Shown piece by piece: positions 1 to 64,000 of a DNA stretch of 64,000 bases. The position numbers and the translations under genes are program-made. The DNA is taken from NCBI RefSeq assembly GCF_009725235.1, contig NZ_WJFC01000003.1:1-64000 (forward strand). Reading direction: 5' to 3'. The stretch is from Scytonema sp. UIC 10036 (GTDB lineage: Bacteria > Cyanobacteriota > Cyanobacteriia > Cyanobacteriales > Nostocaceae). Every line of letters begins with the position of its first letter. Within the stretch, counting starts at the first letter, position 1. The notes under the pieces were generated by a model. It was not told the origin of the DNA. It saw only the letters and a list, made by a program, of their open reading frames with translations, and searched no databases.

Positions 1-71
1 ATTTTAATGAGTACTGGTTGAGCAACTTCTTCAAATTGAATAATATTTTCAATAATTTCTGTAAAATTCAT
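1..71 (-). CDS. Partial gene, N-terminal 23 residues only
   Basis: An ATG at 69-71 (minus strand) opens a frame that runs off the window edge; it begins MNFTEIIENIIQFEEVAQP. It starts 9 bases after the stop of the MscS gene on the same strand, so the two may be co-transcribed. Too little is present to name a family; the acidic amphipathic start carries no signal peptide. Confidence 0.45.
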   Translation of the reverse strand, partial: MNFTEIIENIIQFEEVAQPVLIK

Positions 72-80
72 AAATGAGCT

Positions 81-1223
81 TTAAATTGTAATAGGAGAAT
101 CAACATAGATAGTTGGCTCACCAATATCAAAGGCGATACCGTATTCCTTCAAACGTTGGGTAAGACTTTGATTGGCAAGAGTGAGAAGTTGACGCCGCAG
201 TTCCATTGAAACTTCACCAGAACCTAAGATAAAAAAGGTAATTTGTGCCTGCGTTCTCTTTGTGGTTTTTAGCTTAGAAGGCTGCCCTACTTGCTCTTGC
301 AAATCTTTAAAAATGACATCCGTGCTACGCGTATCAATGCCAAAGATATCAACTGTACTTTCAAGGATAACCTGGCGAATCAAAGCTTGTTCTTCATTCT
401 CGATCACCCGATAAAAGTTTAAATAAATAATTGCCATAACTTTCTTAGCGCCAGTGAAGTTTTCAATGTTAACTTGGGTTAGTGAACTGTTAGGGACAAT
501 CATTACCGTACCTTTACCAGATGTGCGAATTTTGGTGGAACGCAAGCCTATTGATTCAACTCGTCCAAAAGTTCCATCCGGTAAGCCAATATAGTCATCA
601 ATAACAAAGGGACGATCCAGATAAATCACTACACCACCTAATAGTTGTTCTAGGATTTTCTGGGCGGCAAAGGCGATAGCAAGACCACCTACTCCTAAAC
701 TAGCTAATATTCCAAAAATATTGATTTGATGAGTTTGAGCAAAAAGAATAATTGCTATAACTACAATAATAATATTCGCGAATAACTTAGTAACAATCAG
801 TAATTCACTATTAACTTTTCGTCCATTTTTAATGGCTGCTTCTAACAGATAAAAATCAAAAAAATACTTGAAGAATTGAGAGCCTAACCAGCTGACAGTA
901 ATAGTTAAGGCTAATCCGATAGGAATTTCTATAAGCCTAGACCACTTAGAATCTGGTAATGCAATTGCAAAGATATCGGTCAGAAAAAGACCAAAGGCAA
1001 CTACCAGCCAACCTTCATAAGGCTTGACGACTTTTTGATAAGCAATTCTTTCTTTCAAAGCAGTAAAACGAGCTAGTTGCGATCGCGCAAAACTGGCAGT
1101 ACACAAACTCACTAGAGGTAACATGAAGCCACCACTGATGAAAGCCAACAATCCAATCACTCCTAAAGTGCCGACTTCTAATCTCCTATCGTTACTCAAA
1201 ACTTCAAGCAAGGAATCTAGCAC
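81..1223 (-). CDS. MscS-family mechanosensitive ion channel
   Basis: A 380-residue membrane protein that would open under membrane tension and release ions and osmolytes after hypo-osmotic shock. About five hydrophobic segments fill the first 200 residues. The last is the glycine/alanine-rich pore helix (ASLGVGGLAIAFAAQ), followed directly by the MscS beta-domain signature (GGVVIYLDRPFVIDDYIGL) and the segment VESIGLRSTKIRT with VPNSSLTQVNIENF. These are the classic landmarks of the family. The C-terminal cytoplasmic part is ordinary. It starts at an ATG, and the unnamed partial gene follows 9 bases downstream. No copy of the TCCAC-type promoter lies upstream. It is distinct from the second MscS-type gene at 54213-55223. 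Confidence 0.93.
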   Translation of the reverse strand: MLDSLLEVLSNDRRLEVGTLGVIGLLAFISGGFMLPLVSLCTASFARSQLARFTALKERIAYQKVVKPYEGWLVVAFGLFLTDIFAIALPDSKWSRLIEIPIGLALTITVSWLGSQFFKYFFDFYLLEAAIKNGRKVNSELLIVTKLFANIIIVVIAIILFAQTHQINIFGILASLGVGGLAIAFAAQKILEQLLGGVVIYLDRPFVIDDYIGLPDGTFGRVESIGLRSTKIRTSGKGTVMIVPNSSLTQVNIENFTGAKKVMAIIYLNFYRVIENEEQALIRQVILESTVDIFGIDTRSTDVIFKDLQEQVGQPSKLKTTKRTQAQITFFILGSGEVSMELRRQLLTLANQSLTQRLKEYGIAFDIGEPTIYVDSPITI

Positions 1224-1332
1224 TAGTAAACTCCTTTCAAATGATATATGCTATGAAATTTCACTGAAATAGAACTAAGTTTCTAGATATTCGAGCAATC
1301 CTCTAATCGGAATCTCCATTTTAGACTTAACT

Positions 1333-1683
1333 CTAGATTTGCCCTAAAATCAAGTGAATTCCTACTTTTCTGCCCATTTCACATATCCGCTTGCAGGTAG
1401 ACTCAAACAGGGATTTAAGCTCTTTCTCTCCTATTAAATCAGTGCTCTTATTAAAGACTACAGCGACGTGAGGTATTCGTTCACGCCCTATTTTATTGTA
1501 GCTGTCAAGATTGACCACCTTTACACTTTTAAGCATCTTATAGCGCTTATTCATTTCATCTTCTAGCAGAGATAAAGCGCAGAGAGCGGAAACTACATCT
1601 TGGCAATTTGCACGCCACAACCAAGGGGTACTTCTCCCAAATTTTAGAAGAGAATCGTCACGGTTGTTGATAATTTGTACCAT
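1333..1683 (-). CDS. Hypothetical protein, small cyanobacterial family
   Basis: A 116-residue soluble protein that I do not recognise. It has no signal peptide or membrane segment. The ATG start is preceded by GGAGG (minus strand, about 1697). The C-terminal 26 residues (SLFESTCKRICEMGRKVGIH and onward) reappear in a decayed copy at 11222-11311, so this tail belongs to a family that has been duplicated in this genome. Cysteines occur in the middle and in the conserved tail. No function can be assigned from the sequence. Confidence 0.6.
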   Translation of the reverse strand: MVQIINNRDDSLLKFGRSTPWLWRANCQDVVSALCALSLLEDEMNKRYKMLKSVKVVNLDSYNKIGRERIPHVAVVFNKSTDLIGEKELKSLFESTCKRICEMGRKVGIHLILGQI

Positions 1684-1999
1684 TTAAGCATTCATCCTCC
1701 AGCTAAAAAAATCAATCTTTGATGCGTTAGTTGTGAGCTTATATTGCTCTTGGCAGTGAGAAAAGATCGTTTTACACTTTGATAGGCAAATATTCCGAGT
1801 CAGTTTTTGATTGTTACAGCTACACTAAATTCTGTCAAACATCTGATAGGATAACCGTGCCATATTCAGATTTGTTAAACTTTTCTCTTTTTAGATATAT
1901 ATTAATTGAACTATGAAACTTTAACTAGTTTCAAAAGTTAGACCTAATGCTTGCGAAATTTCTAACTTTTGATAGAAGTTATAAATATTGTGAGTGTGT

Positions 2000-2031
2000 T
2001 CCACAAGTTTTCCACTATTTAGATATATCTT
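2000..2031 (+). promoter_or_regulatory. TCCAC-type stress promoter, copy 1
   Basis: Box TCCACAAGTTTTCCACTATT at 2000-2019 is followed by the -10-like hexamer TATCTT at 2026-2031. It points toward the outer-membrane barrel gene that starts at 2259. A half copy of a dispersed repeat (2100-2186) sits in the predicted leader. Confidence 0.8.
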
Positions 2032-2099
2032 CAAACCAGAAGCGAGTGTTTTGTAGTGGAATATCTTGGCAAGCAATGGAATTATCCATGCAGTGGATT

Positions 2100-2186
2100 G
2101 GAAGCATCCCAATTTGGTACATTGCTCTCAGAATAGAATTCTGGGGTTATACAAACAAAATCCGCGCAAGCGGACTTTATATAAGG
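2100..2186. repeat. Partial copy of the 165-bp MITE family
   Basis: The stretch begins GAAGCATCCCAATTTGG, one change from the 17-base terminal repeat of the intact element at 16383-16547. It then continues as the reversed right half of that element (GAATAGAATTCTGGGG, then TATACAAACAAA and a small hairpin CCGCGCAAGCGG). The other terminus is missing. It lies between promoter copy 1 and its gene. Confidence 0.7.
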
Positions 2187-2258
2187 TAATAACACTCAAG
2201 AAATACAAATTGGATTCCTTGAGAACGCCTATTGCAAAATGATTTTAGAGGTTTGGAA

Positions 2259-2891
2259 ATGAAGAATATTTGGTCAAAGCACCTTTTTGAGTTGCTGATT
2301 TTTTCTACAACGACAATTCTTGGAAGCGGGTTGTCTGCTCAAGCACAAACTGCACCGACTTCCGGTAAAATCTCAACTAAGGCTGCCGATTTGTTGACTC
2401 CACAGCCGACCATAAAGCCTACGAATGAAGCCTCTAATGAGGTGGCTCAAGTAGATGTTAACCCAGGTCGAACTACACGTAGTGGTTCTAGTTATATCGG
2501 GATTGCAGGTAACATTGGTCTGGGTGGTGACTCAGCTATAGGCGAAGGTAGCTTTATGGTGATTAGCAAAGTCGGGCTAACGCGAACTATATCTTTGCGA
2601 CCATCTGTAGCGGTTGAAGATGACCCCGTTGTGCTTGTTCCTCTCACCTATGACTTTAACTTACGAAGGGAGGATGTTTTTGAAGAAACTTTTTCTGTAG
2701 CACCCTACGTCGGAGCTGGTGTAGCGATTGAAACGAGCGATGATACGGACGTTGGCTTACTGTTAACTGGTGGTTTAGATGTTCCTCTAAATAACAACTT
2801 CACGGCAAATGCTGCGGTGAATGCAGCCTTTTTGGATGAAACAGATGTGGGGTTAGTGCTGGGAGTTGGTTACAACTTTACTGGTTTCTAG
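2259..2891 (+). CDS. Secreted outer-membrane beta-barrel-like protein
   Basis: A 210-residue protein with a signal peptide ending near AQAQT, then a low-complexity linker rich in T, P and K. The C-terminal part of about 120 residues alternates polar and hydrophobic residues, is rich in glycine, and ends in GYNFTGF with a terminal aromatic residue, as expected of an outer-membrane barrel. It resembles small porin-like or OmpA-like barrels, but I cannot name a family. I chose the ATG at 2259, which gives a clean signal peptide, over an upstream TTG at 2232. The 3' end is copied, in decayed form, at 61808-61895, after the SLH-fasciclin gene. A TCCAC-type promoter lies 230 bases upstream and a terminator hairpin follows. 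Confidence 0.75.
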   Translation: MKNIWSKHLFELLIFSTTTILGSGLSAQAQTAPTSGKISTKAADLLTPQPTIKPTNEASNEVAQVDVNPGRTTRSGSSYIGIAGNIGLGGDSAIGEGSFMVISKVGLTRTISLRPSVAVEDDPVVLVPLTYDFNLRREDVFEETFSVAPYVGAGVAIETSDDTDVGLLLTGGLDVPLNNNFTANAAVNAAFLDETDVGLVLGVGYNFTGF

Positions 2892-2948
2892 AAAGATTAG
2901 AAAATTATTTTTCAGTTAGAGACAAAACTTTCAGTAAAACAAGATTGT

Positions 2949-2975
2949 TGCGCCTTCTGCCTTAGGCGCTTTTTA
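2949..2975 (+). terminator. Rho-independent terminator
   Basis: The 6-base stem GCGCCT/AGGCGC has an 8-base loop and is followed by TTTTT. It lies about 60 bases after the stop of the barrel gene. Confidence 0.75.
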
Positions 2976-3057
2976 CTTCTGCCTCCATGTACTAACTAAC
3001 CGTTTAACAAAGTTGCACTATTTCTTTAGTAGTATTTTTAAGAAAGTAGAGGGTTCC

Positions 3058-3089
3058 TCCACCAGTTCTCCACCTGTTAGATTTAGACT
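3058..3089 (+). promoter_or_regulatory. TCCAC-type stress promoter, copy 2
   Basis: Box TCCACCAGTTCTCCACCTGT (3058-3077) deviates at two positions; hexamer TAGACT at 3084-3089. It directs the PRC-barrel gene at 3146, leaving a leader of only about 50 bases. Confidence 0.75.
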
Positions 3090-3145
3090 CAAAAAATGAA
3101 CAAGTTGAATTGTAATTAGTAAAATTTTACACTGGGTATATTGAT

Positions 3146-4153
3146 ATGGCTCTTTACCAGATTGAAGACTTTGATACAAATTACCACGAGAATTCACAAA
3201 ATAATAATATCAAAAATATTGAGGTTTATTCAGACATAAATGACGAAAAAGTTGGCAGTATCAAAACTATTTTAGTTGATGATACAGGTCGTATACGTTA
3301 TTTAGTAGTTGATACAGGTTTTTGGGTTTTTGGCAAGCAAGTATTGCTACCAATTGGTCGTTCTCGTGTAGATTACAATGCAAAGCGTATCTATGCTAAA
3401 GGGCTGACTAAAAACCAAGTAGAAAATTTACCTGAGTTTCAGGATATTGAAAAGGTTGATAGCAATTATGAACAACTGGTACGCAAAGTTTACCGTACTC
3501 CAATAGTAGATCCAATAGTAGAAATTCCTTTGGAGACATCAACGCCTTTAGAAGCATCAGCACCTTTGGATCTTCCACCAGCTTATGCTGAACCGAAAGA
3601 AAAACCTGTTATCAAACCTGCTACCAAACCTGCTACCAAACCTGTCACAACACCTGTTTACCAAAGTGATGCTTACAGTGATACTTACATTTATGAACAA
3701 GAACCTTCTTTGTACGAAGTGAATGAGCAGAATCATCAAAGTCTCAAGCTATATGAAGAACAGCTAATTGCAAATAAAAATCGTGTAAAGAGAGGAGAGG
3801 TAACGGTTGCTAAACACGTGAAAACTGAGACAGCACGAATTTCTGTACCCGTTGAAAAAGAACGAGTGATTGTAGAACGTACTACTCCTACGGACGTTGG
3901 TCAGGTAGTTTCTCCTGACAAAGCAGACTTCCGCGAAGCAGAAGTTGCACGCATAGAGATATATGAAGAAATAGCTCAGATTCAAAAGCAACCTGTAGTG
4001 AGTGAAGAAGTCAAAATTAAGAAGGTTGTTGAACAAGATACACTTGAGACTCAAGAAACGATTCGTCGAGAAGAACTGGACATTCAAACTGATGAACCCA
4101 TTCAACAGGGATCTAGACTAAAACGCCCTCGGACGAATAATAAGTTGCATTAA
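3146..4153 (+). CDS. PRC-barrel / DUF2382 protein, AvaK type
   Basis: A 335-residue soluble protein. The N-terminal PRC barrel (about residues 20-95) contains the family core VGSIKTILVDDTGRIRYLVV and GFWVFGKQVLLPIG. A proline/lysine/threonine-rich linker follows (about 120-185, with PATKPATKPVTTP repeats). The C-terminal charged DUF2382 domain (about 200-325) carries RGEVTVAKHVKTETARISVP and VPVEKERVIVERT. This architecture is that of the akinete/stress marker AvaK and related cyanobacterial proteins induced by dehydration or salt; the biochemical role is unknown. Paralogues are at 20375-21214 (same architecture, no proline linker) and 43691-44200 (DUF2382 missing). The peptidoglycan-binding gene follows 15 bases downstream, the same order as in the 43-44 kb pair. 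The linker length is unusual. Confidence 0.88.
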   Translation: MALYQIEDFDTNYHENSQNNNIKNIEVYSDINDEKVGSIKTILVDDTGRIRYLVVDTGFWVFGKQVLLPIGRSRVDYNAKRIYAKGLTKNQVENLPEFQDIEKVDSNYEQLVRKVYRTPIVDPIVEIPLETSTPLEASAPLDLPPAYAEPKEKPVIKPATKPATKPVTTPVYQSDAYSDTYIYEQEPSLYEVNEQNHQSLKLYEEQLIANKNRVKRGEVTVAKHVKTETARISVPVEKERVIVERTTPTDVGQVVSPDKADFREAEVARIEIYEEIAQIQKQPVVSEEVKIKKVVEQDTLETQETIRREELDIQTDEPIQQGSRLKRPRTNNKLH

Positions 4154-4168
4154 GAGGATTTAACCATC

Positions 4169-4558
4169 ATGTTAGCTAAAATTACGAAATTTATTCGCGC
4201 CAATCTCATGTCACTTGGTGTAGTTTCTGCCTTTGCCATAGCCCCTGTATTTATTGGCATTTCACCAGCAAACGCTCAAATTTATGTTGATGGATATCTC
4301 GCTGAATATAATCCTGATACAGCTCCTGTTTTGAATTTTGGCGATAGGGGACCATTAGTTAGAGATATTCAAGCTTTTTTACGCAGCAGGGGATACTACT
4401 TTGGTCGAATTGACGGTATCTATGGTCGAAGAACAGCTCAAGCCATTAGAAATTTTCAATTTGTAAATGGTCTAAGAGTGGATGGTGTTGTTGGAGAAAA
4501 TACTTGGCAGGCTTTGTCTAATCGAAGTACATTTGACTATTATGGTTTTTACAACTAA
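4169..4558 (+). CDS. Secreted peptidoglycan-binding domain protein
   Basis: A 129-residue exported protein. A signal peptide ends near ANAQI (residue about 37). The rest is one PG_binding_1 domain of about 60 residues (GDRGPLVRDIQAFLRSRGYY, GRIDGIYGRRTAQAIRNFQ, DGVVGENTWQAL). It probably anchors at the cell wall or sheath; no catalytic domain is attached. It starts 15 bases after the PRC-barrel gene, with AGAGGA before the ATG, so the two form an operon under promoter copy 2. A close paralogue is at 43043-43432, also directly downstream of a PRC-barrel gene. Confidence 0.9.
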   Translation: MLAKITKFIRANLMSLGVVSAFAIAPVFIGISPANAQIYVDGYLAEYNPDTAPVLNFGDRGPLVRDIQAFLRSRGYYFGRIDGIYGRRTAQAIRNFQFVNGLRVDGVVGENTWQALSNRSTFDYYGFYN

Positions 4559-4647
4559 GGATTAGGCAATGTTTTTAGAACAGGATCGTGCCATCCTCTT
4601 TATAGCGATCGCAGTTAGAAGAATTGCGATCGCGATTAGTTTAACGC

Positions 4648-5049
4648 TCATAACTCAGGGTGCAGCCAGATAAACAGCCCAACAGAAGCAATTGTTCCGA
4701 CAAAGTGAGCGATGATACCACTCATATTTGCCATAGCCACAAAGATATCGAGCGAGCGAATAATGCGAGCCGGGTCATAAATTGCTACCCCTTGAGGTTG
4801 GGCAATGGATTTTGCCAGTAGCAATCCCAGAGCCGATGCACCTCCTATAATGAAGAGCAACATTCCCACAGAAGCTGCAATCACAGCAATTCTTTTTCCT
4901 TCCCAAGCAGTGGAAAGACCGGGAATAACAGTAACTTGCGGTTCTATATCAATGATATAGGGTTCGATTAAACCGTAATTTAAGAGTGTGTCAATCAATC
5001 CCAATAAACCTAGTAAAAAGTATTTAATTATTTTGATAATCCGCTTCAT
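4648..5049 (-). CDS. Small integral membrane protein, unknown family
   Basis: A 133-residue protein with a hydrophobic N-terminus (IIKYFLLGLLGLIDTLLNYG) and two or three further membrane segments (IAVIAASVGMLLFIIGG and FVGTIASVGLFIWLH). The start ATG overlaps the stop of the GH31 gene by 4 bases (ATGA), so translation is coupled. I do not recognise the family. It is probably a membrane partner or a neighbour of the alpha-glucosidase under the same promoter at 7714-7745. Confidence 0.7.
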   Translation of the reverse strand: MKRIIKIIKYFLLGLLGLIDTLLNYGLIEPYIIDIEPQVTVIPGLSTAWEGKRIAVIAASVGMLLFIIGGASALGLLLAKSIAQPQGVAIYDPARIIRSLDIFVAMANMSGIIAHFVGTIASVGLFIWLHPEL

Positions 5050-7499
5050 AAATTAGCTTGCGAATTCTGCACGTATTGAAACTTTCCTTGCAATCGAACT
5101 TGCTCAAACCCATCAACATCCAAACGATTTTCAAAAGAAGCAACCGACTTACCATCTACCCAAGCTTGCTGAAGTTCAAAACCGTGGAGGTGAAGTTGCA
5201 CACTCTTGTAAGGAAAGCGGTACTCTCCTTGCTGTTGCCAAGTCAGTTCCAAACTCTTCTCGTCTCTGCTCAGGTGGAATTCATCTACCCGCCAATTGCC
5301 ATATCCATCACCAGCATCACTATATACCTGACCTTTACAATTTCCTTCCTCTGGAGGATAGATATGGAGAATTAACCTTTCTTCCACTTCCATTGGAAGG
5401 ATACTACCTGCCTTTGCTAGCAGAGGTATTTTTTCTAAAGGTGCTGCTATCTCAATTTGCTTTCCTCCTTTTATCAAAGCATCGTTCCAGAAGTTGTACC
5501 AGTATCCTTTCGGTAAAGTCGCTTTGCGTGAAGTCGCTCCTTCTTCTACAATTGGGTAAACTAAGAGTGCATTGCCTAACAAAAAAGCATCTTCAATATT
5601 CCACAGGTTTTGATTATCGGGCTCAATCCAGAACAGAGGTCGCACGGGGGAATGTCCAGTAAGAGTTGCTTCCCACGCTAAGGTGTAGAAGTAAGGTAAC
5701 AGTCGATAGCGCAAGTGCAAGAATTCTCGAATAATATTGAGCGCCTCTTCACCATAACTCCAAGGGGTACGCGGTTTTGCATTGTCGGCACAATGGGTGC
5801 GACAAAAGGTAAAAAAACAAGCCATTTGGAACCAGCGCAGGTAAAGTTCTGATGAAGGATCTCCTTTAAAACCGCCAATATCCGGTCCAGTATAGGGAAT
5901 GCCTGAAAGTCCCATTCCTAAAACTGTTGGTATCGTTTGACGCAAACCTTCCCAACTGGTAACTATGTCGCCCGTCCATGTCCATGCGTAGCGTTGCAAT
6001 CCAGCCCATCCCGCACGTGCAACAATAAAAGGACGTTGCTCTTGTCTGTACTCACGCAAACTTTCATACCCCGCTTTTGCTTGCAGCAAGCCATAAATGT
6101 TATGTGCCTCCTGGTGGTTACCACCCCGTCCTTCCATAAAGTGTATGGTGTCGCATCTAGGTAGAGTGCGATCGCCCCACAAAACCAAAACTGCTGGTTC
6201 GTTCATATCATGCCAAAATCCTGTAATACCCAAATCAAGCAGATATTCATACTGGCGACTCCACCAATGACGGGCTTGAGGATTTGTGAAATCTGGAAAA
6301 GCACACCATCCGCTCCATACTGGAGCTAGCACTGGATTTCCATTGGGGTATTTGCAAAATACGTCTTGTGCTCGACCCTCTTCAAAAAGTTTATTCTTTC
6401 GATCCGCCTTGATTCCTGGACTGTTGATGGCAATTAACCGCACACCCCGTTCTGCAAGTTCTTTGCTAAATTCAGTCAGTTTGGGAAAGCGGTCTGGGTC
6501 GATGGTGAAGGCGCGGAAGTTTTCTTGGCAGTCAATGTCTAAGTGAATAGCGCTCAAGGGCAGATTGTGGGTTTTAAAGCCATCAGCAGTTTTTCTCACT
6601 TCTTCTTCCGTTTCATATCCCCAGCGAGACTGGTGATAGCCCAAAGCCCAGCGAGGAGGTAAGGGCGGACGACCTGTCAATTGAGTGTAGTGTTCTAGTA
6701 CGCGATCGGGGGAACCAAAGGTCAAATAATAACGCAGCGCTCCTCCTTCAAAATCAACTGTTGCAACATCTTTGAAGGTGAAGGTTGCTGGATAAGAATT
6801 TTCGTAGAAAATGAGGTAACTGCCGTTTTGATACAAACTCATGTAAAGGGGAGTGCATAGATACAGTGGGTCGTCTCCCGGTCCATATATTCCCGGCCAA
6901 TCAGAATTCCACATACGGTAGCTTCTGTTTGGATCGGATCGTAAATTGAAAGGGGCGGCGCGTTCTCCCAAACCATAAATGTGTTCGTCCGGACGCAACT
7001 TCGCCTGATGCACCCAACCCTCATTTTTGAATCGCGGCGATACCCTTACCTGTCTCTTGGGCGGCATTTCTTTCCGCAAAATTTCCCCGTTAGCGTCTTG
7101 AAATTCCAAACCGCCATCGGCACTCACAATAACTTTCAGGGCGGTACTGGATACTGCCCAACAATCATCCTGTTGTTGAAATGTCGTTTCAACAGTTGAC
7201 CAATCATTACAGGCAATGGCATAAGGAATGGGAGGAACACCTAGTTTCCAATCCACTTTGACAAAATCATCTCTTAGAAAACAGATTTCAAGTTCGAGAT
7301 CCTTGAAGTAGAAGCGCCCGCCCTTAGCGGTTTGCTCAGTCCGGACAATGTTTCCAGTTTTTTCAGAAGCTTCTAAAGTTTTGGAATTACGAGTTTGGCG
7401 TTCTAGGCGATCGCGTTGTAGTGGATATATCAGCGACCCTAAAAACCTTTGGAGTTTTATTAAACGTAGGTTTATTGATAGCAGTTTGAGTATCTTCAT
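5046..7499 (-). CDS. GH31 alpha-glucosidase
   Basis: An 817-residue glycoside hydrolase family 31 enzyme that would release glucose from the non-reducing ends of alpha-glucans or maltooligosaccharides. Visible are the N-terminal galactose-mutarotase-like domain (to about residue 260), then the barrel with GYHQSRWGYETEEEVR, LDIDCQENFRAFTIDPDRFP, and the nucleophile motif GFWHDMNEPAV (Asp at about residue 429), WTGDIVTSWEGLR, and GIPYTGPDIGGF. The C-terminal beta domains follow. No signal peptide is seen, so it is probably cytosolic and acts on glycogen-derived sugars. The TCCAC-type promoter at 7714-7745 lies about 215 bases upstream. The GH15 enzyme at 23262 has the same promoter type, which links both to one response. 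Length is normal for the family. Confidence 0.93.
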   Translation of the reverse strand: MKILKLLSINLRLIKLQRFLGSLIYPLQRDRLERQTRNSKTLEASEKTGNIVRTEQTAKGGRFYFKDLELEICFLRDDFVKVDWKLGVPPIPYAIACNDWSTVETTFQQQDDCWAVSSTALKVIVSADGGLEFQDANGEILRKEMPPKRQVRVSPRFKNEGWVHQAKLRPDEHIYGLGERAAPFNLRSDPNRSYRMWNSDWPGIYGPGDDPLYLCTPLYMSLYQNGSYLIFYENSYPATFTFKDVATVDFEGGALRYYLTFGSPDRVLEHYTQLTGRPPLPPRWALGYHQSRWGYETEEEVRKTADGFKTHNLPLSAIHLDIDCQENFRAFTIDPDRFPKLTEFSKELAERGVRLIAINSPGIKADRKNKLFEEGRAQDVFCKYPNGNPVLAPVWSGWCAFPDFTNPQARHWWSRQYEYLLDLGITGFWHDMNEPAVLVLWGDRTLPRCDTIHFMEGRGGNHQEAHNIYGLLQAKAGYESLREYRQEQRPFIVARAGWAGLQRYAWTWTGDIVTSWEGLRQTIPTVLGMGLSGIPYTGPDIGGFKGDPSSELYLRWFQMACFFTFCRTHCADNAKPRTPWSYGEEALNIIREFLHLRYRLLPYFYTLAWEATLTGHSPVRPLFWIEPDNQNLWNIEDAFLLGNALLVYPIVEEGATSRKATLPKGYWYNFWNDALIKGGKQIEIAAPLEKIPLLAKAGSILPMEVEERLILHIYPPEEGNCKGQVYSDAGDGYGNWRVDEFHLSRDEKSLELTWQQQGEYRFPYKSVQLHLHGFELQQAWVDGKSVASFENRLDVDGFEQVRLQGKFQYVQNSQANL

Positions 7500-7713
7500 A
7501 TTAATACATCTGAACCATTGACAACTACAATAGGTTCGCCACGAAAGAATCGTGCGTCACTTACTGTGAAGAACTTAAACCAATTCTCTGAATCGATCTA
7601 CTTCTAATCTTCCAATAAGAAGTTTTTCTTTTTACTTCTATCAGTTTAGATGGAAGTAAAACGAAAAAGTTGAATAGCTCCACTTGATAAGAACGATGAG
7701 GAACTATCTACAC

Positions 7714-7745
7714 AAGATAAGCTTGAATAGTGGAAAAGTCGTGAA
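7714..7745 (-). promoter_or_regulatory. TCCAC-type stress promoter, copy 3
   Basis: Minus strand: box TTCACGACTTTTCCACTATT (7745-7726), then TATCTT (7719-7714). It points toward the GH31 gene that starts at 7499. The first unit is TTCAC instead of TCCAC. Confidence 0.72.
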
Positions 7746-7794
7746 GGAAAAAAGACAACTTTATCTGCGTCCGTCCCCGTTCATCTGTGGTAGA

Positions 7795-7910
7795 AGATAC
7801 AGAGAGGCTGTGGCAGCAGGCTTCCAGCCACATACAGCTAAACTAGTTAGATGGCTGAGTTGATTGCAGTCGTTGCTAGTCTCGCCAAAAAGTCTGGAAA
7901 CTCTGAATAA
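7795..7910 (+). pseudogene. Remnant of a hybrid histidine kinase 3' end (receiver domain)
   Basis: Codons from 7795 read RYREAVAAGFQPHTAKLVR. After a one-base shift at about 7851, MAELIAVVASLAKKSGNSE follows to a stop at 7908-7910. The intact kinase at 58083-60116 ends in the closely related EAINAGFQLHIAKPVRAAE and LVAAVASLAKMPEEP. Only about 38 codons of the receiver C-terminus remain. Promoter copy 4 follows 12 bases later, the same arrangement as after the intact kinase (60116, then 60164) and the deleted kinase (38690, then 38738). Confidence 0.75.
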
Positions 7911-7913
7911 GAG

Positions 7914-8138
7914 TATCAATTCTCCACGAGTTTTCCACTATTTAATTGTTAATTTAGAGAAACATAGCAGTTCTATTTGCTCTGTAAAAATTATCAATCA
8001 TTTCTAAATCTAGAGTACTAAGAAAAGAGAGAAGAGAGAATTTGACGCATGATTTAAGATTGCTAGAGTATCTTACTCGTTTATAGTTTTTTTAGTTGGA
8101 ATGTAAACTCACACATTGCACCTGTTTCAAAAATCGTT
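7914..8138 (+). repeat. 225-bp duplicated promoter/leader, copy A
   Basis: This stretch aligns without gaps to 10743-10967 with roughly 22 differences counted by eye, about 90 percent identity. It contains promoter copy 4 and about 180 bases of transcribed leader. Similarity stops abruptly at the AAATCGTT end, just before the downstream start codon region. Confidence 0.9.
7923..7955 (+). promoter_or_regulatory. TCCAC-type stress promoter, copy 4
   Basis: Box TCCACGAGTTTTCCACTATT at 7923-7942; hexamer TAATTT at 7950-7955, one base further than in most copies. It points toward the gene at 8159. Confidence 0.8.
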
Positions 8139-8158
8139 AAAAAATTAGGAGTAATTAT

Positions 8159-8548
8159 ATGCATTACAAACAAGCAATACAAACATATTATCCATTCAGA
8201 AATACAACTTATCAGTCAAATCAAAATTATCAAACAATTAAACTTCAACCAACACAATATAATGAGGTCAAAGTCTTTGATACTTTTATTGAGCAAGGAG
8301 GAACTACTCTAGCTTTAATTGTTTTTTTGAGTGGGTTGCTAGCATTTTTAAATATTAAGATTTCAAAAGGAACATCAGAAAATTTATTTAATGACTCAGA
8401 AATTAATTATACTTATCCTTATGATTTGCCCTGCTCAAAATGTTATTTCTTTTCAAAAAACCACTATTTACCCTGTGCCGTCAACCCTACGATTGTCATG
8501 AGTGAAGAAGCAAAGAACTGCTCTGATTATTTATTTTACAAAAAATAG
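8159..8548 (+). CDS. Small membrane protein with C-terminal cysteine motif
   Basis: A 129-residue protein. The polar, asparagine/tyrosine-rich N-terminal part is followed by one membrane segment (TTLALIVFLSGLLAFLNI, about residues 49-66). A C-terminal cysteine signature, CSKCYFFSKNHYLPCAVNP with a later NCSDY, resembles small cyanobacterial proteins ending in a CxxCxxF-CAxxP-CxDY pattern. That pattern suggests metal or redox binding, but no activity is known to me. AGGAG at 8147-8151 precedes the ATG. It lies under promoter copy 4, with a leader of about 200 bases. Confidence 0.65.
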   Translation: MHYKQAIQTYYPFRNTTYQSNQNYQTIKLQPTQYNEVKVFDTFIEQGGTTLALIVFLSGLLAFLNIKISKGTSENLFNDSEINYTYPYDLPCSKCYFFSKNHYLPCAVNPTIVMSEEAKNCSDYLFYKK

Positions 8549-8935
8549 ACAATTATCTTTAAAAATTTTTGTAAAATATGAAAATGCTATCTTAATTAAG
8601 TAGCATATCTTAACTTAAAAACATGATTTTAGTTAATTTTGCTTCTTCATTTCATTAAGTACCTTGATTAAACTTAAATTTGCTTCTGTTTTCTCATACA
8701 TTTAAATAAATCTAAATTTTTTATGTATGAGTTTCTTCGCTTCTATGTTTTTTAGTCATATTTTCCATAATACTTAGATCTAATACTTAGATAATAATTC
8801 TACATCACAGTGGTTATGCTTGTTTAGTTAAAGAAAATGTTAATATATATATAAAGTTTTATGATTATTTAAATTAAATTTTATATATTTTACTATTCAT
8901 TTTTCAGTATTTTTTTGTTGAGTAAGGAGTCCTAT
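8549..8935. other. AT-rich intergenic region
   Basis: About 390 bases of very AT-rich sequence with no open frame of note and no copy of the TCCAC box. The only functional signal is the ribosome binding site AAGGAG (8924-8929) for the next gene. Confidence 0.6.
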
Positions 8936-9175
8936 ATGAAAACCAATTTTGTTCGGTCGAGTCTGTTATCTTTTGGTTTTATCTCAGCAATTTCATTAGC
9001 TGTTTTATCCTTTGGCAATCAACCCGCACGCGCTCAAACTTCTGAAAACTTCATAAACGTAAAAGACAAATTAGTTCAGGAATTTGGCGTAAATCCGAGC
9101 TTAGTTCGACCAATCACATCGTACTATCGTAATTTACCTATAATCGTAACACAGTCAACTCCGGTAGTACGATGA
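8936..9175 (+). CDS. Small secreted protein
   Basis: A 79-residue protein with a clear signal peptide (MKTNFVRSSLLSFGFISAIS, cleavage near ARAQT) and a mature part of about 45 residues with no cysteine. The AAGGAG site 6 bases before the ATG at 8936 decides this start over an in-frame TTG at 8915. The signal-peptide style matches the peptidoglycan-binding proteins at 4169 and 43043, but that domain is absent. Function unknown. A hairpin follows at 9216-9240. Confidence 0.65.
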   Translation: MKTNFVRSSLLSFGFISAISLAVLSFGNQPARAQTSENFINVKDKLVQEFGVNPSLVRPITSYYRNLPIIVTQSTPVVR

Positions 9176-9215
9176 GTAGAATAGAGCGCTTTTCACCTGC
9201 ATCAAATACATAAAT

Positions 9216-9240
9216 GTTGGGTTTCGTTCCTCAACCCAAC
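9216..9240 (+). terminator. Hairpin, possible terminator and dispersed repeat
   Basis: Arms GTTGGGT and ACCCAAC pair with an 11-base loop. The same GTTTCGTTCCTCAA core occurs in the repeat near 63365-63405, so this is a dispersed palindrome that may act as a terminator for the small secreted protein gene. Confidence 0.5.
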
Positions 9241-9438
9241 TTACGTTTTTCGTATTTTTAGGCAAAACCTACGCAGTATTGGATCGCTATTCCCATTGTC
9301 AATATGATTGGTACCCACTTTTCTGGTAAATTGACTTCGCTTGGGTTACTCAATTGGATTGAGTAAAAGAGAAGCGTAGCACTGATTTCATTGAGCAGCT
9401 ATTCCTTTAGTAGTAATTGTAATAATTTCCTGAAATTA

Positions 9439-9470
9439 TGCACGAGTTTTCCACTATTAAAGTTTAAATT
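9439..9470 (+). promoter_or_regulatory. TCCAC-type stress promoter, copy 5
   Basis: Box TGCACGAGTTTTCCACTATT at 9439-9458; hexamer TAAATT at 9465-9470. It is the stronger of two copies upstream of the fasciclin gene at 9772. Confidence 0.75.
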
Positions 9471-9661
9471 CAGATTGTTAATAGTTACTCGTTCCTTATA
9501 TTAAGTTGAGCTATTAAGTTGAGTAGCTCAACTTTTTCGTAAACTTGATATTCAAACGGGTTGAAGTGTCAAGATTTTTTTTAAGAATTCTTATTAATAA
9601 CTGGACAATCTAAACATCAATTTTGAGATGTTCGGTTAATGCTTTATAAAGATGAAATTTA

Positions 9662-9693
9662 TTCACGAAATTTCCACTATCTACCAATAACCT
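9662..9693 (+). promoter_or_regulatory. TCCAC-type stress promoter, copy 6 (degenerate)
   Basis: Box TTCACGAAATTTCCACTATC at 9662-9681; hexamer TAACCT at 9688-9693, still at the standard distance. It would give an 80-base leader for the fasciclin gene. With copy 5 it makes a tandem arrangement 223 bases apart. Confidence 0.55.
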
Positions 9694-9771
9694 TTAAAAG
9701 TGAAATCTCTTTGTCGTTCATTTTTCAAACACCCTTAAACAACTAGTCAAAGTATAGAGGAGGTAGTCTTT

Positions 9772-10524
9772 ATGAAACTCTCATTCAAATTATTTGCTGG
9801 TCTTGCTAGTGCTGTGGGTTTTGCATTTGGAATTCAGGTTCCTACTCTAGCTCAAGCCACCCCCAGACCAACTCAAGTCACCCCTACTCCTAAAGTTGTT
9901 CCAACTCCTAACATCAATAATGTACCTGCGTCAGATCTACCCTTCTTCACCAGTACAAACACTATTGTTGTACCCCGTAATGCCCAATCTATGACTGCTG
10001 GAGAAGTTGTATCCTTAAGTCCATCATTCGAGATGCTCAACTCTCTTTTGCAAGTTGCTGGGCAGAACTCCGATCTCATTTATGAAATCAATAATGATGA
10101 TGACTTTTACAGAGTTTACGCTCCTACTGATGAAGCTTTTGCTGCTCTTCCAATCGGCACTGTTAAACTTCTAGTACAACCGGAAAATCGAGACTTACTC
10201 AAACAAATTCTTTCTTATCACATTAGACAATCAGAAGGAGAAGTAGAGATCCAAGAATCCGGTATTGGAGCTACTTCCACCCCTAACGAGCGGTCATCAG
10301 CCGTATCTCAAGAGCCTGGATTAACTGGAGAAGTAAATGAAGGGTTAGATGCACAGACCTCTGAAGAATTAGTAAGATACAAAGCTCTTGTCATCGGTAC
10401 ACCCCTTCAGGTGGACAACGGTGTTATCTACCCTATTAATCGCTTGTTGCTCCCACCCGAACTGCAAGCTCAACTGAATTCCAGTCTTTATCCTGAAACT
10501 ACTCAGTTGGCTACAAGGAACTAA
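9772..10524 (+). CDS. Secreted fasciclin-domain protein
   Basis: A 250-residue protein with a signal peptide ending near LAQAT, a proline/threonine linker (TPRPTQVTPTPKVVPTP), and one fasciclin (FAS1) domain of about residues 85-240. The domain shows SLSPSFEMLNSLLQVAG, FYRVYAPTDEAFAALP, NRDLLKQILSYHI and GVIYPINRLLLPP. FAS1 domains mediate adhesion or matrix contacts. An insertion rich in E and S lies after the SYHI motif (about residues 160-195) and interrupts the usual H2 region. AGGAGG precedes the ATG. Two TCCAC-type promoters lie upstream. Two other fasciclin genes of this window (60544 intact, 39136 with the domain deleted) share the promoter type. Confidence 0.9.
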   Translation: MKLSFKLFAGLASAVGFAFGIQVPTLAQATPRPTQVTPTPKVVPTPNINNVPASDLPFFTSTNTIVVPRNAQSMTAGEVVSLSPSFEMLNSLLQVAGQNSDLIYEINNDDDFYRVYAPTDEAFAALPIGTVKLLVQPENRDLLKQILSYHIRQSEGEVEIQESGIGATSTPNERSSAVSQEPGLTGEVNEGLDAQTSEELVRYKALVIGTPLQVDNGVIYPINRLLLPPELQAQLNSSLYPETTQLATRN

Positions 10525-10537
10525 ATTTTTTCTATGT

Positions 10538-10577
10538 TTGGTTGGAGCGATCGCAAAGCACATTATACTCCAACCAA
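10538..10577 (+). terminator. Hairpin after the fasciclin gene
   Basis: Perfect 10-base arms TTGGTTGGAG and CTCCAACCAA enclose a 20-base loop that contains GCGATCGC. It starts 14 bases after the stop codon. No T-run follows. Confidence 0.6.
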
Positions 10578-10612
10578 GCTCCGCTTAATTGCCTCTAAGT
10601 GGAACTTTGAGG

Positions 10613-10637
10613 AGAGGGTTCTGAAAAGGAACCCTCT
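10613..10637 (+). terminator. Second strong hairpin
   Basis: Perfect 9-base arms AGAGGGTTC and GAACCCTCT with a 7-base loop. It may insulate the promoter at 10752 from the fasciclin gene. Confidence 0.5.
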
Positions 10638-10742
10638 GGGCATAACGGGCGATTCCTTTACCAATCAATATATGGCGAGCGCAAATTCACAACTAGAGTC
10701 ACATATGGTGAAAATGTCTTCTTCTAAATATGTTATTAATCA

Positions 10743-10967
10743 TATCAATTCTCCACGACTTTTCCACTATTTAATTGTTAAGTTGGAGAAACACAGCAGT
10801 TCTATTTGATCTGTGTAAATTATCAACCATTCCTGAACCAAGAGTGCTAAGAAAAGAGAGAAGAGAGAATTTGACGCGTGATTTAGGATTGCTAGAGTAT
10901 CTTGTTCGTTTATAGTTTTTTTACTTGGAATGACAACTCACATATTGCACCTGTTCCAAAAATCGTT
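10743..10967 (+). repeat. 225-bp duplicated promoter/leader, copy B
   Basis: About 90 percent identical to 7914-8138 without gaps. In copy A the block is followed directly by a gene; here it is followed by a run of T and GAATTC-rich sequence, with no gene for about 440 bases. Confidence 0.9.
10752..10784 (+). promoter_or_regulatory. TCCAC-type stress promoter, copy 7
   Basis: Box TCCACGACTTTTCCACTATT at 10752-10771; hexamer TAAGTT at 10779-10784. The next intact gene in this direction is at 11412, so the transcript would have a leader of about 620 bases that includes the remnant at 11222-11311. Confidence 0.7.
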
Positions 10968-11221
10968 TTTTTTTGCAATTTTTACAGTCTATGAATCCGT
11001 TTTCTTTGATAATAGCGCTGATTTGATGGGAGCCAAAGAGCTTGAATAATTCGTCAGAATTCAGAATTCAGAATTCAGAATCGATTTGGTTGGGGATTCC
11101 GACCCACAACCAATCATTAACCACCAAATTTACAATGCGTGGTGCGGTGTTTCACCACTTATTCATCCGCCAGTCCCACTCAGGTAATTCTGAATTCTGG
11201 CGACTGACTCCTGAATTCTTT

Positions 11222-11311
11222 CTTGTTAAATCCATATTTGAATCTACCTGTAAGCGGATAGGAAAAATCGGTAAGGCTGTCGGAATCCATGTAATTTTGG
11301 GGCATTTGTAA
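11222..11311 (+). pseudogene. Remnant copy of the 1333-1683 gene, C-terminus only
   Basis: Codons read LVKSIFESTCKRIGKIGKAV then GIHVILGHL and a stop. The C-terminus of the 1333-1683 product is nearly the same over 26 residues. Upstream of 11222 the similarity is lost in GAATTC-rich sequence (tandem GAATTCA units at about 11057-11080). It is a 3' fragment. Confidence 0.75.
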
Positions 11312-11411
11312 AGTTTCATTAAGTTAATAGACAAATATTTAGGGATCTGACTTTATCTTGTTTTTTTTCCTGCCCTATCTATGACCGTAAAGTTTTTAGT
11401 TAGGAGAGTTT

Positions 11412-11738
11412 ATGAATCAACTCAATCACCTAAGCCAAAAAAGTATTGAGCTAGTGGAAACAATTTGGGCGACACTCTGGGTGAGGCTACTGATTGTTCT
11501 TTTAGCTACTCTTTTATCTGCAATTGCAGGTCCTAGTTCCGCGCTCAATCCCTATCTCTGTCCTGGCTTTTTGTACAGAGAGCCTTACAACCATAGGGTC
11601 TTGGTTCCTCAGTCATGCCCACCTAATACTATAACCCAACAGCAGCTTGCGCGAGCACAATCTCCTAATCAGTTCGAGGAATGCAGTTACACCAAGGGCT
11701 TGTCCTGTTCAATCGCCTCTGTTGTAGAATTGCAATAA
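11412..11738 (+). CDS. Small secreted cysteine-containing protein
   Basis: A 108-residue protein with a long hydrophobic signal segment (LLIVLLATLLSAIAGPSSA). The mature part contains PYNHRVLVPQSCPPNTITQ. The same core, PYNQRVVVPQVCRPNAITQ, occurs in the protein at 50500-50961, so the two define a small paralogous family with conserved cysteines and no known function. TAGGAGAG precedes the ATG. It may be served by the duplicated promoter at 10752-10784. Confidence 0.7.
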   Translation: MNQLNHLSQKSIELVETIWATLWVRLLIVLLATLLSAIAGPSSALNPYLCPGFLYREPYNHRVLVPQSCPPNTITQQQLARAQSPNQFEECSYTKGLSCSIASVVELQ

Positions 11739-12296
11739 CGCGACATATGGGTGGCGGGCATTCGACGCCATCGTTCTAACTTTAGAGCATAGATAATCAA
11801 GTGTTTGGCGCTGTTCTTGATTGAAGCATATGGAGTTGACTAGTGCTGGATTCGGTGTTTTTAAATAAGGATGTGAGATTACAAATCGGCTGGCTGGGAT
11901 TGGTTATGCTCTTGGCGTTCGTTAGTGGTGGTTTGTTTTTCTCTAAAAAAACGCTATAAACTCCCAAAACTCGGAAACAATTAATCGTGTAATCGTGTAC
12001 GCGGATTCATGCCAATGCGAGGCTAAATCGCCAACAGTGTCGAGGATTGAATCACTCTTTTTTTCACGAGACTCAATCGCGAATAGTCTTCGTATTACAC
12101 CGTTTATCTGACAATGCTTTTTCTAAGTGTTACACGGTATCACCTTTAGAAGATCCAGAATCACCTTGTTTCCTTGGACAGTAAGGTGTTAATTCCTCTC
12201 ATCCTGACAAATTATTTATCTATAGTGCTGATACCTACGACTATCTTCATCGCCGCAAAAAAAGGAAAAAGCGCAAAAATTAACTAAATAAACTTT
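11739..12296. other. Intergenic region of about 560 bases
   Basis: No large frame. A possible micro-ORF starts at GTG 11873 (see next entry). The last third reads, in one frame, as a basic tail (YLHRRKKRKKRKN) before a stop, which may be the end of a decayed gene that I cannot identify. Confidence 0.4.
11873..11959 (+). CDS. Possible 28-residue membrane micro-protein
   Basis: GTG start with AAGG about 4 bases before it; the product is one hydrophobic helix (IGWLGLVMLLAFVSGGLFF) with a basic end. Single-helix peptides of this kind occur in cyanobacteria, but nothing else supports this one. Confidence 0.2.
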   Translation: MRLQIGWLGLVMLLAFVSGGLFFSKKTL

Positions 12297-12920
12297 ATGG
12301 TTGAGTGGATTACTAACGTTATTTCTTCCCTTGGTTATCTAGGAATCGGTGTATTGATGACGATAGAAGGCTTTTTCCCACCCTTACCCTCCGAGTTGAT
12401 TCTGTCCTTAGCAGGATTTAGTGTCACTCAGGGGAAGTTAAGCAGTTTACTTTGGGTAGTTGTGGCAGGGACAATAGGCTCTGTAATAGGTGTTCTCCCC
12501 TGGTATTATATTGGCAAGCTTGTGGGTGAACAACGGTTGAGAGAGTGGATAGACAAACATGGTAAGTGGCTGAGGTTATCTGGTAAGGACATTGACAGAA
12601 TGAACCATTGGTTTGGAAAATATGGACGAAGGGCGGTGTTATTTGGTCGGCTTGTCCCAACCATTCGCACTTACATTTCTATCCCTGCAGGTATAGAAGC
12701 GATGCCTTTGCTGCATTTCTTACTCTATTCCTTAGTAGGTATTTCCTTGTGGGTGGGACTTTTAGCATACGCAGGCTATGTACTAGGACAAAATTACCAA
12801 CTGGTGAAAAAGTTCTTGAGCTTCATTGTTCTGGTTATAATTGCAGCAATCGTAATTGTTTATGGAAGTAGGTTCATCATGCATCGGATGCGTAAGCAAG
12901 CAGGAAAGAGCAGACGCTAA
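12297..12920 (+). CDS. DedA-family membrane protein
   Basis: A 207-residue integral membrane protein of the DedA/SNARE-associated family, now thought to act in lipid carrier (undecaprenyl phosphate or phospholipid) translocation. Landmarks are IEGFFPPLPSELILSLAGF, GSVIGVLPWYYIGKLVG, WFGKYGRRAVLFGRLVPTIR with the conserved G-R-P-R region, and YISIPAGIEAMPLLHFL. About five membrane segments, basic C-terminus. It has no visible operon partner and no TCCAC-type promoter. Confidence 0.92.
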   Translation: MVEWITNVISSLGYLGIGVLMTIEGFFPPLPSELILSLAGFSVTQGKLSSLLWVVVAGTIGSVIGVLPWYYIGKLVGEQRLREWIDKHGKWLRLSGKDIDRMNHWFGKYGRRAVLFGRLVPTIRTYISIPAGIEAMPLLHFLLYSLVGISLWVGLLAYAGYVLGQNYQLVKKFLSFIVLVIIAAIVIVYGSRFIMHRMRKQAGKSRR

Positions 12921-12956
12921 GTAAGCTTAATGTAGAAATTACGAATTATTTCGATA

Positions 12957-13727
12957 CTACTGACTAGCAGCAATTTTCCTTTGTAAAGCATCAATTCGGT
13001 CTTCTGTCGCTGGGTGAGTGCTCAAAAATTTTGGTTGGTTCGGCTGTCTCTCCAACTTTCTCAAGAATGCAATTATCGCATTTGGATCGTAACCTGCTCG
13101 TCGTATATACTGCAATCCTTTGGTATCAGCATTGAATTCTGCTTCACGACTATTGGGTAGGTTTACAGCCAGTTGATAAGCTACACCAGCCAAGGCGCTA
13201 CGATCTATATCAGCAAGAGAGGCTACACCTTGAGCTATTTGCGCTTGTTTAAGCCGATTGACGAGATCGTCATTACAAATGTGAGCAATTTCATGACCTA
13301 AAACTGCTGCTAACTGAGCCTCATTATCCACCGCATTCAGTAACCCTCTGTTGATATATACATAGCCGCCTGTCGTCGCAAAGGCGTTAATGCTTGAGTC
13401 TTGAACTACATGAAAGTTGAAAGGAGTTTCAGAACAGCCACTAGCTTGAACTAAGCGCTGACCTACTCGGCTAACATAATCATTGGTAGTGAGGTTGTAA
13501 TTTCTGCGTACCTGTTGGTGAATGTCACTACCTAGTGCAACTTTTTGTTTTGTTGAGAGGTTAGAGATTTGGTAAAGCTGAATTCCACGCAAAAGTAATT
13601 CTCCTATGGAAATTGCACTTGCTGGAGCTGGAGTTGTTAATCCCACACCAACAGCGGTACCCAAGCCACCAAGAAACAAAGCAATACCTCTACGCCATTT
13701 AGAAAATTGAGAACCAATCATAGTCAA
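12957..13727 (-). CDS. M48-family metalloprotease
   Basis: A 256-residue exported protease. The N-terminus has a hydrophobic segment (IALFLGGLGTAVGVGLTTPA). The catalytic zinc motif HEIAH lies in LAAVLGHEIAHICNDD (about residue 150), and the third ligand is in NSREAEFNADTKGLQYI. The order is that of the BepA/LoiP type of periplasmic quality-control proteases, without the TPR part. A paralogue begins at 63801 at the window end; both share the pattern L-L-L-x-G-x-Q-x-x-Q before the protease domain. Confidence 0.92.
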   Translation of the reverse strand: MTMIGSQFSKWRRGIALFLGGLGTAVGVGLTTPAPASAISIGELLLRGIQLYQISNLSTKQKVALGSDIHQQVRRNYNLTTNDYVSRVGQRLVQASGCSETPFNFHVVQDSSINAFATTGGYVYINRGLLNAVDNEAQLAAVLGHEIAHICNDDLVNRLKQAQIAQGVASLADIDRSALAGVAYQLAVNLPNSREAEFNADTKGLQYIRRAGYDPNAIIAFLRKLERQPNQPKFLSTHPATEDRIDALQRKIAASQ

Positions 13728-14296
13728 AATGTCAAAAGTGAATGTTTTCCAGTCAAAAAAGTTGGTTTAGTCTTTTTGTTATCAGCAACAATCTTACAAT
13801 TAGGAGGATTAAAGATAACAAAATCTTTTATTTAGTAGATTCTATTTTGCTCAATCCACCTATCATGTTTCCTTAATGAAAATATAGGTCTCTAATCCCA
13901 AAGAAGAACTTGACACAAAGAAAGAGTTTGAGTGGTCAACTCCACTGCTACAAAAATCATTCGCTAGTAAGGTGTTTTCTTGAACCAGAAGAATTTTTTA
14001 TCCTACTTTATACATTATAAACTAACGACTCCCTTACTGCTGGAAGATTCTTTATAAGAGTCAGTAGGCATAGCCCTACATATTTATACGGTAGGCACTC
14101 CAAAAAACGGGATTTTATAGCGATTCGGGAGTAGCATGGAGTTAGTATTACTATTTATTTAAAACATTTAAGTGGGAACATTTAGATAAATAAAGATGTT
14201 TTATTTTTTTAGCTCAGGAGTTATACCATTTGTGTATAAACTAACCTGTAGATTATGATTTCTCAGTTTCGTTTTATAGGTAGACTTAGGCAGGCT
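13728..14296. other. Intergenic region of about 570 bases
   Basis: AT-rich spacer between the M48 gene and the hydrolase remnant. I see no gene, no TCCAC box and no strong hairpin. Confidence 0.5.
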
Positions 14297-14649
14297 TTAT
14301 CGAGCAGTTTGTTCAAGCTGAGTGGGGGTAAGAGATGTCACTAACGAAAGCGGTAGTGGCTTCTGACTGATAGCATTGACGTAATCTGCGCTTAGGTAGC
14401 GACGGTAACTTGATTGATCGATGACGTAAGTTAGAAAAAAAGGAACACTCAAAGCTTGAACGTAACTACGCGCCAAGGCAGGGCTAGGACCAGTAACCTC
14501 TGTGGGAACGGGAATAGCAGCATTCGGTGATTCTGCGATCGCGGGATAAGTCATTGAGCTTGAGAACTGACGTAGCGTGCGTAGACAGCCAAGTTATCAT
14601 TCACAATGCCTGTCTTAGCATAGGCTTCGAGAGAAATTAATAGGGATAG
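14297..14649 (-). pseudogene. Remnant of a DUF1400-type alpha/beta hydrolase
   Basis: Two pieces lie in different frames on the minus strand. The first (about 14649-14555) reads LEAYAKTGIVNDNLAVYARY, like the N-terminal DUF1400 region of cyanobacterial alpha/beta hydrolases, and ends in a stop. The second (14554-14297, 85 codons) reads YVQALSVPFFLTYVIDQSSY and YLSADYVNAISQKPLPLSLV, like the C-terminal end of the same proteins. The catalytic middle is missing, so this looks like an internal deletion. The second piece could still be read from its own ATG. The family assignment rests on memory of the motif pattern. Confidence 0.5.
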
Positions 14650-14659
14650 ACAGCAAACC

Positions 14660-15523
14660 CTATTTAGCGCTTTGTGGCAATGCTGATGGATATATACCTT
14701 CAACAATCAACACAGGCTTAGTGTTATAATCTGCTTCTAGCTGTTTTCGCAACTGTGGGTCAAAAGCAAAATTGTAGTCTCTCTCAAGCTCAGCGATAAC
14801 GAATTGGCGAAGTGTACCAGTAGCAACAATCCTTTCGCCTTGTTTAATAGGAGCTTTGTCCTTTAGTTGATTTGTAACCAAGACTAACAATGGGTTATTG
14901 CCAAGGAGTGTATCATCTTCAAGAACAAATGCATTAGGACCATAAATTCTTGCAATATCAGCAGGTACAGCAATAACTTTGTTGTAGTACATCTTTGGAT
15001 TTTCTGCGATTTCACCTGGTACCGGCGCTAGTGCAATCGATCGTGCAATAATTGCAGGTCTACCTTCATATTCTCGATACAAATCTTGTTGACCTAAATC
15101 CAAGCCGTACTCTTGCTTAATAGCATTGATGTTAAACTTAGCAACCGTACCCGTAACTTGCAATCTTGCATCCTGAGGTTCAGGTAAGTTAACAGGCTTA
15201 CCTGTATTATTCACAACTGCAATTCTTTCACCACCAAAAACTTCCCTATCAGTAATTGTAAATACGTTATCACTCACCCTATTGATAGGTTGGCTTCTAA
15301 CAGTAACGAGTTTACCGATGAGGGCATCTGTATTCTTGCTAACTTCTGGTGCAGTAACGTTTTCTTTTTCTGCTATAGTGTCTGCCGTCGGTTCAGAAGT
15401 AGTTGCTTGCTGCTCATTGTTGGCACAAGCGGGAAGAAGTAAAGCCGTTAATGCAATGGCTGTGGCACTTATACGAATATTCCAACTTCCTTTGTAATTA
15501 TGATATTTATTCAGCATTGTCAT
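14660..15523 (-). CDS. Repeat-containing lipoprotein, unknown family
   Basis: A 287-residue lipoprotein with the lipobox LLPAC at about residue 32. The mature protein is built of three related units of 60-70 residues. Each has a V-x-G-x-V or V-x-x-T-L-R-Q-F-V core and the recurring piece ERDYNFAFDPQLRKQLEADY / KQEYGLDLGQQDLYREYEGR plus KPVLIVEGIYPSA. The fold may be OB-like, but I cannot name it. The paralogue at 56308-57129 has the same architecture. Each gene is preceded by a TCCAC-type promoter (here 15695-15726, about 170 bases upstream). AGGAGG lies before the ATG. Confidence 0.8.
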   Translation of the reverse strand: MTMLNKYHNYKGSWNIRISATAIALTALLLPACANNEQQATTSEPTADTIAEKENVTAPEVSKNTDALIGKLVTVRSQPINRVSDNVFTITDREVFGGERIAVVNNTGKPVNLPEPQDARLQVTGTVAKFNINAIKQEYGLDLGQQDLYREYEGRPAIIARSIALAPVPGEIAENPKMYYNKVIAVPADIARIYGPNAFVLEDDTLLGNNPLLVLVTNQLKDKAPIKQGERIVATGTLRQFVIAELERDYNFAFDPQLRKQLEADYNTKPVLIVEGIYPSALPQSAK

Positions 15524-15604
15524 TTTTCCTCCTTTACTCTTTTCCGGGTACTAAGATTACCGATGTAATTTCTTCTCCCCTGTTCGCTAAAAGCAGCTAA
15601 CCCA

Positions 15605-15665
15605 AAGTAGTCCTTGCCTTACGGACTAAGCTTGTATAGCCGCGAATTCTATTCGCTAGGTATTT
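15605..15665. repeat. Fragment of the MITE-family internal sequence
   Basis: GTCCTTGCCTTACGGACT and TGTATAGCCGCGAATTCTAT match the interior of the element at 16383-16547 (GTCCTTGCCTTGCGGACT and TGTATAGCCCCAGAATTC). No terminal repeats are present. Confidence 0.6.
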
Positions 15666-15694
15666 TGACAAAATTGGCATAGTACCATAGTTTA

Positions 15695-15726
15695 AGCATA
15701 AGTCTCAAAGGTGGAAAACTGGTGGA
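15695..15726 (-). promoter_or_regulatory. TCCAC-type stress promoter, copy 8
   Basis: Minus strand: box TCCACCAGTTTTCCACCTTT (15726-15707), then TATGCT (15700-15695). It points toward the lipoprotein gene that starts at 15523. Confidence 0.8.
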
Positions 15727-17058
15727 GAACGCTAGGAATTTTTCAATTGCCTTTCTATTTCTTATTTCTCGTACAACTGTAGAGTTTAGTGATTTCCAAA
15801 TCAAGAAATAAATTATCCCGGAATGTGGTATGGGCGTCGTCACTGCCCAGTTTATAGGACGAGCTAGAAGCCCATTCCAAAAAAAGTTGAATATTTTTTA
15901 ATTTGGAATTTCCTTAGATAAAGGTATGGCGAAATGGCTCAGTCACACTGATTTAAGCTCCCTTTGTTTTAAAGTACCTAACTTTGAAGTTTAATATTTT
16001 TACTTTTAATTTATCAAAATTTAACGTTAATTTAACCGCTGAGTTTTCAACTATTAATTAACCTAAAAAAATCTGGTTTTTCTTTTAAGCATTCAAACAA
16101 ACGAACCTCAGCAAATTATATTGCCTGCAATCAAAGCTAGTAGTCTGATAAGACAACTTTAGATGGCTTGTAAGGCTTTAGCCCTCTTTAAGCGCTCTTG
16201 GCGCGACTGCAAACTCTTCAATTCTGGGTTGCTAAACCACTAATTTATGTACTCACAAGGTAAAAGCAAACGACTCTGTTAGAGCAACTTTCATCCGCTG
16301 ATGCCGAAGTTATCACAAGACTTTTGTTGAGGGACTCTCTAGAAATTCAGTCTCCCACAATTGACCAAATACTGTAATCTCTGGGAGCATCCCAATTTGC
16401 AAAAAACACCCTTGCGATGTTCGTAATCGCGTCTATACAAACAAAGTCCACGTAGGTGGACTTTCTATAAGTCCTTGCCTTGCGGACTTAGATTGTATAG
16501 CCCCAGAATTCTATTCTGAGGGCAATGTGCCAAATTGGGATGCTCCCTAATCTCTTCAAGAAATTGTAATTTGTATAACCAAAATAAATTTTGAAGTTAG
16601 TGATTTAAACTTTTGTTTAAAATTTGTTTAAAATTATGTTAAAAAACAAAAATCAAAAATAATTTATTCCTCAAGATACACGAAAAGTTAGTTATCCATC
16701 TAGAAAATGTTAGTGTCTTTAATAAACAAGTTTTATTACTTTGTAACCAAAGTTCTGTAGCTGCAAAGTCAAAAAAATCACATACGAGTTTACGAAAATA
16801 TTAATAACTTGTGTGTTGTAAGTTAGTCAGCGGAAATAAACAAAACTCAGTTAAAAAATATAAATTGTTCTGAAACTTTTATCCATAATGAATGACAAAT
16901 ATGGTTGTAAATAGTTAACGCTATTTATGCAGACCAACTAAGTGGAAATAATAAGGTTTTTCCTCCAGCTATTATCTCTGTTACTTTTCAATAAGCTTTT
17001 TTAAGCAAAGAGTGAGTTTAGTTCTTATTAATAAAAACTAGAAGTAGGTCATTTAAAA
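15727..17058. other. Long non-coding region upstream of the ECF transporter
   Basis: About 1.3 kb with no supported gene apart from the MITE at 16383-16547. The 500 bases before the ECF operon are strongly AT-rich and carry no riboswitch that I recognise. A weak look-alike of the TCCAC box near 16039-16058 is not counted. Confidence 0.5.
16383..16547. mobile_element. 165-bp MITE with 17-bp terminal repeats and 8-bp target duplication
   Basis: The left end GGGAGCATCCCAATTTG (16383-16399) and the right end CAAATTGGGATGCTCCC (16531-16547) are perfect inverted repeats of 17 bases. The flanking 8 bases are identical: TAATCTCT at 16375-16382 and again at 16548-16555. The interior is two small hairpins (GTCCACGTAGGTGGAC, and GTCCTTGCCTTGCGGAC) and contains no gene, so it must be moved by a transposase encoded elsewhere that makes 8-base staggered cuts. 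Partial relatives are at 2100-2186, 15605-15665 and 53240-53335. Confidence 0.9.
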
Positions 17059-17652
17059 ATGGAGAGTACAAAGACAATCAAACTGACAGTACTGGCTGTC
17101 ATAACCGCAGTCACTTTCTTCCTCGGACTGACTCTATTTGAAGGAATTCCCGAGATCCCTGTAGATATAGATTTTAAACCGTTTTTTATTCCCATGTCAT
17201 TCGTTGCTCTCGTTCCAAAGGGTTGGCCTCTCTTTGCCGTCTCCTTAGGAGCAATGCTTGGAGAATTCCTTCGAGATTTGCTTGAAGGTTATGAGATCGA
17301 CGATCCCATTGGAGCAGTAGGCTACGTTGTAGGCTTTATGGCTGCAGGTTACCTCATTGGTAACCATCCTCTGAATAAATTTCTTGTTGCTGTTGGAGCT
17401 ATAGTCGCAGGATTTGTCCATGCAGCAATTGAAGCCACAGCATTCATTATTTTTGACGAAGAAACCTTTAGAATTGCTGTCTTGGCTGCTATCGGAAATA
17501 CAATCACTGACGGCATAATCCTGGGCGCTATCCCAACTCCCTTTATTGTGCCACAGCTCTATGGTCGTATTGAACGCTACTTGGGTTATGCACCTCGTGG
17601 CAAAGAACGACGCTATCGAAGACAAAGACAAGCTCATGCGAGTCACGGTTAA
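17059..17652 (+). CDS. ECF transporter substrate-binding (S) component
   Basis: A 197-residue membrane protein with five to six hydrophobic segments (IKLTVLAVITAVTFFLGLTL, IPMSFVALVPKGWPLFAVSL, FLVAVGAIVAGFVHAAIEAT, ILGAIPTPFIVPQLYG) and a basic tail. The small size, membrane topology and position before a fused ATPase and an EcfT protein identify it as the substrate-capture S subunit of an energy-coupling-factor importer. The substrate, expected to be a vitamin, cofactor precursor or metal, cannot be told from the sequence. The acidic loop EIPVDIDFKPF before the second helix may face the ligand. The ATPase gene starts 26 bases downstream with AAAAGGAG. Confidence 0.82.
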   Translation: MESTKTIKLTVLAVITAVTFFLGLTLFEGIPEIPVDIDFKPFFIPMSFVALVPKGWPLFAVSLGAMLGEFLRDLLEGYEIDDPIGAVGYVVGFMAAGYLIGNHPLNKFLVAVGAIVAGFVHAAIEATAFIIFDEETFRIAVLAAIGNTITDGIILGAIPTPFIVPQLYGRIERYLGYAPRGKERRYRRQRQAHASHG

Positions 17653-17678
17653 TTAGCTTTTTTCAAAAGGAGCAATTT

Positions 17679-19463
17679 ATGTCAGTAGTGAATGCAAAAA
17701 ACTTTACGTTCACCTACCCAGGATCGGATGAGAGTGCGCTAAAAGAAATCTCTCTTGAAATCAACAACAGTGAGATTATCGGCATTATTGGACCATTAGG
17801 AGCGGGAAAAACAACACTTGGTATGGCGATCGCGGGATTAGCACCAAGCATTACAGGTGGTGAAACCTCTGGCGAGCTTGAAGTGAATACCAATGGTCGA
17901 AGAAAAGAAGAATCTCAAGATAAGAATCGCGATGGCGATGATACGAGAAAAAAACACGTTGGTATGGTTTTTGAGGATTTCGCCTCACAACTTGTGCAGT
18001 TAAAAATGATAGAGGAGATCAGAGTACCCCTGGAAAATAGCGGTGCTTCAGAACAAGAAGCCACTGACCGAGCACGCCAGCTTCTAAAGCAAGTAGGATT
18101 GAGTGATGTAGAGGACAATAGACGAATCTGGGATTTATCAGGTGGTCAACAGCAAAGGCTAGCAATTGCAGCAACTCTTGCAATCGATCCGCACATACTC
18201 ATCTTTGACAATGTGATGGACAAGCTCGATCCTATGGGACAGGAGCGAGTCAGCAATGTTATTAACGACTTGTCTAGAAAAAAAACACTGATAGTCGTCG
18301 AGCGAGATCCTAATTTCCTCATGCAAATCGTCGATCGCCTTCTCGTCTTAGTTGATGGTAAAGCGATCGCTGAAGGTACTCCAGAAGAGATTTTGCGAAA
18401 CGAGGAACTTCTGTCTCGTGCTGATATTGAACCTCCGATTAGCCTGCGCCTTGCTAAAGCCTTGAGTATGTCCTCTTCACCACTAACTTTTGAAGAGTTC
18501 CAACAAGCATACAAGGCTAGTCGTATGCAACAACTTTCATCTCTTAGAGTTGAAGAAAGCAAGCACTTTTTAGCAGAATCACCCCAAGCCAAAAACAATT
18601 TCGGTAAGCCAGCAGTTTCCATGGAAAAGGTAACATTCTGCTACTCGAACAAAAGACCCAGAGTGCTTCAAAACATCAGCATCACAATTCATGAAGGTGA
18701 AGTGCATGCACTGATCGGGCATAGTGGTGCAGGTAAAACAACTATAGTTAAGCATGTCGCCGGATTGGTAAAACCTAGCGAGGGTAGAGTTACGATTTGC
18801 AATATAGATACAAGAGACAAAAGTGTTCCCAAACTTGGATTAATGGTCGGAACTGTCCTTCAAAACCCAGATGAGCAGCTCAGTGAGAAAACGGTTAAGG
18901 ATGAAATCGCCTTTCCACTCAAGCAGCGCCAGTACAAAAGAACAGGCTTATTCTCCAAGCAAAAACGCTATGACGACGACTACATTGAGAATCAGGTGTC
19001 ACAAGTTTGCCAGTTAGTGGGAATTGAGGAAGATCTGTTAGAGCGCGATCCACTCCTACTTCCACGTGGAATGCGAAAACTTGTCACGATCGCAGGAGCC
19101 TTAGTTGTCGATCCAAAGGTTATTCTCCTTGACGAACCAACACTTGGTCTTGGTGCGACATCTATTAGAAAGGTTAAACAGATGCTCAAACACCTGCGCG
19201 AGCACGGTAAAGCAGTGCTTCTGGTAAGCAACAACGTCAATTTTCTCACTGAGGTTGCTGATACAGTAACCATATTAGAGCAAGGACAAATTGTCATGCA
19301 AGGTCTCATGCGTCAAGTGTTTGCAGAGAATAATTGGGCTAAACTTGCTGAGTTACATATACAACCCCCAGACGTTGCTCAACTGGCTCATCACTTAAAT
19401 ATGAGCGCATTAACGCACGACAACCTTATCTCACAACTCTCAACTGCTCGCAATCTCAACTGA
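17679..19463 (+). CDS. Fused ECF ATPase (two ABC domains in one chain)
   Basis: A 594-residue protein with two ABC ATPase domains that would power the ECF importer. Domain 1 (about 1-235): Walker A GPLGAGKTT, signature LSGGQQQR, but Walker B reads LIFDNVMD (Asn in place of the catalytic Glu), the Q-loop position reads VFEDF and the H-loop VVERD. Domain 2 (about 310-560): Walker A GHSGAGKTT, Q-loop VLQNPDEQ, intact Walker B ILLDEPTLG, but the signature is LPRGMRK instead of LSGGQ and the H-loop reads VSNNV. Pairing Walker motifs of one domain with the signature of the other gives one near-canonical ATP site (domain 2 Walker with domain 1 signature) and one degenerate site. A linker of about 60 residues joins the domains. 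The S gene precedes it and the T gene follows after 14 bases. Confidence 0.92.
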   Translation: MSVVNAKNFTFTYPGSDESALKEISLEINNSEIIGIIGPLGAGKTTLGMAIAGLAPSITGGETSGELEVNTNGRRKEESQDKNRDGDDTRKKHVGMVFEDFASQLVQLKMIEEIRVPLENSGASEQEATDRARQLLKQVGLSDVEDNRRIWDLSGGQQQRLAIAATLAIDPHILIFDNVMDKLDPMGQERVSNVINDLSRKKTLIVVERDPNFLMQIVDRLLVLVDGKAIAEGTPEEILRNEELLSRADIEPPISLRLAKALSMSSSPLTFEEFQQAYKASRMQQLSSLRVEESKHFLAESPQAKNNFGKPAVSMEKVTFCYSNKRPRVLQNISITIHEGEVHALIGHSGAGKTTIVKHVAGLVKPSEGRVTICNIDTRDKSVPKLGLMVGTVLQNPDEQLSEKTVKDEIAFPLKQRQYKRTGLFSKQKRYDDDYIENQVSQVCQLVGIEEDLLERDPLLLPRGMRKLVTIAGALVVDPKVILLDEPTLGLGATSIRKVKQMLKHLREHGKAVLLVSNNVNFLTEVADTVTILEQGQIVMQGLMRQVFAENNWAKLAELHIQPPDVAQLAHHLNMSALTHDNLISQLSTARNLN

Positions 19464-19477
19464 AGTGGGAAAAATTC

Positions 19478-20245
19478 ATGACTTCTTCCAGTGTACCTAC
19501 CCTTTACCAAGAGCGCAATACATTTATCCACTGCCGCGATCCGCGTGTAAAGATCCTGTTGCTCATTTTGCTTTTCTTTTTCTTATTCCTGGCAGGAAGC
19601 TGGCAATGGATGCTAGTGTTAGTCATCTTAGGGCTTATCCAGGCTGCGATCGCACGCACTCCCTGGAAGTGGATGGCTGTTTTGTGGGCAATCCACATAC
19701 CAACTTTCTTGGCACTGATTCTTATCCCGGCTGCTGGTCCTTTATTTGCAGGAAACTTTGCTAAAGTGGCGGAAGTTGCTACTGCTGAACTACGTCTTAT
19801 TCTGGCATGGACAGCAGCAATTCTTGTCAGCGTCAGTATGCTCTCTACTATGGATGCTGAAGATTTAACCAAAGGTATCCGAGGACTTCATCTTCCATCA
19901 GTTGTTGCTTTAGCGTTCGGTTTGTCCTATCGACTTTTATATACCACCTTGGGAGAAGCATTCCGGATTGCTGATGCTATGAAGATCAAAGGCGTTGACT
20001 TAGACCCCAAGCACTTCTTCCGTTTCATTTGGAATTCTTTGAGGATTTCACTACCGTTGCTGTTTGCTGTCGTGCGACGTGCTCCGATACTGATGTCTGC
20101 ACTGCAGATGAGGGGATTCAGAACGGGTCATGTGCGACTAGGAGCTATCGACTTTTGGGATGCAGTCTATTTTCTCATTGGTCTTACGGTTTTTGGTCTT
20201 GCTGTGTGCGATCGCTTTGGAGTACTTTCAATTCCTGTATTATAA
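19478..20245 (+). CDS. ecfT: ECF transporter transmembrane (T) component
   Basis: A 255-residue membrane protein of the CbiQ/EcfT family, which couples the ATPase to the S subunit. It begins IHCRDPRVKILLLILLFFF, the characteristic N-terminal helix after D-P-R-x-K. It carries the coupling-helix motifs DAMKIKGVDLDPKH (A-x-x-x-R-G type region) and ALQMRGFRTGH. Five to six membrane segments. It completes the S-A-A-T operon 17059-20245. Promoter copy 9 begins 13 bases after its stop and serves the next gene, not this one. Confidence 0.9.
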   Translation: MTSSSVPTLYQERNTFIHCRDPRVKILLLILLFFFLFLAGSWQWMLVLVILGLIQAAIARTPWKWMAVLWAIHIPTFLALILIPAAGPLFAGNFAKVAEVATAELRLILAWTAAILVSVSMLSTMDAEDLTKGIRGLHLPSVVALAFGLSYRLLYTTLGEAFRIADAMKIKGVDLDPKHFFRFIWNSLRISLPLLFAVVRRAPILMSALQMRGFRTGHVRLGAIDFWDAVYFLIGLTVFGLAVCDRFGVLSIPVL

Positions 20246-20257
20246 ACTGCTCAAAAC

Positions 20258-20289
20258 TCCACAAGTTTTCCACCTTTTGAAGATATTCT
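20258..20289 (+). promoter_or_regulatory. TCCAC-type stress promoter, copy 9
   Basis: Box TCCACAAGTTTTCCACCTTT at 20258-20277; hexamer TATTCT at 20284-20289. It points toward the PRC-barrel gene at 20375, giving a leader of about 80 bases. Confidence 0.82.
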
Positions 20290-20374
20290 TTAAAAAAAAT
20301 CCTTGCAATCAAAGAGGATTTATCAAATATTGAAACAGAAAAGTAGACACTCAATTAAGTAGGAGTTGATGCAA

Positions 20375-21214
20375 ATGCCTCTTGTAAAAATTGATGATTA
20401 TTATCCTGAATATCGTGAAAATAACGATATGGATGACATAAAAAACTTTGATGTTTATACGGATGGTGATGACAAAGTTGGATCGGTTTTTGATATTTTA
20501 GTTGATGAGGATACAGGTCGTTTACGCTATCTTATAGTAGACACTGGATTCTGGATTTTTGGCAAAAAAGTCTTGCTTCCTATCGGTCGCATCAATGTTG
20601 ATTATAATGACAAAAAGATTTACGTTCAAGGTCTAACCAAGCAGCAAGTTGAAAATCTGCCTAACTTCGACGACTTAGAAAAGGTTGATTACGACTATGA
20701 AGAGCAAGTTCGCAGTATATATCGTCCGACGGCTGCTACTTCTGGCATGACTCAAGAGACGACTGCCTATGACCGAGACACTTATAACTATTCGCTTGAA
20801 CCGTCATTATACGATATTGACGAACAGAACAATCAAAGCCTGAAACTTTACGAAGAAAGGTTAGTTGCTAATAAACAACGCCATAAAGCAGGAGAAGTTT
20901 CTATTAGCAAACACGTAGAAACAGAAACTGCTCGTGTTGCTGTACCCGTTGAGAAAGAGCGAGTAGTCATTGAGCGCACAAACCCCACAAGTACTACCTC
21001 TAGCAATCCTAAAGACGCTTTTCGTGAAGGTGAAGTTGCTCGTATGGAAATTTACGAAGAAACACCCGATATCCGCAAAGAAGCTGTTGTCCGAGAAGAA
21101 GTTCGAGTTAAGAAAATCGTGGATCGGGATACAGTCGAAGCGCAAGAGAAGGTTCGACGGGAAGAGTTAGATATTGATACAGATGGTCGTCCAATAGAGC
21201 ACAAGCAACTCTAG
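20375..21214 (+). CDS. PRC-barrel / DUF2382 protein, AvaK type
   Basis: A 279-residue soluble protein. The PRC barrel spans about residues 20-95 (VGSVFDILVDEDTGRLRYLI, GFWIFGKKVLLPIGRINVDY). The C-terminal DUF2382 domain spans about 145-270 (AGEVSISKHVETETARVAVP, VPVEKERVVIERTNP, EEVRVKKIVDRDTVEAQEKV). It is a paralogue of the protein at 3146 without the long proline linker. I chose the ATG at 20375 because both paralogues begin at the equivalent position and AGGAG (20361-20365) is 9 bases before it; ATG 20369 is possible. The gene is monocistronic, closed by a hairpin at 21222-21262. Confidence 0.9.
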   Translation: MPLVKIDDYYPEYRENNDMDDIKNFDVYTDGDDKVGSVFDILVDEDTGRLRYLIVDTGFWIFGKKVLLPIGRINVDYNDKKIYVQGLTKQQVENLPNFDDLEKVDYDYEEQVRSIYRPTAATSGMTQETTAYDRDTYNYSLEPSLYDIDEQNNQSLKLYEERLVANKQRHKAGEVSISKHVETETARVAVPVEKERVVIERTNPTSTTSSNPKDAFREGEVARMEIYEETPDIRKEAVVREEVRVKKIVDRDTVEAQEKVRREELDIDTDGRPIEHKQL

Positions 21215-21221
21215 CATTGTC

Positions 21222-21262
21222 AAGGCTTACAGATGAAGTATATATCATATGCTGTAAGCCTT
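21222..21262 (+). terminator. Hairpin after the PRC-barrel gene
   Basis: Perfect 11-base arms AAGGCTTACAG and CTGTAAGCCTT with a 19-base AT-rich loop, starting 8 bases after the stop codon. No T-run follows. Confidence 0.6.
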
Positions 21263-21371
21263 GGTAATCAATTCCATGTAAGTTTGGACAGACACAATGG
21301 TTGGGCTGCAGGAAATCTAGACTATAAAGTGCAAGTCACACCAGCAATTAAGAAAAAGGAGAAAATTAATC

Positions 21372-21887
21372 ATGTTTTTAAAAACTTGGCGCTTGATTAC
21401 CTTAATTCTTGTTGCACTATATATGGGCTTGGAGTTTAGCCATGCATTAGAACTGCCAGCTAAAATGCAGTACGATGGCTTACTCTACGTGACGGTTCAG
21501 AATACCCTGTATCAATACTTTGGAGCACCTGGTCCCGGTGCAATTATTACCGTTGGCGCATTGATCTGCTCGATCGTGCTATTGTTCCTCGTCCGCAAAC
21601 GCCACCCTGCCTTTCAATGGACATTGGCTGGAACAATTTTCTTAGCACTCGCCTTTCCGGTCATCTATTTCTCGTTCATTGAACCCGTAAATCGAGTAGT
21701 TGAACAAACGACTCCCCAATCTCTTCCGACAAACTGGGTGGAACTACGAAATCAGTGGGAGTATGCTCACGCCACAAACTTTGTGCTGACGCTGATTGGC
21801 TTTAGTGCGCTGCTCATTTCCATCCTGGTTGATACTCCAGTAAAACATTCTCGCGATTCCGCAAAGCAGATCGCCTTAAATCATTAA
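21372..21887 (+). CDS. DUF1772-type four-helix membrane protein
   Basis: A 171-residue membrane protein with four hydrophobic helices (LITLILVALYMGLEFSHALE, AIITVGALICSIVLLFLV, FQWTLAGTIFLALAFPVIYF, FVLTLIGFSALLISIL). Conserved features are FSHALELPAKM in helix 1 and the NWVELRNQWEYAHATNFVL stretch before helix 4. These match DUF1772 (anthrone oxygenase-like) proteins, whose substrates are mostly unknown. AAGGAG lies 11 bases before the ATG. It stands alone, between the PRC-barrel gene and an HtrA remnant. Confidence 0.75.
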   Translation: MFLKTWRLITLILVALYMGLEFSHALELPAKMQYDGLLYVTVQNTLYQYFGAPGPGAIITVGALICSIVLLFLVRKRHPAFQWTLAGTIFLALAFPVIYFSFIEPVNRVVEQTTPQSLPTNWVELRNQWEYAHATNFVLTLIGFSALLISILVDTPVKHSRDSAKQIALNH

Positions 21888-21991
21888 TAGTTTGAATAGG
21901 AGAGAGAAATAATCAATACAGAGGTTTTTTAGTGATTGCATGGATAGAACAGGCTATAATTGTAGTATTTGTAGTAACGAGTGAAAATATT

Positions 21992-22099
21992 ATGAAAAGA
22001 GTTAAACAAGTTTCGCCTGCGGTAGTTCAAATTAATACTTCCCGAACTAACAAAACCCAAGTACCACAACTGCCCGATGTGTTTAACAATAGTCAATAG
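21992..22099 (+). pseudogene. Fragment of an HtrA-type serine protease
   Basis: Thirty-five codons read [20 protein letters not shown] then KTQVPQLPDVFNNSQ. The protease at 45490-46746 has [20 protein letters not shown] then [13 protein letters not shown] at the start of its trypsin domain. The signal peptide and everything after this point are missing, including all catalytic residues. It is a non-functional duplicate fragment. Confidence 0.8.
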
Positions 22100-22245
22100 G
22101 GCATAAGTTAATATCTTTTTAAAGCGTTATAGCAATTCTACTTTCGTGAGGTACTCTAAGAAAGAATTAACCGCAGATGAACGCAGATAAATTGGTACCT
22201 CAGGAGATTAGGAAATGCTACATTAGGAAAGAGAAATTTTGGAGA

Positions 22246-22851
22246 TTAGAGAAGGTTTTCTAGTTGGTCGTAAGAAAAGTAAGCGTTTAAACTGGCTCCG
22301 GTATATCCAGTAAATAACCAAAACAATGCACGACCGCTATCAAGTAGAGTAAACAACCACGCTTCTGTTGGTCGTTCAGTTGGAACAGCTATAGGTGTAA
22401 AAGTAATCCCTTGGCTACCCAAGACAATCGTAGCGATCGCTCTAGCTCGTGGCATATGAAAATCAGAGGTAATTAGGTAAAGATGGCGAATTTCATGACG
22501 TTTTAAATTATCGATTAGGGTAGTAAAGTTAGTCACTGTATCGACAGCTTCGTAATTCAGATGTATCCGGTTTTTTGATATATTGGCTGCCTGAAAAATG
22601 GGACATATTCGTTCGGGAGGTAAACCCGAAGAAACCCAGATATCTAAAGAAGAATGTTTCTGGGCAAATTGAGCTGTAAATTTTGGTCTATCGGGGCTAC
22701 CCCCCAGCGTTAGAATAGCTTGAGGACGAGGTGCTTGATGATAAGCTATAGTCAATCGCAAAAGAATGGTGCTGTAAACCAAAAAAGGTATAGCAGCAAT
22801 GTTAATAAAAAGGAAACGGTACTTGTTTAGATTTTTAGAAATAAAAAACAT
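22246..22851 (-). CDS. YdcF/DUF218-family membrane-anchored protein
   Basis: A 201-residue protein with one N-terminal membrane segment (FLFINIAAIPFLVYSTILL) and a DUF218 domain. Motifs are AILTLGGSPDRP near the start, EAVDTVTNFTTL, and LYLITSDFHMPRARAIA. The family includes ElyC/SanA-type proteins tied to envelope and lipid-carrier metabolism and vancomycin barrier function. AGGAGG precedes the ATG. It has no operon partner; the upstream spacer (22852-23020) has no TCCAC box in its direction. Confidence 0.85.
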   Translation of the reverse strand: MFFISKNLNKYRFLFINIAAIPFLVYSTILLRLTIAYHQAPRPQAILTLGGSPDRPKFTAQFAQKHSSLDIWVSSGLPPERICPIFQAANISKNRIHLNYEAVDTVTNFTTLIDNLKRHEIRHLYLITSDFHMPRARAIATIVLGSQGITFTPIAVPTERPTEAWLFTLLDSGRALFWLFTGYTGASLNAYFSYDQLENLL

Positions 22852-23261
22852 CTGTCCTCCTATAAAATTTTTATCTATCTACATTCATGCTATCCCATAA
22901 CTTTATGCTTAGTTGACTGTCTTCTGGTGAAAGCTACTGAATCTAGCGCATGACTTTAATCATCCTTTAGTTATGCAAGGCTAACTTTCAAGTAGTATTT
23001 TTTAAAATGTTTTAAAGTTTTCCACTAGTTTTCCACTATTAGCATTTAAAATGCAAAAAGAGCAAGTTTTGATGACTACTTAAACAGTTAAGCGGCTCAA
23101 CTTTTCCAATGGGTTGTGATGAACATTTGATTGTATTATCGGCTCTTGCGATCGCGATTTGTGAGAATATTTTTCGCCGTATTTGCAGTTATTTATTTGT
23201 TGCAATTTATTAGAGTTACAGGTTCAGGTACAGATTCTTACTGAAGAGAAGGGCATTAAAA
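22852..23261. other. Divergent spacer holding a TCCAC-type promoter
   Basis: About 410 bases between the YdcF gene (leftward) and the glucoamylase gene (rightward). The only signal I can support is promoter copy 10 at 23021-23052, facing right. Confidence 0.6.
23021..23052 (+). promoter_or_regulatory. TCCAC-type stress promoter, copy 10
   Basis: Box TCCACTAGTTTTCCACTATT at 23021-23040; hexamer TAAAAT at 23047-23052. Here the 11-base unit AGTTTTCCACT occurs twice in perfect tandem (23016-23037), which shows the repeat period plainly. It points toward the glucoamylase gene, leaving a leader of about 200 bases. Confidence 0.85.
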
Positions 23262-25661
23262 ATGACACAGATGCAAAATCAATCCACAGCTTTTGGACAA
23301 CCAGGACAAAAACCCTGTTGGACTCAAGGCAATAAAGACGGGGTAGGAACTGCTTGCGCCGTCTCCAGTCGCACTTGGTTCACCCTTTCTAATGGCATTC
23401 TCAATGAAGTTTATTACCCTACCATTGACCGTCCCCAAATCCGAGATCTACAATACTTGATTACTGATGGCTCTAGCTTTTTCCATGAAGAACAGCGCCA
23501 TCTGCATACCAAAACTGAACGTATCGTTCCTCACGTTCTTGGATACCGCATTACCAATTCCGATCCGGAAGGACGCTACACTATTACCAAAGAAATCATT
23601 ACTGACTCGCGAGATTCATGCATTTTGCAACACACGCGCCTTACAGGTCATCCAGAAGTACTAGCAAAACTTCAGCTATATGCGCTCTGTGCGCCACACT
23701 TGGGTATCGGCGGCTGGAATGATAGCGCCAGAATAGTAGAAGTAGCAGGAGTAAAAATTTTAACAGCTCAACAAAATGATAATTGGTTGGCAATGACAGC
23801 AACGGTTCCCTTCACACGCGCCTCTTGTGGCTATGTCGGTGAAAGTGGCGGTTGGACAGACTTGGCAGATAATTTCCAAATGGATTGGGAGTTTCAGCAA
23901 GCCCAAGGAGGGAATGTTGCTCTGACAGCCAAAATTGACCCAAAGAATAATCAAGAATTTACGTTAGGGCTGGCCTTCGCTAGCCACCTCCACGACGCAG
24001 TGACAACCCTTTTGCTGTCCTTGGATGTACCTTTTGAAGAACAAAAAGTCCGCTATATCAACCAATGGAACAATGCCTGTGAAAACCGCCTACCACTAGA
24101 ACAAGTATCGGGGGATGGAGGTAATCTTTATCATAGTAGCTTTAGTGTGCTGCTAGCACATGAAGACAAAATCTATCCCGGTGCAACGATCGCATCGCTA
24201 TCAATTCCTTGGGGTAATGCCCACGGTGATGAACAACAAGGAGGTTATCATCTGGTTTGGCTTCGCGACATGGTAAATAGTGTAACAGCACTACTGGCAG
24301 CCGGACACAAAACAACTGCCTTAGAAGCATTGATTTACCTCGCTGCTAGTCAACAACCAGATGGTGGTTTTGCTCAGAATTTTTGGATAAATGGGGAGCC
24401 ATACTGGACAGGAATTCAGCTTGACCAAGTAGCATCTCCAATTATGCTGGCATGGCGACTTTATCGGCACAATGCCTTACGCCAATTCGATCCTTATCCA
24501 GTAGTGATGCAAGCAGCTAAGTACTTAATTAATTACGGTCCCGCTACCCAGCAAGAACGATGGGAAGAAGTTAGCGGTTATTCGCCTTCAACCCTTGCCT
24601 CAACTATTGCTGCACTCATTTGTGCAGCAACTTTTGCCCGCGAACGAGGAGATAAGAGTACTGCTCAGTTCATTGAAGAGTACGCCGATTTCCTAGAAAG
24701 TCACTTAGAAACTTGGACAGTAACAACTGAAGGAACTTTAATTCCTGAGATTAAACGGCATTACATTCGGATTAATCCGGTGGATGTTCACAACCCATAC
24801 CCAAATGAAGACCCGAATCAAGGAGTGCTATCAATTGCTAACCGTCCTCCTGGTAGTCAGTGGCAATTTCCAGCAAAAGAAATTGTCGATGCAGGCTTTT
24901 TGGAACTAGTACGCTACGGTATTCGCTCTCCCTACGATCCCGTGATTGTTGATTCTCTCAAAGTCGTAGATGCAGTACTGAAAGTTGACACTCCCTTGGG
25001 TTCCTGCTGGCATCGTTACAATCATGACGGTTATGGACAACGAGAAGATGGCGGTCCTTTCTTGCATTACGGCAAAGGACGAGCTTGGCCTTTGTTGACT
25101 GGAGAAAGGGGACATTACGAACTCGCCGCAGGGCATGATGTGCAACCTTTTATACAAGCAATGGAAGCCTTTGCTTCAGACACGGGATTGTTACCAGAAC
25201 AAATCTGGGATGAGCCAGATCAGCCAAACTCTCATTTGTACTTTGGAAAACCTACAGGTTCAGCAATGCCTCTCGCATGGGCACACGCAGAGTATATTAA
25301 ACTACTACGTTCTGCCCGAGATGGCAAGGTGTTTGATTGGATTCCAGAACTAGTAAATCGTTATTTGGGAAATTCCAAACCAACTCAGTTTCTTGAAATT
25401 TGGAAATTCAACCGTCAAATCCGCAGTGTAAAGGCGGGATACACTCTGCGAATTCAAGCATTGGCTCCCTTCCAGTTGCACTGGTCGAATGATAACTGGC
25501 AGACGATACAAAACACTGACTCAACACCAACTGCAATTGATATTGCATTCGTAGATATTGCTATTTCTTCGAGTCAGCAATCCCCCATTAACTTTACCTT
25601 TTTCTGGACTCATTCACAAAACTGGGAAAATTGCAACTATCAAGTAACCATAATGAGTTAA
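23262..25661 (+). CDS. GH15 glucoamylase-type hydrolase
   Basis: A 799-residue enzyme that would cleave glucose from alpha-glucan ends. The N-terminal glucodextranase-like beta domain (about 1-270) shows VSSRTWFTLSNGILNEVYYP. The (alpha/alpha)6 catalytic domain (about 290-680) shows GGYHLVWLRDMVNSVTALLA, the general acid region RWEEVSGYSPSTLASTIAAL (Glu about residue 434), and the second acidic region near LLPEQIWDEPDQP. The C-terminal 80 residues form a small beta domain. No signal peptide is visible. The flavin oxidoreductase gene follows 21 bases downstream. Promoter copy 10 links the operon to the same control as the GH31 enzyme. Confidence 0.92.
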   Translation: MTQMQNQSTAFGQPGQKPCWTQGNKDGVGTACAVSSRTWFTLSNGILNEVYYPTIDRPQIRDLQYLITDGSSFFHEEQRHLHTKTERIVPHVLGYRITNSDPEGRYTITKEIITDSRDSCILQHTRLTGHPEVLAKLQLYALCAPHLGIGGWNDSARIVEVAGVKILTAQQNDNWLAMTATVPFTRASCGYVGESGGWTDLADNFQMDWEFQQAQGGNVALTAKIDPKNNQEFTLGLAFASHLHDAVTTLLLSLDVPFEEQKVRYINQWNNACENRLPLEQVSGDGGNLYHSSFSVLLAHEDKIYPGATIASLSIPWGNAHGDEQQGGYHLVWLRDMVNSVTALLAAGHKTTALEALIYLAASQQPDGGFAQNFWINGEPYWTGIQLDQVASPIMLAWRLYRHNALRQFDPYPVVMQAAKYLINYGPATQQERWEEVSGYSPSTLASTIAALICAATFARERGDKSTAQFIEEYADFLESHLETWTVTTEGTLIPEIKRHYIRINPVDVHNPYPNEDPNQGVLSIANRPPGSQWQFPAKEIVDAGFLELVRYGIRSPYDPVIVDSLKVVDAVLKVDTPLGSCWHRYNHDGYGQREDGGPFLHYGKGRAWPLLTGERGHYELAAGHDVQPFIQAMEAFASDTGLLPEQIWDEPDQPNSHLYFGKPTGSAMPLAWAHAEYIKLLRSARDGKVFDWIPELVNRYLGNSKPTQFLEIWKFNRQIRSVKAGYTLRIQALAPFQLHWSNDNWQTIQNTDSTPTAIDIAFVDIAISSSQQSPINFTFFWTHSQNWENCNYQVTIMS

Positions 25662-25682
25662 CAATACAAGGGAGAAAACTTT

Positions 25683-26657
25683 ATGGCTAAGATTGGATAT
25701 CATGCTTCCCACGAACAATTCAAACCTAGCGAATTATTAAAGTACGTACAGATGGCAGAACAAGCAGGCTTTACCCTTGCTCTGTCTTCCGATCACTTCC
25801 ACCCTTGGAGCGAAAACCAAGGACAAAGCGGTTTCGCTTGGTCATGGCTGGGTGCAGCAATGCAAGCTACTTCGGCACTTTCCTATCGGGTTGTGTGCGC
25901 TCCTGGACAACGGTATCATCCCGCTATTATTGCCCAAGCAGCAGCAACTTTGGCAGAAATGTTTCCCAACCGCTTCTGGCTCACCGTAGGTAGCGGTCAA
26001 GCACTTAACGAACATATTAGCGGAGAACACTGGCCTTGCAAGAGCGATCGCAATGCCCGTCTCAAGGAATGTGTTGATGTTATCCGCGCTCTTTGGGCAG
26101 GGGAAACAGTCACTCATCACGGCAAGGTATACGTTGAAGAAGCAAAACTTTATACCCGACCGCACACCCTTCCTGCAATCATTGGTGCTGCCATCACTGC
26201 TGAAACTGCGGAATGGCTGGGCAATTGGGCAGATGGATTAATTACCATATCTCGCCCACCAGAGAAGTTACAAAAAGTTGTCGATGCCTTCCGTAGAGGA
26301 GGTGGTGAAGACAAACCGATGATTTTGAAAGTGCAGCTTTCTTATGACCGTGACGAAGAGACAGCATTACAAAAAGCACATCAACAATGGCGCAATAATA
26401 TTTTTAAGAACATCGTGATGACAGAATTGCGAACTCCTCAACAATTTGATGCGGTAGGTAAATTTGTGCAGCCAAAAGAACTACACGAACACGTTCGCAT
26501 TTCAGCAGACATTCAACAGCATATTGAATGGCTCCAAAAAGATATTGAACTGGGGTTTGATGAACTAATTTTGCACAACGTCAACCGGGAGCAGGAGCAG
26601 TTTATCGAAGTTTTTGGTGAGAAAGTTCTTCCTGCTTTGACAGAGGAAAAAAAATAG
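25683..26657 (+). CDS. LLM-class flavin oxidoreductase, TIGR03885 type
   Basis: A 324-residue luciferase-like monooxygenase family protein. It begins KIGYHASHEQFKPSELLKYV and carries SSDHFHPWSENQGQSGFAWS, VVCAPGQRYHPAIIAQAAAT and RFWLTVGSGQALNEHISGE. These match the group that resembles F420-dependent glucose-6-phosphate dehydrogenase but is thought to use FMN. Members often sit beside a GH15 glucoamylase, as here. The reaction is unknown; action on a sugar product of the neighbour is a reasonable guess. GGGAGAA lies before the ATG, and the next gene follows 21 bases downstream. Confidence 0.87.
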   Translation: MAKIGYHASHEQFKPSELLKYVQMAEQAGFTLALSSDHFHPWSENQGQSGFAWSWLGAAMQATSALSYRVVCAPGQRYHPAIIAQAAATLAEMFPNRFWLTVGSGQALNEHISGEHWPCKSDRNARLKECVDVIRALWAGETVTHHGKVYVEEAKLYTRPHTLPAIIGAAITAETAEWLGNWADGLITISRPPEKLQKVVDAFRRGGGEDKPMILKVQLSYDRDEETALQKAHQQWRNNIFKNIVMTELRTPQQFDAVGKFVQPKELHEHVRISADIQQHIEWLQKDIELGFDELILHNVNREQEQFIEVFGEKVLPALTEEKK

Positions 26658-26678
26658 GATTGCCAAAAGGAGGAAAAT

Positions 26679-27221
26679 ATGTCTAACCGACAAGCGAAAT
26701 CACTAGAAGAGAGAGTTACCGAGTTTGTAAAGTGTGCTCAACGTCGAAATATCCGTGAGACAGTGGTTGCAGGCGCTCTCATTGCGGTCTTTGCTTTTAT
26801 TATGGCTTACGATATTTATAAGCAGCCAGAAGACACTCTCTCAATCATTGGGATCGGAGTGATAATCTTCGCTCTGTTGCTGAATATTACCATCATTTGG
26901 TGGAAACTGCACATCCCCAAATCGGAGCTATCTACGTTCCCCCCAACTCAGTTTCCAGACAATTGGAAGCAACATCTGACCCATCAGGCTCGTATGCTCA
27001 GGCTCGTTTGGCTATGGTATCTTCTGCCTTTATTCTTAGGACTTGTTATTTATTTACTGAGCGTTTACGACGCATCTTCGGGTGCTATTATAATACCACT
27101 TTTGATTGAAGTAGTTGTCTTTACCGGAATCTGGCGGTTGAACCTAAAAGCAGCCAAGCAGATCGAAAGGGATCGTAACGCTTGGTTTGCCAACGCTGAT
27201 TCGCATAGTTTTGCTCCTTAA
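26679..27221 (+). CDS. Four-helix membrane protein, unknown
   Basis: A 180-residue protein with four predicted membrane helices in two pairs (VVAGALIAVFAFIMAYDIY with IIGIGVIIFALLLNITIIWW; WLWYLLPLFLGLVIYLLSVY with AIIIPLLIEVVVFTGIWRL). A polar segment of about 40 residues separates the pairs. It follows the flavin oxidoreductase gene after 21 bases with AAGGAGG, so it belongs to the glucoamylase operon. I do not recognise the family. Confidence 0.75.
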   Translation: MSNRQAKSLEERVTEFVKCAQRRNIRETVVAGALIAVFAFIMAYDIYKQPEDTLSIIGIGVIIFALLLNITIIWWKLHIPKSELSTFPPTQFPDNWKQHLTHQARMLRLVWLWYLLPLFLGLVIYLLSVYDASSGAIIIPLLIEVVVFTGIWRLNLKAAKQIERDRNAWFANADSHSFAP

Positions 27222-27341
27222 TACAGATAACCTTAAATTTGCACCTGTACCGAGCGATCGCCCGTTAGTCATGAATTCACAGGGTCATGACTTAAATGTT
27301 TAACAATATTTTCCATTCTCATTAAATCAAGGAGATTGCTA

Positions 27342-27701
27342 ATGATTGAATACCGAAATAATCCCAACAATAACATTGTGGAAATTAGCGTAGAAGGGAA
27401 AATTACTGAAGCCGATTTCGACCACGTTATCGCTCAGTTAAAAGCTGATATTGAAAAGCACGGCAAACTTCGAATCCTTGAAGAAATTCGCAGCTTTACT
27501 GGCATCGATCCAATCGCCCTTTGGAAAGATGTTCGATTTGGATTTGCCCATGTCAATGACTTTACCCATGCGGCTGTCGTCGCTGATGCCAAGTGGATGC
27601 GGACTTTTGCTGAAGCCGTAAGCAGCGTTTTGTCTGTCGAGGTGAAAGCCTTTGAAGCATCACAAATTGAGGCGGCACGCACTTGGCTTATGAATATATA
27701 A
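27342..27701 (+). CDS. SpoIIAA-like STAS-domain protein
   Basis: A 119-residue single-domain protein with the pattern of the SpoIIAA-like family (lipid-binding STAS fold): VEISVEGKITEADFDHVIAQ, GKLRILEEIRSFTGIDPIAL, HAAVVADAKWMRTFAEAVSS. Members are small cytosolic proteins with hydrophobic ligand pockets; the role is not settled. GGAG at 27331-27334, 7 bases before the ATG at 27342, decides the start. The glycine-zipper gene begins 12 bases after its stop. Confidence 0.88.
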   Translation: MIEYRNNPNNNIVEISVEGKITEADFDHVIAQLKADIEKHGKLRILEEIRSFTGIDPIALWKDVRFGFAHVNDFTHAAVVADAKWMRTFAEAVSSVLSVEVKAFEASQIEAARTWLMNI

Positions 27702-27712
27702 TCTCCGTTCTT

Positions 27713-27865
27713 ATGAATAAGATGAATCTTGGTCTCGGTATTGGCTTAGGCGTAGGTATCGGAACTGCCATCGGTGTAGCAACAAACAACATCGCTATCG
27801 GACTTAGTATAGGAATTGCGATTGGTATTGCAATCGGTCTTCAAGGCGGTAATGACGACAAATAA
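27713..27865 (+). CDS. Glycine-zipper membrane micro-protein
   Basis: Fifty residues, almost all small or hydrophobic: repeated G-I-G and A-I-G steps (LGLGIGLGVGIGTAIGVA, then NIAIGLSIGIAIGIAIGLQG) and an acidic tail. Two glycine-zipper helices are expected, which can insert into membranes and self-associate. It begins 12 bases after the STAS gene stop. This is the kind of small stress protein found in cyanobacterial accessory regions. Confidence 0.65.
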   Translation: MNKMNLGLGIGLGVGIGTAIGVATNNIAIGLSIGIAIGIAIGLQGGNDDK

Positions 27866-27929
27866 AATTCGTTATTAGCCTGTTTGTCCTTAGTGGTGAT
27901 GGAAGTGGTTCGACGAGCGATCGCCCGCA

Positions 27930-28094
27930 ATGGCGCAATTCTACCCCGACGTTGATGGGCGGACATTTGTCATCTTAGGCGCAGGTGCAGCCGGGATTCA
28001 TGCCGCTTTATCTTTGCGAGTAGCTGGATATCAAGGGCGAATCGTGATGATTACTCAAGAAAATAAATTGCCAAGTTTTCAAAAACATGATTAA
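27930..28094 (+). pseudogene. Remnant of an FAD-dependent oxidoreductase
   Basis: Fifty-four codons keep the N-terminal dinucleotide fold: FVILGAGAAGIHAALSLRVA (GxGxxG), then GYQGRIVMITQENKLP, and a stop soon after. This matches the start of AIF-like or Rieske-type pyridine nucleotide-disulphide oxidoreductases (the usual continuation is LPYDRP). The active-site and NAD domains are absent. Confidence 0.75.
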
Positions 28095-28297
28095 TTCCTT
28101 TTTTTCATAACACCTTTTCTTATCACCATCAATACGCTTGCCCAATGTTTTATGCAGATATGTGTCGTCACTCGTCTGTTATCGTAACGCTTGGTTTGGC
28201 AATTCGCATACTGCTCACACCCTGTGACTGCTAGCACTTCTCCCGATCTTGCGCGTCCCCTCTTTTATAAACTATTACTGGGTATTACTAGTACAGC
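28095..28297. other. Spacer without gene
   Basis: Sequence between the oxidoreductase remnant and the membrane protein at 28298; I see no supported feature. Confidence 0.4.
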
Positions 28298-28759
28298 ATG
28301 GAGGTTAAAAGTTCAAGTTATATGAGTTACGCAAATAAAAAATCAAAAGGATACATAGCATCTGTAGTTGGAGGACTCAGTGGTGCATTACTATTTATAG
28401 CGTTAGGACTTTTTCTAACAGGGTTTTACATAACTCAAATTGAACTCCCTACTCTCGCAACAACTCCCCTAATATTTGGCTTTACAATATGTGCTAGCTT
28501 GGGAGAAATATTAGGTTGCTGGTTAATGCTTCGCTGGAGAAGGTATAAGTTGGCTGGACGTACCACAATACTTTTAGCTGTCTTAATTATTCCTAGTTGG
28601 TTATTATTTTTAGGACTCATCTTTTTAACGCGATCGCTAATTTTTGCTACATCTATAACGCTGGTTATTTTGCCATTAATTGCTCGACTTTTAACTAATA
28701 ATCCTAGCTACTTGAGGATTTTATCTAAAATTACCAATACTTTTGCTAAAAGACCATAG
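28298..28759 (+). CDS. Four-helix membrane protein, unknown
   Basis: A 153-residue protein with four hydrophobic helices (GYIASVVGGLSGALLFIALG, TPLIFGFTICASLGEILGCW, TTILLAVLIIPSWLLFLGLI, SITLVILPLIARLL) and a basic end. No family recognised. An alternative start is ATG 28322. The HAD hydrolase gene begins 15 bases after its stop, so the two are probably co-transcribed. Confidence 0.65.
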   Translation: MEVKSSSYMSYANKKSKGYIASVVGGLSGALLFIALGLFLTGFYITQIELPTLATTPLIFGFTICASLGEILGCWLMLRWRRYKLAGRTTILLAVLIIPSWLLFLGLIFLTRSLIFATSITLVILPLIARLLTNNPSYLRILSKITNTFAKRP

Positions 28760-28774
28760 TGAGAGCCTTTTATT

Positions 28775-29635
28775 ATGACTGTTTCGACCAAACCTTTTTC
28801 TAACCGTATCGCTGTAGTTTTCGACTTTGACGATACCCTTGTACCAGATACCGTTGATAGTCTGCTCTCTAGCTTGGGTATTGACGCTCTTAAATTTCGT
28901 CAGGAGCGAATTCAACCCTTGATTGACAAAGGCTGGGATAAAATTCTTGCCCGATTCTACGCCCTGATTGAAGAATCAAAACGACAAGACAACAAAATTA
29001 CACAGGAATATATTGCCAAATTTGGTCAAGAATTAGCTCCCTTTGATGGTGTTACTAAAATGTTTGAGCGTTTGCAACAAAGCGCTAGTGAAACTAACCC
29101 AAAGGTAGAAGTTGAATTTTATCTCATTACCTGCGGTATGGTGGAAGTTGCTTGTCACAACTGCATAGCCCCAAATTTTAAAGGAATGTGGGGCTGTGAA
29201 TTTCACTACAATCAACATGGTGGAATCGAGTTTTTGAAGAAAATTGTGACCCATACCGAGAAAACCCGGTATTTATTTCAACTAGCAAAAGGAATTCAGC
29301 ATCAACAAGATGATGGGCAGACTTTTGTCTATCGAGATGTACCAGCAGAAGAATTGCACGTACCACTCACGCAAGTCATTTATATAGGAGATGGTGCATC
29401 AGATGTTCCCTGTTTTTCCCTGATGAATCAAGAACAGGGTACAGCTATTGGTCTTTATAAGGACGATAAGCCAAAAGATTGGGGGCGGGAATTAAGAATT
29501 ACTCAAAGTCAGCGAGTTGCCAACCTCGCACCTGTTGACTATAGCGAAAATTCTGAACTGATGCGATCGCTAACACTAGCTGTAGAAAGTATCAGCAAAC
29601 AGATTTCTTTACAGCAATTGAGCGTCGGTGAGTAG
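28775..29635 (+). CDS. HAD-superfamily hydrolase
   Basis: A 286-residue phosphatase-like enzyme. The HAD motif I is AVVFDFDDTLVPD (residues about 13-25; both Asp present). Motif II is near FYLITCGM, a lysine region precedes FLKKIVTHTEKTRYLF, and motif III is VIYIGDGASDVPCFSLM. The middle cap region (about 95-190) contains a histidine and cysteine pair (VACHNCIAPNF) and the double histidine IQHQQDDG. Substrate unknown. Its stop overlaps the region in which the pstS fragment begins. Confidence 0.88.
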   Translation: MTVSTKPFSNRIAVVFDFDDTLVPDTVDSLLSSLGIDALKFRQERIQPLIDKGWDKILARFYALIEESKRQDNKITQEYIAKFGQELAPFDGVTKMFERLQQSASETNPKVEVEFYLITCGMVEVACHNCIAPNFKGMWGCEFHYNQHGGIEFLKKIVTHTEKTRYLFQLAKGIQHQQDDGQTFVYRDVPAEELHVPLTQVIYIGDGASDVPCFSLMNQEQGTAIGLYKDDKPKDWGRELRITQSQRVANLAPVDYSENSELMRSLTLAVESISKQISLQQLSVGE

Positions 29636-29714
29636 AACTTCTAAAAACAACTCCATCATTGGAATGACGAAATTCTCCGCACACGTTAGATATCTATCAA
29701 AGTACGGTGCAACC

Positions 29715-29963
29715 ATGTTAAAAAAATTCGGTAACTCTAATCATACAAAGACTCCTCATTGGATTGTCACAGTAACTGGAGTAGCATTGACTGCAGGTTT
29801 ATTTTCTTGCCAACCAACTCCAGGGAATCAAGTTTCTCTTAGTGGCGCTGGAGCATCCTTTCCTGCTCCTTTGTATCAATCTTGGTTCAATGTGTATAAC
29901 CAACAAAACCCAAATATCAGAATTAACTACCAGTCAATAGGTAGTGGTGCTGGTGTTAATCAG
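29715..29963 (+). pseudogene. pstS: pstS, phosphate-binding lipoprotein, 3' truncated
   Basis: Codons from ATG 29715 read a lipoprotein signal (VALTAGLFSC, lipobox Cys) and the start of PstS: QVSLSGAGASFPAPLYQSWF and INYQSIGSGAGVNQ. Homology ends at 29963, exactly where the TnpB element begins; the reading frame continues for 40 unrelated codons inside the element. More than 250 residues are missing. The usual downstream partners pstC, pstA and pstB are absent here. Confidence 0.88.
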
Positions 29964-31770
29964 TTGATTTTATGTGTCATTCTGCTAGTTGCGCTGATTG
30001 AAACCTGGGCAAACTTAAGGATTTACGCCCTTAAGGTCAGGAAAACCGACAGCACCTTGTTTTTGATGGATATGAGGGGTCACTAAGACCTGTACAGTAT
30101 CACGCCCACTAGGGACTTTTGTTTGCCGTAGCTTGCCGTACAACGAACAGTTAGTTCGTGCCTGTTTGATACCAAGACTATAAAATTTGTGGCGATTAAA
30201 ACCACCACAAATGTTTATCTTCCTAGCTACCTTTGCCCAGGCTCCCGACTTCAAAAGATCCTCTGGTTTTTTGAAGTAAGTAACTAGGGCGGCGGGTAAT
30301 GTTTCAGTCCTACCCTGACCACGGCGTGCTATTACCAAAGCAGCAGCGCAACCAGAATTAAGACCGTAAACTGCCATATATTTCGTAGTACCAATTACTG
30401 AAGTATAGGCAGCATCAACTTTTATCAGTTCTACACTAGACTTAAGGCATTTAGACTCAATCATCTGGGTAAACTGACTATACGCCATGTTGGAAAGCAT
30501 CCGCGCATATTTTGCACCTTTTTCTTTCATCGATGCTTTCTTCAGGGCAAAATCCAAATCTTCAATAACTATAGGAACGTGCTCACTAAGTGCAATCCTG
30601 ATTAACTCAGATACAGCTTTACCGATTATGTCCTTAGTTTGTAATGAGCGCTTATCTTGAACATTGATTTTAATAGAACCGTGGCGCTTTAAATTTCCAT
30701 GACGGTCTATCAATGTCCAATCTATGCTACCAGGATTAAAGTCTATTCCTAATGCACCATTTTCTAAGGAAGACTTTATTTGAGGGTCAGGACTTTCTAA
30801 TGTTGCGTTAACATAAAACTTACCATCTCTGTTGACTATTTCGTAAGTGACTGGTAGCTTGCTACCATTCCTAGAAGTCTCTACCTTCTCTCCATTCTTC
30901 CCTTTGCGAGTAGACGTATAGCGCACGTTTTCTACTGCTGCTAACAGCCACTCTTCACCATAAGAAAAGTTGATATCATGCAAAGTAACACTATCACCAT
31001 ACTTCGCTCGAAGTCCGGGAGTACAAGTGATAGTTAACGTGTGTTGTTCAGCGTCATATCTAACTAACTGATTACCTGCGTGAAAGTTCTTTGAGCCTAT
31101 GAAGAATGAGCGGTTAGAACGGGCTATACGCCAGTCTTCCAGCCACTCTTTATGAGAATTGTACCCGTTCTCTTCTAGCCTGTACTGCTTCTCAAATAAC
31201 TTAGATGAACCAAAAGTTACGCTAAATGTACCGGAAGCTTTTGATTCTTTTAGGCGTACTATCTTAGCTTCAAGCTTGTTAATTTTCTGTTGCTTGTAGT
31301 GGAGTTTCTTTTTGAGTTTCTTAACGGTTGAAGTCTGTCCAGCAACAGTAGCCTTGTTAAGCTTGAATTCTAACTTTTTAATTGTCTTACGTACACCTTT
31401 GGTGCTGTCGTAAGCCTCATCTATATAAAGGTCTACTAACTCTGCTTGAGAAGCATAAGCGGCAGACGCTTTGTTGTAAACATTCTTAGCTTCTGAATTA
31501 GATAAACCAAATCGTGTTTCTAGCTCTTTACAAATTTGCTTCTCTAGTTCAGATTCTTTAGTTTTGGTTTTACCAATACGATTACGTTTTGAAAAAGCTG
31601 TGCGAGTAGCTTGTCCAAAAATTACAGCATAGTCTTGCAAGTAATCCAATGCTATTTTATTATCATTTGAATCAGTAGCTAAGGTTTGAATAGTTATTAT
31701 GGACAAGCGCTCATCACCTCCTTTTTATTCCTAAGCTTACTGGTATTATACAGAATTTTCTAGATTAATT
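29964..31770 (-). mobile_element. IS605-type element encoding only TnpB
   Basis: The boundaries are inferred. pstS homology stops at 29963 and tamB homology begins near 31773. On the minus strand the sequence TTTGAT (31776-31771) precedes the probable left end, and TTGAT at 29964-29968 touches pstS; TTGAT is a known target of some IS605 elements. No TnpA gene is inside, so it depends on a transposase in trans. Hairpin arms CTTAAGG (30014-30020) and CCTTAAG (30029-30035) lie at the tnpB 3' end, where the right-end structure and omega RNA are expected. Confidence 0.7.
30015..31706 (-). CDS. tnpB: TnpB-related RNA-guided nuclease homologue, atypical
   Basis: A 563-residue protein of the IS200/IS605 accessory TnpB group, larger than the usual 350-450. 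The N-terminal 200 residues contain a lysine-rich coiled coil (TVKKLKKKLHYKQQKINKLE). RuvC-I is GALGIDFNPGSIDWTL (Asp), RuvC-II is VPIVIEDLDF (Glu). The usual zinc ribbon (two CxxC pairs) and the D-R-D-x-N-A-A motif of RuvC-III are not present; the region reads VYGLNSGCAAALVIARRGQG. Either the third acidic residue is displaced or cleavage is lost. The start is TTG at 31706 with AGGAGGTGA before it. The Cys/Lys-rich tail after 500 overlaps the presumed omega RNA region. Confidence 0.85.
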   Translation of the reverse strand: MSIITIQTLATDSNDNKIALDYLQDYAVIFGQATRTAFSKRNRIGKTKTKESELEKQICKELETRFGLSNSEAKNVYNKASAAYASQAELVDLYIDEAYDSTKGVRKTIKKLEFKLNKATVAGQTSTVKKLKKKLHYKQQKINKLEAKIVRLKESKASGTFSVTFGSSKLFEKQYRLEENGYNSHKEWLEDWRIARSNRSFFIGSKNFHAGNQLVRYDAEQHTLTITCTPGLRAKYGDSVTLHDINFSYGEEWLLAAVENVRYTSTRKGKNGEKVETSRNGSKLPVTYEIVNRDGKFYVNATLESPDPQIKSSLENGALGIDFNPGSIDWTLIDRHGNLKRHGSIKINVQDKRSLQTKDIIGKAVSELIRIALSEHVPIVIEDLDFALKKASMKEKGAKYARMLSNMAYSQFTQMIESKCLKSSVELIKVDAAYTSVIGTTKYMAVYGLNSGCAAALVIARRGQGRTETLPAALVTYFKKPEDLLKSGAWAKVARKINICGGFNRHKFYSLGIKQARTNCSLYGKLRQTKVPSGRDTVQVLVTPHIHQKQGAVGFPDLKGVNP

Positions 31771-31772
31771 AT

Positions 31773-34700
31773 CAAATTAGCACTCAACCTACTAGAGGAG
31801 GGGTATTACAATTAAATGGAGAGACGCAACTCAAAACACTGCAAACAAACTTCAAAGTTCAAGCGCAAAATGTACAAGCCGCTGACCTCAGTCGATTAGT
31901 TGAGTTGCCAATTATCTTACAGGCGGGTCGAGTAGATGGTGACCTAACAGTTCAATACCAACCAACGGCTCAGCCAGAAATCGCTGTGACAGGAACAGCT
32001 AATGTCGATCGCGTCACTGCTCAAATTCAAAACGTTCCACAAAAGTTCACCGATGCAAGTGGGAGATTAGTCTTCCAGGGTCAACAGGTTACTTTAGAGA
32101 ACCTGAGCGCAAACTATGGTAAAGTTCCCCTTGTAGCAAATGGAACAGTTGGTACTCAAACAGGATTCAATGTCATAGCTCAAACCAAACCAGTGAGTGC
32201 TAAAAATGCTGAAGACACACTGAATGTCAATTTGCCAGTTCCAGTAGAGGGAGAACTGCAAGCAAACATTAAGTTGACCGGATCGATCGAACAGCCAGTT
32301 TTGAGCGGAACCGCTAGCACTACAAAACCTGCTCAAATTGACCGCGTTCCTTTTAAGGATATTAGCACTGCCTTCCGATTGAACATAGCAGAAACTGCAT
32401 CTCAACTTGCTGTATCCAACCTGCGGTTAACCCCAGTTGCAGGAGGACAAATCGTCGGGAACGGTCAAGTTCAACTCGGACGCCAACAAAATCAGGTGAA
32501 TTTTGATTTTCAAGCCCAAGGTGTTCCAGCAGATGCGATCGCACAGAAATATGGCTTCTCAACTCCCATTACCATTGGTAATGTCACCGCCGATGCCCAA
32601 GTTACAGGCTCTGTCAGCGGTAAACAGCCTTTAAAGCTTTCTCTCTCCAATGTTCGAGCGACTCCACCAGTCGGAGGACAAATTACGGCGAACGGTCAAG
32701 TTCAACTCTCACCTCAAGGTAACGTAGCACTCAATATTCAAACTCAAGGTTTACCAGCAAATGCGATCGCTAAAGCTTACGGCATTTCTGTTCCCATCAA
32801 CATTGGTGGTGTCAGCGCTGAAGCTAAAGTTTCCGGCTCTGTTGGCGGTTCGCAGCCTTTGGAAGTAGCTATTTCCAAAATTCAGGCGACTCCACCAGCC
32901 GGAGGACAAATTACAGCAAACGGTCAAGTTCAGCTCTCACCCCAAGGTAGGGTGTCATTGAACGTGCAAGCACAAAACCTCCCAGGAGACGCAATTGCAA
33001 AAGCTTACAACACTTCACCCCCCATTGATATTGGCAATGTTTCAGCAAATGCCAAAGTGACTGGTACCCTGGGTAACCTGCGAGCAGTAGCCTCTGTGAA
33101 AGCACCTGAAGCCACATATCCCACCACTGGAAAAGCTGTTATCTCCCAACAGGGGGATAAAATTGTCTTCCAAGATGCTGTTGTGAACCTTGCTGGTGGT
33201 ACAGTTACCGCTAGAGGTCAGGTTGGAGAAAGACGCTGGCAAGCTTTTGTGGACGCCGAACAGATACAATTAAGTCGTTTCGCCCAAATACCACAGCAGT
33301 TCCAAGGAGTGTTAAGTAGTGAGTTGAACTTGTCGGGAACTACTACTTCCTTCCAACCCGAAACTATCCAAGCTACAGGACAGGCAAGTTTAAAAGGTGT
33401 AGCAGGAGGTACAGTTAACCTAGATAATATCACCTTAAATAATGGGCGTTGGCAAGCGATCGCGAATGTATCTCAACTTGAACTCAACCAAGTTTCAGAG
33501 CAGGTGCGGGGACAACTTAGCACCAACCTACGTGTTGCAGGAACAACCTCTACACGCCAACTTTCAGATATTCGAGCAGCAGGACAAGTACGCTTTTCAG
33601 AATTAGCGCCCCTCGAACAACCATTGACCGCTCAAATTCGATGGAATGGTCAGCAGATTATTGTTGAACGCGCAACGGCACCAGGATTGAGCGCTGATGG
33701 TACAATAGCCTTAAATGTGCCAGAAACAGGGACACCGCAAATCGCTGGATTTAATTTAGATGTACAGGCACAAGGTTACAATCTCAAACAGATCCCCGTT
33801 AACCTTCCCGGTAACATAGCTTTGGCTGGGTTGTTAGACTTCAACGGACAAGTCACAGGTACCCCATCTTCTCCTAATGCTCGAGGAAACATCCGGCTAC
33901 GAAATCTTAACGTCAATGGTTTAGCCTTTGACCCGTTACTAACTGGGAATGTAAATTTTCAGGGAGGAGAAGGGACAGAGCTGCAACTTGCAGGTACCCA
34001 AGACCGGATTGCAGTTAATCTAAGTCAAAACAATCGCCCAATTTCATTTTTCATCAGACGTAATGGAACTGTCGCAACTGGTAGAACTGAGGGAGAAACC
34101 TTGCTCGTCAACGTGCAAGACTTTCCTGTGGCGGTTCTGGAAAGCTTCATTCCTGGCGATAATCTCAATTTACAACCTCTAGCCGGAGAAATATCCGGGG
34201 ATTTAGCGATTAATTTAGACCAGTTTACAGTTGTAGGAGACGTAGCGATCGCCCAACCTAGAGTTGGTAGAGCCACAGCAGATGAATTCCGTGGGCGTAT
34301 TAATTTTGCTGATGGCGTTGCAACGTTAACCGATGGGGAGTTATTTCTAGATGATAATCGCATATCCGTAAGTGGAAACTTACAAACTGGAAACAATGCT
34401 CAATTTCAAACCCAAATTAGTTTTGACTCTGCCAGAATCCAGAAAATATTACAAGCATTCAACATCTTTGGTTATCAAGACCTTTCTTCCGGATTGCAGG
34501 CTCCGGAATTGGCGGGAGCAGAAGTACTTCAAACAGAGCCGATCGGTTTACCCAATTCAGATTTGCTCACCCAGTTAGAGTTTTTCGAGAAAATAGAAAA
34601 CCTAGTAGCACAACAGCGCACCCAGCGTGAAGAAAGGCAGAGATTGCCAACACTGGCAGAATTACAGGGGACTCTCACGGGACAAATTGAGATAGCAGGC

Positions 34701-36716
34701 TCGTTGCAGACAGGATTAAATGCAGACTTTAATCTTCAAAGCGCTCAGGCGCAATGGGGAGAATACACTATTGAACAATTCATAGCTAGAGGAACTTATG
34801 CAGATGGGATCGTCACACTGTTACCCCTGCGTGTTAATTTAGGTCAAGGACTACTAGCTTTCACAGGACAGTTAGGAACTCAAGAACTATCCGGACAAGT
34901 GCGCGTTTCAGATCTACCTCTATCATTATTACAGCCTTTTATAGAAGAATATCCAGTTGATGTCACAGGTCAAGTCAATGCTGTCGCCACTCTGGGAGGG
35001 AGTTTAGAAGATCCCCAAGCAATAGGAGAAGTGACGTTGGTAGATGCAACCGTAAACGAGCAACCCGTGCGCTCAGGAGAATTGAGCTTCAACTATAACA
35101 ATGCTCGTTTCAATTTTGCCAGTACCGTGTTAGTGGCGGGTACGCAGCCATTGGAAATTCAAGGAAGTGTACCCATTGCCTTGCCGAGCGCTGACACGCA
35201 GCCAGATAGCAATCAAATTAGCGTCACAGCCAACGTGCAAGATGAGGGCTTAGCGCTGTTAAATCTATTTACCGATGCAGTAACTTGGGTCAATGGAACC
35301 GGACAACTGAATGTAAAAGTTGGAGGTACCTTAAACCAACCAACGATCGCGGGAAATGCCACCGTTCAAAATGCAACTTTGCAAGCCACAGCGCTGACTG
35401 AACCATTAACAGATGTGACAGGAACGTTGCAATTTAATGACAATAGGGTGATAGTCGAAGGCGTTCAAGGGGAATACGAAGGGGGTCGATTGACTGCGGA
35501 GGGAGTTATCCCCATTTATGAAGCAGCTCAAGCACAACAGGCAACTACTAATAATCCTCTCACAGTATCGCTACAAAACCTGGAATTGGAAGTACAGGAG
35601 TTGTATCAAGGCGATGTCAGCGGTGATGTCGTCATTGGGGGAACAGTGCTTAACCCAGAAATTGGCGGAGAGATTCGCTTGAGCGATGGACAAGTCAAGA
35701 TCGGACAAGATGCTAATACTCCCCCTACATCAGCAACCACAGCCTCTGAAGAGAGCACAGAAGCAGATAGTTCAACGAGAAGCGCTGCAACTACAACCGC
35801 CCGTTCACCCATACCTATAGACTTTGAAAATTTACGGCTTATTCTAGGCAATGATGTTCAGATAACAACTCAGCCGTTATTTGGAGACTTTATCCCAGGA
35901 GGCGATCTCCTGAGTCAATCCATACTAAGTTTTGAAACAAAAGGCGACCTAAGCATTAATGGTACCTTAGCCAATCCCCGCCCTCAAGGTGTTATCCGTC
36001 TTACAGGAGGACAAGTTAACTTATTTACCACTCAGTTTACCTTAGCGCGGGGCTACGAACACACTGCAGTCTTTACTCCTAGTGGAGGACTCAACCCCGT
36101 CCTAGATGTCCGACTTGTAGCATTTGTACCAGAGACAACAGGAGCATTATCGACTGGAAGCCGTATTCAAAACTCTCCTTTTTCTGCTGAAATTAGCGAT
36201 ATTCCAGCTGTCACCAGTTTAGGGACTTTAGAAACTGTTCGCGTTGAAGCCAGAGTCAGAGGACCCGCTAGTGAATTAGCTGACAATCTGGAATTGACGA
36301 GCACACCCGGTCGGAGTGAATCAGAAATTATTGCGTTGTTAGGTGGTTCTATCATTAATACTTTAGGTCAGACAGACTCAGCATTGGGAATTGCTACCTT
36401 TGCTGGTTCTACTTTGTTGAGTGGTTTGCAAGAAAACATTAGTGCAATAGGACAAGCGATCGGCTTTAGCGCCTTCCGCGTGTATCCCACCACTGTCGCC
36501 AATGAATCATCACGAGCTTCGGTATTGAGCTTAGCAGCAGAGGGAGTGTTTGATATTACTGAAAATTTCTCTGTCTCCCTATCACGAGTGTTTCTGACTA
36601 ATGAATCTTTCCGTTACAATGTACTCTACCGAGTCAATGACGACATTCTGATGCGAGGCTCTACCGATTTGGAAGACGAAAGTAGATTTGAAATTCAGTA
36701 TGAGACAAGGTTTTAA
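31773..36716 (+). pseudogene. tamB: tamB-like translocation/assembly protein, 5' truncated
   Basis: An open frame of about 1,650 codons runs from the element edge. It is rich in repeated beta-strand units (GQITANGQVQLSPQGNVALN and similar, at least three close tandem copies between about 32,400 and 33,100) and ends with the DUF490/TamB domain (NPRPQGVIRLTGGQVNLFTT, VEARVRGPASELADNLELTS, SESEIIALLGGSIIN, ISAIGQAIGFSAFRVYP) and a terminal FEIQYETRF. TamB spans the periplasm and works in outer-membrane biogenesis and lipid transport. The N-terminal membrane anchor is missing, because coding sequence begins abruptly at the TnpB element (QISTQPTRGGVLQLNG). A TTG at 31905 could restart it, but without the anchor. 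The rest of the frame is intact over 4.9 kb, so the truncation is recent. Confidence 0.85.
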
Positions 36717-36756
36717 GTGCAAGACGAGCATTTAGTATCAATAGTCCTCTCACTTC

Positions 36757-36895
36757 TTACCTCTGCGTACTCTGCGCCTCTGTGGTTAAATAAATTACTT
36801 TTAAACCGCAGAGGCGCTGAGAGCGCAGAGGAGAAAGATGAGGAATTGCCGCTTGACAGGGCGCTTGTGAGCATTGCCCACCCTAAAGTGCTTAA
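36757..36895. repeat. Dispersed palindromic repeat, copy 1
   Basis: Arms CCTCTGCGTACTCTGCGCC (36760-36778) and GGCGCTGAGAGCGCAGAGG (about 36813-36831) form a large imperfect hairpin around TTAAATAAATTACTTTTAAA. The same unit, with GACAGGGC and ATTGCCCACCCTA after it, recurs at 63565-63720. An apparent open frame here is only repeat sequence. Confidence 0.75.
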
Positions 36896-37001
36896 AATTT
36901 TTGACGAATGATTTAGGATTGCTACATTACGAAAGGCAAAACCAATTTCAGCTATAGTGAAAAACTCAATGTAGAATTTAAGTACAAGCTAACAATATGA
37001 A

Positions 37002-37382
37002 TTAAACACTTGAGCCTAAAGCTGCTGCTACTTGGTCAGCCAGTTTATGAGGATTGAAGGGTTTATTGATCACGCCTGTTACCCCCAGTTGAGCAAACAA
37101 ACGGTGGTCAGCACTTTGTCCCCTAGCTGTCAGTAAAATCACAGGGATATCCCTAGTAGCTGGATTTGCCTGTAGCTCTTGAAAAGTAGTTGGACCGTCT
37201 ATCTCAGGCATCATGACATCAAGAAGAATGGCATCGGGCTGAGCAGTCTGAGCCAATAACAGCCCTTCATGACCTGATGTAGCAGTTAACACTTGCCAGC
37301 CTCCCATAATCTCTAAACAGGTCTGAATCAACTTGCGAATGTCATCTTCATCATCAATAACTAGGATTTGCTTGGCTGTCAT
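37002..37382 (-). CDS. Single-domain response regulator (CheY-like)
   Basis: A 126-residue receiver domain without an output domain. Acidic pocket DDEDD (residues about 10-14), phospho-acceptor Asp in AILLDVMMPEIDG (about 55), the T/S switch in VILLTARG, and the conserved lysine in VINKPFNP. I chose ATG 37382 (MTAKQILVIDDEDD) because the domain starts right after it; in-frame upstream codons to 37451 lack a better start. It could relay or compete for phosphate with the hybrid kinase of this window; no kinase gene is adjacent. Confidence 0.9.
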   Translation of the reverse strand: MTAKQILVIDDEDDIRKLIQTCLEIMGGWQVLTATSGHEGLLLAQTAQPDAILLDVMMPEIDGPTTFQELQANPATRDIPVILLTARGQSADHRLFAQLGVTGVINKPFNPHKLADQVAAALGSSV

Positions 37383-37604
37383 TGTTATTGTCTTCCGTTC
37401 TATTGTTCTTACCATTGTCTTGCAATTCTTCAAAACTTTTTGTCCTAACAATAACTGGACTTAACTATACTTTTTCAGGAACTGTGTAAAGTTACTTAAG
37501 GTTCCACTACCTCTGTTACAGAAGTTTGCTTTCATTTCTTGTTATCTGCTATGTATATATATAGGAGTTTTTGCGTGTCCTCATAGAGAACACTTGAACA
37601 TCCG

Positions 37605-38006
37605 TTAGTCTAAACTCCAGTAGTAACTTCCAGGAATTGTGACTGCAACTCTTTTCAACTTATGCAGAGCGTCATGACAAATTGCCAAAGGCGCTGTTTT
37701 GCCATAAGTCCATCTTTCTTGATTAAAGCTTACTGCAAAGGGTAGACCTGGAAAAGCATTAGACTCACAACGAGATATTTCAAAGTGAGGACACTCGTAG
37801 TTTTCCAAAACGTTGGCAACCAGTTCTAAGGCTGCGTTAATATCTGTTGAATATGGACGTGCGGGTAAATTAAACTGTTCAGATACAATCTGGTCTAAAT
37901 CAGCGAGCGAGTTCAGCTGAATAGTTTCAGTAGCGTATCCTTTCATTGTTGTTTTCATTTTGAGCTTGCTTGATGGTTTTGGAAAAGAATATATTTGAGC
38001 GCCCAT
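37605..38006 (-). CDS. Hypothetical protein under a TCCAC-type promoter
   Basis: A 133-residue soluble protein, family not recognised. Segments NAALELVANVLENYECPHFE, GLPFAVSFNQERW and APLAICHDALHKLKRV look like a small alpha/beta domain. The last 20 residues are VAVTIPGSYYWSLD. An internal ATG at 37958 is an alternative start. Promoter copy 11 ends about 75 bases upstream, so this unknown gene belongs to the same regulon. Confidence 0.65.
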   Translation of the reverse strand: MGAQIYSFPKPSSKLKMKTTMKGYATETIQLNSLADLDQIVSEQFNLPARPYSTDINAALELVANVLENYECPHFEISRCESNAFPGLPFAVSFNQERWTYGKTAPLAICHDALHKLKRVAVTIPGSYYWSLD

Positions 38007-38082
38007 AGTTGTCTATCTTAAATTAACAGCAAGAATCGGCAGTTCTAATCGGGATATACCACGTATTTTTAATTCATTTTTA

Positions 38083-38114
38083 AAGCTAGAGCTTAAAAGT
38101 GGAAAACTTGAGCA
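38083..38114 (-). promoter_or_regulatory. TCCAC-type stress promoter, copy 11
   Basis: Minus strand: box TGCTCAAGTTTTCCACTTTT (38114-38095), first unit degenerate; then TAGCTT (38088-38083). It points toward the gene at 38006. Confidence 0.65.
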
Positions 38115-38296
38115 GAAGAGTAATTCTCAAGAATTGTCACTGGGGGCATTCACCCAACTACTTTACGAATCTATCAAAAACGCAGCAGTTGAGCGCGGTT
38201 GAAAGAAGTCAAATTTTTCCATACACGCGACATAATAGCAGTAGTAGGTGTCAGTTGCCCCAAGTACATCTGCGATATAACCAGCGAAAAAAGAGT

Positions 38297-38690
38297 ATGC
38301 TGAAATTGACGCGGTTCCACCTGCAACGCTATGGCGTTGCTGTAATAACGGTTTTACTGGCTCTGGTACTTACACGACTGCTATGGTCACTGCAAAAGCT
38401 GTCCCTGTACCCACTGTTTTTAGCTGCTGTTATGGTGAGTTCTTGGTATGGCGGTCTGGGAGCGGGGCTGCTGGCAATTGTTCTATCTGCTTTAGCTAGT
38501 ATCTACTTTTTTATAGCTCCAATTCATTCGCTGGCTGTTACCATACCTAGCATAGTAGGGCTAATTCAGTTCGTGCTAGTCGCACTGTTGATCAACTCAC
38601 TAAACGTGGCACTGCGTTTTGCTAAAAAGCAAGCTGAAGTTGCTTTGGCAAAGCTTCGCTCGTCTTGCCAAAAAGTCTGAAGAATATTAA
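38297..38690 (+). pseudogene. DUF4118 hybrid kinase with internal deletion
   Basis: From ATG 38297 the frame gives a DUF4118 four-helix sensor domain (VSSWYGGLGAGLLAIVLSAL, VGLIQFVLVALLINSLNVAL), closely matching residues 1-115 of the intact kinase at 58083. It then jumps to the last codons of the same gene: GCT CGT CTT GCC AAA AAG TCT GAA GAA up to TAA 38688-38690, in another frame, so the translated product stops at 38678-38680. PAS, HisKA, ATPase and receiver are gone. In the intact copy the 7-base AGCTGAG occurs at both breakpoints (58415-58421 and 60062-60068), so deletion between short repeats is likely. The remaining 127-residue membrane domain might still be made. Confidence 0.85.
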
Positions 38691-38737
38691 GCGATCGACA
38701 ACCCCCATAAAACAATTTTGGCAATCTTGCGAGGTGC

Positions 38738-38769
38738 TCCACAACTTTTCCACCATTTAGAGATATCCT
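38738..38769 (+). promoter_or_regulatory. TCCAC-type stress promoter, copy 12
   Basis: Box TCCACAACTTTTCCACCATT at 38738-38757; hexamer TATCCT at 38764-38769. It points toward the SLH gene at 39136. The next 35 bases (GAAGCAGTTAAGTAGCTTA) are shared with copy 19 at 60164. Confidence 0.8.
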
Positions 38770-38816
38770 CAGACTAGAAGCAGTTAAGTAGCTTACAGCA
38801 GTTTTTAAATCAATGA

Positions 38817-38898
38817 ACCACACTATGCTCTTGTGGTACGGGTGTCCTCGCCCGTACATCATAGAGGTCGGGCGGAGGACGCCCTGTGGTCTTTTAAC
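38817..38898. repeat. Small palindromic repeat in the SLH gene leader
   Basis: Contains GTACGGGTGTCCTCGCCCGT, which folds with 7-base arms (GTACGGG/CCCGTAC), and GGGCGGAGGACGCCC with 5-base arms. It is absent from the paralogous leader at 60196-60543, so it was inserted there or lost here. Confidence 0.6.
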
Positions 38899-39135
38899 CT
38901 GAAAATTGCTGTTACTGGCTTTCAGCGACTTAACCTCCACTATCTATAAGCGCTAATTGTTGGGTGTTGCACATTTGAAATGATTTAGAAAGAAACATAA
39001 AGCGTTCAATAACTAAATCAATTTCTTCACTGTGCAATGCTTATTTTTTGCACGCTCCTTTCACTGCAACCCGATACAGGAATTGTATGTGAGGTAAAGC
39101 TTAGAACTCATTTCATAATTTGGAGGATTTTGACA

Positions 39136-39957
39136 ATGTTTAATTTATTACGTTCTTTATCAAGTAGTGCCGCTTTGCTATCTGTTACTATGACAGCCGG
39201 CGCAATAGCTACAGGTGCGATCGCTACTCCCGCAATTGCTCAGACGACTTCTCCATCTCCCACACCAAGTGCAGATAACAAGTATTTTGATGTCAACTTT
39301 TTTGATGTTGCACCAAGTTACTGGGCAAAACCATATATTCAAACTCTGGTTCAAAACAACATACTTGAAGGTTTTCCTGATGGAACATTTAGACCAGAGC
39401 AGCTTGTAGAACGTGCAGAATTTGCTGCAATGATTGCCAATGCTTTTGAACAAAATCAAGTTCGACCGTTAGGTGACACTGGATTTAGAGATGTGCCTGC
39501 CGACTACTGGGCAACTTCTGCTATTAAAGAAGCTTTTCAAACAGGATTTATGCAAGGCTACGGTGGTGGGCAGTTTTTGCCAAGACAATCTATTACCAGA
39601 GCACAGGCGATTACTGCTTTAGCACAGGGCTTAAATTTGTCTGCTGATGGTACACCTGCGGAAATTCTCAGAAGTACTTATAAAGATGCCGGATGGATAC
39701 CAGCTTATGCGATCGATCCGATAGCGGCTGCAACAGAGGCAAATCTTGTTGTTAACTACCCAAATGTACAAGCGTTGAATCCGCTCAAATCTCTTACTCG
39801 TGCGGAAGCAGCAGCACTTTTACATCAAGCCTTAGTGAAGCAAGGGCGGTTAGAACCACTCGCTGATAATGTTACAGCTAGCCAGTATATTGTGGGTCGC
39901 AATAGTGAGGTCAATCAAAGCACCTCAAGTACTGCATCTACAAGCCCTGGCAGTTGA
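39136..39957 (+). CDS. SLH-domain surface protein, fasciclin domain deleted
   Basis: A 273-residue secreted protein: signal peptide ending near AIAQT, then three SLH repeats (APSYWAKPYIQTLVQNNILE, GFRDVPADYWATSAIKEAFQ, DAGWIPAYAIDPIAAATEAN) that bind wall polysaccharide or form the porin-type periplasmic anchor. It matches the first 245 residues of the intact gene at 60544. The fasciclin domain is missing: after STSPG the DNA jumps to the last fasciclin codons (GCA GTT GAT GAA GTT TTA, 39950 to TAG 40004-40006) in another frame. The ATG at 39136 has GGAGG 10 bases upstream; a TTG at 39037 is unlikely. Confidence 0.85.
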   Translation: MFNLLRSLSSSAALLSVTMTAGAIATGAIATPAIAQTTSPSPTPSADNKYFDVNFFDVAPSYWAKPYIQTLVQNNILEGFPDGTFRPEQLVERAEFAAMIANAFEQNQVRPLGDTGFRDVPADYWATSAIKEAFQTGFMQGYGGGQFLPRQSITRAQAITALAQGLNLSADGTPAEILRSTYKDAGWIPAYAIDPIAAATEANLVVNYPNVQALNPLKSLTRAEAAALLHQALVKQGRLEPLADNVTASQYIVGRNSEVNQSTSSTASTSPGS

Positions 39958-40079
39958 TGAAGTTTTACTACTACCTAACTTTAACTGGAACCAGTTAAGA
40001 AAATAGCAAAACCTGTTTGCTTGGACATTGGAAAGCAATCCAATGTCATGCGTGAAAAATTCTGACAGAGGAGGGTGTT

Positions 40080-40748
40080 ATGACAGATGAAGAAATGAGA
40101 ACCATTATTATAGATAACTTCGCGCTTGATGACCGTGTGAACACAGCTGAAGTTAGTGTAGTAGTTGATAATTCCAGAGTCACCCTTACAGGCACAGTAT
40201 CGAGTTACAGGGCTAAACGTATTGTTGAGGAAGATGTTAGAGAGGTTGTGGGAATCCTTAAGATTAACAATCAACTATGGGTGCAGTATCCGCTTATGAC
40301 TCCTGTCCTTACAGATGAAGAAATCGCATCAAATGTTGCAAACGCTCTCACTAGGAACCCAGAGATTGACGACAATAAGATCGATGTCAGCGTTATAGGA
40401 GGTTTATTGACTCTCCATGGTACAGTAGATGCTTTTTGGAAGAAATTTCAGGCGGAAGATATTGCCTACTCGATTACTGGGGTCATTGATGTTATCAATG
40501 AATTAGCGGTTGTACCTACTAAAAACGCTCAAGATGAGGAGCTTGCAAAATGCATTGAGAACGCCTTGGAACGCAATATGGATGTAGAAGCTGAAGATGT
40601 AAACGTGATAGTAGAGAATAGTAGAGTTTCTTTGATAGGTTTTGTTCCTAATTGGGCAGCGTGGCGAGCGGCGCATAATACAGCCTCCTATACTACAGGA
40701 GTCATTATGGTAGTAGATAAGCTCGCCATTCGTTATCCAGATAATTGA
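40080..40748 (+). CDS. Triple BON-domain protein
   Basis: A 222-residue protein with three BON domains of about 65 residues (VNTAEVSVVVDNSRVTLTGT; DDNKIDVSVIGGLLTLHGTV; EDVNVIVENSRVSLIGFVP). Each repeats the pattern I-x-V-x-V-x-x-G-x-V-x-L-x-G-x-V. BON domains bind phospholipid or ligands in osmotically induced proteins such as OsmY; no signal peptide is visible here, so the protein may be cytosolic. GAGGAGGG precedes the ATG. No TCCAC box is upstream, although the function fits stress. Spacing to the preceding fasciclin remnant is 74 bases. Confidence 0.88.
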   Translation: MTDEEMRTIIIDNFALDDRVNTAEVSVVVDNSRVTLTGTVSSYRAKRIVEEDVREVVGILKINNQLWVQYPLMTPVLTDEEIASNVANALTRNPEIDDNKIDVSVIGGLLTLHGTVDAFWKKFQAEDIAYSITGVIDVINELAVVPTKNAQDEELAKCIENALERNMDVEAEDVNVIVENSRVSLIGFVPNWAAWRAAHNTASYTTGVIMVVDKLAIRYPDN

Positions 40749-40838
40749 TAAAGTGCTTCTTGCAATCTGCGCTTTGCTATCGTGCTCAATCCTAAAAACG
40801 GTCTAACGGCTTTCTTACAAGTCCGAACTCCAGAATAG

Positions 40839-41156
40839 TGTAGTGCTCGGTTCTACAATACCGTTATCGGACATTTGCTCGGACTGAGTGCAGGGTTTCT
40901 TGCCGTTGTGCTTCTAGGTGCTAGGGATGCTCCTGCCGTTCTCTCTACTAACCAACTTGTTCCCGTTCGGGTGTGGGCGTCTGTCTTGGCGATCGCATTG
41001 AATATGCTAGGAGTGTTATTCTTACGTGCTTCTCATCCTCCTGCTGCTGCAACCACCCTCCTCGTTGCTCTTGGTGGCTTCAAACCGACAGTACAAGACG
41101 CCCTAACGATAATGATTGGAGTTTTGATTATTGCAACAATTGGTGAGGGACTTTGA
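40839..41156 (+). pseudogene. HPP-family membrane protein, 5' truncated
   Basis: The frame is open from 40839, after a stop, and reads YNTVIGHLLGLSAGFLAVVL, then VRVWASVLAIALNMLGVLFL and ASHPPAAATTLLVALGGF, which holds the H-P-P motif that gives the family its name. The N-terminal two helices and start codon are missing. TTG 40875 could start a 93-residue product. HPP proteins are membrane transport-related (nitrite or metal); this copy is probably dead. Confidence 0.75.
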
Positions 41157-41345
41157 CGTATTCGACTAAGGAAAGTAGTAAGTTAATAAGCATCATACAT
41201 AAATGAAATTTGCATGAAATACCAGTACTTCATAGGTAACAAATATTCCTTATTGCTATTGATAGACGCATTTGTATCTCTACATTTATAAAGTAAGTTT
41301 AAAGGCAATTATGCCTGCAATTTAGTAAATACAGAGGTAAAAATC
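41157..41345. other. Spacer
   Basis: AT-rich spacer before the copper-binding gene; GAGG at 41335 is the ribosome binding site. Nothing else seen. Confidence 0.4.
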
Positions 41346-41714
41346 ATGGCTATACAACAACTTACCTTGAATCAAGTTAATCAAGAAATGCAGCAGTGTA
41401 TTCAAAACTGCTTAGATTGCCATAGTATTTGCTTGAATACTGTAAATTACTGTTTGCAAAAGGGCGGTAATCATGCAGAAGCAGCTCATATTCGGTTAAT
41501 GCTTGATTGCGCTGAAATTTGTGAAACCAGTGCTAATTTTATGCTGCGGACTTCTGACCTTCATACCCGTACCTGTGGCGTTTGTGCGGAAGTGTGTGAG
41601 CGGTGCGCTCAAGATTGCGAGCGCATGGGTGATGATGCTCAAATGAAAGCTTGCGCTGATATGTGCCGCCGATGTGCTGAATCTTGTCGGCAAATGTCAA
41701 TGGCAACTGTATAA
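41346..41714 (+). CDS. Four-helix bundle copper-binding protein (DUF326/Csp type)
   Basis: A 122-residue protein with 15 cysteines arranged along four helices (CIQNCLDCHSICLNTVNYC, DCAEICETSANFML, CGVCAEVCERCAQDCERM, CADMCRRCAESCRQM), the pattern of cytosolic copper-storage proteins of the Csp3 kind. No signal peptide, so it would store copper in the cytosol. GAGG lies 7 bases before the ATG, and a hairpin at 41727-41753 ends the transcript. Confidence 0.92.
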   Translation: MAIQQLTLNQVNQEMQQCIQNCLDCHSICLNTVNYCLQKGGNHAEAAHIRLMLDCAEICETSANFMLRTSDLHTRTCGVCAEVCERCAQDCERMGDDAQMKACADMCRRCAESCRQMSMATV

Positions 41715-41726
41715 GTCACTAGAAAC

Positions 41727-41753
41727 GCTGGCTACTGTAATCCGGTAGCCAGC
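41727..41753 (+). terminator. Hairpin after the copper-binding gene
   Basis: Perfect 9-base arms GCTGGCTAC and GTAGCCAGC with a 9-base loop, 13 bases after the stop. No T-run. Confidence 0.65.
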
Positions 41754-41972
41754 AAGTGCGATCGACGCTGATGCAGAGGCACTGGCAATCTGAGCCATGT
41801 TCAAAACAATACCTTTGCCAATTTACGAGGGTGAATGGATGTATTCACTCTTTTTTCTCTGCAGCTTGGTAAAAACAATTAGTCTTAAAAATTCCTGCAA
41901 GGTTTCCCATAAGGTTTGCGGGAGCGAGATTTTGAAAAGGTTATTCATAAGGGAGGAATTTATCCAGAATGA

Positions 41973-42158
41973 CCGTTGAAATATCGAGATTTTGAACCGT
42001 ACTACATCCAGGCAGAAAAACTGTATGACGTCCACGCTCAGGAAGGAGAAGACCCAACCGAACCTCCTCGTAGCAAGCCATATCCTTATCTGCCTGTAAG
42101 TCATGAGCCGGATATGCAGTCCCTTGCTGATGGCATCCGCAAACTAGGTTATTATCCA
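41973..42158 (+). pseudogene. Fragment of a GMC oxidoreductase
   Basis: Codons read LKYRDFEPYYIQAEKLYDVH, GEDPTEPPRSKPYPYLPVSH and EPDMQSLADGIRKLGYYP. This is the interior of glucose-methanol-choline family flavoproteins, after the first FAD segment. Both the FAD-binding start and the catalytic C-terminus are missing. The alpha/beta hydrolase gene begins 17 bases later. Confidence 0.78.
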
Positions 42159-42175
42159 TTTTTCTGCTGCCTAAA

Positions 42176-42955
42176 ATGTCTCAAGAGAATAGTTCTTCAT
42201 ACTTTTTTACACCCTATGATTTTCATCCGATGTATCCATTGTTTATTTTCTTACCCGGTATGGATGAAACGGGAAAAGAACTCATGTGTTTGCAAACAGC
42301 AGGTCTAGAAACCGCATTTGATGTACGTTGTTTTGTGATTCCACCTGATGAACTCACAAGTTGGAATGACTTAGCTGAAAAAGTTGTGACTTTAACTCAA
42401 TCAGAGTTAGAAAGGACACCACGATCATCTGTGTATCTTTGTGGTGAATCTTTTGGTGGTTGTATAGTGCTGAAAATTCTAGAGAAATTTCCGCAACTGT
42501 TTACTCGGGTGATTTTAATTAACTGTGGGTCTTCTTTTTCTCGGGTATCTTGGCTCAATTTTGGTTCACTTTTGTTTTCTTTCACGCCCGCAATTTTTTA
42601 CAAAATCTTCTCATTTGTATCTTTGCCGTTTCTGGCTTCTTTAAATCGACTTTCATCTACTGCTCAAAAAGCCTTGCTAGATTCTGTCTGTTCTGTACCT
42701 AAGAAAACTGCTAACCAGCGCCTATGTCTTTTAAGAGAGTTTAAAGTTGATGAGACAAAGCTTTCTCAGATCGTGCAACCTGTCTTACTTATTGCTAGTA
42801 AAAATGACCATCTTTTGCCTTCTGAAGATGAAGCAAAACGTTTAGCTAAAATTTTCTATAATTCTCGACTTGTGATTTTGCCTAATGGCGGTCATGCTTG
42901 TTTAGTGGAGGAAGATATACATTTAATAAAAGTTTTACGAGCAGAAAATTTTTAA
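42176..42955 (+). CDS. Alpha/beta hydrolase
   Basis: A 259-residue hydrolase with the full triad: nucleophile Ser in VYLCGESFGGCIVL, Asp in LLIASKNDHLLPS, His in ILPNGGHACLVEE. The N-terminal beta strand PLFIFLPGMDETGKEL contains the oxyanion loop. It resembles plant/cyanobacterial esterase/acyltransferase-like proteins, with chlorophyll- or diacylglycerol-related substrates possible, but the substrate is unknown. The ATG at 42176 lies inside the junction to the GMC fragment, so the gene's own promoter may have been lost or replaced. Confidence 0.85.
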   Translation: MSQENSSSYFFTPYDFHPMYPLFIFLPGMDETGKELMCLQTAGLETAFDVRCFVIPPDELTSWNDLAEKVVTLTQSELERTPRSSVYLCGESFGGCIVLKILEKFPQLFTRVILINCGSSFSRVSWLNFGSLLFSFTPAIFYKIFSFVSLPFLASLNRLSSTAQKALLDSVCSVPKKTANQRLCLLREFKVDETKLSQIVQPVLLIASKNDHLLPSEDEAKRLAKIFYNSRLVILPNGGHACLVEEDIHLIKVLRAENF

Positions 42956-43042
42956 TTAATTACCCATCCTTCAAAATAAAGCTTAAGCGATGTACGATCC
43001 GCTTCATTGATTCCCTATAGTGAAGGCTTGTTCTCATATCTG

Positions 43043-43432
43043 TTAGAAGCGACGACGCACAGGCGGTATATTACTGCGTAATGCTTGCCACGTTAGCGTT
43101 CCTACCCTACCATCACCAACCAATCTCTGCGATCGCTGAAAGGCAGTTACTGCGCTAGCAGTCTTAGGACCATAAATACCATCAATAGCTCCGTCATAAA
43201 ACCCCAGCCATTGCAAAACAGCTTGCACATCTCTCACAGCCTCTCCACGAGATGCACGTGTGAGCAAGGGGGCATTCAGGGGAGAGTATTCTGAAAGTCT
43301 GCCTGCTATTCTGGCATTATCATTTGTTTGTGCCCTAGCAGCAGGTGCAAAACTAAAGGCTTGCATCCCTAGAAACAATGCAAAAATAAAGCCCCATGTT
43401 AGAATTATTGAGTGCATAAATCGACTATTCAT
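43043..43432 (-). CDS. Secreted peptidoglycan-binding domain protein
   Basis: A 129-residue exported protein: signal peptide ending near ARAQT, then one PG_binding_1 domain (RASRGEAVRDVQAVLQWLGF, GAIDGIYGPKTASAVTAFQR, DGRVGTLTWQALR). It is the paralogue of 4169-4558 with the same length and layout. ATG 43432 is preferred, with GAGG just before it, over a TTG at 43450. It lies about 260 bases downstream of a PRC-barrel gene on the same strand, the same order as at 3146-4558, but the spacing is larger and a non-coding insert (43460-43690) separates them. Confidence 0.88.
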   Translation of the reverse strand: MNSRFMHSIILTWGFIFALFLGMQAFSFAPAARAQTNDNARIAGRLSEYSPLNAPLLTRASRGEAVRDVQAVLQWLGFYDGAIDGIYGPKTASAVTAFQRSQRLVGDGRVGTLTWQALRSNIPPVRRRF

Positions 43433-43690
43433 AACCTCATTTTCCTTCAATCTTTAGAAATTTTGTTAATATAAAATCCCAATTCATACTAATAGATTAA
43501 AACAATTTGTGGAAATTGTTACTAAAAATACTGCCTCGATATACGTAATTTTTTAAGATAATAAAATACACAATATATCTTGCAAAAAAGGGAGCGATCG
43601 TAACTGATTTTAGTAGCGATCGTCCAATCTAAAAAAAGCCTTGGAACATGGCTGAAAAAGATATTGACTGGGAAGTTTGTCAGCAGTTTA

Positions 43691-44200
43691 TCACATTTCT
43701 GCCCTATTGCGGTTCTTCCGACTTATCAGGCGTTCTTCATAGGTTCTGAGATTGCGATCGCCCAAATCGTAAAAGTAAGGCTCTTGTAAATAATTGTAGG
43801 TAGCGGCGTTATAAGAAAACGGGCTCAAAGCCGTTGTTCCTACTAACGGGCGATAAACTCCTCTAACTCGCTCCTCATAATCATTGTCAAGTGCCAAATT
43901 TTCACTAAATTCCGGCAAATTTTTCACTTGCTCTTTGGTCAATCCTGAAACATTCAATCGTTTATCATCATAATCGAGGCGAGCTAAACCAACTGGAAGC
44001 AATACTTTTTTGCCCAAAATCCAGAAGCCTGTATCAACTATGAAATAACGGAAACGACCATCATCTTCATCTACTAGCACGTTGGTAACAGAGCCAACCC
44101 TATCACCATCGGCATAAACACCGAAGTTTTTGATGTCATGACCATCAAAAATGTCATTAGCGTAGTTGGGATCGTATTCATCAAGTTTGTACAAAGCCAT
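43691..44200 (-). CDS. PRC-barrel protein lacking DUF2382
   Basis: A 169-residue protein. The PRC barrel (VGSVTNVLVDEDDGRFRYFI, GFWILGKKVLLPVGLARLDY) is intact. The protein ends LISRKNRNRAEM, just where the paralogues continue with GEV and the DUF2382 domain, so the C-terminal domain was lost by an early stop or 3' deletion. Promoter copy 13 ends about 55 bases upstream. Confidence 0.88.
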   Translation of the reverse strand: MALYKLDEYDPNYANDIFDGHDIKNFGVYADGDRVGSVTNVLVDEDDGRFRYFIVDTGFWILGKKVLLPVGLARLDYDDKRLNVSGLTKEQVKNLPEFSENLALDNDYEERVRGVYRPLVGTTALSPFSYNAATYNYLQEPYFYDLGDRNLRTYEERLISRKNRNRAEM

Positions 44201-44253
44201 GTTTTTATTTCCCTAATTACTATTATTTATTACGTTCAAGTTCAAACATTTTG

Positions 44254-44285
44254 ATATTAAACCTTAATAGTGGAAAACTAGTGGA
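44254..44285 (-). promoter_or_regulatory. TCCAC-type stress promoter, copy 13
   Basis: Minus strand: box TCCACTAGTTTTCCACTATT (44285-44266), then TAATAT (44259-44254). It points toward the PRC-barrel gene at 44200. Confidence 0.82.
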
Positions 44286-44379
44286 GACTATCATTAGTCT
44301 TTGATAATTCGTCCGTTAACTTATCAACAACTCACTAAGTCTTCGATCCAGCGAACTGGATACCTACCTTCGGTCTGAG

Positions 44380-45053
44380 CTAAAAGGTATCGAGTTGATG
44401 TATCGTTAACGCTTCTGGCATTGGGTAACGCCCGTCGAGTTTCTTGAGGTCTGTATAGTGGCGGGTAGATGATGCCAAGTCTTTGGGGTATGTCTGCTCA
44501 TTCACGCCAATAAACTGACCGTGTTTGCGTGCTCGACCCAGAATAGACCGCCATTCATCTATCGAAGCAATACCAAGAGAGCGAATACCGTTTGAGAACA
44601 GGTTGGCGTAAATTTCATCGTAGGGCTTAAGTCCTGTGGATGATTAAAAACAATCCGACGAATACGAAAGCCATGCTCGCGGGCAAACTGCTCCACATCC
44701 TCGCGTAAAGCTGGTTCAAAACCCCACTCTGACTCTGGCAATCTGCCATTAGGAGCGGGCGGGTTCCACTGTTGGTGGTCAGAACGATATCTTTGGAGAA
44801 AGTCGGCGATTTGCTGGCTATTTTGAAAATATTCTTCTGGACATAGGTCACCTTTGCCGCCAAACTGGAATATATGGCGCTCTCCTGCATGACTAGATAA
44901 CCAGGTGTATTGGCACTCTAGTAAAAATAGCGTTGCACCGGGCGCTAAATTCTCCTTCAGGAACTGCTTGAATTCCGCGCCCAAACGAATTCGCTTAGTC
45001 CGGAAGTAGGTAACAGCAGGAACTTTCAAGCGGTCTTGGTTGGGGTCGTGCAT
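44380..45053 (-). pseudogene. Hypothetical gene with a frameshift near its middle-end
   Basis: From ATG 45053 the frame gives RTKRIRLGAEFKQFLKENLA, FQFGGKGDLCPEEYFQ and LREDVEQFAREHGFRIRRIV, then breaks at about 44620. One frame over, the sequence continues KPYDEIYANLFSNGIRSLGI, DEWRSILGRARKHGQFIGVN and PEALTIHQLDTF to a stop at 44380-44382. A single base lost in GACTTAAGCCC explains it. The restored product would be about 224 residues. I cannot name the family. Either a recent pseudogene or a sequencing error in this one position. Confidence 0.7.
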
Positions 45054-45244
45054 TTGGTATACCCACAGTACGAAATTTATAACGACTTTTAACTTAAAAA
45101 TGGGGAGTATATGTTAAAAGTTACAGGGAAAAAAATTTATATTTTCCAACTTTACTTTTTATTGGTATTAGTGTAAGCAATTTATGGTAAGTAATTAGAT
45201 AATTCCTCATGGATGCAATTGCGATCGCATGACTTTAATAATCC
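45054..45244. other. Spacer
   Basis: AT-rich spacer before the small membrane gene; nothing supported. Confidence 0.4.
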
Positions 45245-45391
45245 TTAGTAAGGTTCTCCAAGGACTTCAGGGCTTTCCCTCGTTTCTTGACTGGCGTGAA
45301 AAATTATTGAACCAAGCACGAAGATTGCTAGGCTAGCGCAAATTAATACGAAGCCACGTATCAATATATCACTGGGACACGGTTTTTTCAT
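45245..45391 (-). CDS. Small membrane protein, 48 residues
   Basis: ATG 45391 to TAA 45245. One membrane helix (IRGFVLICASLAIFVLGSII) after a short basic start (MKKPCPSD) and a polar acidic tail (HASQETRESPEVLGEPY). Hydrophobic-helix-plus-tail layout and a clean stop support a real gene; the ribosome binding site is weak (AGAAG). Family unknown. It follows the HtrA gene on the same strand. Confidence 0.5.
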   Translation of the reverse strand: MKKPCPSDILIRGFVLICASLAIFVLGSIIFHASQETRESPEVLGEPY

Positions 45392-45489
45392 TCTTCTGAG
45401 TACAGCCTCTATGGTTTATTTATTTCAGGTTACAATTAAGATTTCTCTCTTTTGTTATAGTTTTTACACTGTGTAGCCAATCCGGCAAA

Positions 45490-46746
45490 TCATCTGGAAG
45501 TAGTACCTGTAGGAGATGGAAGTGGTTCGGGTTGTAATGTAAATTGCAAATTCTGCCCATTACGTAATACTTCAATTTGCAGATTGTTATTTAAACCACT
45601 CTTTTCCAGAATCTGCTGAACTTCTTCAGTAGTGTTAACAGGTTGATTGTTAATTTCTTGGATAACGTCTCCTGCAAACAATCCACTTCTTGCAGCCGGA
45701 GAATTGGGAACAATGCGAACAACAAGAATTCCTCGCTCTGCCCCAATCCGAATATTACTGTTTGGAGAATTATTTATTCTTTGCTTAACTTCGGGTGTTA
45801 AGGTAAGCGTCTGAAGACCTATGTAAGGATATTCAACTTTCCCCTAGGTAATTAGTTGTTGAGCAATTCTTTGAGCTGTGTCGATAGGAATAGCAAAGCC
45901 TATACCTTCAGCTCCTTGAATAATCGCGGTGTTGACTCCTAATACTTGACCGCGAGCATTTAGTAATGGTCCACCAGAATTTCCGGGATTAATTGCAGCA
46001 TCGGTTTGAATATAGCTACTGGGTCTGCTAGAAAGATTTAAAGAACGGTTGATAGCACTGATAACACCGACTGTTACTGTTTGCTGTAAACCTAAGGGAT
46101 TACCAATAGCAACTGCCCACTGTCCTGGTTGTACAGAGTCGGAATTTGCGATTTCTACCGTTGGCAAGTTCTCACCTGGAATTTGCACAACTGCGATATC
46201 AGTTACAGGGTCTTTCCCCAACACCTTACCCTCAAAAGTGCGACCATCCGAAAATGACACCGTCACTGTATCTGCATCATTAACAACGTGAGCGTTAGTG
46301 AGAATTTGACCGTTGGGATTGATAACAAAACCAGAACCAAGACCCCGCACAACTCGCTCTTGAGGCTGTGCTGGTAGAGCTTCGCCAAAAAAGCGCCGAA
46401 AGAATGGATCGTTAAACTCATCGGGCAATTGTGGAGTTTGAGTTCTTACGGTTCGGGAAGTATTAATTTGAACTACCGCAGGTTCTACTTTTTCGACAAC
46501 TTCAACAACAAAGTTGCTATCCTCAGCAGTTGGGGTGAGAGGTCGCGAACTTTGATTTTGTGGCTGATTAATTACTGGAGATGGAGAAGAAACGCCTGGA
46601 GGACGAAGTTCTCTGGACAAATCTCCATTACAGCCACTCAAAAAGCCCACAACTAAGCCAACAAAAGGTAGCAAAGGGTAAGTTGTTGGTTTTTGCCAAG
46701 AAAACGTACCTATAGTCTGACTTTTTTTAGTTACAGCGATTTGCAT
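45490..46746 (-). pseudogene. HtrA/HhoA-type serine protease split by an in-frame TAG
   Basis: A lipoprotein-like or exported start (FLSGCNG at about residue 38) is followed by a trypsin domain with His in ILTNAHVV, Asp in [11 protein letters not shown] and Ser in [12 protein letters not shown]. The frame then meets TAG at 45844-45846, directly after QRIAQQLIT, and continues in the same frame as GKVEYPYIGLQ and a full PDZ domain (RSGLFAGDVIQEINNQPVNT) to a normal stop at 45490. Homologues normally have a lysine or similar residue here. The protein is cut to 300 residues without its PDZ, unless the stop is suppressed or the base is wrong. The protease domain is complete, so the short form could be active. 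Promoter copy 14 lies 60 bases upstream. Confidence 0.88.
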
Positions 46747-46807
46747 CTTTATCTTTAGTTCTCAGTTGAGATAGTTCAGTTCGTAGAAGTAAAATTATTG
46801 TAATTTC

Positions 46808-46839
46808 AGCGTAAGTATCAATAGTGGAAAACTGGTGGA
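46808..46839 (-). promoter_or_regulatory. TCCAC-type stress promoter, copy 14
   Basis: Minus strand: box TCCACCAGTTTTCCACTATT (46839-46820), then TACGCT (46813-46808). It points toward the HtrA gene at 46746. Confidence 0.82.
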
Positions 46840-47200
46840 AAAAGTTTGTAATTTCTTAGTTAAATTTTTATGTGTTCTCGATAGCAGCAAATTGTTAAGT
46901 AATTAGATAGAAATAACTACAAGTTTGCTCTGGATAGGGTTTGGTTTTTCGATCAAATTTTATGTCATTTATTTTGTCTTGCTACTTTTTCTGATTTTCA
47001 AAGATGACTTTTAATGAATTTCTTTTAAGATTTTATACTTGTATTAAAGGCTTCTAAATATTGGTATCTATCTTCTATCTATGGGAAGAAAAATTATAGC
47101 CTACTTTTTCCATAAGTTTATCCGCAAGTTTAATGAAACTTATCTCTGCTATTCCTAACTTTAAGGTGGTAAATATTTTAAAAGTTAATGAAGTTACACT
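46840..47200. other. Divergent spacer
   Basis: About 360 AT-rich bases between the HtrA promoter and the antiporter gene. I see no second promoter box of the TCCAC type on the antiporter side. Confidence 0.4.
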
Positions 47201-48475
47201 ATGGATAATTTAAGCTCCAGTGAGATTAACATTGCCCTATTGACTCTAGGCGGATTGGTGTTAGTACTGGGACTGTTTTCTGGTTTTCTCAAAAAGCGAT
47301 TGTGGCTTTCTGACCCCCTGATGGCACTGTTAGCTGGAGTGCTGTTAAGTCCAGGAGTTTTTGGCTTAATTCACCTGACGCATTGGGGTAAACCGGAAAC
47401 AATTTTGGAAGAGGGGGCAAGACTGGCAATTGCCATTCAGGTGATGGGAGTAGCACTGCGCCTCCCAAAAGAGTATATATTCAACAATCGGCGCATTCTG
47501 TTTATCTTGCTGGGGCTGTTAATGCCACTGATGTGGCTAGCTAGTGGATTGCTGGTGTACCTGATCTTGGGTCTTCCTGTCTGGGTGTCCTTGTTAGTGG
47601 GAGCAGTACTCACACCCACTGACCCTGTAGTTTCTAGCTCTGTAGTGACCGGGAAAGTGGCAGAGGAAAACTTACCCGATCGCATCCGCAATGCTATCTC
47701 TGCTGAATCTGCTGCCAATGATGGGCTGGCTTACCCCTTTGTCTTGCTACCAATTCTCATATTGACGCGCCCAACGGGAGAAGCTCTTTGGCATTGGTTC
47801 GGAAAAACCCTGCTTTGGGAAGTGGGGGGAGCTTTACTTGTAGGAGCTTTAATAGGCTTAGCGGCAGGGAAACTCTTAAAGTGGGCTGAACGCAGGCAAA
47901 CTGTGAATAAGCCCTCCTTTCTGGCTTATACTATTGCCCTTTCGCTAGTGGTACTGGGGTTTGTCAAGTTGATTGGTTGTGATGGTATCTTTGCAGTTTT
48001 TGCCGCCGGAATTGCGTTTGACCAAGTTGTAGGTGGTCAAGAAAGATCGGAAGAAGAGGGGGTACAGGAGGCAATAGACCGCTTTTTCACCACAAATATT
48101 TTCTTGCTGCTAGGGTTGTATCTTCCGTGGCAGAAGTGGCTGGAGTTAGGATGGAAGGGTATGCTGTTGGTTATTGCCGTACTCTTCCTGCGCCGACTTC
48201 CAGCTGTCCTAGTGTTGCGTCCGTTTTTAGGCAAGCTTAAAAAGCTACCTGATGCCTTATTCATTGGCTGGTTTGGTCCCATTGGTGCAGCAGCACTCTT
48301 TTATGCTTTTCTTTCTATGCGTAAGACAGGTTTGGAGGAACCTTGGGTAGTTGCTAGCTTGGTCATCTGCGCCTCTATCCTTGTTCATGGTTTCACTGCT
48401 ACACCTTTGGCTACACTGTACGCAAAGATTCATGAAAAGCGTTCAGCAGATAGGTTGAGCCACTCCGCACACTAA
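47201..48475 (+). CDS. Cation:proton antiporter, NhaP/CPA1 type
   Basis: A 424-residue membrane protein with about 12 hydrophobic segments. The family core is VGAVLTPTDPVVSSSVVTGK (the T-D-P ion-binding region) and RIRNAISAESAANDGLAYPF (the E-S-x-x-N-D helix). These are the Na+/H+ antiporter ion-binding motifs of CPA1. It would remove sodium in exchange for protons during salt or alkaline stress. No TCCAC promoter was found upstream. Confidence 0.92.
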   Translation: MDNLSSSEINIALLTLGGLVLVLGLFSGFLKKRLWLSDPLMALLAGVLLSPGVFGLIHLTHWGKPETILEEGARLAIAIQVMGVALRLPKEYIFNNRRILFILLGLLMPLMWLASGLLVYLILGLPVWVSLLVGAVLTPTDPVVSSSVVTGKVAEENLPDRIRNAISAESAANDGLAYPFVLLPILILTRPTGEALWHWFGKTLLWEVGGALLVGALIGLAAGKLLKWAERRQTVNKPSFLAYTIALSLVVLGFVKLIGCDGIFAVFAAGIAFDQVVGGQERSEEEGVQEAIDRFFTTNIFLLLGLYLPWQKWLELGWKGMLLVIAVLFLRRLPAVLVLRPFLGKLKKLPDALFIGWFGPIGAAALFYAFLSMRKTGLEEPWVVASLVICASILVHGFTATPLATLYAKIHEKRSADRLSHSAH

Positions 48476-48520
48476 GGCTCCCGTATGTTTTAGGTGTTTC
48501 ATAATTAACCGAACTTAATA

Positions 48521-49930
48521 TCAATTACTAGTTCCTAGCACTCCAAGTAACTGAAGCAGATAGATAATGGCAAAGACGGCGAAAAAGACACCAGCGATCG
48601 CCGTTGCGCCTAAGGTAAACTTGGAGGGACGCAATTCCTTTGGCAGCATCCGGTAGTTTAGGTAGAGAGTTAGCCCAGTGACGATGGGGATGTGGGCAGC
48701 TTCAATTGCTCCTGCCGTTTGCAACAAGCCAACAGGTCTACCGAAGAACAAGTAGATAGCGATCGGTAGAATGGCTAGCAAAACCACAATATAAACACGT
48801 TGTAAAAACTTTTCGCTGTTCCATCGACCCCGGACTCCAAAACCTTGCAGAATAATTTGTGTGCCATCAGCAAACATTCGCCCAAAGCCATCTTCAACTG
48901 ATAAGGTAGTGCTACAGAAGGTAATGAAAACAATAGCCACCATAAACCAGAAGCCAAATGGCCCCCAAAGATTGCCAAGCAGACTACCCAAAGTTTCCGC
49001 GACCTGATTTTCTTTTGGGACTAGCCCCTCTGGACGCAGCAACTCTCCACCAAGAATTAAAAAAGACAGCGCCGCCAACAGCGCACCTACCACCGCTAAG
49101 GTGTTGGAGAAAGTCATCAGAGAAATCCAGCCGCGCAGCTTTTTTCTTTGCTCCTGACTGAGTTGCTTTGGGTCAATTGCCTCTTGTCCTTTGATACCCG
49201 CAGCGCCGTACCCTTTAGCTTCCACCCAATAGGAGTACCACATCAAGCCGGCTGCTCCTGCTAGCATAAAACCCAGCCAAGGTAAGATTTCTTGATATTG
49301 CACGTTATTAGGAATTTGAGGAACTAAACCCCCTGCCAGTTCCCCAATGTTGGGGAAGACAAAAATGGCAGCAACTACCACTGCGATTGTACGGGCGATC
49401 CCCACATAGGAAGAAATTTTTTCCACTACGTTGTATTGCCCTAAAAGGACGATCGCTGCCGTCACAATGATGATAATTACTGTCCACATCTGGACAGTTC
49501 CTCCTGTCATTAAAATCAGTGCTGTGGCGGCAGCACCCGATAATCCTGCAACGGTAGAGATGGCGACAAACACCTGCGGCACCAAAATCAGCCAGACTGC
49601 CCAGTTTTTGGGACCGGGAATTTGCTTGAAACCTTCGAGTATCGTTGCCCCCGTACATACGGAAAAGCGACCTACCTCACGGTTAATAAACCATTTGAGG
49701 ATTACGGCAGCAAGCAGCGCCCATAGGAGAGAATAGCCGTAAAGAGCTGCGATTCTAGGTGTAAACAGTAATTCTCCTGAACCTGCTGCCGAAAGCATCC
49801 ACAAAAAACTCGGTCCCAGCCACAGAAAACGCTGCCAACCCTTTGGCGGCTGCGGTATCTGTCGTTCGCTGCCCTCACTCTGCTTGTTAGATGTCTCTGT
49901 TGAAGAAGTATAATTATTTTTACTGCTCAC
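48521..49930 (-). CDS. NRAMP-like transporter with altered metal-site motifs
   Basis: A 469-residue membrane protein with 11-12 helices in the LeuT-like NRAMP fold. Helix 1 carries LSAAGSGELLFTPRIAALYG in place of the canonical D-P-G-N, and helix 6 carries GLMWYSYWVEAKGYGAAG in place of M-P-H. Thus the manganese/iron ligands of classical NRAMP (Asp, Asn, Met) are not seen. This is the large subgroup annotated as Nramp-family divalent transporters in bacteria, whose substrate may differ (for example magnesium). ATG at 49930 region with a polar N-terminal extension of about 25 residues. Confidence 0.82.
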   Translation of the reverse strand: MSSKNNYTSSTETSNKQSEGSERQIPQPPKGWQRFLWLGPSFLWMLSAAGSGELLFTPRIAALYGYSLLWALLAAVILKWFINREVGRFSVCTGATILEGFKQIPGPKNWAVWLILVPQVFVAISTVAGLSGAAATALILMTGGTVQMWTVIIIIVTAAIVLLGQYNVVEKISSYVGIARTIAVVVAAIFVFPNIGELAGGLVPQIPNNVQYQEILPWLGFMLAGAAGLMWYSYWVEAKGYGAAGIKGQEAIDPKQLSQEQRKKLRGWISLMTFSNTLAVVGALLAALSFLILGGELLRPEGLVPKENQVAETLGSLLGNLWGPFGFWFMVAIVFITFCSTTLSVEDGFGRMFADGTQIILQGFGVRGRWNSEKFLQRVYIVVLLAILPIAIYLFFGRPVGLLQTAGAIEAAHIPIVTGLTLYLNYRMLPKELRPSKFTLGATAIAGVFFAVFAIIYLLQLLGVLGTSN

Positions 49931-50036
49931 TTTTGTGTTATCTCCGCTTGCTTGTGGGACTTATTTCCAAAGTCGAAGGCATGAGCTATTCGCTAATGAC
50001 TGCAATGATGATAGTTAACTAATAAGGTGTCATCAC
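49931..50036. other. Short spacer
   Basis: Between the NRAMP-like gene and the small lipoprotein gene on the same strand; nothing supported. Confidence 0.4.
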
Positions 50037-50174
50037 TTATTGCTGCAAACTAATGTTTTCTGGGGCTATACCCAGACGGTCTTCTTCTTCATATTCGGGT
50101 CTTTCACAGCTAGCGGCAACTGCTAGAAGTGCTCCTATTGCCAGCCAATGACTCAGTTGTTTTGAAACAGTCAT
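50037..50174 (-). CDS. Small lipoprotein, 45 residues
   Basis: ATG 50174 to TAA 50037, with AAGGAG 8 bases before the start. The product has a lipoprotein signal (LAIGALLAVAASC) and an acidic mature part of about 22 residues (ERPEYEEEDRLGIAPENISL). The strong ribosome binding site, lipobox and promoter copy 15 about 180 bases upstream support it as a real gene. Family unknown. Confidence 0.7.
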   Translation of the reverse strand: MTVSKQLSHWLAIGALLAVAASCERPEYEEEDRLGIAPENISLQQ

Positions 50175-50357
50175 TTTTCTTATCTCCTTGTCAGTTTTTG
50201 TCTGAAGTTGTTTGCTTTTTATGGAAAAAAATTAATTAAATACTAAAAATTCATCTTTAACAAATTCAATAACCTGTTAAAACGGAATGTTTAAAAATTC
50301 AAGAAAAATTTGCTATGCTCAACTTAATTGGAGGACTGAGGCTATGTTTACAAATTC

Positions 50358-50389
50358 AGGTTAAACTTCAATAGTGGAAAACTTGTGGA
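50358..50389 (-). promoter_or_regulatory. TCCAC-type stress promoter, copy 15
   Basis: Minus strand: box TCCACAAGTTTTCCACTATT (50389-50370), then TAACCT (50363-50358). The next gene in this direction is the small lipoprotein at 50174. Confidence 0.82.
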
Positions 50390-50499
50390 GAATTCAAGCA
50401 CCTTCTCTGAATTAGTTGACTCATGACTGCTAAAAAGCGTGTAATACCGTTTTCAGATGAAGATGCATAGAAAAAACTCCGCCATCTGTGGCATCTTAC

Positions 50500-50961
50500 T
50501 CATAATTGGTTGCAAAGATTAGTAATACTGGGCACTCCTCTAGTTTTGGGAATCGTACTACTTTGGCATCCCAGATTCTCTCGATATGGCGCTCCCATTA
50601 AACTTGGAGTTCCGGTTGGATAACCCCTGCGGTTGCGAACTTCTGCAAGTAGTCCAGCCCTACCCAATCGCTGAGTAATGGCGTTAGGACGACAAACTTG
50701 AGGAACCACAACTCGTTGGTTGTAAGGCCATTCGTAGTAGATACTAGGGCAGGGGTTACGTGGGTAGCCTGCAACTTCAGCTACTCTAATTTGAGATAAT
50801 GGTAACACGGCTTGTGTTCTAGACATATTCTGCTGCCTGGGCAATTGAGCCACAGGTTCAGCCAAAGCAGCATTGGGAATAGCTGAAATACCGACGAGTA
50901 TGCTACCAAACGTGGTTCCAATTAACCCTGCATATTTTGTAAATTGTTGAAAACGATTCAT
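50500..50961 (-). CDS. Secreted cysteine-containing protein, family of 11412
   Basis: A 153-residue protein with a signal segment (GTTFGSILVGISAIPNAALA) and a mature part with CPSIYYEWPYNQRVVVPQVC, shared with the protein at 11412-11738. The C-terminal half adds GYPTGTPSLMGAPYRENLGC and ends with a cysteine pair region. AGGAGG precedes the ATG. Secreted, function unknown. No TCCAC box is immediately upstream. Confidence 0.78.
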   Translation of the reverse strand: MNRFQQFTKYAGLIGTTFGSILVGISAIPNAALAEPVAQLPRQQNMSRTQAVLPLSQIRVAEVAGYPRNPCPSIYYEWPYNQRVVVPQVCRPNAITQRLGRAGLLAEVRNRRGYPTGTPSLMGAPYRENLGCQSSTIPKTRGVPSITNLCNQL

Positions 50962-51466
50962 AAAAACCTCCTAAAGGATTCAATTGACTATTGCAAGACA
51001 AACTGCAAACGGTGCTGTTTTAGAGCCATTTCACAGCAGTTCATTCATGTAGTTGTTAGAAACTGCCGTGCAAGTCGCAAAAGCTTTACAGTGCAAAGTT
51101 TCTAGAAAAATTTTCTAATTTTGTCTAGAGCATGGAAATTTTGACGGATTGTACGCGTTATTTTTAGCTGTACCAATTCAACCATTTGGTTTTTGAGATC
51201 GCCGATCCCTTATAACTATGTTTCAAAATGCTGTGCCGAATAACTTAAGGTTTAAATGGTATAGCTAATACTCAAGGAAAAAGTTTTTCGACCATCATGT
51301 AGCGGCAAATCACAACTTTGCTACTGCTGCATCCAATTCGCGTATTACAATTCGATATTAAACAACTTAGCAATTTTATTCTTCATGCTATTGAAGAATA
51401 AATTAATCTATCTAATGGGAGAAGATAAGTTAATAGTTAATAAACCTACAAAACTACCAAGTCTTC
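50962..51466. other. Intergenic region upstream of promoter copy 16
   Basis: About 500 AT-rich bases between the divergently oriented secreted-protein gene and promoter copy 16. No gene or strong hairpin seen. Confidence 0.4.
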
Positions 51467-51498
51467 TCCACCAGTTTTCCACCATTGGAACTTAAACT
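51467..51498 (+). promoter_or_regulatory. TCCAC-type stress promoter, copy 16
   Basis: Box TCCACCAGTTTTCCACCATT at 51467-51486; hexamer TAAACT at 51493-51498. It points toward the patatin gene at 51945, which gives a long leader of about 440 bases. Confidence 0.78.
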
Positions 51499-51944
51499 CA
51501 AGCTATGTCTTGCTTTTCACAACTACTCTTGAAAATTAAGCCAGCAACGGAGTACAGCAACAAACCTGTACCTGTATAAGTTTCAAAAGATGTGTATTTC
51601 TAAGCAATTTTGCAACAAGATGTATGGCATCATTTCATGAATTTAGCATTGGATTGTGTAGGGCAAGCCATAAGTCTCCTTACCAAGAAGATAAGGCGTT
51701 ATGAAGCAAACCAGCTCTAACGCTTATATCTCTTTCCTGTTCAGCAATTGGACTGCTCCCTAATTTTTAACTACAATTGCACACTAGAACCTTACTTTGA
51801 CAAACTAAATGATGCCCGAGCTAAAACGTATTAAGAAAGGCTGGCAAATTAAGAGGAAGCATAACAGAACAGAAATATAAGAAACCTGCAAGCAGATTTT
51901 CCAGCCAAGAAATTTTTAACCTGTGAAAGTTAAGGACAAGAGCT
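51499..51944 (+). other. Long leader before the patatin gene
   Basis: About 445 transcribed bases if promoter copy 16 is used. It holds two micro-ORFs (one from ATG 51700 of about 20 codons, one from ATG 51810 of about 23 codons, basic), neither with a good ribosome binding site. No known riboswitch fold recognised. Confidence 0.35.
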
Positions 51945-53123
51945 ATGCCTTTTCGGATTTTAAGCTTGGATGGTGGAGGTATTCGAGGAGTCATTGCTGC
52001 TAAGATGCTAGCAGCAATTGAAAAGCGAATCGATCAACCTTTGAATGAGTACTTTAATTTGATTGCTGGAACATCAACAGGAGCCATTTTAGCAACTGCG
52101 ATCGCCATAGGGCGCAGTAGTGAGGAAATTGTTGAATTATACAAACAAAAAAGCTCAGCTATCTTTCCTTACAGAAGCCGTTTTTCCTTAGCGCGAATTC
52201 CCTTAATTTTGCAGTACGGTTTGTCCGCTCCCAAGTTCTCAGACGATGGTTTGATTCAAGTTCTTAAACAAGCTTTTGGGAAAACAAGACTTTTTGATGT
52301 CCTTTCACCATTACTGTTAATTCTCTCCTACGACACGATTACCCGAAAACCAATTATTTTTAAAAGCTGGCGTCAAGACAAAGATTATGAGAATGTACCG
52401 CTCTGGGAAGCGTGTGTCTGTTCGGCATCAGCTCCAACTTATTTTCCAGCACATAAACTAGACAAAAAAGTTAATGGTATAGTACAAAATGCATCTGCAT
52501 ATACAGTCAAGCTAGATGAAAATGCGTCAAAAGTTGACGATGTATATAACAATACAAATATTTTCATCACTCGTGGTACGGGCGGCGGTCAAGCTCGCAC
52601 CCTCGTAAAGTATGAGGGATTTACTCGAATAGCGAAGATAAACCAACCTTGGGATGTTATTCCTGACAATACCTCTACCTACTTAATTAATTTTTTATAC
52701 TCTGCCATTGATGGTGGTGTTGCTGCCAACAACCCCTCTGCTAGTGCTGTTGCTGAAGCACTGAGGTTAGGCTACGCAATTGAAGATATTACCGTCCTTT
52801 CAATAGGAACAGGCGATCGCACGCGGATAATTCCTTACAAACAAGCGCGAGAATCGGGTCTAATAGAATGGGCACAACCACTGATTGGTGTTTTGTTTGA
52901 TGCCTCATCAGACGTTTACGAGTACATTGCCAACCAAATAATGCATAATCGCCTCTTACGCTTGCAATTCAAACTCGATCGGCAGCTAACGGGGCAACGT
53001 TTAAGCGATGATATTGATGATGCAACTCAAGAGAATATCAACAATTTGATAGAAGCGGCAGAGGTTTATATTAACCAACAGCAGGTACAAAAAAAATTGC
53101 AAGAATTTTTGCAAATGAGTTAA
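51945..53123 (+). CDS. Patatin-like phospholipase
   Basis: A 392-residue enzyme that would hydrolyse acyl chains from membrane lipids. It starts RILSLDGGGIRGVIAAKMLA (oxyanion hole G-G-G-x-R-G) and carries the nucleophile motif NLIAGTSTGAIL (Ser at about residue 45) and the catalytic Asp in SAIDGGVAANNPS (about 265). No membrane segment or partner domain. The context has no cyclic-nucleotide synthase, so it does not look like a CBASS effector. AAGGACAAGAG precedes the ATG; the promoter is probably copy 16. Confidence 0.92.
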   Translation: MPFRILSLDGGGIRGVIAAKMLAAIEKRIDQPLNEYFNLIAGTSTGAILATAIAIGRSSEEIVELYKQKSSAIFPYRSRFSLARIPLILQYGLSAPKFSDDGLIQVLKQAFGKTRLFDVLSPLLLILSYDTITRKPIIFKSWRQDKDYENVPLWEACVCSASAPTYFPAHKLDKKVNGIVQNASAYTVKLDENASKVDDVYNNTNIFITRGTGGGQARTLVKYEGFTRIAKINQPWDVIPDNTSTYLINFLYSAIDGGVAANNPSASAVAEALRLGYAIEDITVLSIGTGDRTRIIPYKQARESGLIEWAQPLIGVLFDASSDVYEYIANQIMHNRLLRLQFKLDRQLTGQRLSDDIDDATQENINNLIEAAEVYINQQQVQKKLQEFLQMS

Positions 53124-53239
53124 TAGTCAAGAACTACCTGTCTGTCATTCTGTAGCAATCCTAAATGTTTTGTAAGAAAATACCTAGTCATACTGGTCGA
53201 AATTCATGTAAAATTTTATTTGCTCTTAGCGATTAAAAA

Positions 53240-53335
53240 TCGTTGCTATACAAATAAAACCTGCCTACGCAGGTTATTTTAATAAGTCCACGTAGGAGGA
53301 CTTTGTTTGTATAGTAGCGAATTATATTCGCCCTA
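53240..53335. repeat. Palindromic repeat related to the MITE interior
   Basis: CTATACAAATAAAACCTGCC, then AAGTCCACGTAGGAGGACTT and TTTGTATAGTAGCGAATTATATTCGCC form nested hairpins related to the interior of the 16383-16547 element. Terminal repeats are absent. Confidence 0.6.
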
Positions 53336-53411
53336 TGAGTTATCAATATAGCTTTTACAGAGGTGTTGTGGAAATCCTCAAGCTACGATCTCTAAACCTA
53401 AGCTAAAATTA

Positions 53412-54071
53412 TCAATTTATCCTTGCCTCGATACCAACTCGATTATTCGCTATTTCATTGGAAAGCCACCCTGCAAATTGCCTTTCATATTCATTAGCCT
53501 CTTTTTCCAGTTTATTATTTTCGTAAATTTGACCTGCCCTCTTGAACTCCCTGAAATAATAGTATCCAAACTTATCGGCACCGCCAAATTGCTTGCACTG
53601 CTTTGAGTGTATAAGCTCATGAGATAATAGCGTAAGCTGACCAAGATCGCTAGGTTTGTATGATTCTTCAAGATAAATGCGTTCGCAATAGGTTTGAGCA
53701 ATAGAATCAACCAGTCCAATATCTATCTTGAAATCAGCATACAACCAGTCATCGAGCAATTTCGCGTTATAAATAACTACAACACGGTCAACTAAACCTC
53801 CAAAATAGGAGAGCAAATATCGCTTCTGCGTCTCGTCTAAGCGTTGGCTAATACCATTATGGGTTCGCATCCATTGAGCTGCTGCTGGATACGCCACAGC
53901 ACCTGCCTGACCCCATGCTTCTTCAGTAAACTCCTGAATATATGGATTAGAAGTTATATCTGCCCAATGATAACGTTCAGCTTGAAACACCTGCAATTTT
54001 AAACCTTCACTATTTAGTATAGTTAATACTATTACAATGCTAATTAAACCAAAGCGAATAATTTTTTTCAT
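53412..54071 (-). CDS. Exported protein with HExxH metalloprotease motif
   Basis: A 219-residue protein with an N-terminal signal (IIRFGLISIVIVLTILNSEG) and the motif LLSHELIHSKQCKQFGG at about residue 150, then a glutamate-rich helix (NKLEKEANEYERQFAGWL) that could supply a third zinc ligand. The N-terminal part contains an aromatic helix near ITSNPYIQEFTEEAWGQAG. It resembles small zincin-like or DUF4157-type domains; I cannot name the family. It stands alone, convergent with the patatin gene. Confidence 0.7.
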   Translation of the reverse strand: MKKIIRFGLISIVIVLTILNSEGLKLQVFQAERYHWADITSNPYIQEFTEEAWGQAGAVAYPAAAQWMRTHNGISQRLDETQKRYLLSYFGGLVDRVVVIYNAKLLDDWLYADFKIDIGLVDSIAQTYCERIYLEESYKPSDLGQLTLLSHELIHSKQCKQFGGADKFGYYYFREFKRAGQIYENNKLEKEANEYERQFAGWLSNEIANNRVGIEARIN

Positions 54072-54212
54072 AACATAGATTTATGTTATTTAAACTTTAT
54101 TTAACCTCCTCATTTCTTGAATTCTGTTATCCAAAAAGAGCTTGGATTTTGTAGGGTGGGCAGTGCTCACCAATAGCGAATGTGCGGCATAGCCCTACCT
54201 ACTTGGCATTTT

Positions 54213-55223
54213 TTATAAGTCTTTAGTTGTTGAAGAAGCTACCTGACCGTTGCCATCTCGTTGTGCCCGTAATTCAGCAAGCCGCCTGAGTGAGCCGCCA
54301 ATACTGCGAGGCTTAGGGACAGAGCCTTTACCCGCAGGCCAACCTTCACGTTGAGAGGAGCGATCGCCATCTGTTTCCTCAGTTTGATCGTGGAACAGAA
54401 TTTGCCTGGTTGGAAAAGGTAAGTCGATCCCATTTTTGACCAGCTTATTCTTAATTTTAGAAATAACTTGGTCTCGTGAGGTGAGATCGTCAGCACGCCG
54501 TGGCGGTTTGATCCACCATCGGGCGCGGATGTTGACAGTACTTTCGGCAAGTTCCACTACTAGCGCGTCAGGAGCTGGGTCTTTCAATACACTGTCTACA
54601 CTGTGGATTGCCTCTAAGATTAACTGCTTTGCTCGATCGATATCATCCCCATAACCAATGCCAACATCGTACTCAATGCGGCGGTTTTCAAAGGCAGTGT
54701 TGACAGTAATCGAATTAGTGAACAGTTCCGAGTTTGGAATCACAATACGACGACCATCGTAAGTTCTAATTGTGGTTGCTCTTGTTTGAATATTTTCTAC
54801 CGTTCCCTGAAAGTCTTTAAAAACAATTTGGTCATCGATTTGGAATGGCTCAGTTAAGAGAATTAAAATACCTGCTAAGAAATTTTGCAGAATATCACGG
54901 AAGGCAAAACCAATTGCTACACCGCTGATTCCTAGCAATTGAACCAAATCGCCTGCTTTAAATGAAGGAATCACAATTGACAGGGAGATAAATAGACCAA
55001 GCAGAATTGTTAAACCCTGAGCCAACCGTCCCAATACCAACCCCAGATTTCGGGCATGGCGGCGATTGCGAGTCAACCGCCTGACCAGTTCCTTAATGCC
55101 TCTGGCAATAAAGAAAAAAAGGACAAAGACAATTAACGCCAGTACAATGTTCGGTAGCAGAACAATGAAACTGTTAATCATGCTTTGAACCTTATTCCAA
55201 GCTGCGGATATCTCTGCATTCAT
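54213..55223 (-). CDS. MscS-family mechanosensitive channel, small type
   Basis: A 336-residue channel with three hydrophobic segments at the N-terminus and the MscS core: GVAIGFAFRDILQNFLAGIL, TEPFQIDDQIVFKDFQGTVE, RTYDGRRIVIPNSELFTNS. The C-terminal 60 residues form a charged, proline/arginine-rich tail (REGWPAGKGSVPKPRSIGG) that is not part of the common domain. It differs from the longer channel at 81-1223. The channel gene at 55305 is upstream on the same strand. Confidence 0.93.
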   Translation of the reverse strand: MNAEISAAWNKVQSMINSFIVLLPNIVLALIVFVLFFFIARGIKELVRRLTRNRRHARNLGLVLGRLAQGLTILLGLFISLSIVIPSFKAGDLVQLLGISGVAIGFAFRDILQNFLAGILILLTEPFQIDDQIVFKDFQGTVENIQTRATTIRTYDGRRIVIPNSELFTNSITVNTAFENRRIEYDVGIGYGDDIDRAKQLILEAIHSVDSVLKDPAPDALVVELAESTVNIRARWWIKPPRRADDLTSRDQVISKIKNKLVKNGIDLPFPTRQILFHDQTEETDGDRSSQREGWPAGKGSVPKPRSIGGSLRRLAELRAQRDGNGQVASSTTKDL

Positions 55224-55304
55224 AGAGTTTCCTCACTTATCAGTCGTTGTTAATGTTAGTAAAAAGTAGTCAGGTTGAATTCCTTTTTTGGCTCTAAATT
55301 TGTC

Positions 55305-56120
55305 TCAGCCCTCTGAGTTCTGACACAACAACTCCTGAATTTCCTTCCGCAATGCCGCAATCTCAGCGTGAAGTGCTTCTATAGATTTTGTTCCTGCTAA
55401 CTCTGCTTCGTCGTCATCTGCATCACGACCAATAAAGAACGTGGCTAGAGTTGCAGTGACGTAACCAAAGACTGCAAACGCATATAACGCTAAAAAAAAG
55501 CAAAGTACGCGACCCTCAGACGTTTTAGGCCAATACTCAGAACCCATGGTCGTCATTAACATTGCTGTCCACCACAAAGCATTGCCATAGTTGTTCAGCC
55601 CAGATCCATCAGCAACGTTGTTTTCAAATGCATACATTCCTGCTGCTCCTACTAGCGTAACAATGACTGTCAGCGCTACGACATAACCAAACCCCCGACG
55701 GCTGATACTTGCCCCTAAAGCCCGCATTCCTCGGTTGATACGAGTCATGACTCGCAACAGCCGCAGCCCTCGGACAGCTCGTGCTGTTCGTAGTGCCTTT
55801 ACTACCCGTACAATCCGGAAAGTCCGTAGAGCTGGCAGTAGCAGAGAGACAGCAGTTAGCCAGTTGCCCTTGATATAAGGGAGTTTGCGGGGAGCAAGGG
55901 CGAGTTTAAACAAAAAATCTAGGATAAAGATAATCCAGATGGTAGTGTTAACGGCTTCTAGCAGAGGGTTTAGTCCCCAGATTAGCTCAATAACGAAGAG
56001 TGCTAACCACGTAAAACCCAATACTAGCATGGGAGCTTCCAGCCAATCCTCAAGCTGTTGCAAGACTTCGTTGCGCTCGCGGTCAAGAGCTTGTTTTTCA
56101 ACAAGATTTAGATGTTTCAT
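55305..56120 (-). CDS. Voltage-sensor ion channel with unusual selectivity filter
   Basis: A 271-residue ion transporter-type channel with six helices. S4 is a strong voltage sensor (RTFRIVRVVKALRTARAVRG, arginine or lysine about every third position). The pore helix leads to TTMGSEYWPK, where a potassium channel would have T-V-G-Y-G-D, so ion selectivity is uncertain. S6 ends FATFFIGRDADD-type, with a short coiled-coil tail. I chose ATG 56120 (MKHLNLVEKQALDRER); an in-frame TTG at 56246 adds 42 weak residues. It lies between the MscS gene and the lipoprotein gene on the same strand. Confidence 0.85.
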   Translation of the reverse strand: MKHLNLVEKQALDRERNEVLQQLEDWLEAPMLVLGFTWLALFVIELIWGLNPLLEAVNTTIWIIFILDFLFKLALAPRKLPYIKGNWLTAVSLLLPALRTFRIVRVVKALRTARAVRGLRLLRVMTRINRGMRALGASISRRGFGYVVALTVIVTLVGAAGMYAFENNVADGSGLNNYGNALWWTAMLMTTMGSEYWPKTSEGRVLCFFLALYAFAVFGYVTATLATFFIGRDADDDEAELAGTKSIEALHAEIAALRKEIQELLCQNSEG

Positions 56121-56307
56121 AGATTGCGCCGAGCGTTTTGTTGAGACGGGAAACAGGTTGTCATAAAAAGGTTGCTTGCTAGCAAATACCCGTGAGACCG
56201 AACGCGAAAAATTGTCAGATGCAGTGTTTGGAGAAGAAAATTGCAAATATTTGGGAGCCAGACAGATAAGGAACTACCAAACTTTCCTCCCTACAGAGTG
56301 TTTTGGT

Positions 56308-57129
56308 TTATTGCGGAATTGCTGAGGGGTACACTTCTGTGGCAACGAGTACAGGTTTGTTGCTATACTCAGCTTCTAGCTTCCGCCTCAAGTCCAAATC
56401 CCAGGTGAGTTCGTAATCCCGCTCAAGTTCAGCGACGACAAAAGGACGAAGCACACCTGTCACTGCTACCTTTTCACCTTCAGTCACCTTTGCCTGTGGA
56501 GTCGGGTGTAAGACCAGCAAATCTTCTCCACCAAACAATTTGTCTTCATCCAAGGTGAAGGAATTCGCGCTTCTAATGTTTTCGACTTCACCTGTCACAG
56601 CCAGTCTTTTACCGTAGTATTGCCTGGGGTCTGTGGTAATTTCACCAGGTTTGGGTGCTTGTGCAAGGGACTGTGCAATAATTGCAGGTTTGTTTTCGTA
56701 CTCTGCGTACAACTTTGGATCTAAATCTAAATTGTATTCTCGCTCAATATCGGCAACCACAAATTGACGAACCGGACCTGTAGCCTGAATTGGTGTACCT
56801 GAGTCAGCAGGCAAAACAAACGGTTTCCCTGAAGCATTGACAACTAGGATAGGTTCGCTGCTAAAGAATTGCTTATCCCTAATCGTAAAGGTTGATGGAG
56901 TGATTTTCTCCACAGGTGTACTTCTAACCGTAACGGTTTTTCCAATCAATTGGTTTGTGTTATCGACAACTTCTTCTGTAGTGACATTGTTTTCTGGTGG
57001 TTCTGGATCGCGTGCTTCCAAGTTATTGGTACAAGCGGGAAGCATTACAACCGCTATTGCTAGAGCAATAGCCCTTTTGGGATTCCACAGTTTGTGGATG
57101 AAATTGTCTTTTTGAAGAAATCTATTCAT
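56308..57129 (-). CDS. Repeat-containing lipoprotein, paralogue of 14660
   Basis: A 273-residue lipoprotein with lipobox MLPAC at about residue 32. Three internal units repeat the pattern DIEREYNLDLDPKLYAEYEN / ELERDYELTWDLDLRRKLEA and KPVLVATEVYPSA; it aligns along its whole length with the protein at 14660-15523. The family appears to be a cyanobacterial envelope lipoprotein without known function. Promoter copy 17 lies about 190 bases upstream, the same arrangement as for the paralogue. Confidence 0.82.
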   Translation of the reverse strand: MNRFLQKDNFIHKLWNPKRAIALAIAVVMLPACTNNLEARDPEPPENNVTTEEVVDNTNQLIGKTVTVRSTPVEKITPSTFTIRDKQFFSSEPILVVNASGKPFVLPADSGTPIQATGPVRQFVVADIEREYNLDLDPKLYAEYENKPAIIAQSLAQAPKPGEITTDPRQYYGKRLAVTGEVENIRSANSFTLDEDKLFGGEDLLVLHPTPQAKVTEGEKVAVTGVLRPFVVAELERDYELTWDLDLRRKLEAEYSNKPVLVATEVYPSAIPQ

Positions 57130-57318
57130 TGTAAAGTCTCCTTCAATTCGCTGTTAATTCTGCTCGCAATCGATCTACTTACAAGAATTTGGGAGTGGGT
57201 ATCGCGATCGCCGAGCGCAAGTACGGGAGTTAGTGCCGTTTTACAATCTCATATTTATCTTGTCTATCTTGTCAGTTTGTGGCTCAACTTAAAGGGCTGA
57301 GTCAGCCGATACAATGTG

Positions 57319-57350
57319 AAGTTAAGCTGCAATAGTGGAAAACTTGTGGA
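57319..57350 (-). promoter_or_regulatory. TCCAC-type stress promoter, copy 17
   Basis: Minus strand: box TCCACAAGTTTTCCACTATT (57350-57331), then TAACTT (57324-57319). It points toward the lipoprotein gene at 57129. Confidence 0.83.
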
Positions 57351-57616
57351 TAATTCAAAGGAATTTTCAGAATATCTACTAAAGAAGTAGTGCGGCTACC
57401 TCAATTTGAATAGCTGACGAACTGAAATAAATGCTGCCCTCTACTATTGCTCCACCTAATAGAGTAACCCATCGGGAGTAGTACGATCGCAAACGAACTT
57501 GCTGCACCATAATTAGAGCCAATTCTGCTATTATCAAGATATAAACCAATTAAAAATTTCTCAATTATGGATATTTTTAAGTTAGTTGAAAGAGCAGCGA
57601 TCTAAGAATAAAGAAA

Positions 57617-57886
57617 TTAACGTTTGCGGCTCAATTTAATTAAAAATCCTACTAAACCTACTATAATAGCGATCGCTAATAAAGGCACTAGATTAAATCG
57701 TATGCCGGAACCGCTTGCCTCATTCTTCCAGTTCAGAATCCACAAGCTACCAATACTAAGTTCAAAGGAGGACACTTGTAGAAAAAGAAAAAGTGCAGGC
57801 AACCCAATGTGAATTGCAAGCAGTACCAAGAATGTTCCCACACTCAGGCTTAGCCAATTTTTCAAAAATGACCAAATATTTTTCAT
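57617..57886 (-). CDS. Small two-helix membrane protein
   Basis: An 89-residue protein with an N-terminal helix (LSVGTFLVLLAIHIGLPALF) and a C-terminal helix (LVPLLAIAIIVGLVGFLI) ending KLSRKR. No family recognised. Promoter copy 18 (degenerate) lies about 110 bases upstream, so it may belong to the same regulon. Confidence 0.65.
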   Translation of the reverse strand: MKNIWSFLKNWLSLSVGTFLVLLAIHIGLPALFLFLQVSSFELSIGSLWILNWKNEASGSGIRFNLVPLLAIAIIVGLVGFLIKLSRKR

Positions 57887-57995
57887 GTCTCAATCCATTG
57901 ATTTTCCAGGAGCCGATACTTTGAAAAAGTTCGATTGTGACTCAAACTAATTTTTAGACTTGCTTGGTTTGAGGACAACACTATATTTGTTGCCT

Positions 57996-58027
57996 AAATT
58001 AGACTGAAAAAGTGGAAAAATGGAGCA
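57996..58027 (-). promoter_or_regulatory. TCCAC-type stress promoter, copy 18 (degenerate)
   Basis: Minus strand: box TGCTCCATTTTTCCACTTTT (58027-58008), only the second unit intact; then TAATTT (58001-57996) at the standard distance. It points toward the gene at 57886. Confidence 0.55.
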
Positions 58028-58082
58028 GAAATATAGCAATCCTGCGAAATCATTTATGAAAAAACGCCAGAGAGAATAGAAT

Positions 58083-60116
58083 ATGCTGAAATTGACGCGC
58101 TCTCAATTAAAACACTATAGCGTCCCCATAGTAACGGTTTTGCTGGCTCTACTACTGACACGATTGCTATTGTATCTGCACAAGTTGACCATTTACCCAC
58201 TATTTTTGGCTGCTGTTATGGTGAGTTCTTGGTATGGTGGTATAGGACCGGGGCTGTTGGCAACTGTTTTGTCTGCTGTAGCTAGCACTTACTTCTTTAG
58301 ACCGAGCTACTCATGGGCTGTGAGTTTGTCCAGTTTAGTGGGGTTAGCCCAGTTTGTGTTCGTGGCACTGCTGATCAATTCGTTAACTTCGTCTCTACGC
58401 TTTGCACGACAGCAAGCTGAGATGAATGCGCGTGCAGCCCAGCTCAATCACGAGCGCTTACTTCAAAGTCAGGCAAGCTTGCGCCAAAGTGAAGAGCGTT
58501 ACCGTTTGCTAGTAGAAGGAGCCAGAAACTACGCCATTTTCATGCTCGATCCGAACGGTTACTTTGTTAGTTGGAATATTGGAGCAGAACGTATTTTAGG
58601 CTATCAGGAACAAGAGATTCTCGGTCAACCTTTTGAGCAAATTTTTACACCGGAAGCAATTGAGCAAGGCAAACCTCAGCAAATACTGAGGAAGGCACTC
58701 GCTGAAGGTTTTTCTAGAGAAAATCGCTTGCACATCCGTAAGGATGGCACGCATTTCTGGGCGCATTGTGTCATCACACCCCTACAAGATGAGAACGGGA
58801 GTTTGCGCGGCTTTGCAAAAATTATGCAAGATATCACCGAGCGCACGCAGGTTGAGGAAGAACGCCAGCAACTATTGCTACGCGAACAAGCTGCACGCGA
58901 GTCAGCAGAGGCAGCAAACCGCTCAAAGGACGAATTCTTAGCAATAGTCTCTCATGAACTCCGTACTCCCATGACCGCAATTCTGGGATGGGCTGGGATG
59001 TTACAAACAGGTATGCTAGATGAGTCTAGGGCTGCTGTTGCAATTGAAACGATTGAGCGGAACGCCAACTTGCAGATGCAACTTATTGAAGACCTGCTTG
59101 ATATTTCACGTATTGTTAGGGGAGATATTTCGCTAAACTGCCACTCAGTTAACCTAATGGACGTGATAACCGCAGCTATCGAGGTTGTGCAAGGAGCCGC
59201 GAATGCTAAGGCAATTCAACTGGAATCTGTGCTTGATACTTCAGTAGAGCCAATTTGGGGTGACTCAGATCGCTTGCAACAGGTCGTGTTAAATCTACTT
59301 TCCAATGCAATCAAATTTACACCCAACGGGGGACGGGTTGAGGTACGATTGTCAAACGAAGGGAGCCGGGAACAATCTCCCCACTCCCCAAGTTATGCCC
59401 AGATTCAAGTCCGTGACACGGGTAAGGGTATCAGTGCTGACTTTCTACCCTACGTTTTCGAGCGCTTCCGTCAAGCAGATGGCACAAGTACTCGTTCCAA
59501 TAAGGGGCTGGGTTTAGGGTTAGCGATCGCACGTCATCTAGTAGAATTGCACGGCGGTACTATCCAAGTAGAAAGTCCGGGCGAAGGACAAGGAGCAACG
59601 TTCACTGTGCAGTTGCCATTGGTAGCAGTTTCCTCACCAGAGAATTCTCAACTAAACAATCGGGATCGGCAGATACAACCGTTGGCTGTGAAAGAAGACT
59701 CAGAACCATTAGACAATCCTCTGAGACTCGACGGGTTGGGAGTGCTAGTTGTGGATGATGAAGTTGATGCGCGGGAGTGGATTAGCACGGTGCTTGCGGA
59801 GCGTGGAGCTCGAGCGATCGCTGTTGGCTCGGTAGGTGAGGCGCTTGCGGCACTCGAACAATTCAGACCAGATGTACTGGTAAGCGACATCGGGATGCCT
59901 GATGAGGACGGCTACGCACTAATCCGCAAAATCAGGGAACTTGAGCCGGAGATAGGCGATCGCATTCAGGCGGTTGCACTTACGGGGTATGCCAGGGAAG
60001 AAGATTACACAGAGGCTATTAACGCCGGATTCCAGTTACATATAGCTAAACCAGTTAGGGCAGCTGAGTTGGTTGCGGCTGTCGCTAGCCTTGCCAAAAT
60101 GCCTGAAGAACCTTAA
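58083..60116 (+). CDS. DUF4118-PAS hybrid histidine kinase
   Basis: A 677-residue sensor kinase. Four-helix DUF4118 membrane domain (about 10-110), as in KdpD; PAS domain (about 135-255, FVSWNIGAERILGYQEQEI); a coiled linker; HisKA with the phospho-acceptor His in AIVSHELRTPMTA (about residue 291); ATPase with NLLSNAIKFTPNGG, DTGKGIS and KGLGLGLAIARHL; and a C-terminal receiver with Asp in VLVSDIGMPDEDG (about residue 602) and lysine in HIAKPV. It would need a phosphotransfer partner. Two shortened copies of the gene exist (38297-38690 and 7795-7910). Each is followed within about 60 bases by a TCCAC-type promoter. Confidence 0.93.
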   Translation: MLKLTRSQLKHYSVPIVTVLLALLLTRLLLYLHKLTIYPLFLAAVMVSSWYGGIGPGLLATVLSAVASTYFFRPSYSWAVSLSSLVGLAQFVFVALLINSLTSSLRFARQQAEMNARAAQLNHERLLQSQASLRQSEERYRLLVEGARNYAIFMLDPNGYFVSWNIGAERILGYQEQEILGQPFEQIFTPEAIEQGKPQQILRKALAEGFSRENRLHIRKDGTHFWAHCVITPLQDENGSLRGFAKIMQDITERTQVEEERQQLLLREQAARESAEAANRSKDEFLAIVSHELRTPMTAILGWAGMLQTGMLDESRAAVAIETIERNANLQMQLIEDLLDISRIVRGDISLNCHSVNLMDVITAAIEVVQGAANAKAIQLESVLDTSVEPIWGDSDRLQQVVLNLLSNAIKFTPNGGRVEVRLSNEGSREQSPHSPSYAQIQVRDTGKGISADFLPYVFERFRQADGTSTRSNKGLGLGLAIARHLVELHGGTIQVESPGEGQGATFTVQLPLVAVSSPENSQLNNRDRQIQPLAVKEDSEPLDNPLRLDGLGVLVVDDEVDAREWISTVLAERGARAIAVGSVGEALAALEQFRPDVLVSDIGMPDEDGYALIRKIRELEPEIGDRIQAVALTGYAREEDYTEAINAGFQLHIAKPVRAAELVAAVASLAKMPEEP

Positions 60117-60163
60117 GCGATAGGCAAGCCCTAAAAAGTAGTTTTGTCAACATAATTGTCAGA

Positions 60164-60195
60164 TCCACGAGTTTTCCACCTTTCAGGGCTATCTT
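60164..60195 (+). promoter_or_regulatory. TCCAC-type stress promoter, copy 19
   Basis: Box TCCACGAGTTTTCCACCTTT at 60164-60183; hexamer TATCTT at 60190-60195. It points toward the SLH-fasciclin gene at 60544, leaving a leader of about 340 bases. Confidence 0.82.
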
Positions 60196-60543
60196 GAATC
60201 CAGAAGTAGTTAAATAACTTAACTCACGTTCATTACTTAACCTCAATTTCTTCTTTCACTAATTGTTGGGCGTTGTATATTGTGCAATGCCTATTTCTTC
60301 TTGTAAGGTTGGCAAGAAGCAGAAGTGATGGGGTTTCGCTGAGGCGTTGCAATTTTTTACAGCAAAATAAAATTCTATGACGCACAGCCAATAGTTATAT
60401 ATGTATCCAGTCCCCTCTGGAGACGGGGTTGAGTAAAAAAGTAGAGTTTCTCCTTTTACTTTTTACTGACCCTGCACCATAACACAGCAATTGTACTTGC
60501 GGTGAAGCTTGAAAGCTAGCCTCAGATTGAGAGGATATTAACG
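60196..60543 (+). other. Leader of the SLH-fasciclin gene
   Basis: About 340 bases. Segments are shared with the leader at 38770-39135 (the GAAGTAGTTAAATAACTTA stretch, and CTAATTGTTGGG), which supports common descent. No gene seen. Confidence 0.5.
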
Positions 60544-61776
60544 ATGTGTAGTTTTTTACGTTGGTCATCAGGTAGTACCTTATTATCCATTGCTATGACA
60601 ATAGGTGCAATGGTTCCTATAGCGATTTCTGCTCCTGCCATTGCTCAGACAGCTTCTCCATCTCTAAGTCAGAGTGTAGAAAACTTTTCTGACGTTGCAC
60701 CTGATTACTGGGCACGTCCATTTATTCAAGCCCTAGCTCAGAGAAACATTATTACAGGCTTTCCTAATGGAACCTTTAGACCAGAACAACCTGTGGAACG
60801 TGCAGAATTTGCTGCAATGATTGCCAATGCTTTTGAGCAAAATCAAGTTCGACCGTTAGGTGATACTGGATTTAGAGATGTGCCTGCCGACTACTGGGCA
60901 GTTTCTGGTATTAGAGAAGCCTTTCAAACAGGATTTATGCAAGGCTACGGTGGTGGCTTGTTTTTGCCAGAGCAACCGATTCCTAGAGCACAAGCACTAA
61001 CTGCCATAGCACGGGGATTGCGTTTGTCTGCTAAGGAGACACCCGCAAATACTCTCAGAACTTACTACGAAGATGCTGGATGGATACCAGCTTACGCCAT
61101 CAATCCCATAGCAGCTACAACAGAGGCAAACATTGTTGTCAACTACCCAAATGTACGGACTCTCAACCCGCTTAAGACTTTAACTCGTGCGGAAGCAGCA
61201 GCATTGTTGTATCAAGCTTTAGTACAGCAAGGAGGCGTGGAACCACTAGCTAACAATGTTGCAGCTGCTAATTACATTGTGGGTCGTAATAATCCGGTTG
61301 GTCAAAATACAGCAACGACTTCCACAACTTCCACGACAGAGCCTGGGGACATTTATACCCTCTCTACACTGAATTTTACAACACTAAGTTCTGCATTTAA
61401 AGCAGCAGGTTTAGCAAATATTCTTAGAAATGGAGGTCCTTATACTGTTTTTGCTCCGACCGACAAGGCATTTGCTGCTTTACCTCAAGAAACTTTGAGC
61501 AAATTATTACAACCTGAGAACAAAGAAATCCTTGCTAGGATTTTGAGATATCATGTGGTGCCTGGTGAAATAACTGCCAATGAACTTAATGGTGGAGAAT
61601 TGAAAACCCTTGCAAACAGACCTATTAATGTTAAAATTAATAGAGAGAGCAATCAAATTGCGGTCAATGATGCGAGTGTAATCCAGCCCAACATTCAAGC
61701 AAGCAACGGCGTTATCCATGCAGTTGATGAAGTGTTACTACCGCCTAACCTCGATTTAAATAAGTTAGGAAGGTAG
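60544..61776 (+). CDS. SLH-fasciclin surface protein, intact copy
   Basis: A 410-residue secreted protein: signal peptide ending near AIAQT, three SLH repeats (about 45-225: APDYWARPFIQALAQRNIIT, GFRDVPADYWAVSGIREAFQ, DAGWIPAYAINPIAATTEAN), a threonine/serine linker (TATTSTTSTTEPGD), and a fasciclin domain (about 280-405: FKAAGLANILRNGGPYTVFA, APTDKAFAALPQETLSKLLQ, LRYHVVPGEITANELNGGEL, NGVIHAVDEVLLPP). It probably links the outer envelope to wall polysaccharide and to neighbouring surfaces. GAGAGGA lies before the ATG. The paralogue at 39136 has lost the fasciclin part. Confidence 0.93.
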   Translation: MCSFLRWSSGSTLLSIAMTIGAMVPIAISAPAIAQTASPSLSQSVENFSDVAPDYWARPFIQALAQRNIITGFPNGTFRPEQPVERAEFAAMIANAFEQNQVRPLGDTGFRDVPADYWAVSGIREAFQTGFMQGYGGGLFLPEQPIPRAQALTAIARGLRLSAKETPANTLRTYYEDAGWIPAYAINPIAATTEANIVVNYPNVRTLNPLKTLTRAEAAALLYQALVQQGGVEPLANNVAAANYIVGRNNPVGQNTATTSTTSTTEPGDIYTLSTLNFTTLSSAFKAAGLANILRNGGPYTVFAPTDKAFAALPQETLSKLLQPENKEILARILRYHVVPGEITANELNGGELKTLANRPINVKINRESNQIAVNDASVIQPNIQASNGVIHAVDEVLLPPNLDLNKLGR

Positions 61777-61807
61777 GACAGCCTGATTTCTTTTAAAGAA
61801 GTTTATC

Positions 61808-61895
61808 GCAAACGCAGCAGTGAATGCGGCATTTTTGAACGAAACTAATGTAGGACGATCGTGATTGAGTTGGCTACAACTTCACTGGTTCCTAA
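61808..61895 (+). pseudogene. Remnant 3' end of the outer-membrane barrel gene
   Basis: Codons read ANAAVNAAFLNETNVG, then a one-base shift, with the matching DNA end of TTGGCTACAACTTCACTGG. The barrel gene at 2259-2891 ends ANAAVNAAFLDETDVG and GVGYNFTGF. Only the last 29 codons remain, between the SLH-fasciclin gene and the DUF389 gene. Confidence 0.8.
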
Positions 61896-61972
61896 AGATA
61901 TCTCTAAATTCTTTCTAAGGATAGAGACAAAGTTCTCCTGCATTGCGAGATGGTTAGCGACAGGAGGAGATT

Positions 61973-63247
61973 ATGCGCCAACTGATTATCCAAGTACCAC
62001 GCGGACAAGGACAAAAGGTTCTTGACATTGCTAAGTCTGTTGATGGAGTGAACCTTGCCCAGTTCGAGGCAAAAGGCAGTGAGGAATTAATTGATGTAGT
62101 ACTGGTTCACGTTTCCAATCAGCACGTTGAGAAGTTATTGGCAAAATTGGAAAACATATCAAAAGAGCACATTACACTGAGCCCCTCAGGTGTTATAGCT
62201 CTACATCCCCCAGAGAATGAAGCCCCTAATCAGGTCACAAATGTGGAGGAACGCAGCCCAATTGAAATATTTCTCTCTGGTTTGCAAAGTGTTGGTTCTT
62301 GGAAGGGTTTTTTAGGGTATGCAGCGGCTGCGGGTTTTGTTGTCTGGTCTGGTTTGTATACCAACACGCTTTACTTACTAACCGCAGCAATGCTGATTGC
62401 TCCATTTGCAGGTCCGGCAATGAATGTTGCAATTGCTACAGCTAGAGGCGATCGCCAACTTCTGGGGCGCAGTATAGTGCGTTATTTTGCAGCATTAGCA
62501 GTCACGATCGCGATCGCCGGAATACTCAGTTTAATCATGCGGCAAGAAATTCCCACAAGCTTGATGATTGAAAACAGCCAAATTTCCTCAGTAGCAGTGT
62601 TGTTACCTCTAGCAGCCGGGGCGGCGGGAGCACTAAACTTGATTCAATCCGAGCGAAGTAGCTTGGTTTCTGGAGCAGCAACTGGAATGCTAGTCGCCGC
62701 TTCTCTCGCTCCTCCTGCAGGTATTCTAGGTATGGCAAGTGTACTTGGGAGGTGGGATCTGGCTATTGATGCCTTGTTTCTCCTGTTACTGCAACTTGCG
62801 GGTATTAATTTAACAGCTGCGTCTTTGTTTCGAGTGTTTGGTTTGTCTGCACAGGGGGTACGCTACAAGCGGGGCAAAAGCTGGTTGTTTCCTGTAGCAT
62901 TGGCGTGTACTGCGATCGTACTGAGTGGCTTGTTAACCTGGCAGTTTACCAATTCCCCAAATTTGCAACGCTCTTCCCTTGCTCAAAGAGCGAATGCAGA
63001 AATTCAAGAGGTTGTCAGTCAAAACCCTCTCGCCGATCTAGTAGAGGCAAATGTTCGTTTTACCCGTACCAATATAAAAGGTCAGAATACATTGCTCAGT
63101 GTCGTTTACGTTCAACGTCGCCCCGGTGTCACAGCATCTTCTGTTGAAATTCGCTCCCGCCTAACTCAAGCAATTCAAACTCGTTTACTACAACAAAACT
63201 TCAACATTACACCTTTAGTTGATGTCAGTGTACTTGAAAGTCGTTAA
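61973..63247 (+). CDS. DUF389 membrane protein (TIGR00341 type)
   Basis: A 424-residue protein. A small alpha/beta N-terminal domain (about 1-85, RQLIIQVPRGQGQKVLDIAK) is followed by a membrane core of six to seven helices with LLTAAMLIAPFAGPAMNVAI, TARGDRQLLGRSIVRYFAAL and SLAPPAGILGMASVLG. The C-terminal 100 residues form a periplasmic or cytosolic domain. The family has no proven function. GGAGG precedes the ATG at 61973. Confidence 0.87.
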   Translation: MRQLIIQVPRGQGQKVLDIAKSVDGVNLAQFEAKGSEELIDVVLVHVSNQHVEKLLAKLENISKEHITLSPSGVIALHPPENEAPNQVTNVEERSPIEIFLSGLQSVGSWKGFLGYAAAAGFVVWSGLYTNTLYLLTAAMLIAPFAGPAMNVAIATARGDRQLLGRSIVRYFAALAVTIAIAGILSLIMRQEIPTSLMIENSQISSVAVLLPLAAGAAGALNLIQSERSSLVSGAATGMLVAASLAPPAGILGMASVLGRWDLAIDALFLLLLQLAGINLTAASLFRVFGLSAQGVRYKRGKSWLFPVALACTAIVLSGLLTWQFTNSPNLQRSSLAQRANAEIQEVVSQNPLADLVEANVRFTRTNIKGQNTLLSVVYVQRRPGVTASSVEIRSRLTQAIQTRLLQQNFNITPLVDVSVLESR

Positions 63248-63305
63248 TATAAAAATATAGAGTGGTTCCAATACTTGTCGCTTAAGCCTAAAAATACAAA
63301 AACAC

Positions 63306-63427
63306 GTAGGTTGGGGAGCCACTCACATGCGGGGGTTTCCCCCGTTGAGTGAAGTGGCGTTTGAGGAACGAAACCCAACATTTACAGACATTTGTTGGGT
63401 TTCTCCATGGGAAAAGCCCAACCTACA
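63306..63427. repeat. Dispersed repeat with inverted ends
   Basis: Ends GTAGGTTGGG (63306-63315) and CCCAACCTAC (63418-63427) are inverted. The interior holds GAGGAACGAAACCCAACATT, whose reverse occurs in the hairpin at 9216-9240. Confidence 0.65.
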
Positions 63428-63564
63428 AAAATTCTCAGCCCTTGCAGTATTGAGAGTGTTTCATTCTAGTATAGCAATTCCCACTTTCGTGAGTACAGGA
63501 TATTGAAGTAACCTCAGCCTGTAGCCGATGGACGCAGAAAAATTTCTACCTTAGCAGTCTTCTC

Positions 63565-63720
63565 ACTTCTTACCTCTGCGTACTCTGCGCCTAATAAGGT
63601 TAAATAAATTACTTTTAAACCGCTCCAGGCGCAGAGAGCGCACCAGAGAAGATGAAGAATTACCACCTAATGCAATATTTTATGAGTCATCTTGACAGGG
63701 CTAGCATTGCCCACCCTACT
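63565..63720. repeat. Dispersed palindromic repeat, copy 2
   Basis: Same unit as 36757-36895: ACCTCTGCGTACTCTGCGCC, then TTAAATAAATTACTTTTAAA, then GCGCAGAGAGCGC, and GACAGGGC with ATTGCCCACCCTAC at the end. It fills most of the spacer before the last gene. Confidence 0.75.
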
Positions 63721-63800
63721 TACTAGGAAAGACTGTATACTAACTCAGATTGAAACTTCAACATCCAGATAAATAAACAAAGTATCAAATTGTTTTCATT

Positions 63801-64000
63801 ATGTCAAATCGTTTTTCTAATTTTCACCTTCACCGTCGCTTTGCTTATCCTTGTTTGTCGCTTTTGATGGCACTTGGTATTGTTGTTGCTTCACCTGAAG
63901 CATCCTTAGCAATTCCTTGGTTGGAATTACTCCTGCAAGGCGCACAAGTCGTTCAGTTGTATAACATTTCTGAAGAAGAAGAAGTTCAACTTGGCCAACA
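63801..64000 (+). CDS. M48-family metalloprotease, N-terminal part
   Basis: ATG 63801 opens a frame that continues past the window. It shows a signal segment (LSLLMALGIVVASPEASLA) and LELLLQGAQVVQLYNISEEE, which aligns with the region before the protease domain of the M48 gene at 12957-13727. The zinc motif lies outside the window. Confidence 0.75.
   Translation, partial: MSNRFSNFHLHRRFAYPCLSLLMALGIVVASPEASLAIPWLELLLQGAQVVQLYNISEEEEVQLGQ

Follow-up and report, generated by a model that had tools for sequence, protein, structure and literature searches.

The window, by which we mean the whole 64,000-nucleotide stretch analysed here (positions 1-64,000, forward strand, of contig NZ_WJFC01000003.1 of Scytonema sp. 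UIC 10036), contains 19 copies of a short box in front of genes. All of the sites proposed in the initial annotation were recovered at their coordinates and on their strands. Box 1 (2000..2019, +), which has the highest matrix score (46.7) and a −10 element at positions 27-32, precedes a 219-aa gene at 2232 with a signal-like N-terminus. Box 2 (3058..3077, +) lies before a PRC-DUF2382 gene of the AvaK type (3146-4153; 8 of 10 orthologs boxed), box 3 (7726..7745, −) before a GH31 glucosidase gene (5046-7499) and box 4 (7923..7942, +) before a 129-aa gene (8159-8548). Boxes 5 and 6 (9439..9458 and 9662..9681, both +) stand one after the other upstream of the fasciclin gene 9772-10524, the second scoring 27.2 bits with more than three mismatches to the consensus. 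Box 7 (10752..10771, +) could serve either an 89-aa TTG ORF at 11042 or a 108-aa gene at 11412. Among the 18 targets originally assigned, that of box 7 is uncertain.

Box 8 (15707..15726, −) precedes a 287-aa lipoprotein-like gene (14660-15523), box 9 (20258..20277, +) a second PRC-DUF2382 gene (20366-21214; 2/6 orthologs boxed) and box 10 (23021..23040, +) a GH15 glucoamylase-type gene (23262-25661). Downstream of box 11 (38095..38114, −) are a 133-aa gene (37605-38006), boxed in 10 of its 12 orthologs, and a gene for a single-domain receiver (37002..37451, −). Box 12 (38738..38757, +) precedes an SLH gene (39037-39957), box 13 (44266..44285, −) a PRC gene (43691-44200; 11/14 orthologs boxed) and box 14 (46820..46839, −) a trypsin/HtrA-type protease gene (45844-46746). 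Next come box 15 (50370..50389, −), before a 45-aa lipoprotein-like ORF (50037-50174) and then an Nramp gene (48521-49930); box 16 (51467..51486, +), 478 bp before a patatin gene (51945-53123; 1/4 orthologs boxed); and box 17 (57331..57350, −), before a 273-aa lipoprotein-like gene (56308-57129; 10/20). The weakest site, box 18 (58008..58027, −; 19.7 bits), lies before an 89-aa gene (57617-57886), divergent from a hybrid histidine kinase gene, and box 19 (60164..60183, +) before an SLH-fasciclin gene (60544-61776) whose orthologs are boxed in 14 of 14 cases.

The hybrid kinase (58083..60116, +) has the order DUF4118-PAS-HisKA-HATPase-REC and is the proposed sensor of a relay, with the single-domain receiver as its proposed relay or phosphate-sink partner. 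A DUF4118-only ORF (38099..38680, +) is probably the remnant of a second kinase copy, and the start of an M48 peptidase gene (63801..64000, +) is cut by the window end. The window also holds a PBP-like ORF at 29628, which has no box. A plasmid origin was considered and rejected, as megablast of window positions 1-25000 and 39001-64000 returned only 70- and 49-bp pieces.

Detection and orientation of the sites

A plain consensus scan allowing up to three mismatches recovers 17 of the 19 sites, compared with 0.02 expected from dinucleotide shuffles; the two that it misses are 9662(+) and 58027(−). A second scan used a matrix of 36 columns, derived from 97 sites in genomes G001-G010, with the window sites excluded. 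Its top 19 positions in the window are exactly the 19 proposed sites, scoring 19.7-46.7 bits, and the next-best position scores −1.2. In 60 Markov shuffles of the window, the score never exceeded 10.3.

The box was said to face its downstream gene. Using ORFs of at least 90 aa, all eight informative (tandem) window sites agree with this in strand; ten others lie between divergent genes, one inside a same-strand ORF and none between convergent genes, and 17 of the 19 have a same-strand start within 500 bp. Among 108 sites in the other islands covered, 54 tandem sites match in strand and 4 do not, 45 are divergent, 1 is convergent, 1 is inside an opposite ORF and 3 are at edges; for 92 of the 108, a start on the same strand is no more than 500 bp away.

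The box as part of a predicted promoter

The consensus consists of two head-to-tail 8-mers, TTYTCCAC and TTTTCCAC, with an NAG linker and an 11-bp period. The full unit reads TTYTCCAC-NAG-TTTTCCAC, then 10 bp, then TANNNT, a −10 element of the sigma-70 type (positions 27-32, numbered from the start of the box). When sites were chosen by the 20-mer alone, TANNNT was found at 27-32 in 114 of 125 island sites (16 of 18 in the window); nine shifted positions gave it in 0-18 of the 125 island sites. Likewise, exact boxes selected without regard to the −10 are followed by it in 91 of 94 cyanobacterial matches, compared with 1 of 27 in other organisms. Conserved columns lie only in the box and in the −10, and the flanks are close to background except for A/T-richness. 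The box annotated as 20 bases is therefore real but too short, because the fixed −10 element belongs to the site. Read from its sequence, the predicted unit is a whole promoter and not the 20-mer alone. Judged by the consensus and the −10 counts, direct-repeat half-sites with an 11-bp period, 10 bp before TAN3T, represent an OmpR/PhoB-type layout.

Targets in the window and in relatives

The initial annotation had proposed a large, apparently undescribed regulon with an envelope and stress theme, and the predicted targets support this proposal. NCBIfam gave nothing for seven of ten window targets and only below-cut-off matches for three; no pst/phoA-type genes occur among the box targets (Pfam, 50 window ORFs scanned). 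Neither the box nor the kinase-regulator pair was found in print among the accessible text of open PMC full-text papers. Window targets are often unshared, with boxes at 0/11 orthologs of the HtrA-type gene, 0/8 of GH15 and 2/11 of GH31; in Gloeocapsopsis, the HtrA-type ortholog has a box at the gene start. Transporter, DedA, NRAMP-like, MscS and ECF genes had been described as unboxed. In relatives, this holds for the ECF genes (0/2 boxed orthologs each), DedA (0/5) and the first MscS gene (0/4), and the second MscS gene is boxed in 1 of 13 orthologs, but it is doubtful for Nramp, which has a box directly upstream in 3 of 12 orthologs and in the window follows the small ORF behind box 15.

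Most related islands encode a kinase, a receiver and a regulator

In eight of ten genomes, at least 84% of the box copies fall within one stretch of 7-73 kb: 19/21 sites in 73 kb (G001), 12/12 in 67 kb (G002), 11/13 in 37 kb (G003), 10/10 in 50 kb (G004), 9/10 in 34 kb (G009), 6/7 in 16 kb (G010), 5/5 in 19 kb (G008) and 4/4 in 7 kb (G007). The majority of the islands carry genes for a DUF4118 hybrid kinase, a single receiver and an OmpR-type regulator with the order REC-wHTH-Hpt(-REC-REC). Pfam assigned REC-Trans_reg_C-Hpt-REC-REC (PF00072, PF00486) to the regulators of two relatives. Relatives with solved structures belong to the OmpR family, among them RegX3, RpaA and KdpE. The three genes also remain next to a box in distant cyanobacteria, namely Gloeocapsopsis, Cyanosarcina and UBA11371; in the first two the regulator is shorter (REC-wHTH-Hpt). 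In G027, an OmpR-type regulator gene lies 441 bp after the M48 peptidase gene, whose product is 76% identical over 66 aa to the window copy. By this synteny, the regulator gene of the window island should lie outside the window, with a predicted start about 1 kb past position 64,000.

The regulator is intact in 14 of the 16 genomes with examined box regions, broken in G075 and absent from the G007 stretch. In a tree that took in eight two-domain paralogs and no long ones, the island regulator forms group apart from these paralogs with an SH-like support of 0.984. Of 16 mapped regulator genes, none is immediately preceded by a box, and kinase orthologs are boxed in 0 of 20 cases. A single gene separates box and regulator in G003, G014 and G053 (an SLH-fasciclin gene) and in G010 (a gene of the 219-aa type), so that read-through into the regulator is possible there.

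Co-occurrence of box and regulator

We searched 192 family genomes for full-length regulators (at least 58% identity) and for near-perfect boxes (at most one mismatch). All 31 genomes with a full-length regulator have the box, compared with 9 of 161 genomes without such a hit (Fisher 5e-28), and a reversed-pattern control gave 0 in all 192. Kinase orthologs (at least 60% identity) are present in 30 genomes, all among the 31 regulator-positive ones. These counts include interrupted regulators (stop in G018 and G190) and kinases (stops in G018, G102 and G178) as well as kinases of which the N-terminal part alone aligned (G009, G112 and G115). Because six candidates per genome were scored, short regulator forms were covered in 12 of the 192 genomes. 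The co-occurrence is confounded by the physical linkage of box and regulator.

Among the nine exceptions, G007 (Calothrix brevissima) has four good boxes, and regulator or kinase orthologs were not found in it; its nearest homolog, a 225-aa REC-wHTH protein, was considered as the missing regulator and rejected, as it falls outside the clade in the tree. The eight others have one site each, including G075, in which regulator and kinase are both broken and a single box with at most one mismatch is left. G016 encodes a short regulator, and its sites are scattered and have two to three mismatches; no diverged box was found near this regulator. In G021, two weaker sites share a contig with two paralogs, in Hydrococcus the short regulator and the boxes are on different contigs, and in CCP2 an exact box scores weakly with the matrix (19.0) and relatives over REC-wHTH-Hpt reach no more than 55% identity.

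Which factor reads the box?

Most box-carrying related islands encode a kinase together with a DNA-binding regulator, which makes this regulator the likely binder of the box. It is unlikely, in our judgement, that one or more other OmpR-type paralogs read the box and that the island regulator is a mere neighbour. The persistence of boxes in G007 without the island regulator would fit this, as would the 24-33 PF00486 (wHTH) matches in each of eight genomes and a recognition helix largely common to the island regulator and some paralogs. However, the conserved linkage and the co-occurrence speak for the island regulator, and for the 35 proteins of the G001 and G003 islands without window homologs, the Pfam families listed (25 of 55) include no DNA-binding one.

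The initial annotation had instead suggested OrrA, the LuxR-type salt/dehydration regulator of Anabaena and Nostoc, an assignment that our data leave unsupported and that we regard as improbable. To go by a 2022 title of Kimura, OrrA reportedly controls avaKa in Anabaena, and AvaK-type genes are among the window box targets. N. flagelliforme depends on OrrA to induce sunscreen genes osmotically and to tolerate water deficit (accessible text of PMC13131328). Yet the same text places OrrA in the LuxR family, whereas the box consists of direct repeats with an 11-bp period and the spacing of a Pho box, and the OmpR-type regulator that most islands themselves encode is linked to the box across genomes. 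OrrA is less likely for these reasons, that is, its LuxR type and the island's own regulator gene predicted just beyond the window end.

It is very unlikely that an alternative sigma factor uses the box as its −35 element. The fixed spacing to the −10 would agree with this, but the ends of the two TCCAC repeats are 21 and 10 bp upstream of the TA in the −10, and neither distance is a normal −35 spacing; moreover, the tandem 11-bp repeat would be left unexplained and the −10 is an ordinary TANNNT. It is hardly credible that the sites are DnaA boxes (consensus TTTTCCACA) or a dispersed repeat element without any regulon: the half-sites do resemble DnaA boxes and replication-origin papers surface alongside TTTTCCAC in the accessible literature, but the second half-site reads TTTTCCACA in only 13 of 125 cases, the sites point towards genes and are followed by a −10, and their conservation ends at the promoter, unlike that of a mobile repeat.

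A model for the island

We consider it likely that the 19 boxes, as promoter elements of a single genomic island, are bound by an OmpR/PhoB-type regulator such as most related islands encode, and that this regulator would activate envelope and predicted drying-stress genes. A regulator dimer would bind the box with one half-site per subunit, replace the −35 element and recruit RNA polymerase by class II activation, as for PhoB. Phosphate would pass from the DUF4118 hybrid kinase via receiver and Hpt domains to the first receiver of the regulator, and the single receiver, itself behind box 11, may close a feedback loop. Gene content and host names suggest water loss or osmotic stress as the signal, upon which the envelope and predicted drying-stress genes of the island would be switched on together.

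A broader reading, on which we are evenly divided, is that of a self-contained, ancient regulon island, with one promoter class before up to about 20 genes, many of them for the envelope, inside some 75 kb, and its own hybrid-kinase/receiver/REC-wHTH-Hpt(-REC-REC) relay. Distant cyanobacteria would have gained it by descent or lost it mostly as a whole, and it would act as the main envelope-rebuilding switch on drying, in parallel to OrrA. OrrA accounts for part of the response by which cyanobacteria of soil and rock perceive drying and reshape their envelope; box, candidate regulator and candidate sensor together make the drying question directly testable. In addition, many uncharacterised genes are placed in one putative regulon, and a genomic island keeps that regulon together.

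Comparison with known systems

The KdpD kinase carries DUF4118, as does the window kinase. A further parallel to the island is KdpE, an OmpR-type regulator that acts on direct repeats (available portion of PMC3264566). In contrast to KdpD, the window kinase is of the hybrid type, with PAS and receiver domains, and Pfam lists no KdpD domain for it, and kdpFABC genes are lacking among the window proteins scanned by Pfam. In the OrrA regulon, the stimulus is probably the same and the target families overlap in part (AvaK), but its DNA-binding protein is of the LuxR family (PMC13131328, accessible text). The CdgK/CdgS system of Anabaena PCC 7120, also a filamentous cyanobacterium, is a phosphorelay of the order proposed for the island, from hybrid kinase to Hpt to receiver; it differs in its diguanylate cyclase output and in having the Hpt on the kinase, and the accessible text mentions no promoter box (PMC9927289).

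The closest layout is that of the Pho box of E. coli, with two 8-bp direct repeats, a 3-bp linker and 10 bp before TAN3T (PMC1906773, in the part available). PhoB of E. coli and SphR of Synechocystis are, like the island regulator, of the OmpR/PhoB type. The half-site TTYTCCAC, however, departs from the Pho-box consensus given there, CTGTACTA or CTTAACCT (PMC1906773), so that the box does not classify as a Pho box, and SphR is described with at least three repeats, whereas the island box has two. Further differences from the Pho system are the predicted targets, which belong to envelope and stress functions, the concentration of the boxes in a single island, and the extra Hpt and receiver domains of the island regulator.

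Box copies and promoter anatomy

All 19 copies of the 20-base TCCAC-containing box that the initial annotation had located in the window are present. A consensus scan allowing at most 3 mismatches recovered 17 of them (0.02 expected), and the 19 best window matches to a position matrix were the same 19 boxes. To avoid circularity, this matrix was built from 97 sites of ten other genomes (G001–G010) only; the window boxes scored 19.7 to 46.7 bits and the next-best position −1.2, and the maximum in 60 first-order shuffles of the window was 10.3. The accompanying claim that every box shares the strand of the next gene held for all sites in tandem context (8/8); of the remainder, 10 are divergent and 1 is inside an ORF. 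A same-strand start lies within 500 bp of 17 of the 19. At 108 sites of other islands, i.e., box-rich genome stretches, we counted 54 orientation matches, 4 mismatches and 45 divergent sites, together with 1 convergent site, 1 inside an ORF and 3 at edges, and 92 of the 108 have a same-strand start within 500 bp. Since ORF calling was mechanical, some of the mismatches may be missed small genes.

Analysis of 125 sites picked by the 20-mer alone (at most 3 mismatches) revealed one conserved block spanning columns −2 to 20 and another consisting of T27, A28 and T32. Outside these blocks the composition is near background, except for upstream A/T-richness and a weak A-run at 34–36. TANNNT is found at 27–32 in 114 of the 125 sites, compared to 0 to 18 of 125 at nine shifted positions, and in 16 of 18 window sites picked by the 20-mer alone. 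Among 121 exact 20-mer matches, retrieved with a search pattern lacking the −10 and sorted by organism title, it accompanies 91/94 in cyanobacteria and 1/27 in other organisms. With a matrix restricted to the −10 block and built from other genomes, 18 of the 19 boxes in the window rank within the top 1.3% of all positions and the remaining one at the 94th percentile. The majority first and second half-sites of 175 sites are TTCTCCACGAG and TTTTCCACTAT; from these and the −10 position, the promoter unit is TTYTCCAC, 3 bp, TTTTCCAC, 10 bp and TANNNT.

Boxes are clustered in islands

A scan for exact TCCACNAGTTTTCCACYWTT in the genomes of 84,980 species, one per species, returned 109 stretches, which by title divide into 82 from cyanobacteria and 27 from other organisms. 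The latter carry one exact match apiece, and the chance expectation is ∼7.5 by uniform-base arithmetic and higher in AT-rich genomes. Box sites are concentrated in one stretch in 8 of 10 genomes: 19/21 in 73 kb (G001), 12/12 in 67 kb (G002), 11/13 in 37 kb (G003), 10/10 in 50 kb (G004), 9/10 in 34 kb (G009), 6/7 in 16 kb (G010), 5/5 in 19 kb (G008) and 4/4 in 7 kb (G007, Calothrix brevissima). The G006 assembly is in pieces, with 11 of 21 sites on one contig, and the four sites of G005 (Fischerella) are scattered across 0.75 Mb. A further genome, G027, has 21 of 27 sites in 75 kb and 4 at a second place. Judged by its sequence, the window is a box island of the same kind.

Pieces of the window, mostly in the left half, are 96–99% identical to one G027 locus, and most of the right half is 77–92% identical to another. 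Paralogous island parts (GH15, TamB, HAD, receiver and a 287-aa gene) at C1:72–148 kb and C1:5.55–5.58 Mb point to an island duplication in G027. A stretch at ∼29.7–31.8 kb of the window, unaligned to the G027 loci, harbors a TnpB-like ORF (30015–31706, −); a PBP-like ORF (29628–30086) falls short of the 358 aa of its G027 relative, and the window has no counterpart of the box that precedes TamB in G027 (locus at 5.57 Mb). The ORF at 38099–38680 (+) has DUF4118 as its only domain and seems to be what is left of a second copy of the hybrid kinase; in the corresponding position, G027 encodes a copy of 559 aa.

A regulator and a hybrid kinase accompany the boxes

A PF00486 search of eight genomes identified a 600–640 aa protein inside the islands, with the Pfam order REC, Trans_reg_C, Hpt, REC, REC in two genomes; solved relatives of its residues 1–226 belong to the OmpR family (RegX3, RpaA and KdpE, among others). 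This regulator is intact in the box regions of 14 of 16 genomes examined, broken in G075 and not found in the box region of G007. Its start lies 31–271 bp from the gene of a DUF4118 hybrid histidine kinase (58083–60116 in the window) in G001, G002, G004, G135 and at both G006 loci, and 1.3–15 kb away in other islands; the G005 kinase is on a separate stretch. Two regulator copies are found in G001 (one at C1:3687159–3688964) and in G006 (C22, C23), in the latter each beside a separate box group. Locus L163 of G075 is a decayed island with broken regulator and kinase, and the genome retains one box with at most 1 mismatch. The regulator gene is absent from the window itself. At 63801 begins an M48 peptidase gene that is 76% identical over 66 aa to the G027 gene preceding the regulator by 441 bp, so that the regulator gene of this island is predicted ∼1 kb past the window.

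The regulator search covered 192 family genomes with six candidates scored per genome. Among the matches listed, full-length matches reach at least 58% in 31 genomes and at most 54% elsewhere, except for the broken 59% copy in G075. Kinase orthologs of at least 60% occur in 30 genomes, all within the 31 regulator-positive ones among the matches listed, of which only G031 lacks one; some counted orthologs of either protein are interrupted or partial. Sites with at most 1 mismatch are present in 40 of the 192 genomes, namely in 31/31 with a full-length regulator among the matches listed and 9/161 others (Fisher 5e-28), a co-occurrence that is confounded by physical linkage. The reversed box pattern, used as control, gave no site in any of the 192. 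At least 4 sites at up to 3 mismatches were detected in 26/31 regulator-positive genomes (matches listed) versus 6/161 others. Four of these six (G016, G047, G049, G064) have 2–3 mismatch sites only, G021 has one 1-mismatch site and weaker ones, two of them adjoining, and G007 has genuine box sites. When twelve selected genomes were searched more deeply, G016 proved to encode a short REC-wHTH-Hpt form (67%); thus, “without regulator” means without the full-length form.

The neighboring weaker sites of G021 (C35:11269 and 11426) have second halves TTGTCCAC or TTCTCCAC, and the same contig carries two regulator paralogs (60% over 232 aa; 51%), perhaps together a diverged sister system. Three genomes without full-length regulator, G094 (L186 7112), G114 and G126, share one conserved site, TCCACAAGTTTTCCACAATTTACATTTA; the one mapped, in G094, has no close downstream same-strand gene of at least 100 aa.

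Beyond the family, regulator matches at the set limit were confined to the five cyanobacteria among twelve exact-match genomes. UBA11371 encodes the long form (66%) on the same contig as its boxes. The short form (62–66%) is found in Gloeocapsopsis and Cyanosarcina, both with the order short regulator, kinase, box, receiver gene, and in Hydrococcus, whose boxes are on contigs other than that of the regulator. In CCP2, whose site has a matrix score of only 19.0, regulator relatives do not exceed 55% over REC-wHTH-Hpt. A relative of 52% lies next to a box in a Leptolyngbyaceae record. In a REC-wHTH tree with eight two-domain paralogs and the G007 protein as comparators (long paralogs left out), the long and short island forms stand apart from these with an SH-like support of 0.984.

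Target genes

The box directly precedes SLH-fasciclin orthologs in 14/14 cases, the 133-aa gene in 10/12, PRC genes in 11/14, PRC-DUF2382 genes in 8/10, and the 273-aa lipoprotein-like family in 10/20. For the single-domain receiver (37002–37451 in the window) it does so in 10/19, with others lying behind the 133-aa gene. HtrA (0/11), GH15 (0/8) and GH31 (2/11) orthologs rarely or never have a box directly before them, and none was found directly before the kinase (0/20) or the mapped regulator genes (0/16). The target set thus has a stable core and a remainder that turns over. The regulator of G003, G014 and G053 is immediately preceded, on the same strand, by the SLH-fasciclin gene and its box. 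The first ORF behind the box at 50389 is a 45-aa lipoprotein-like ORF (50037–50174, −) with a Shine-Dalgarno-like AAGGAG. The AvaK-type genes Npun_F5451 and F5452 of N. punctiforme are reported to be up under alkane overproduction (PMC7660261), which fits a stress theme and is uninformative about the box.

Comparison with known regulatory systems

Sequence comparison establishes the promoter unit, the clustering of its copies and their association with the kinase–regulator pair. The regulator would bind the box and activate the promoters; the phosphate path of the relay and its stimulus are likewise putative. OrrA, the salt and dehydration regulator of Anabaena and Nostoc that had been proposed to read the box, is described as a member of the LuxR family that works together with the kinase Dsp1 in N. 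flagelliforme (PMC13131328); it may act in parallel, and the present analysis gives no tie between OrrA and the box. The main counter-case to the island regulator is G007, which has four boxes, yet no regulator or kinase ortholog was found there. Predicted Pho boxes are described to persist in a strain without sphR (PMC1906773), so that G007 may have lost its regulator recently.

For the island regulator as reader of the box, the closest parallel is the Pho box of E. coli, in which two direct repeats of 8 bp, separated by a 3-bp linker, are described to lie 10 bp upstream of TAN3T (PMC1906773); direct repeats are reported as the sites recognized by OmpR/PhoB members (PMC3264566). By this analogy, the box is laid out like a class II activator site of the OmpR/PhoB type: repeat, linker and −10 spacing are the same as in the E. 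coli Pho box, whereas the box sequence differs.
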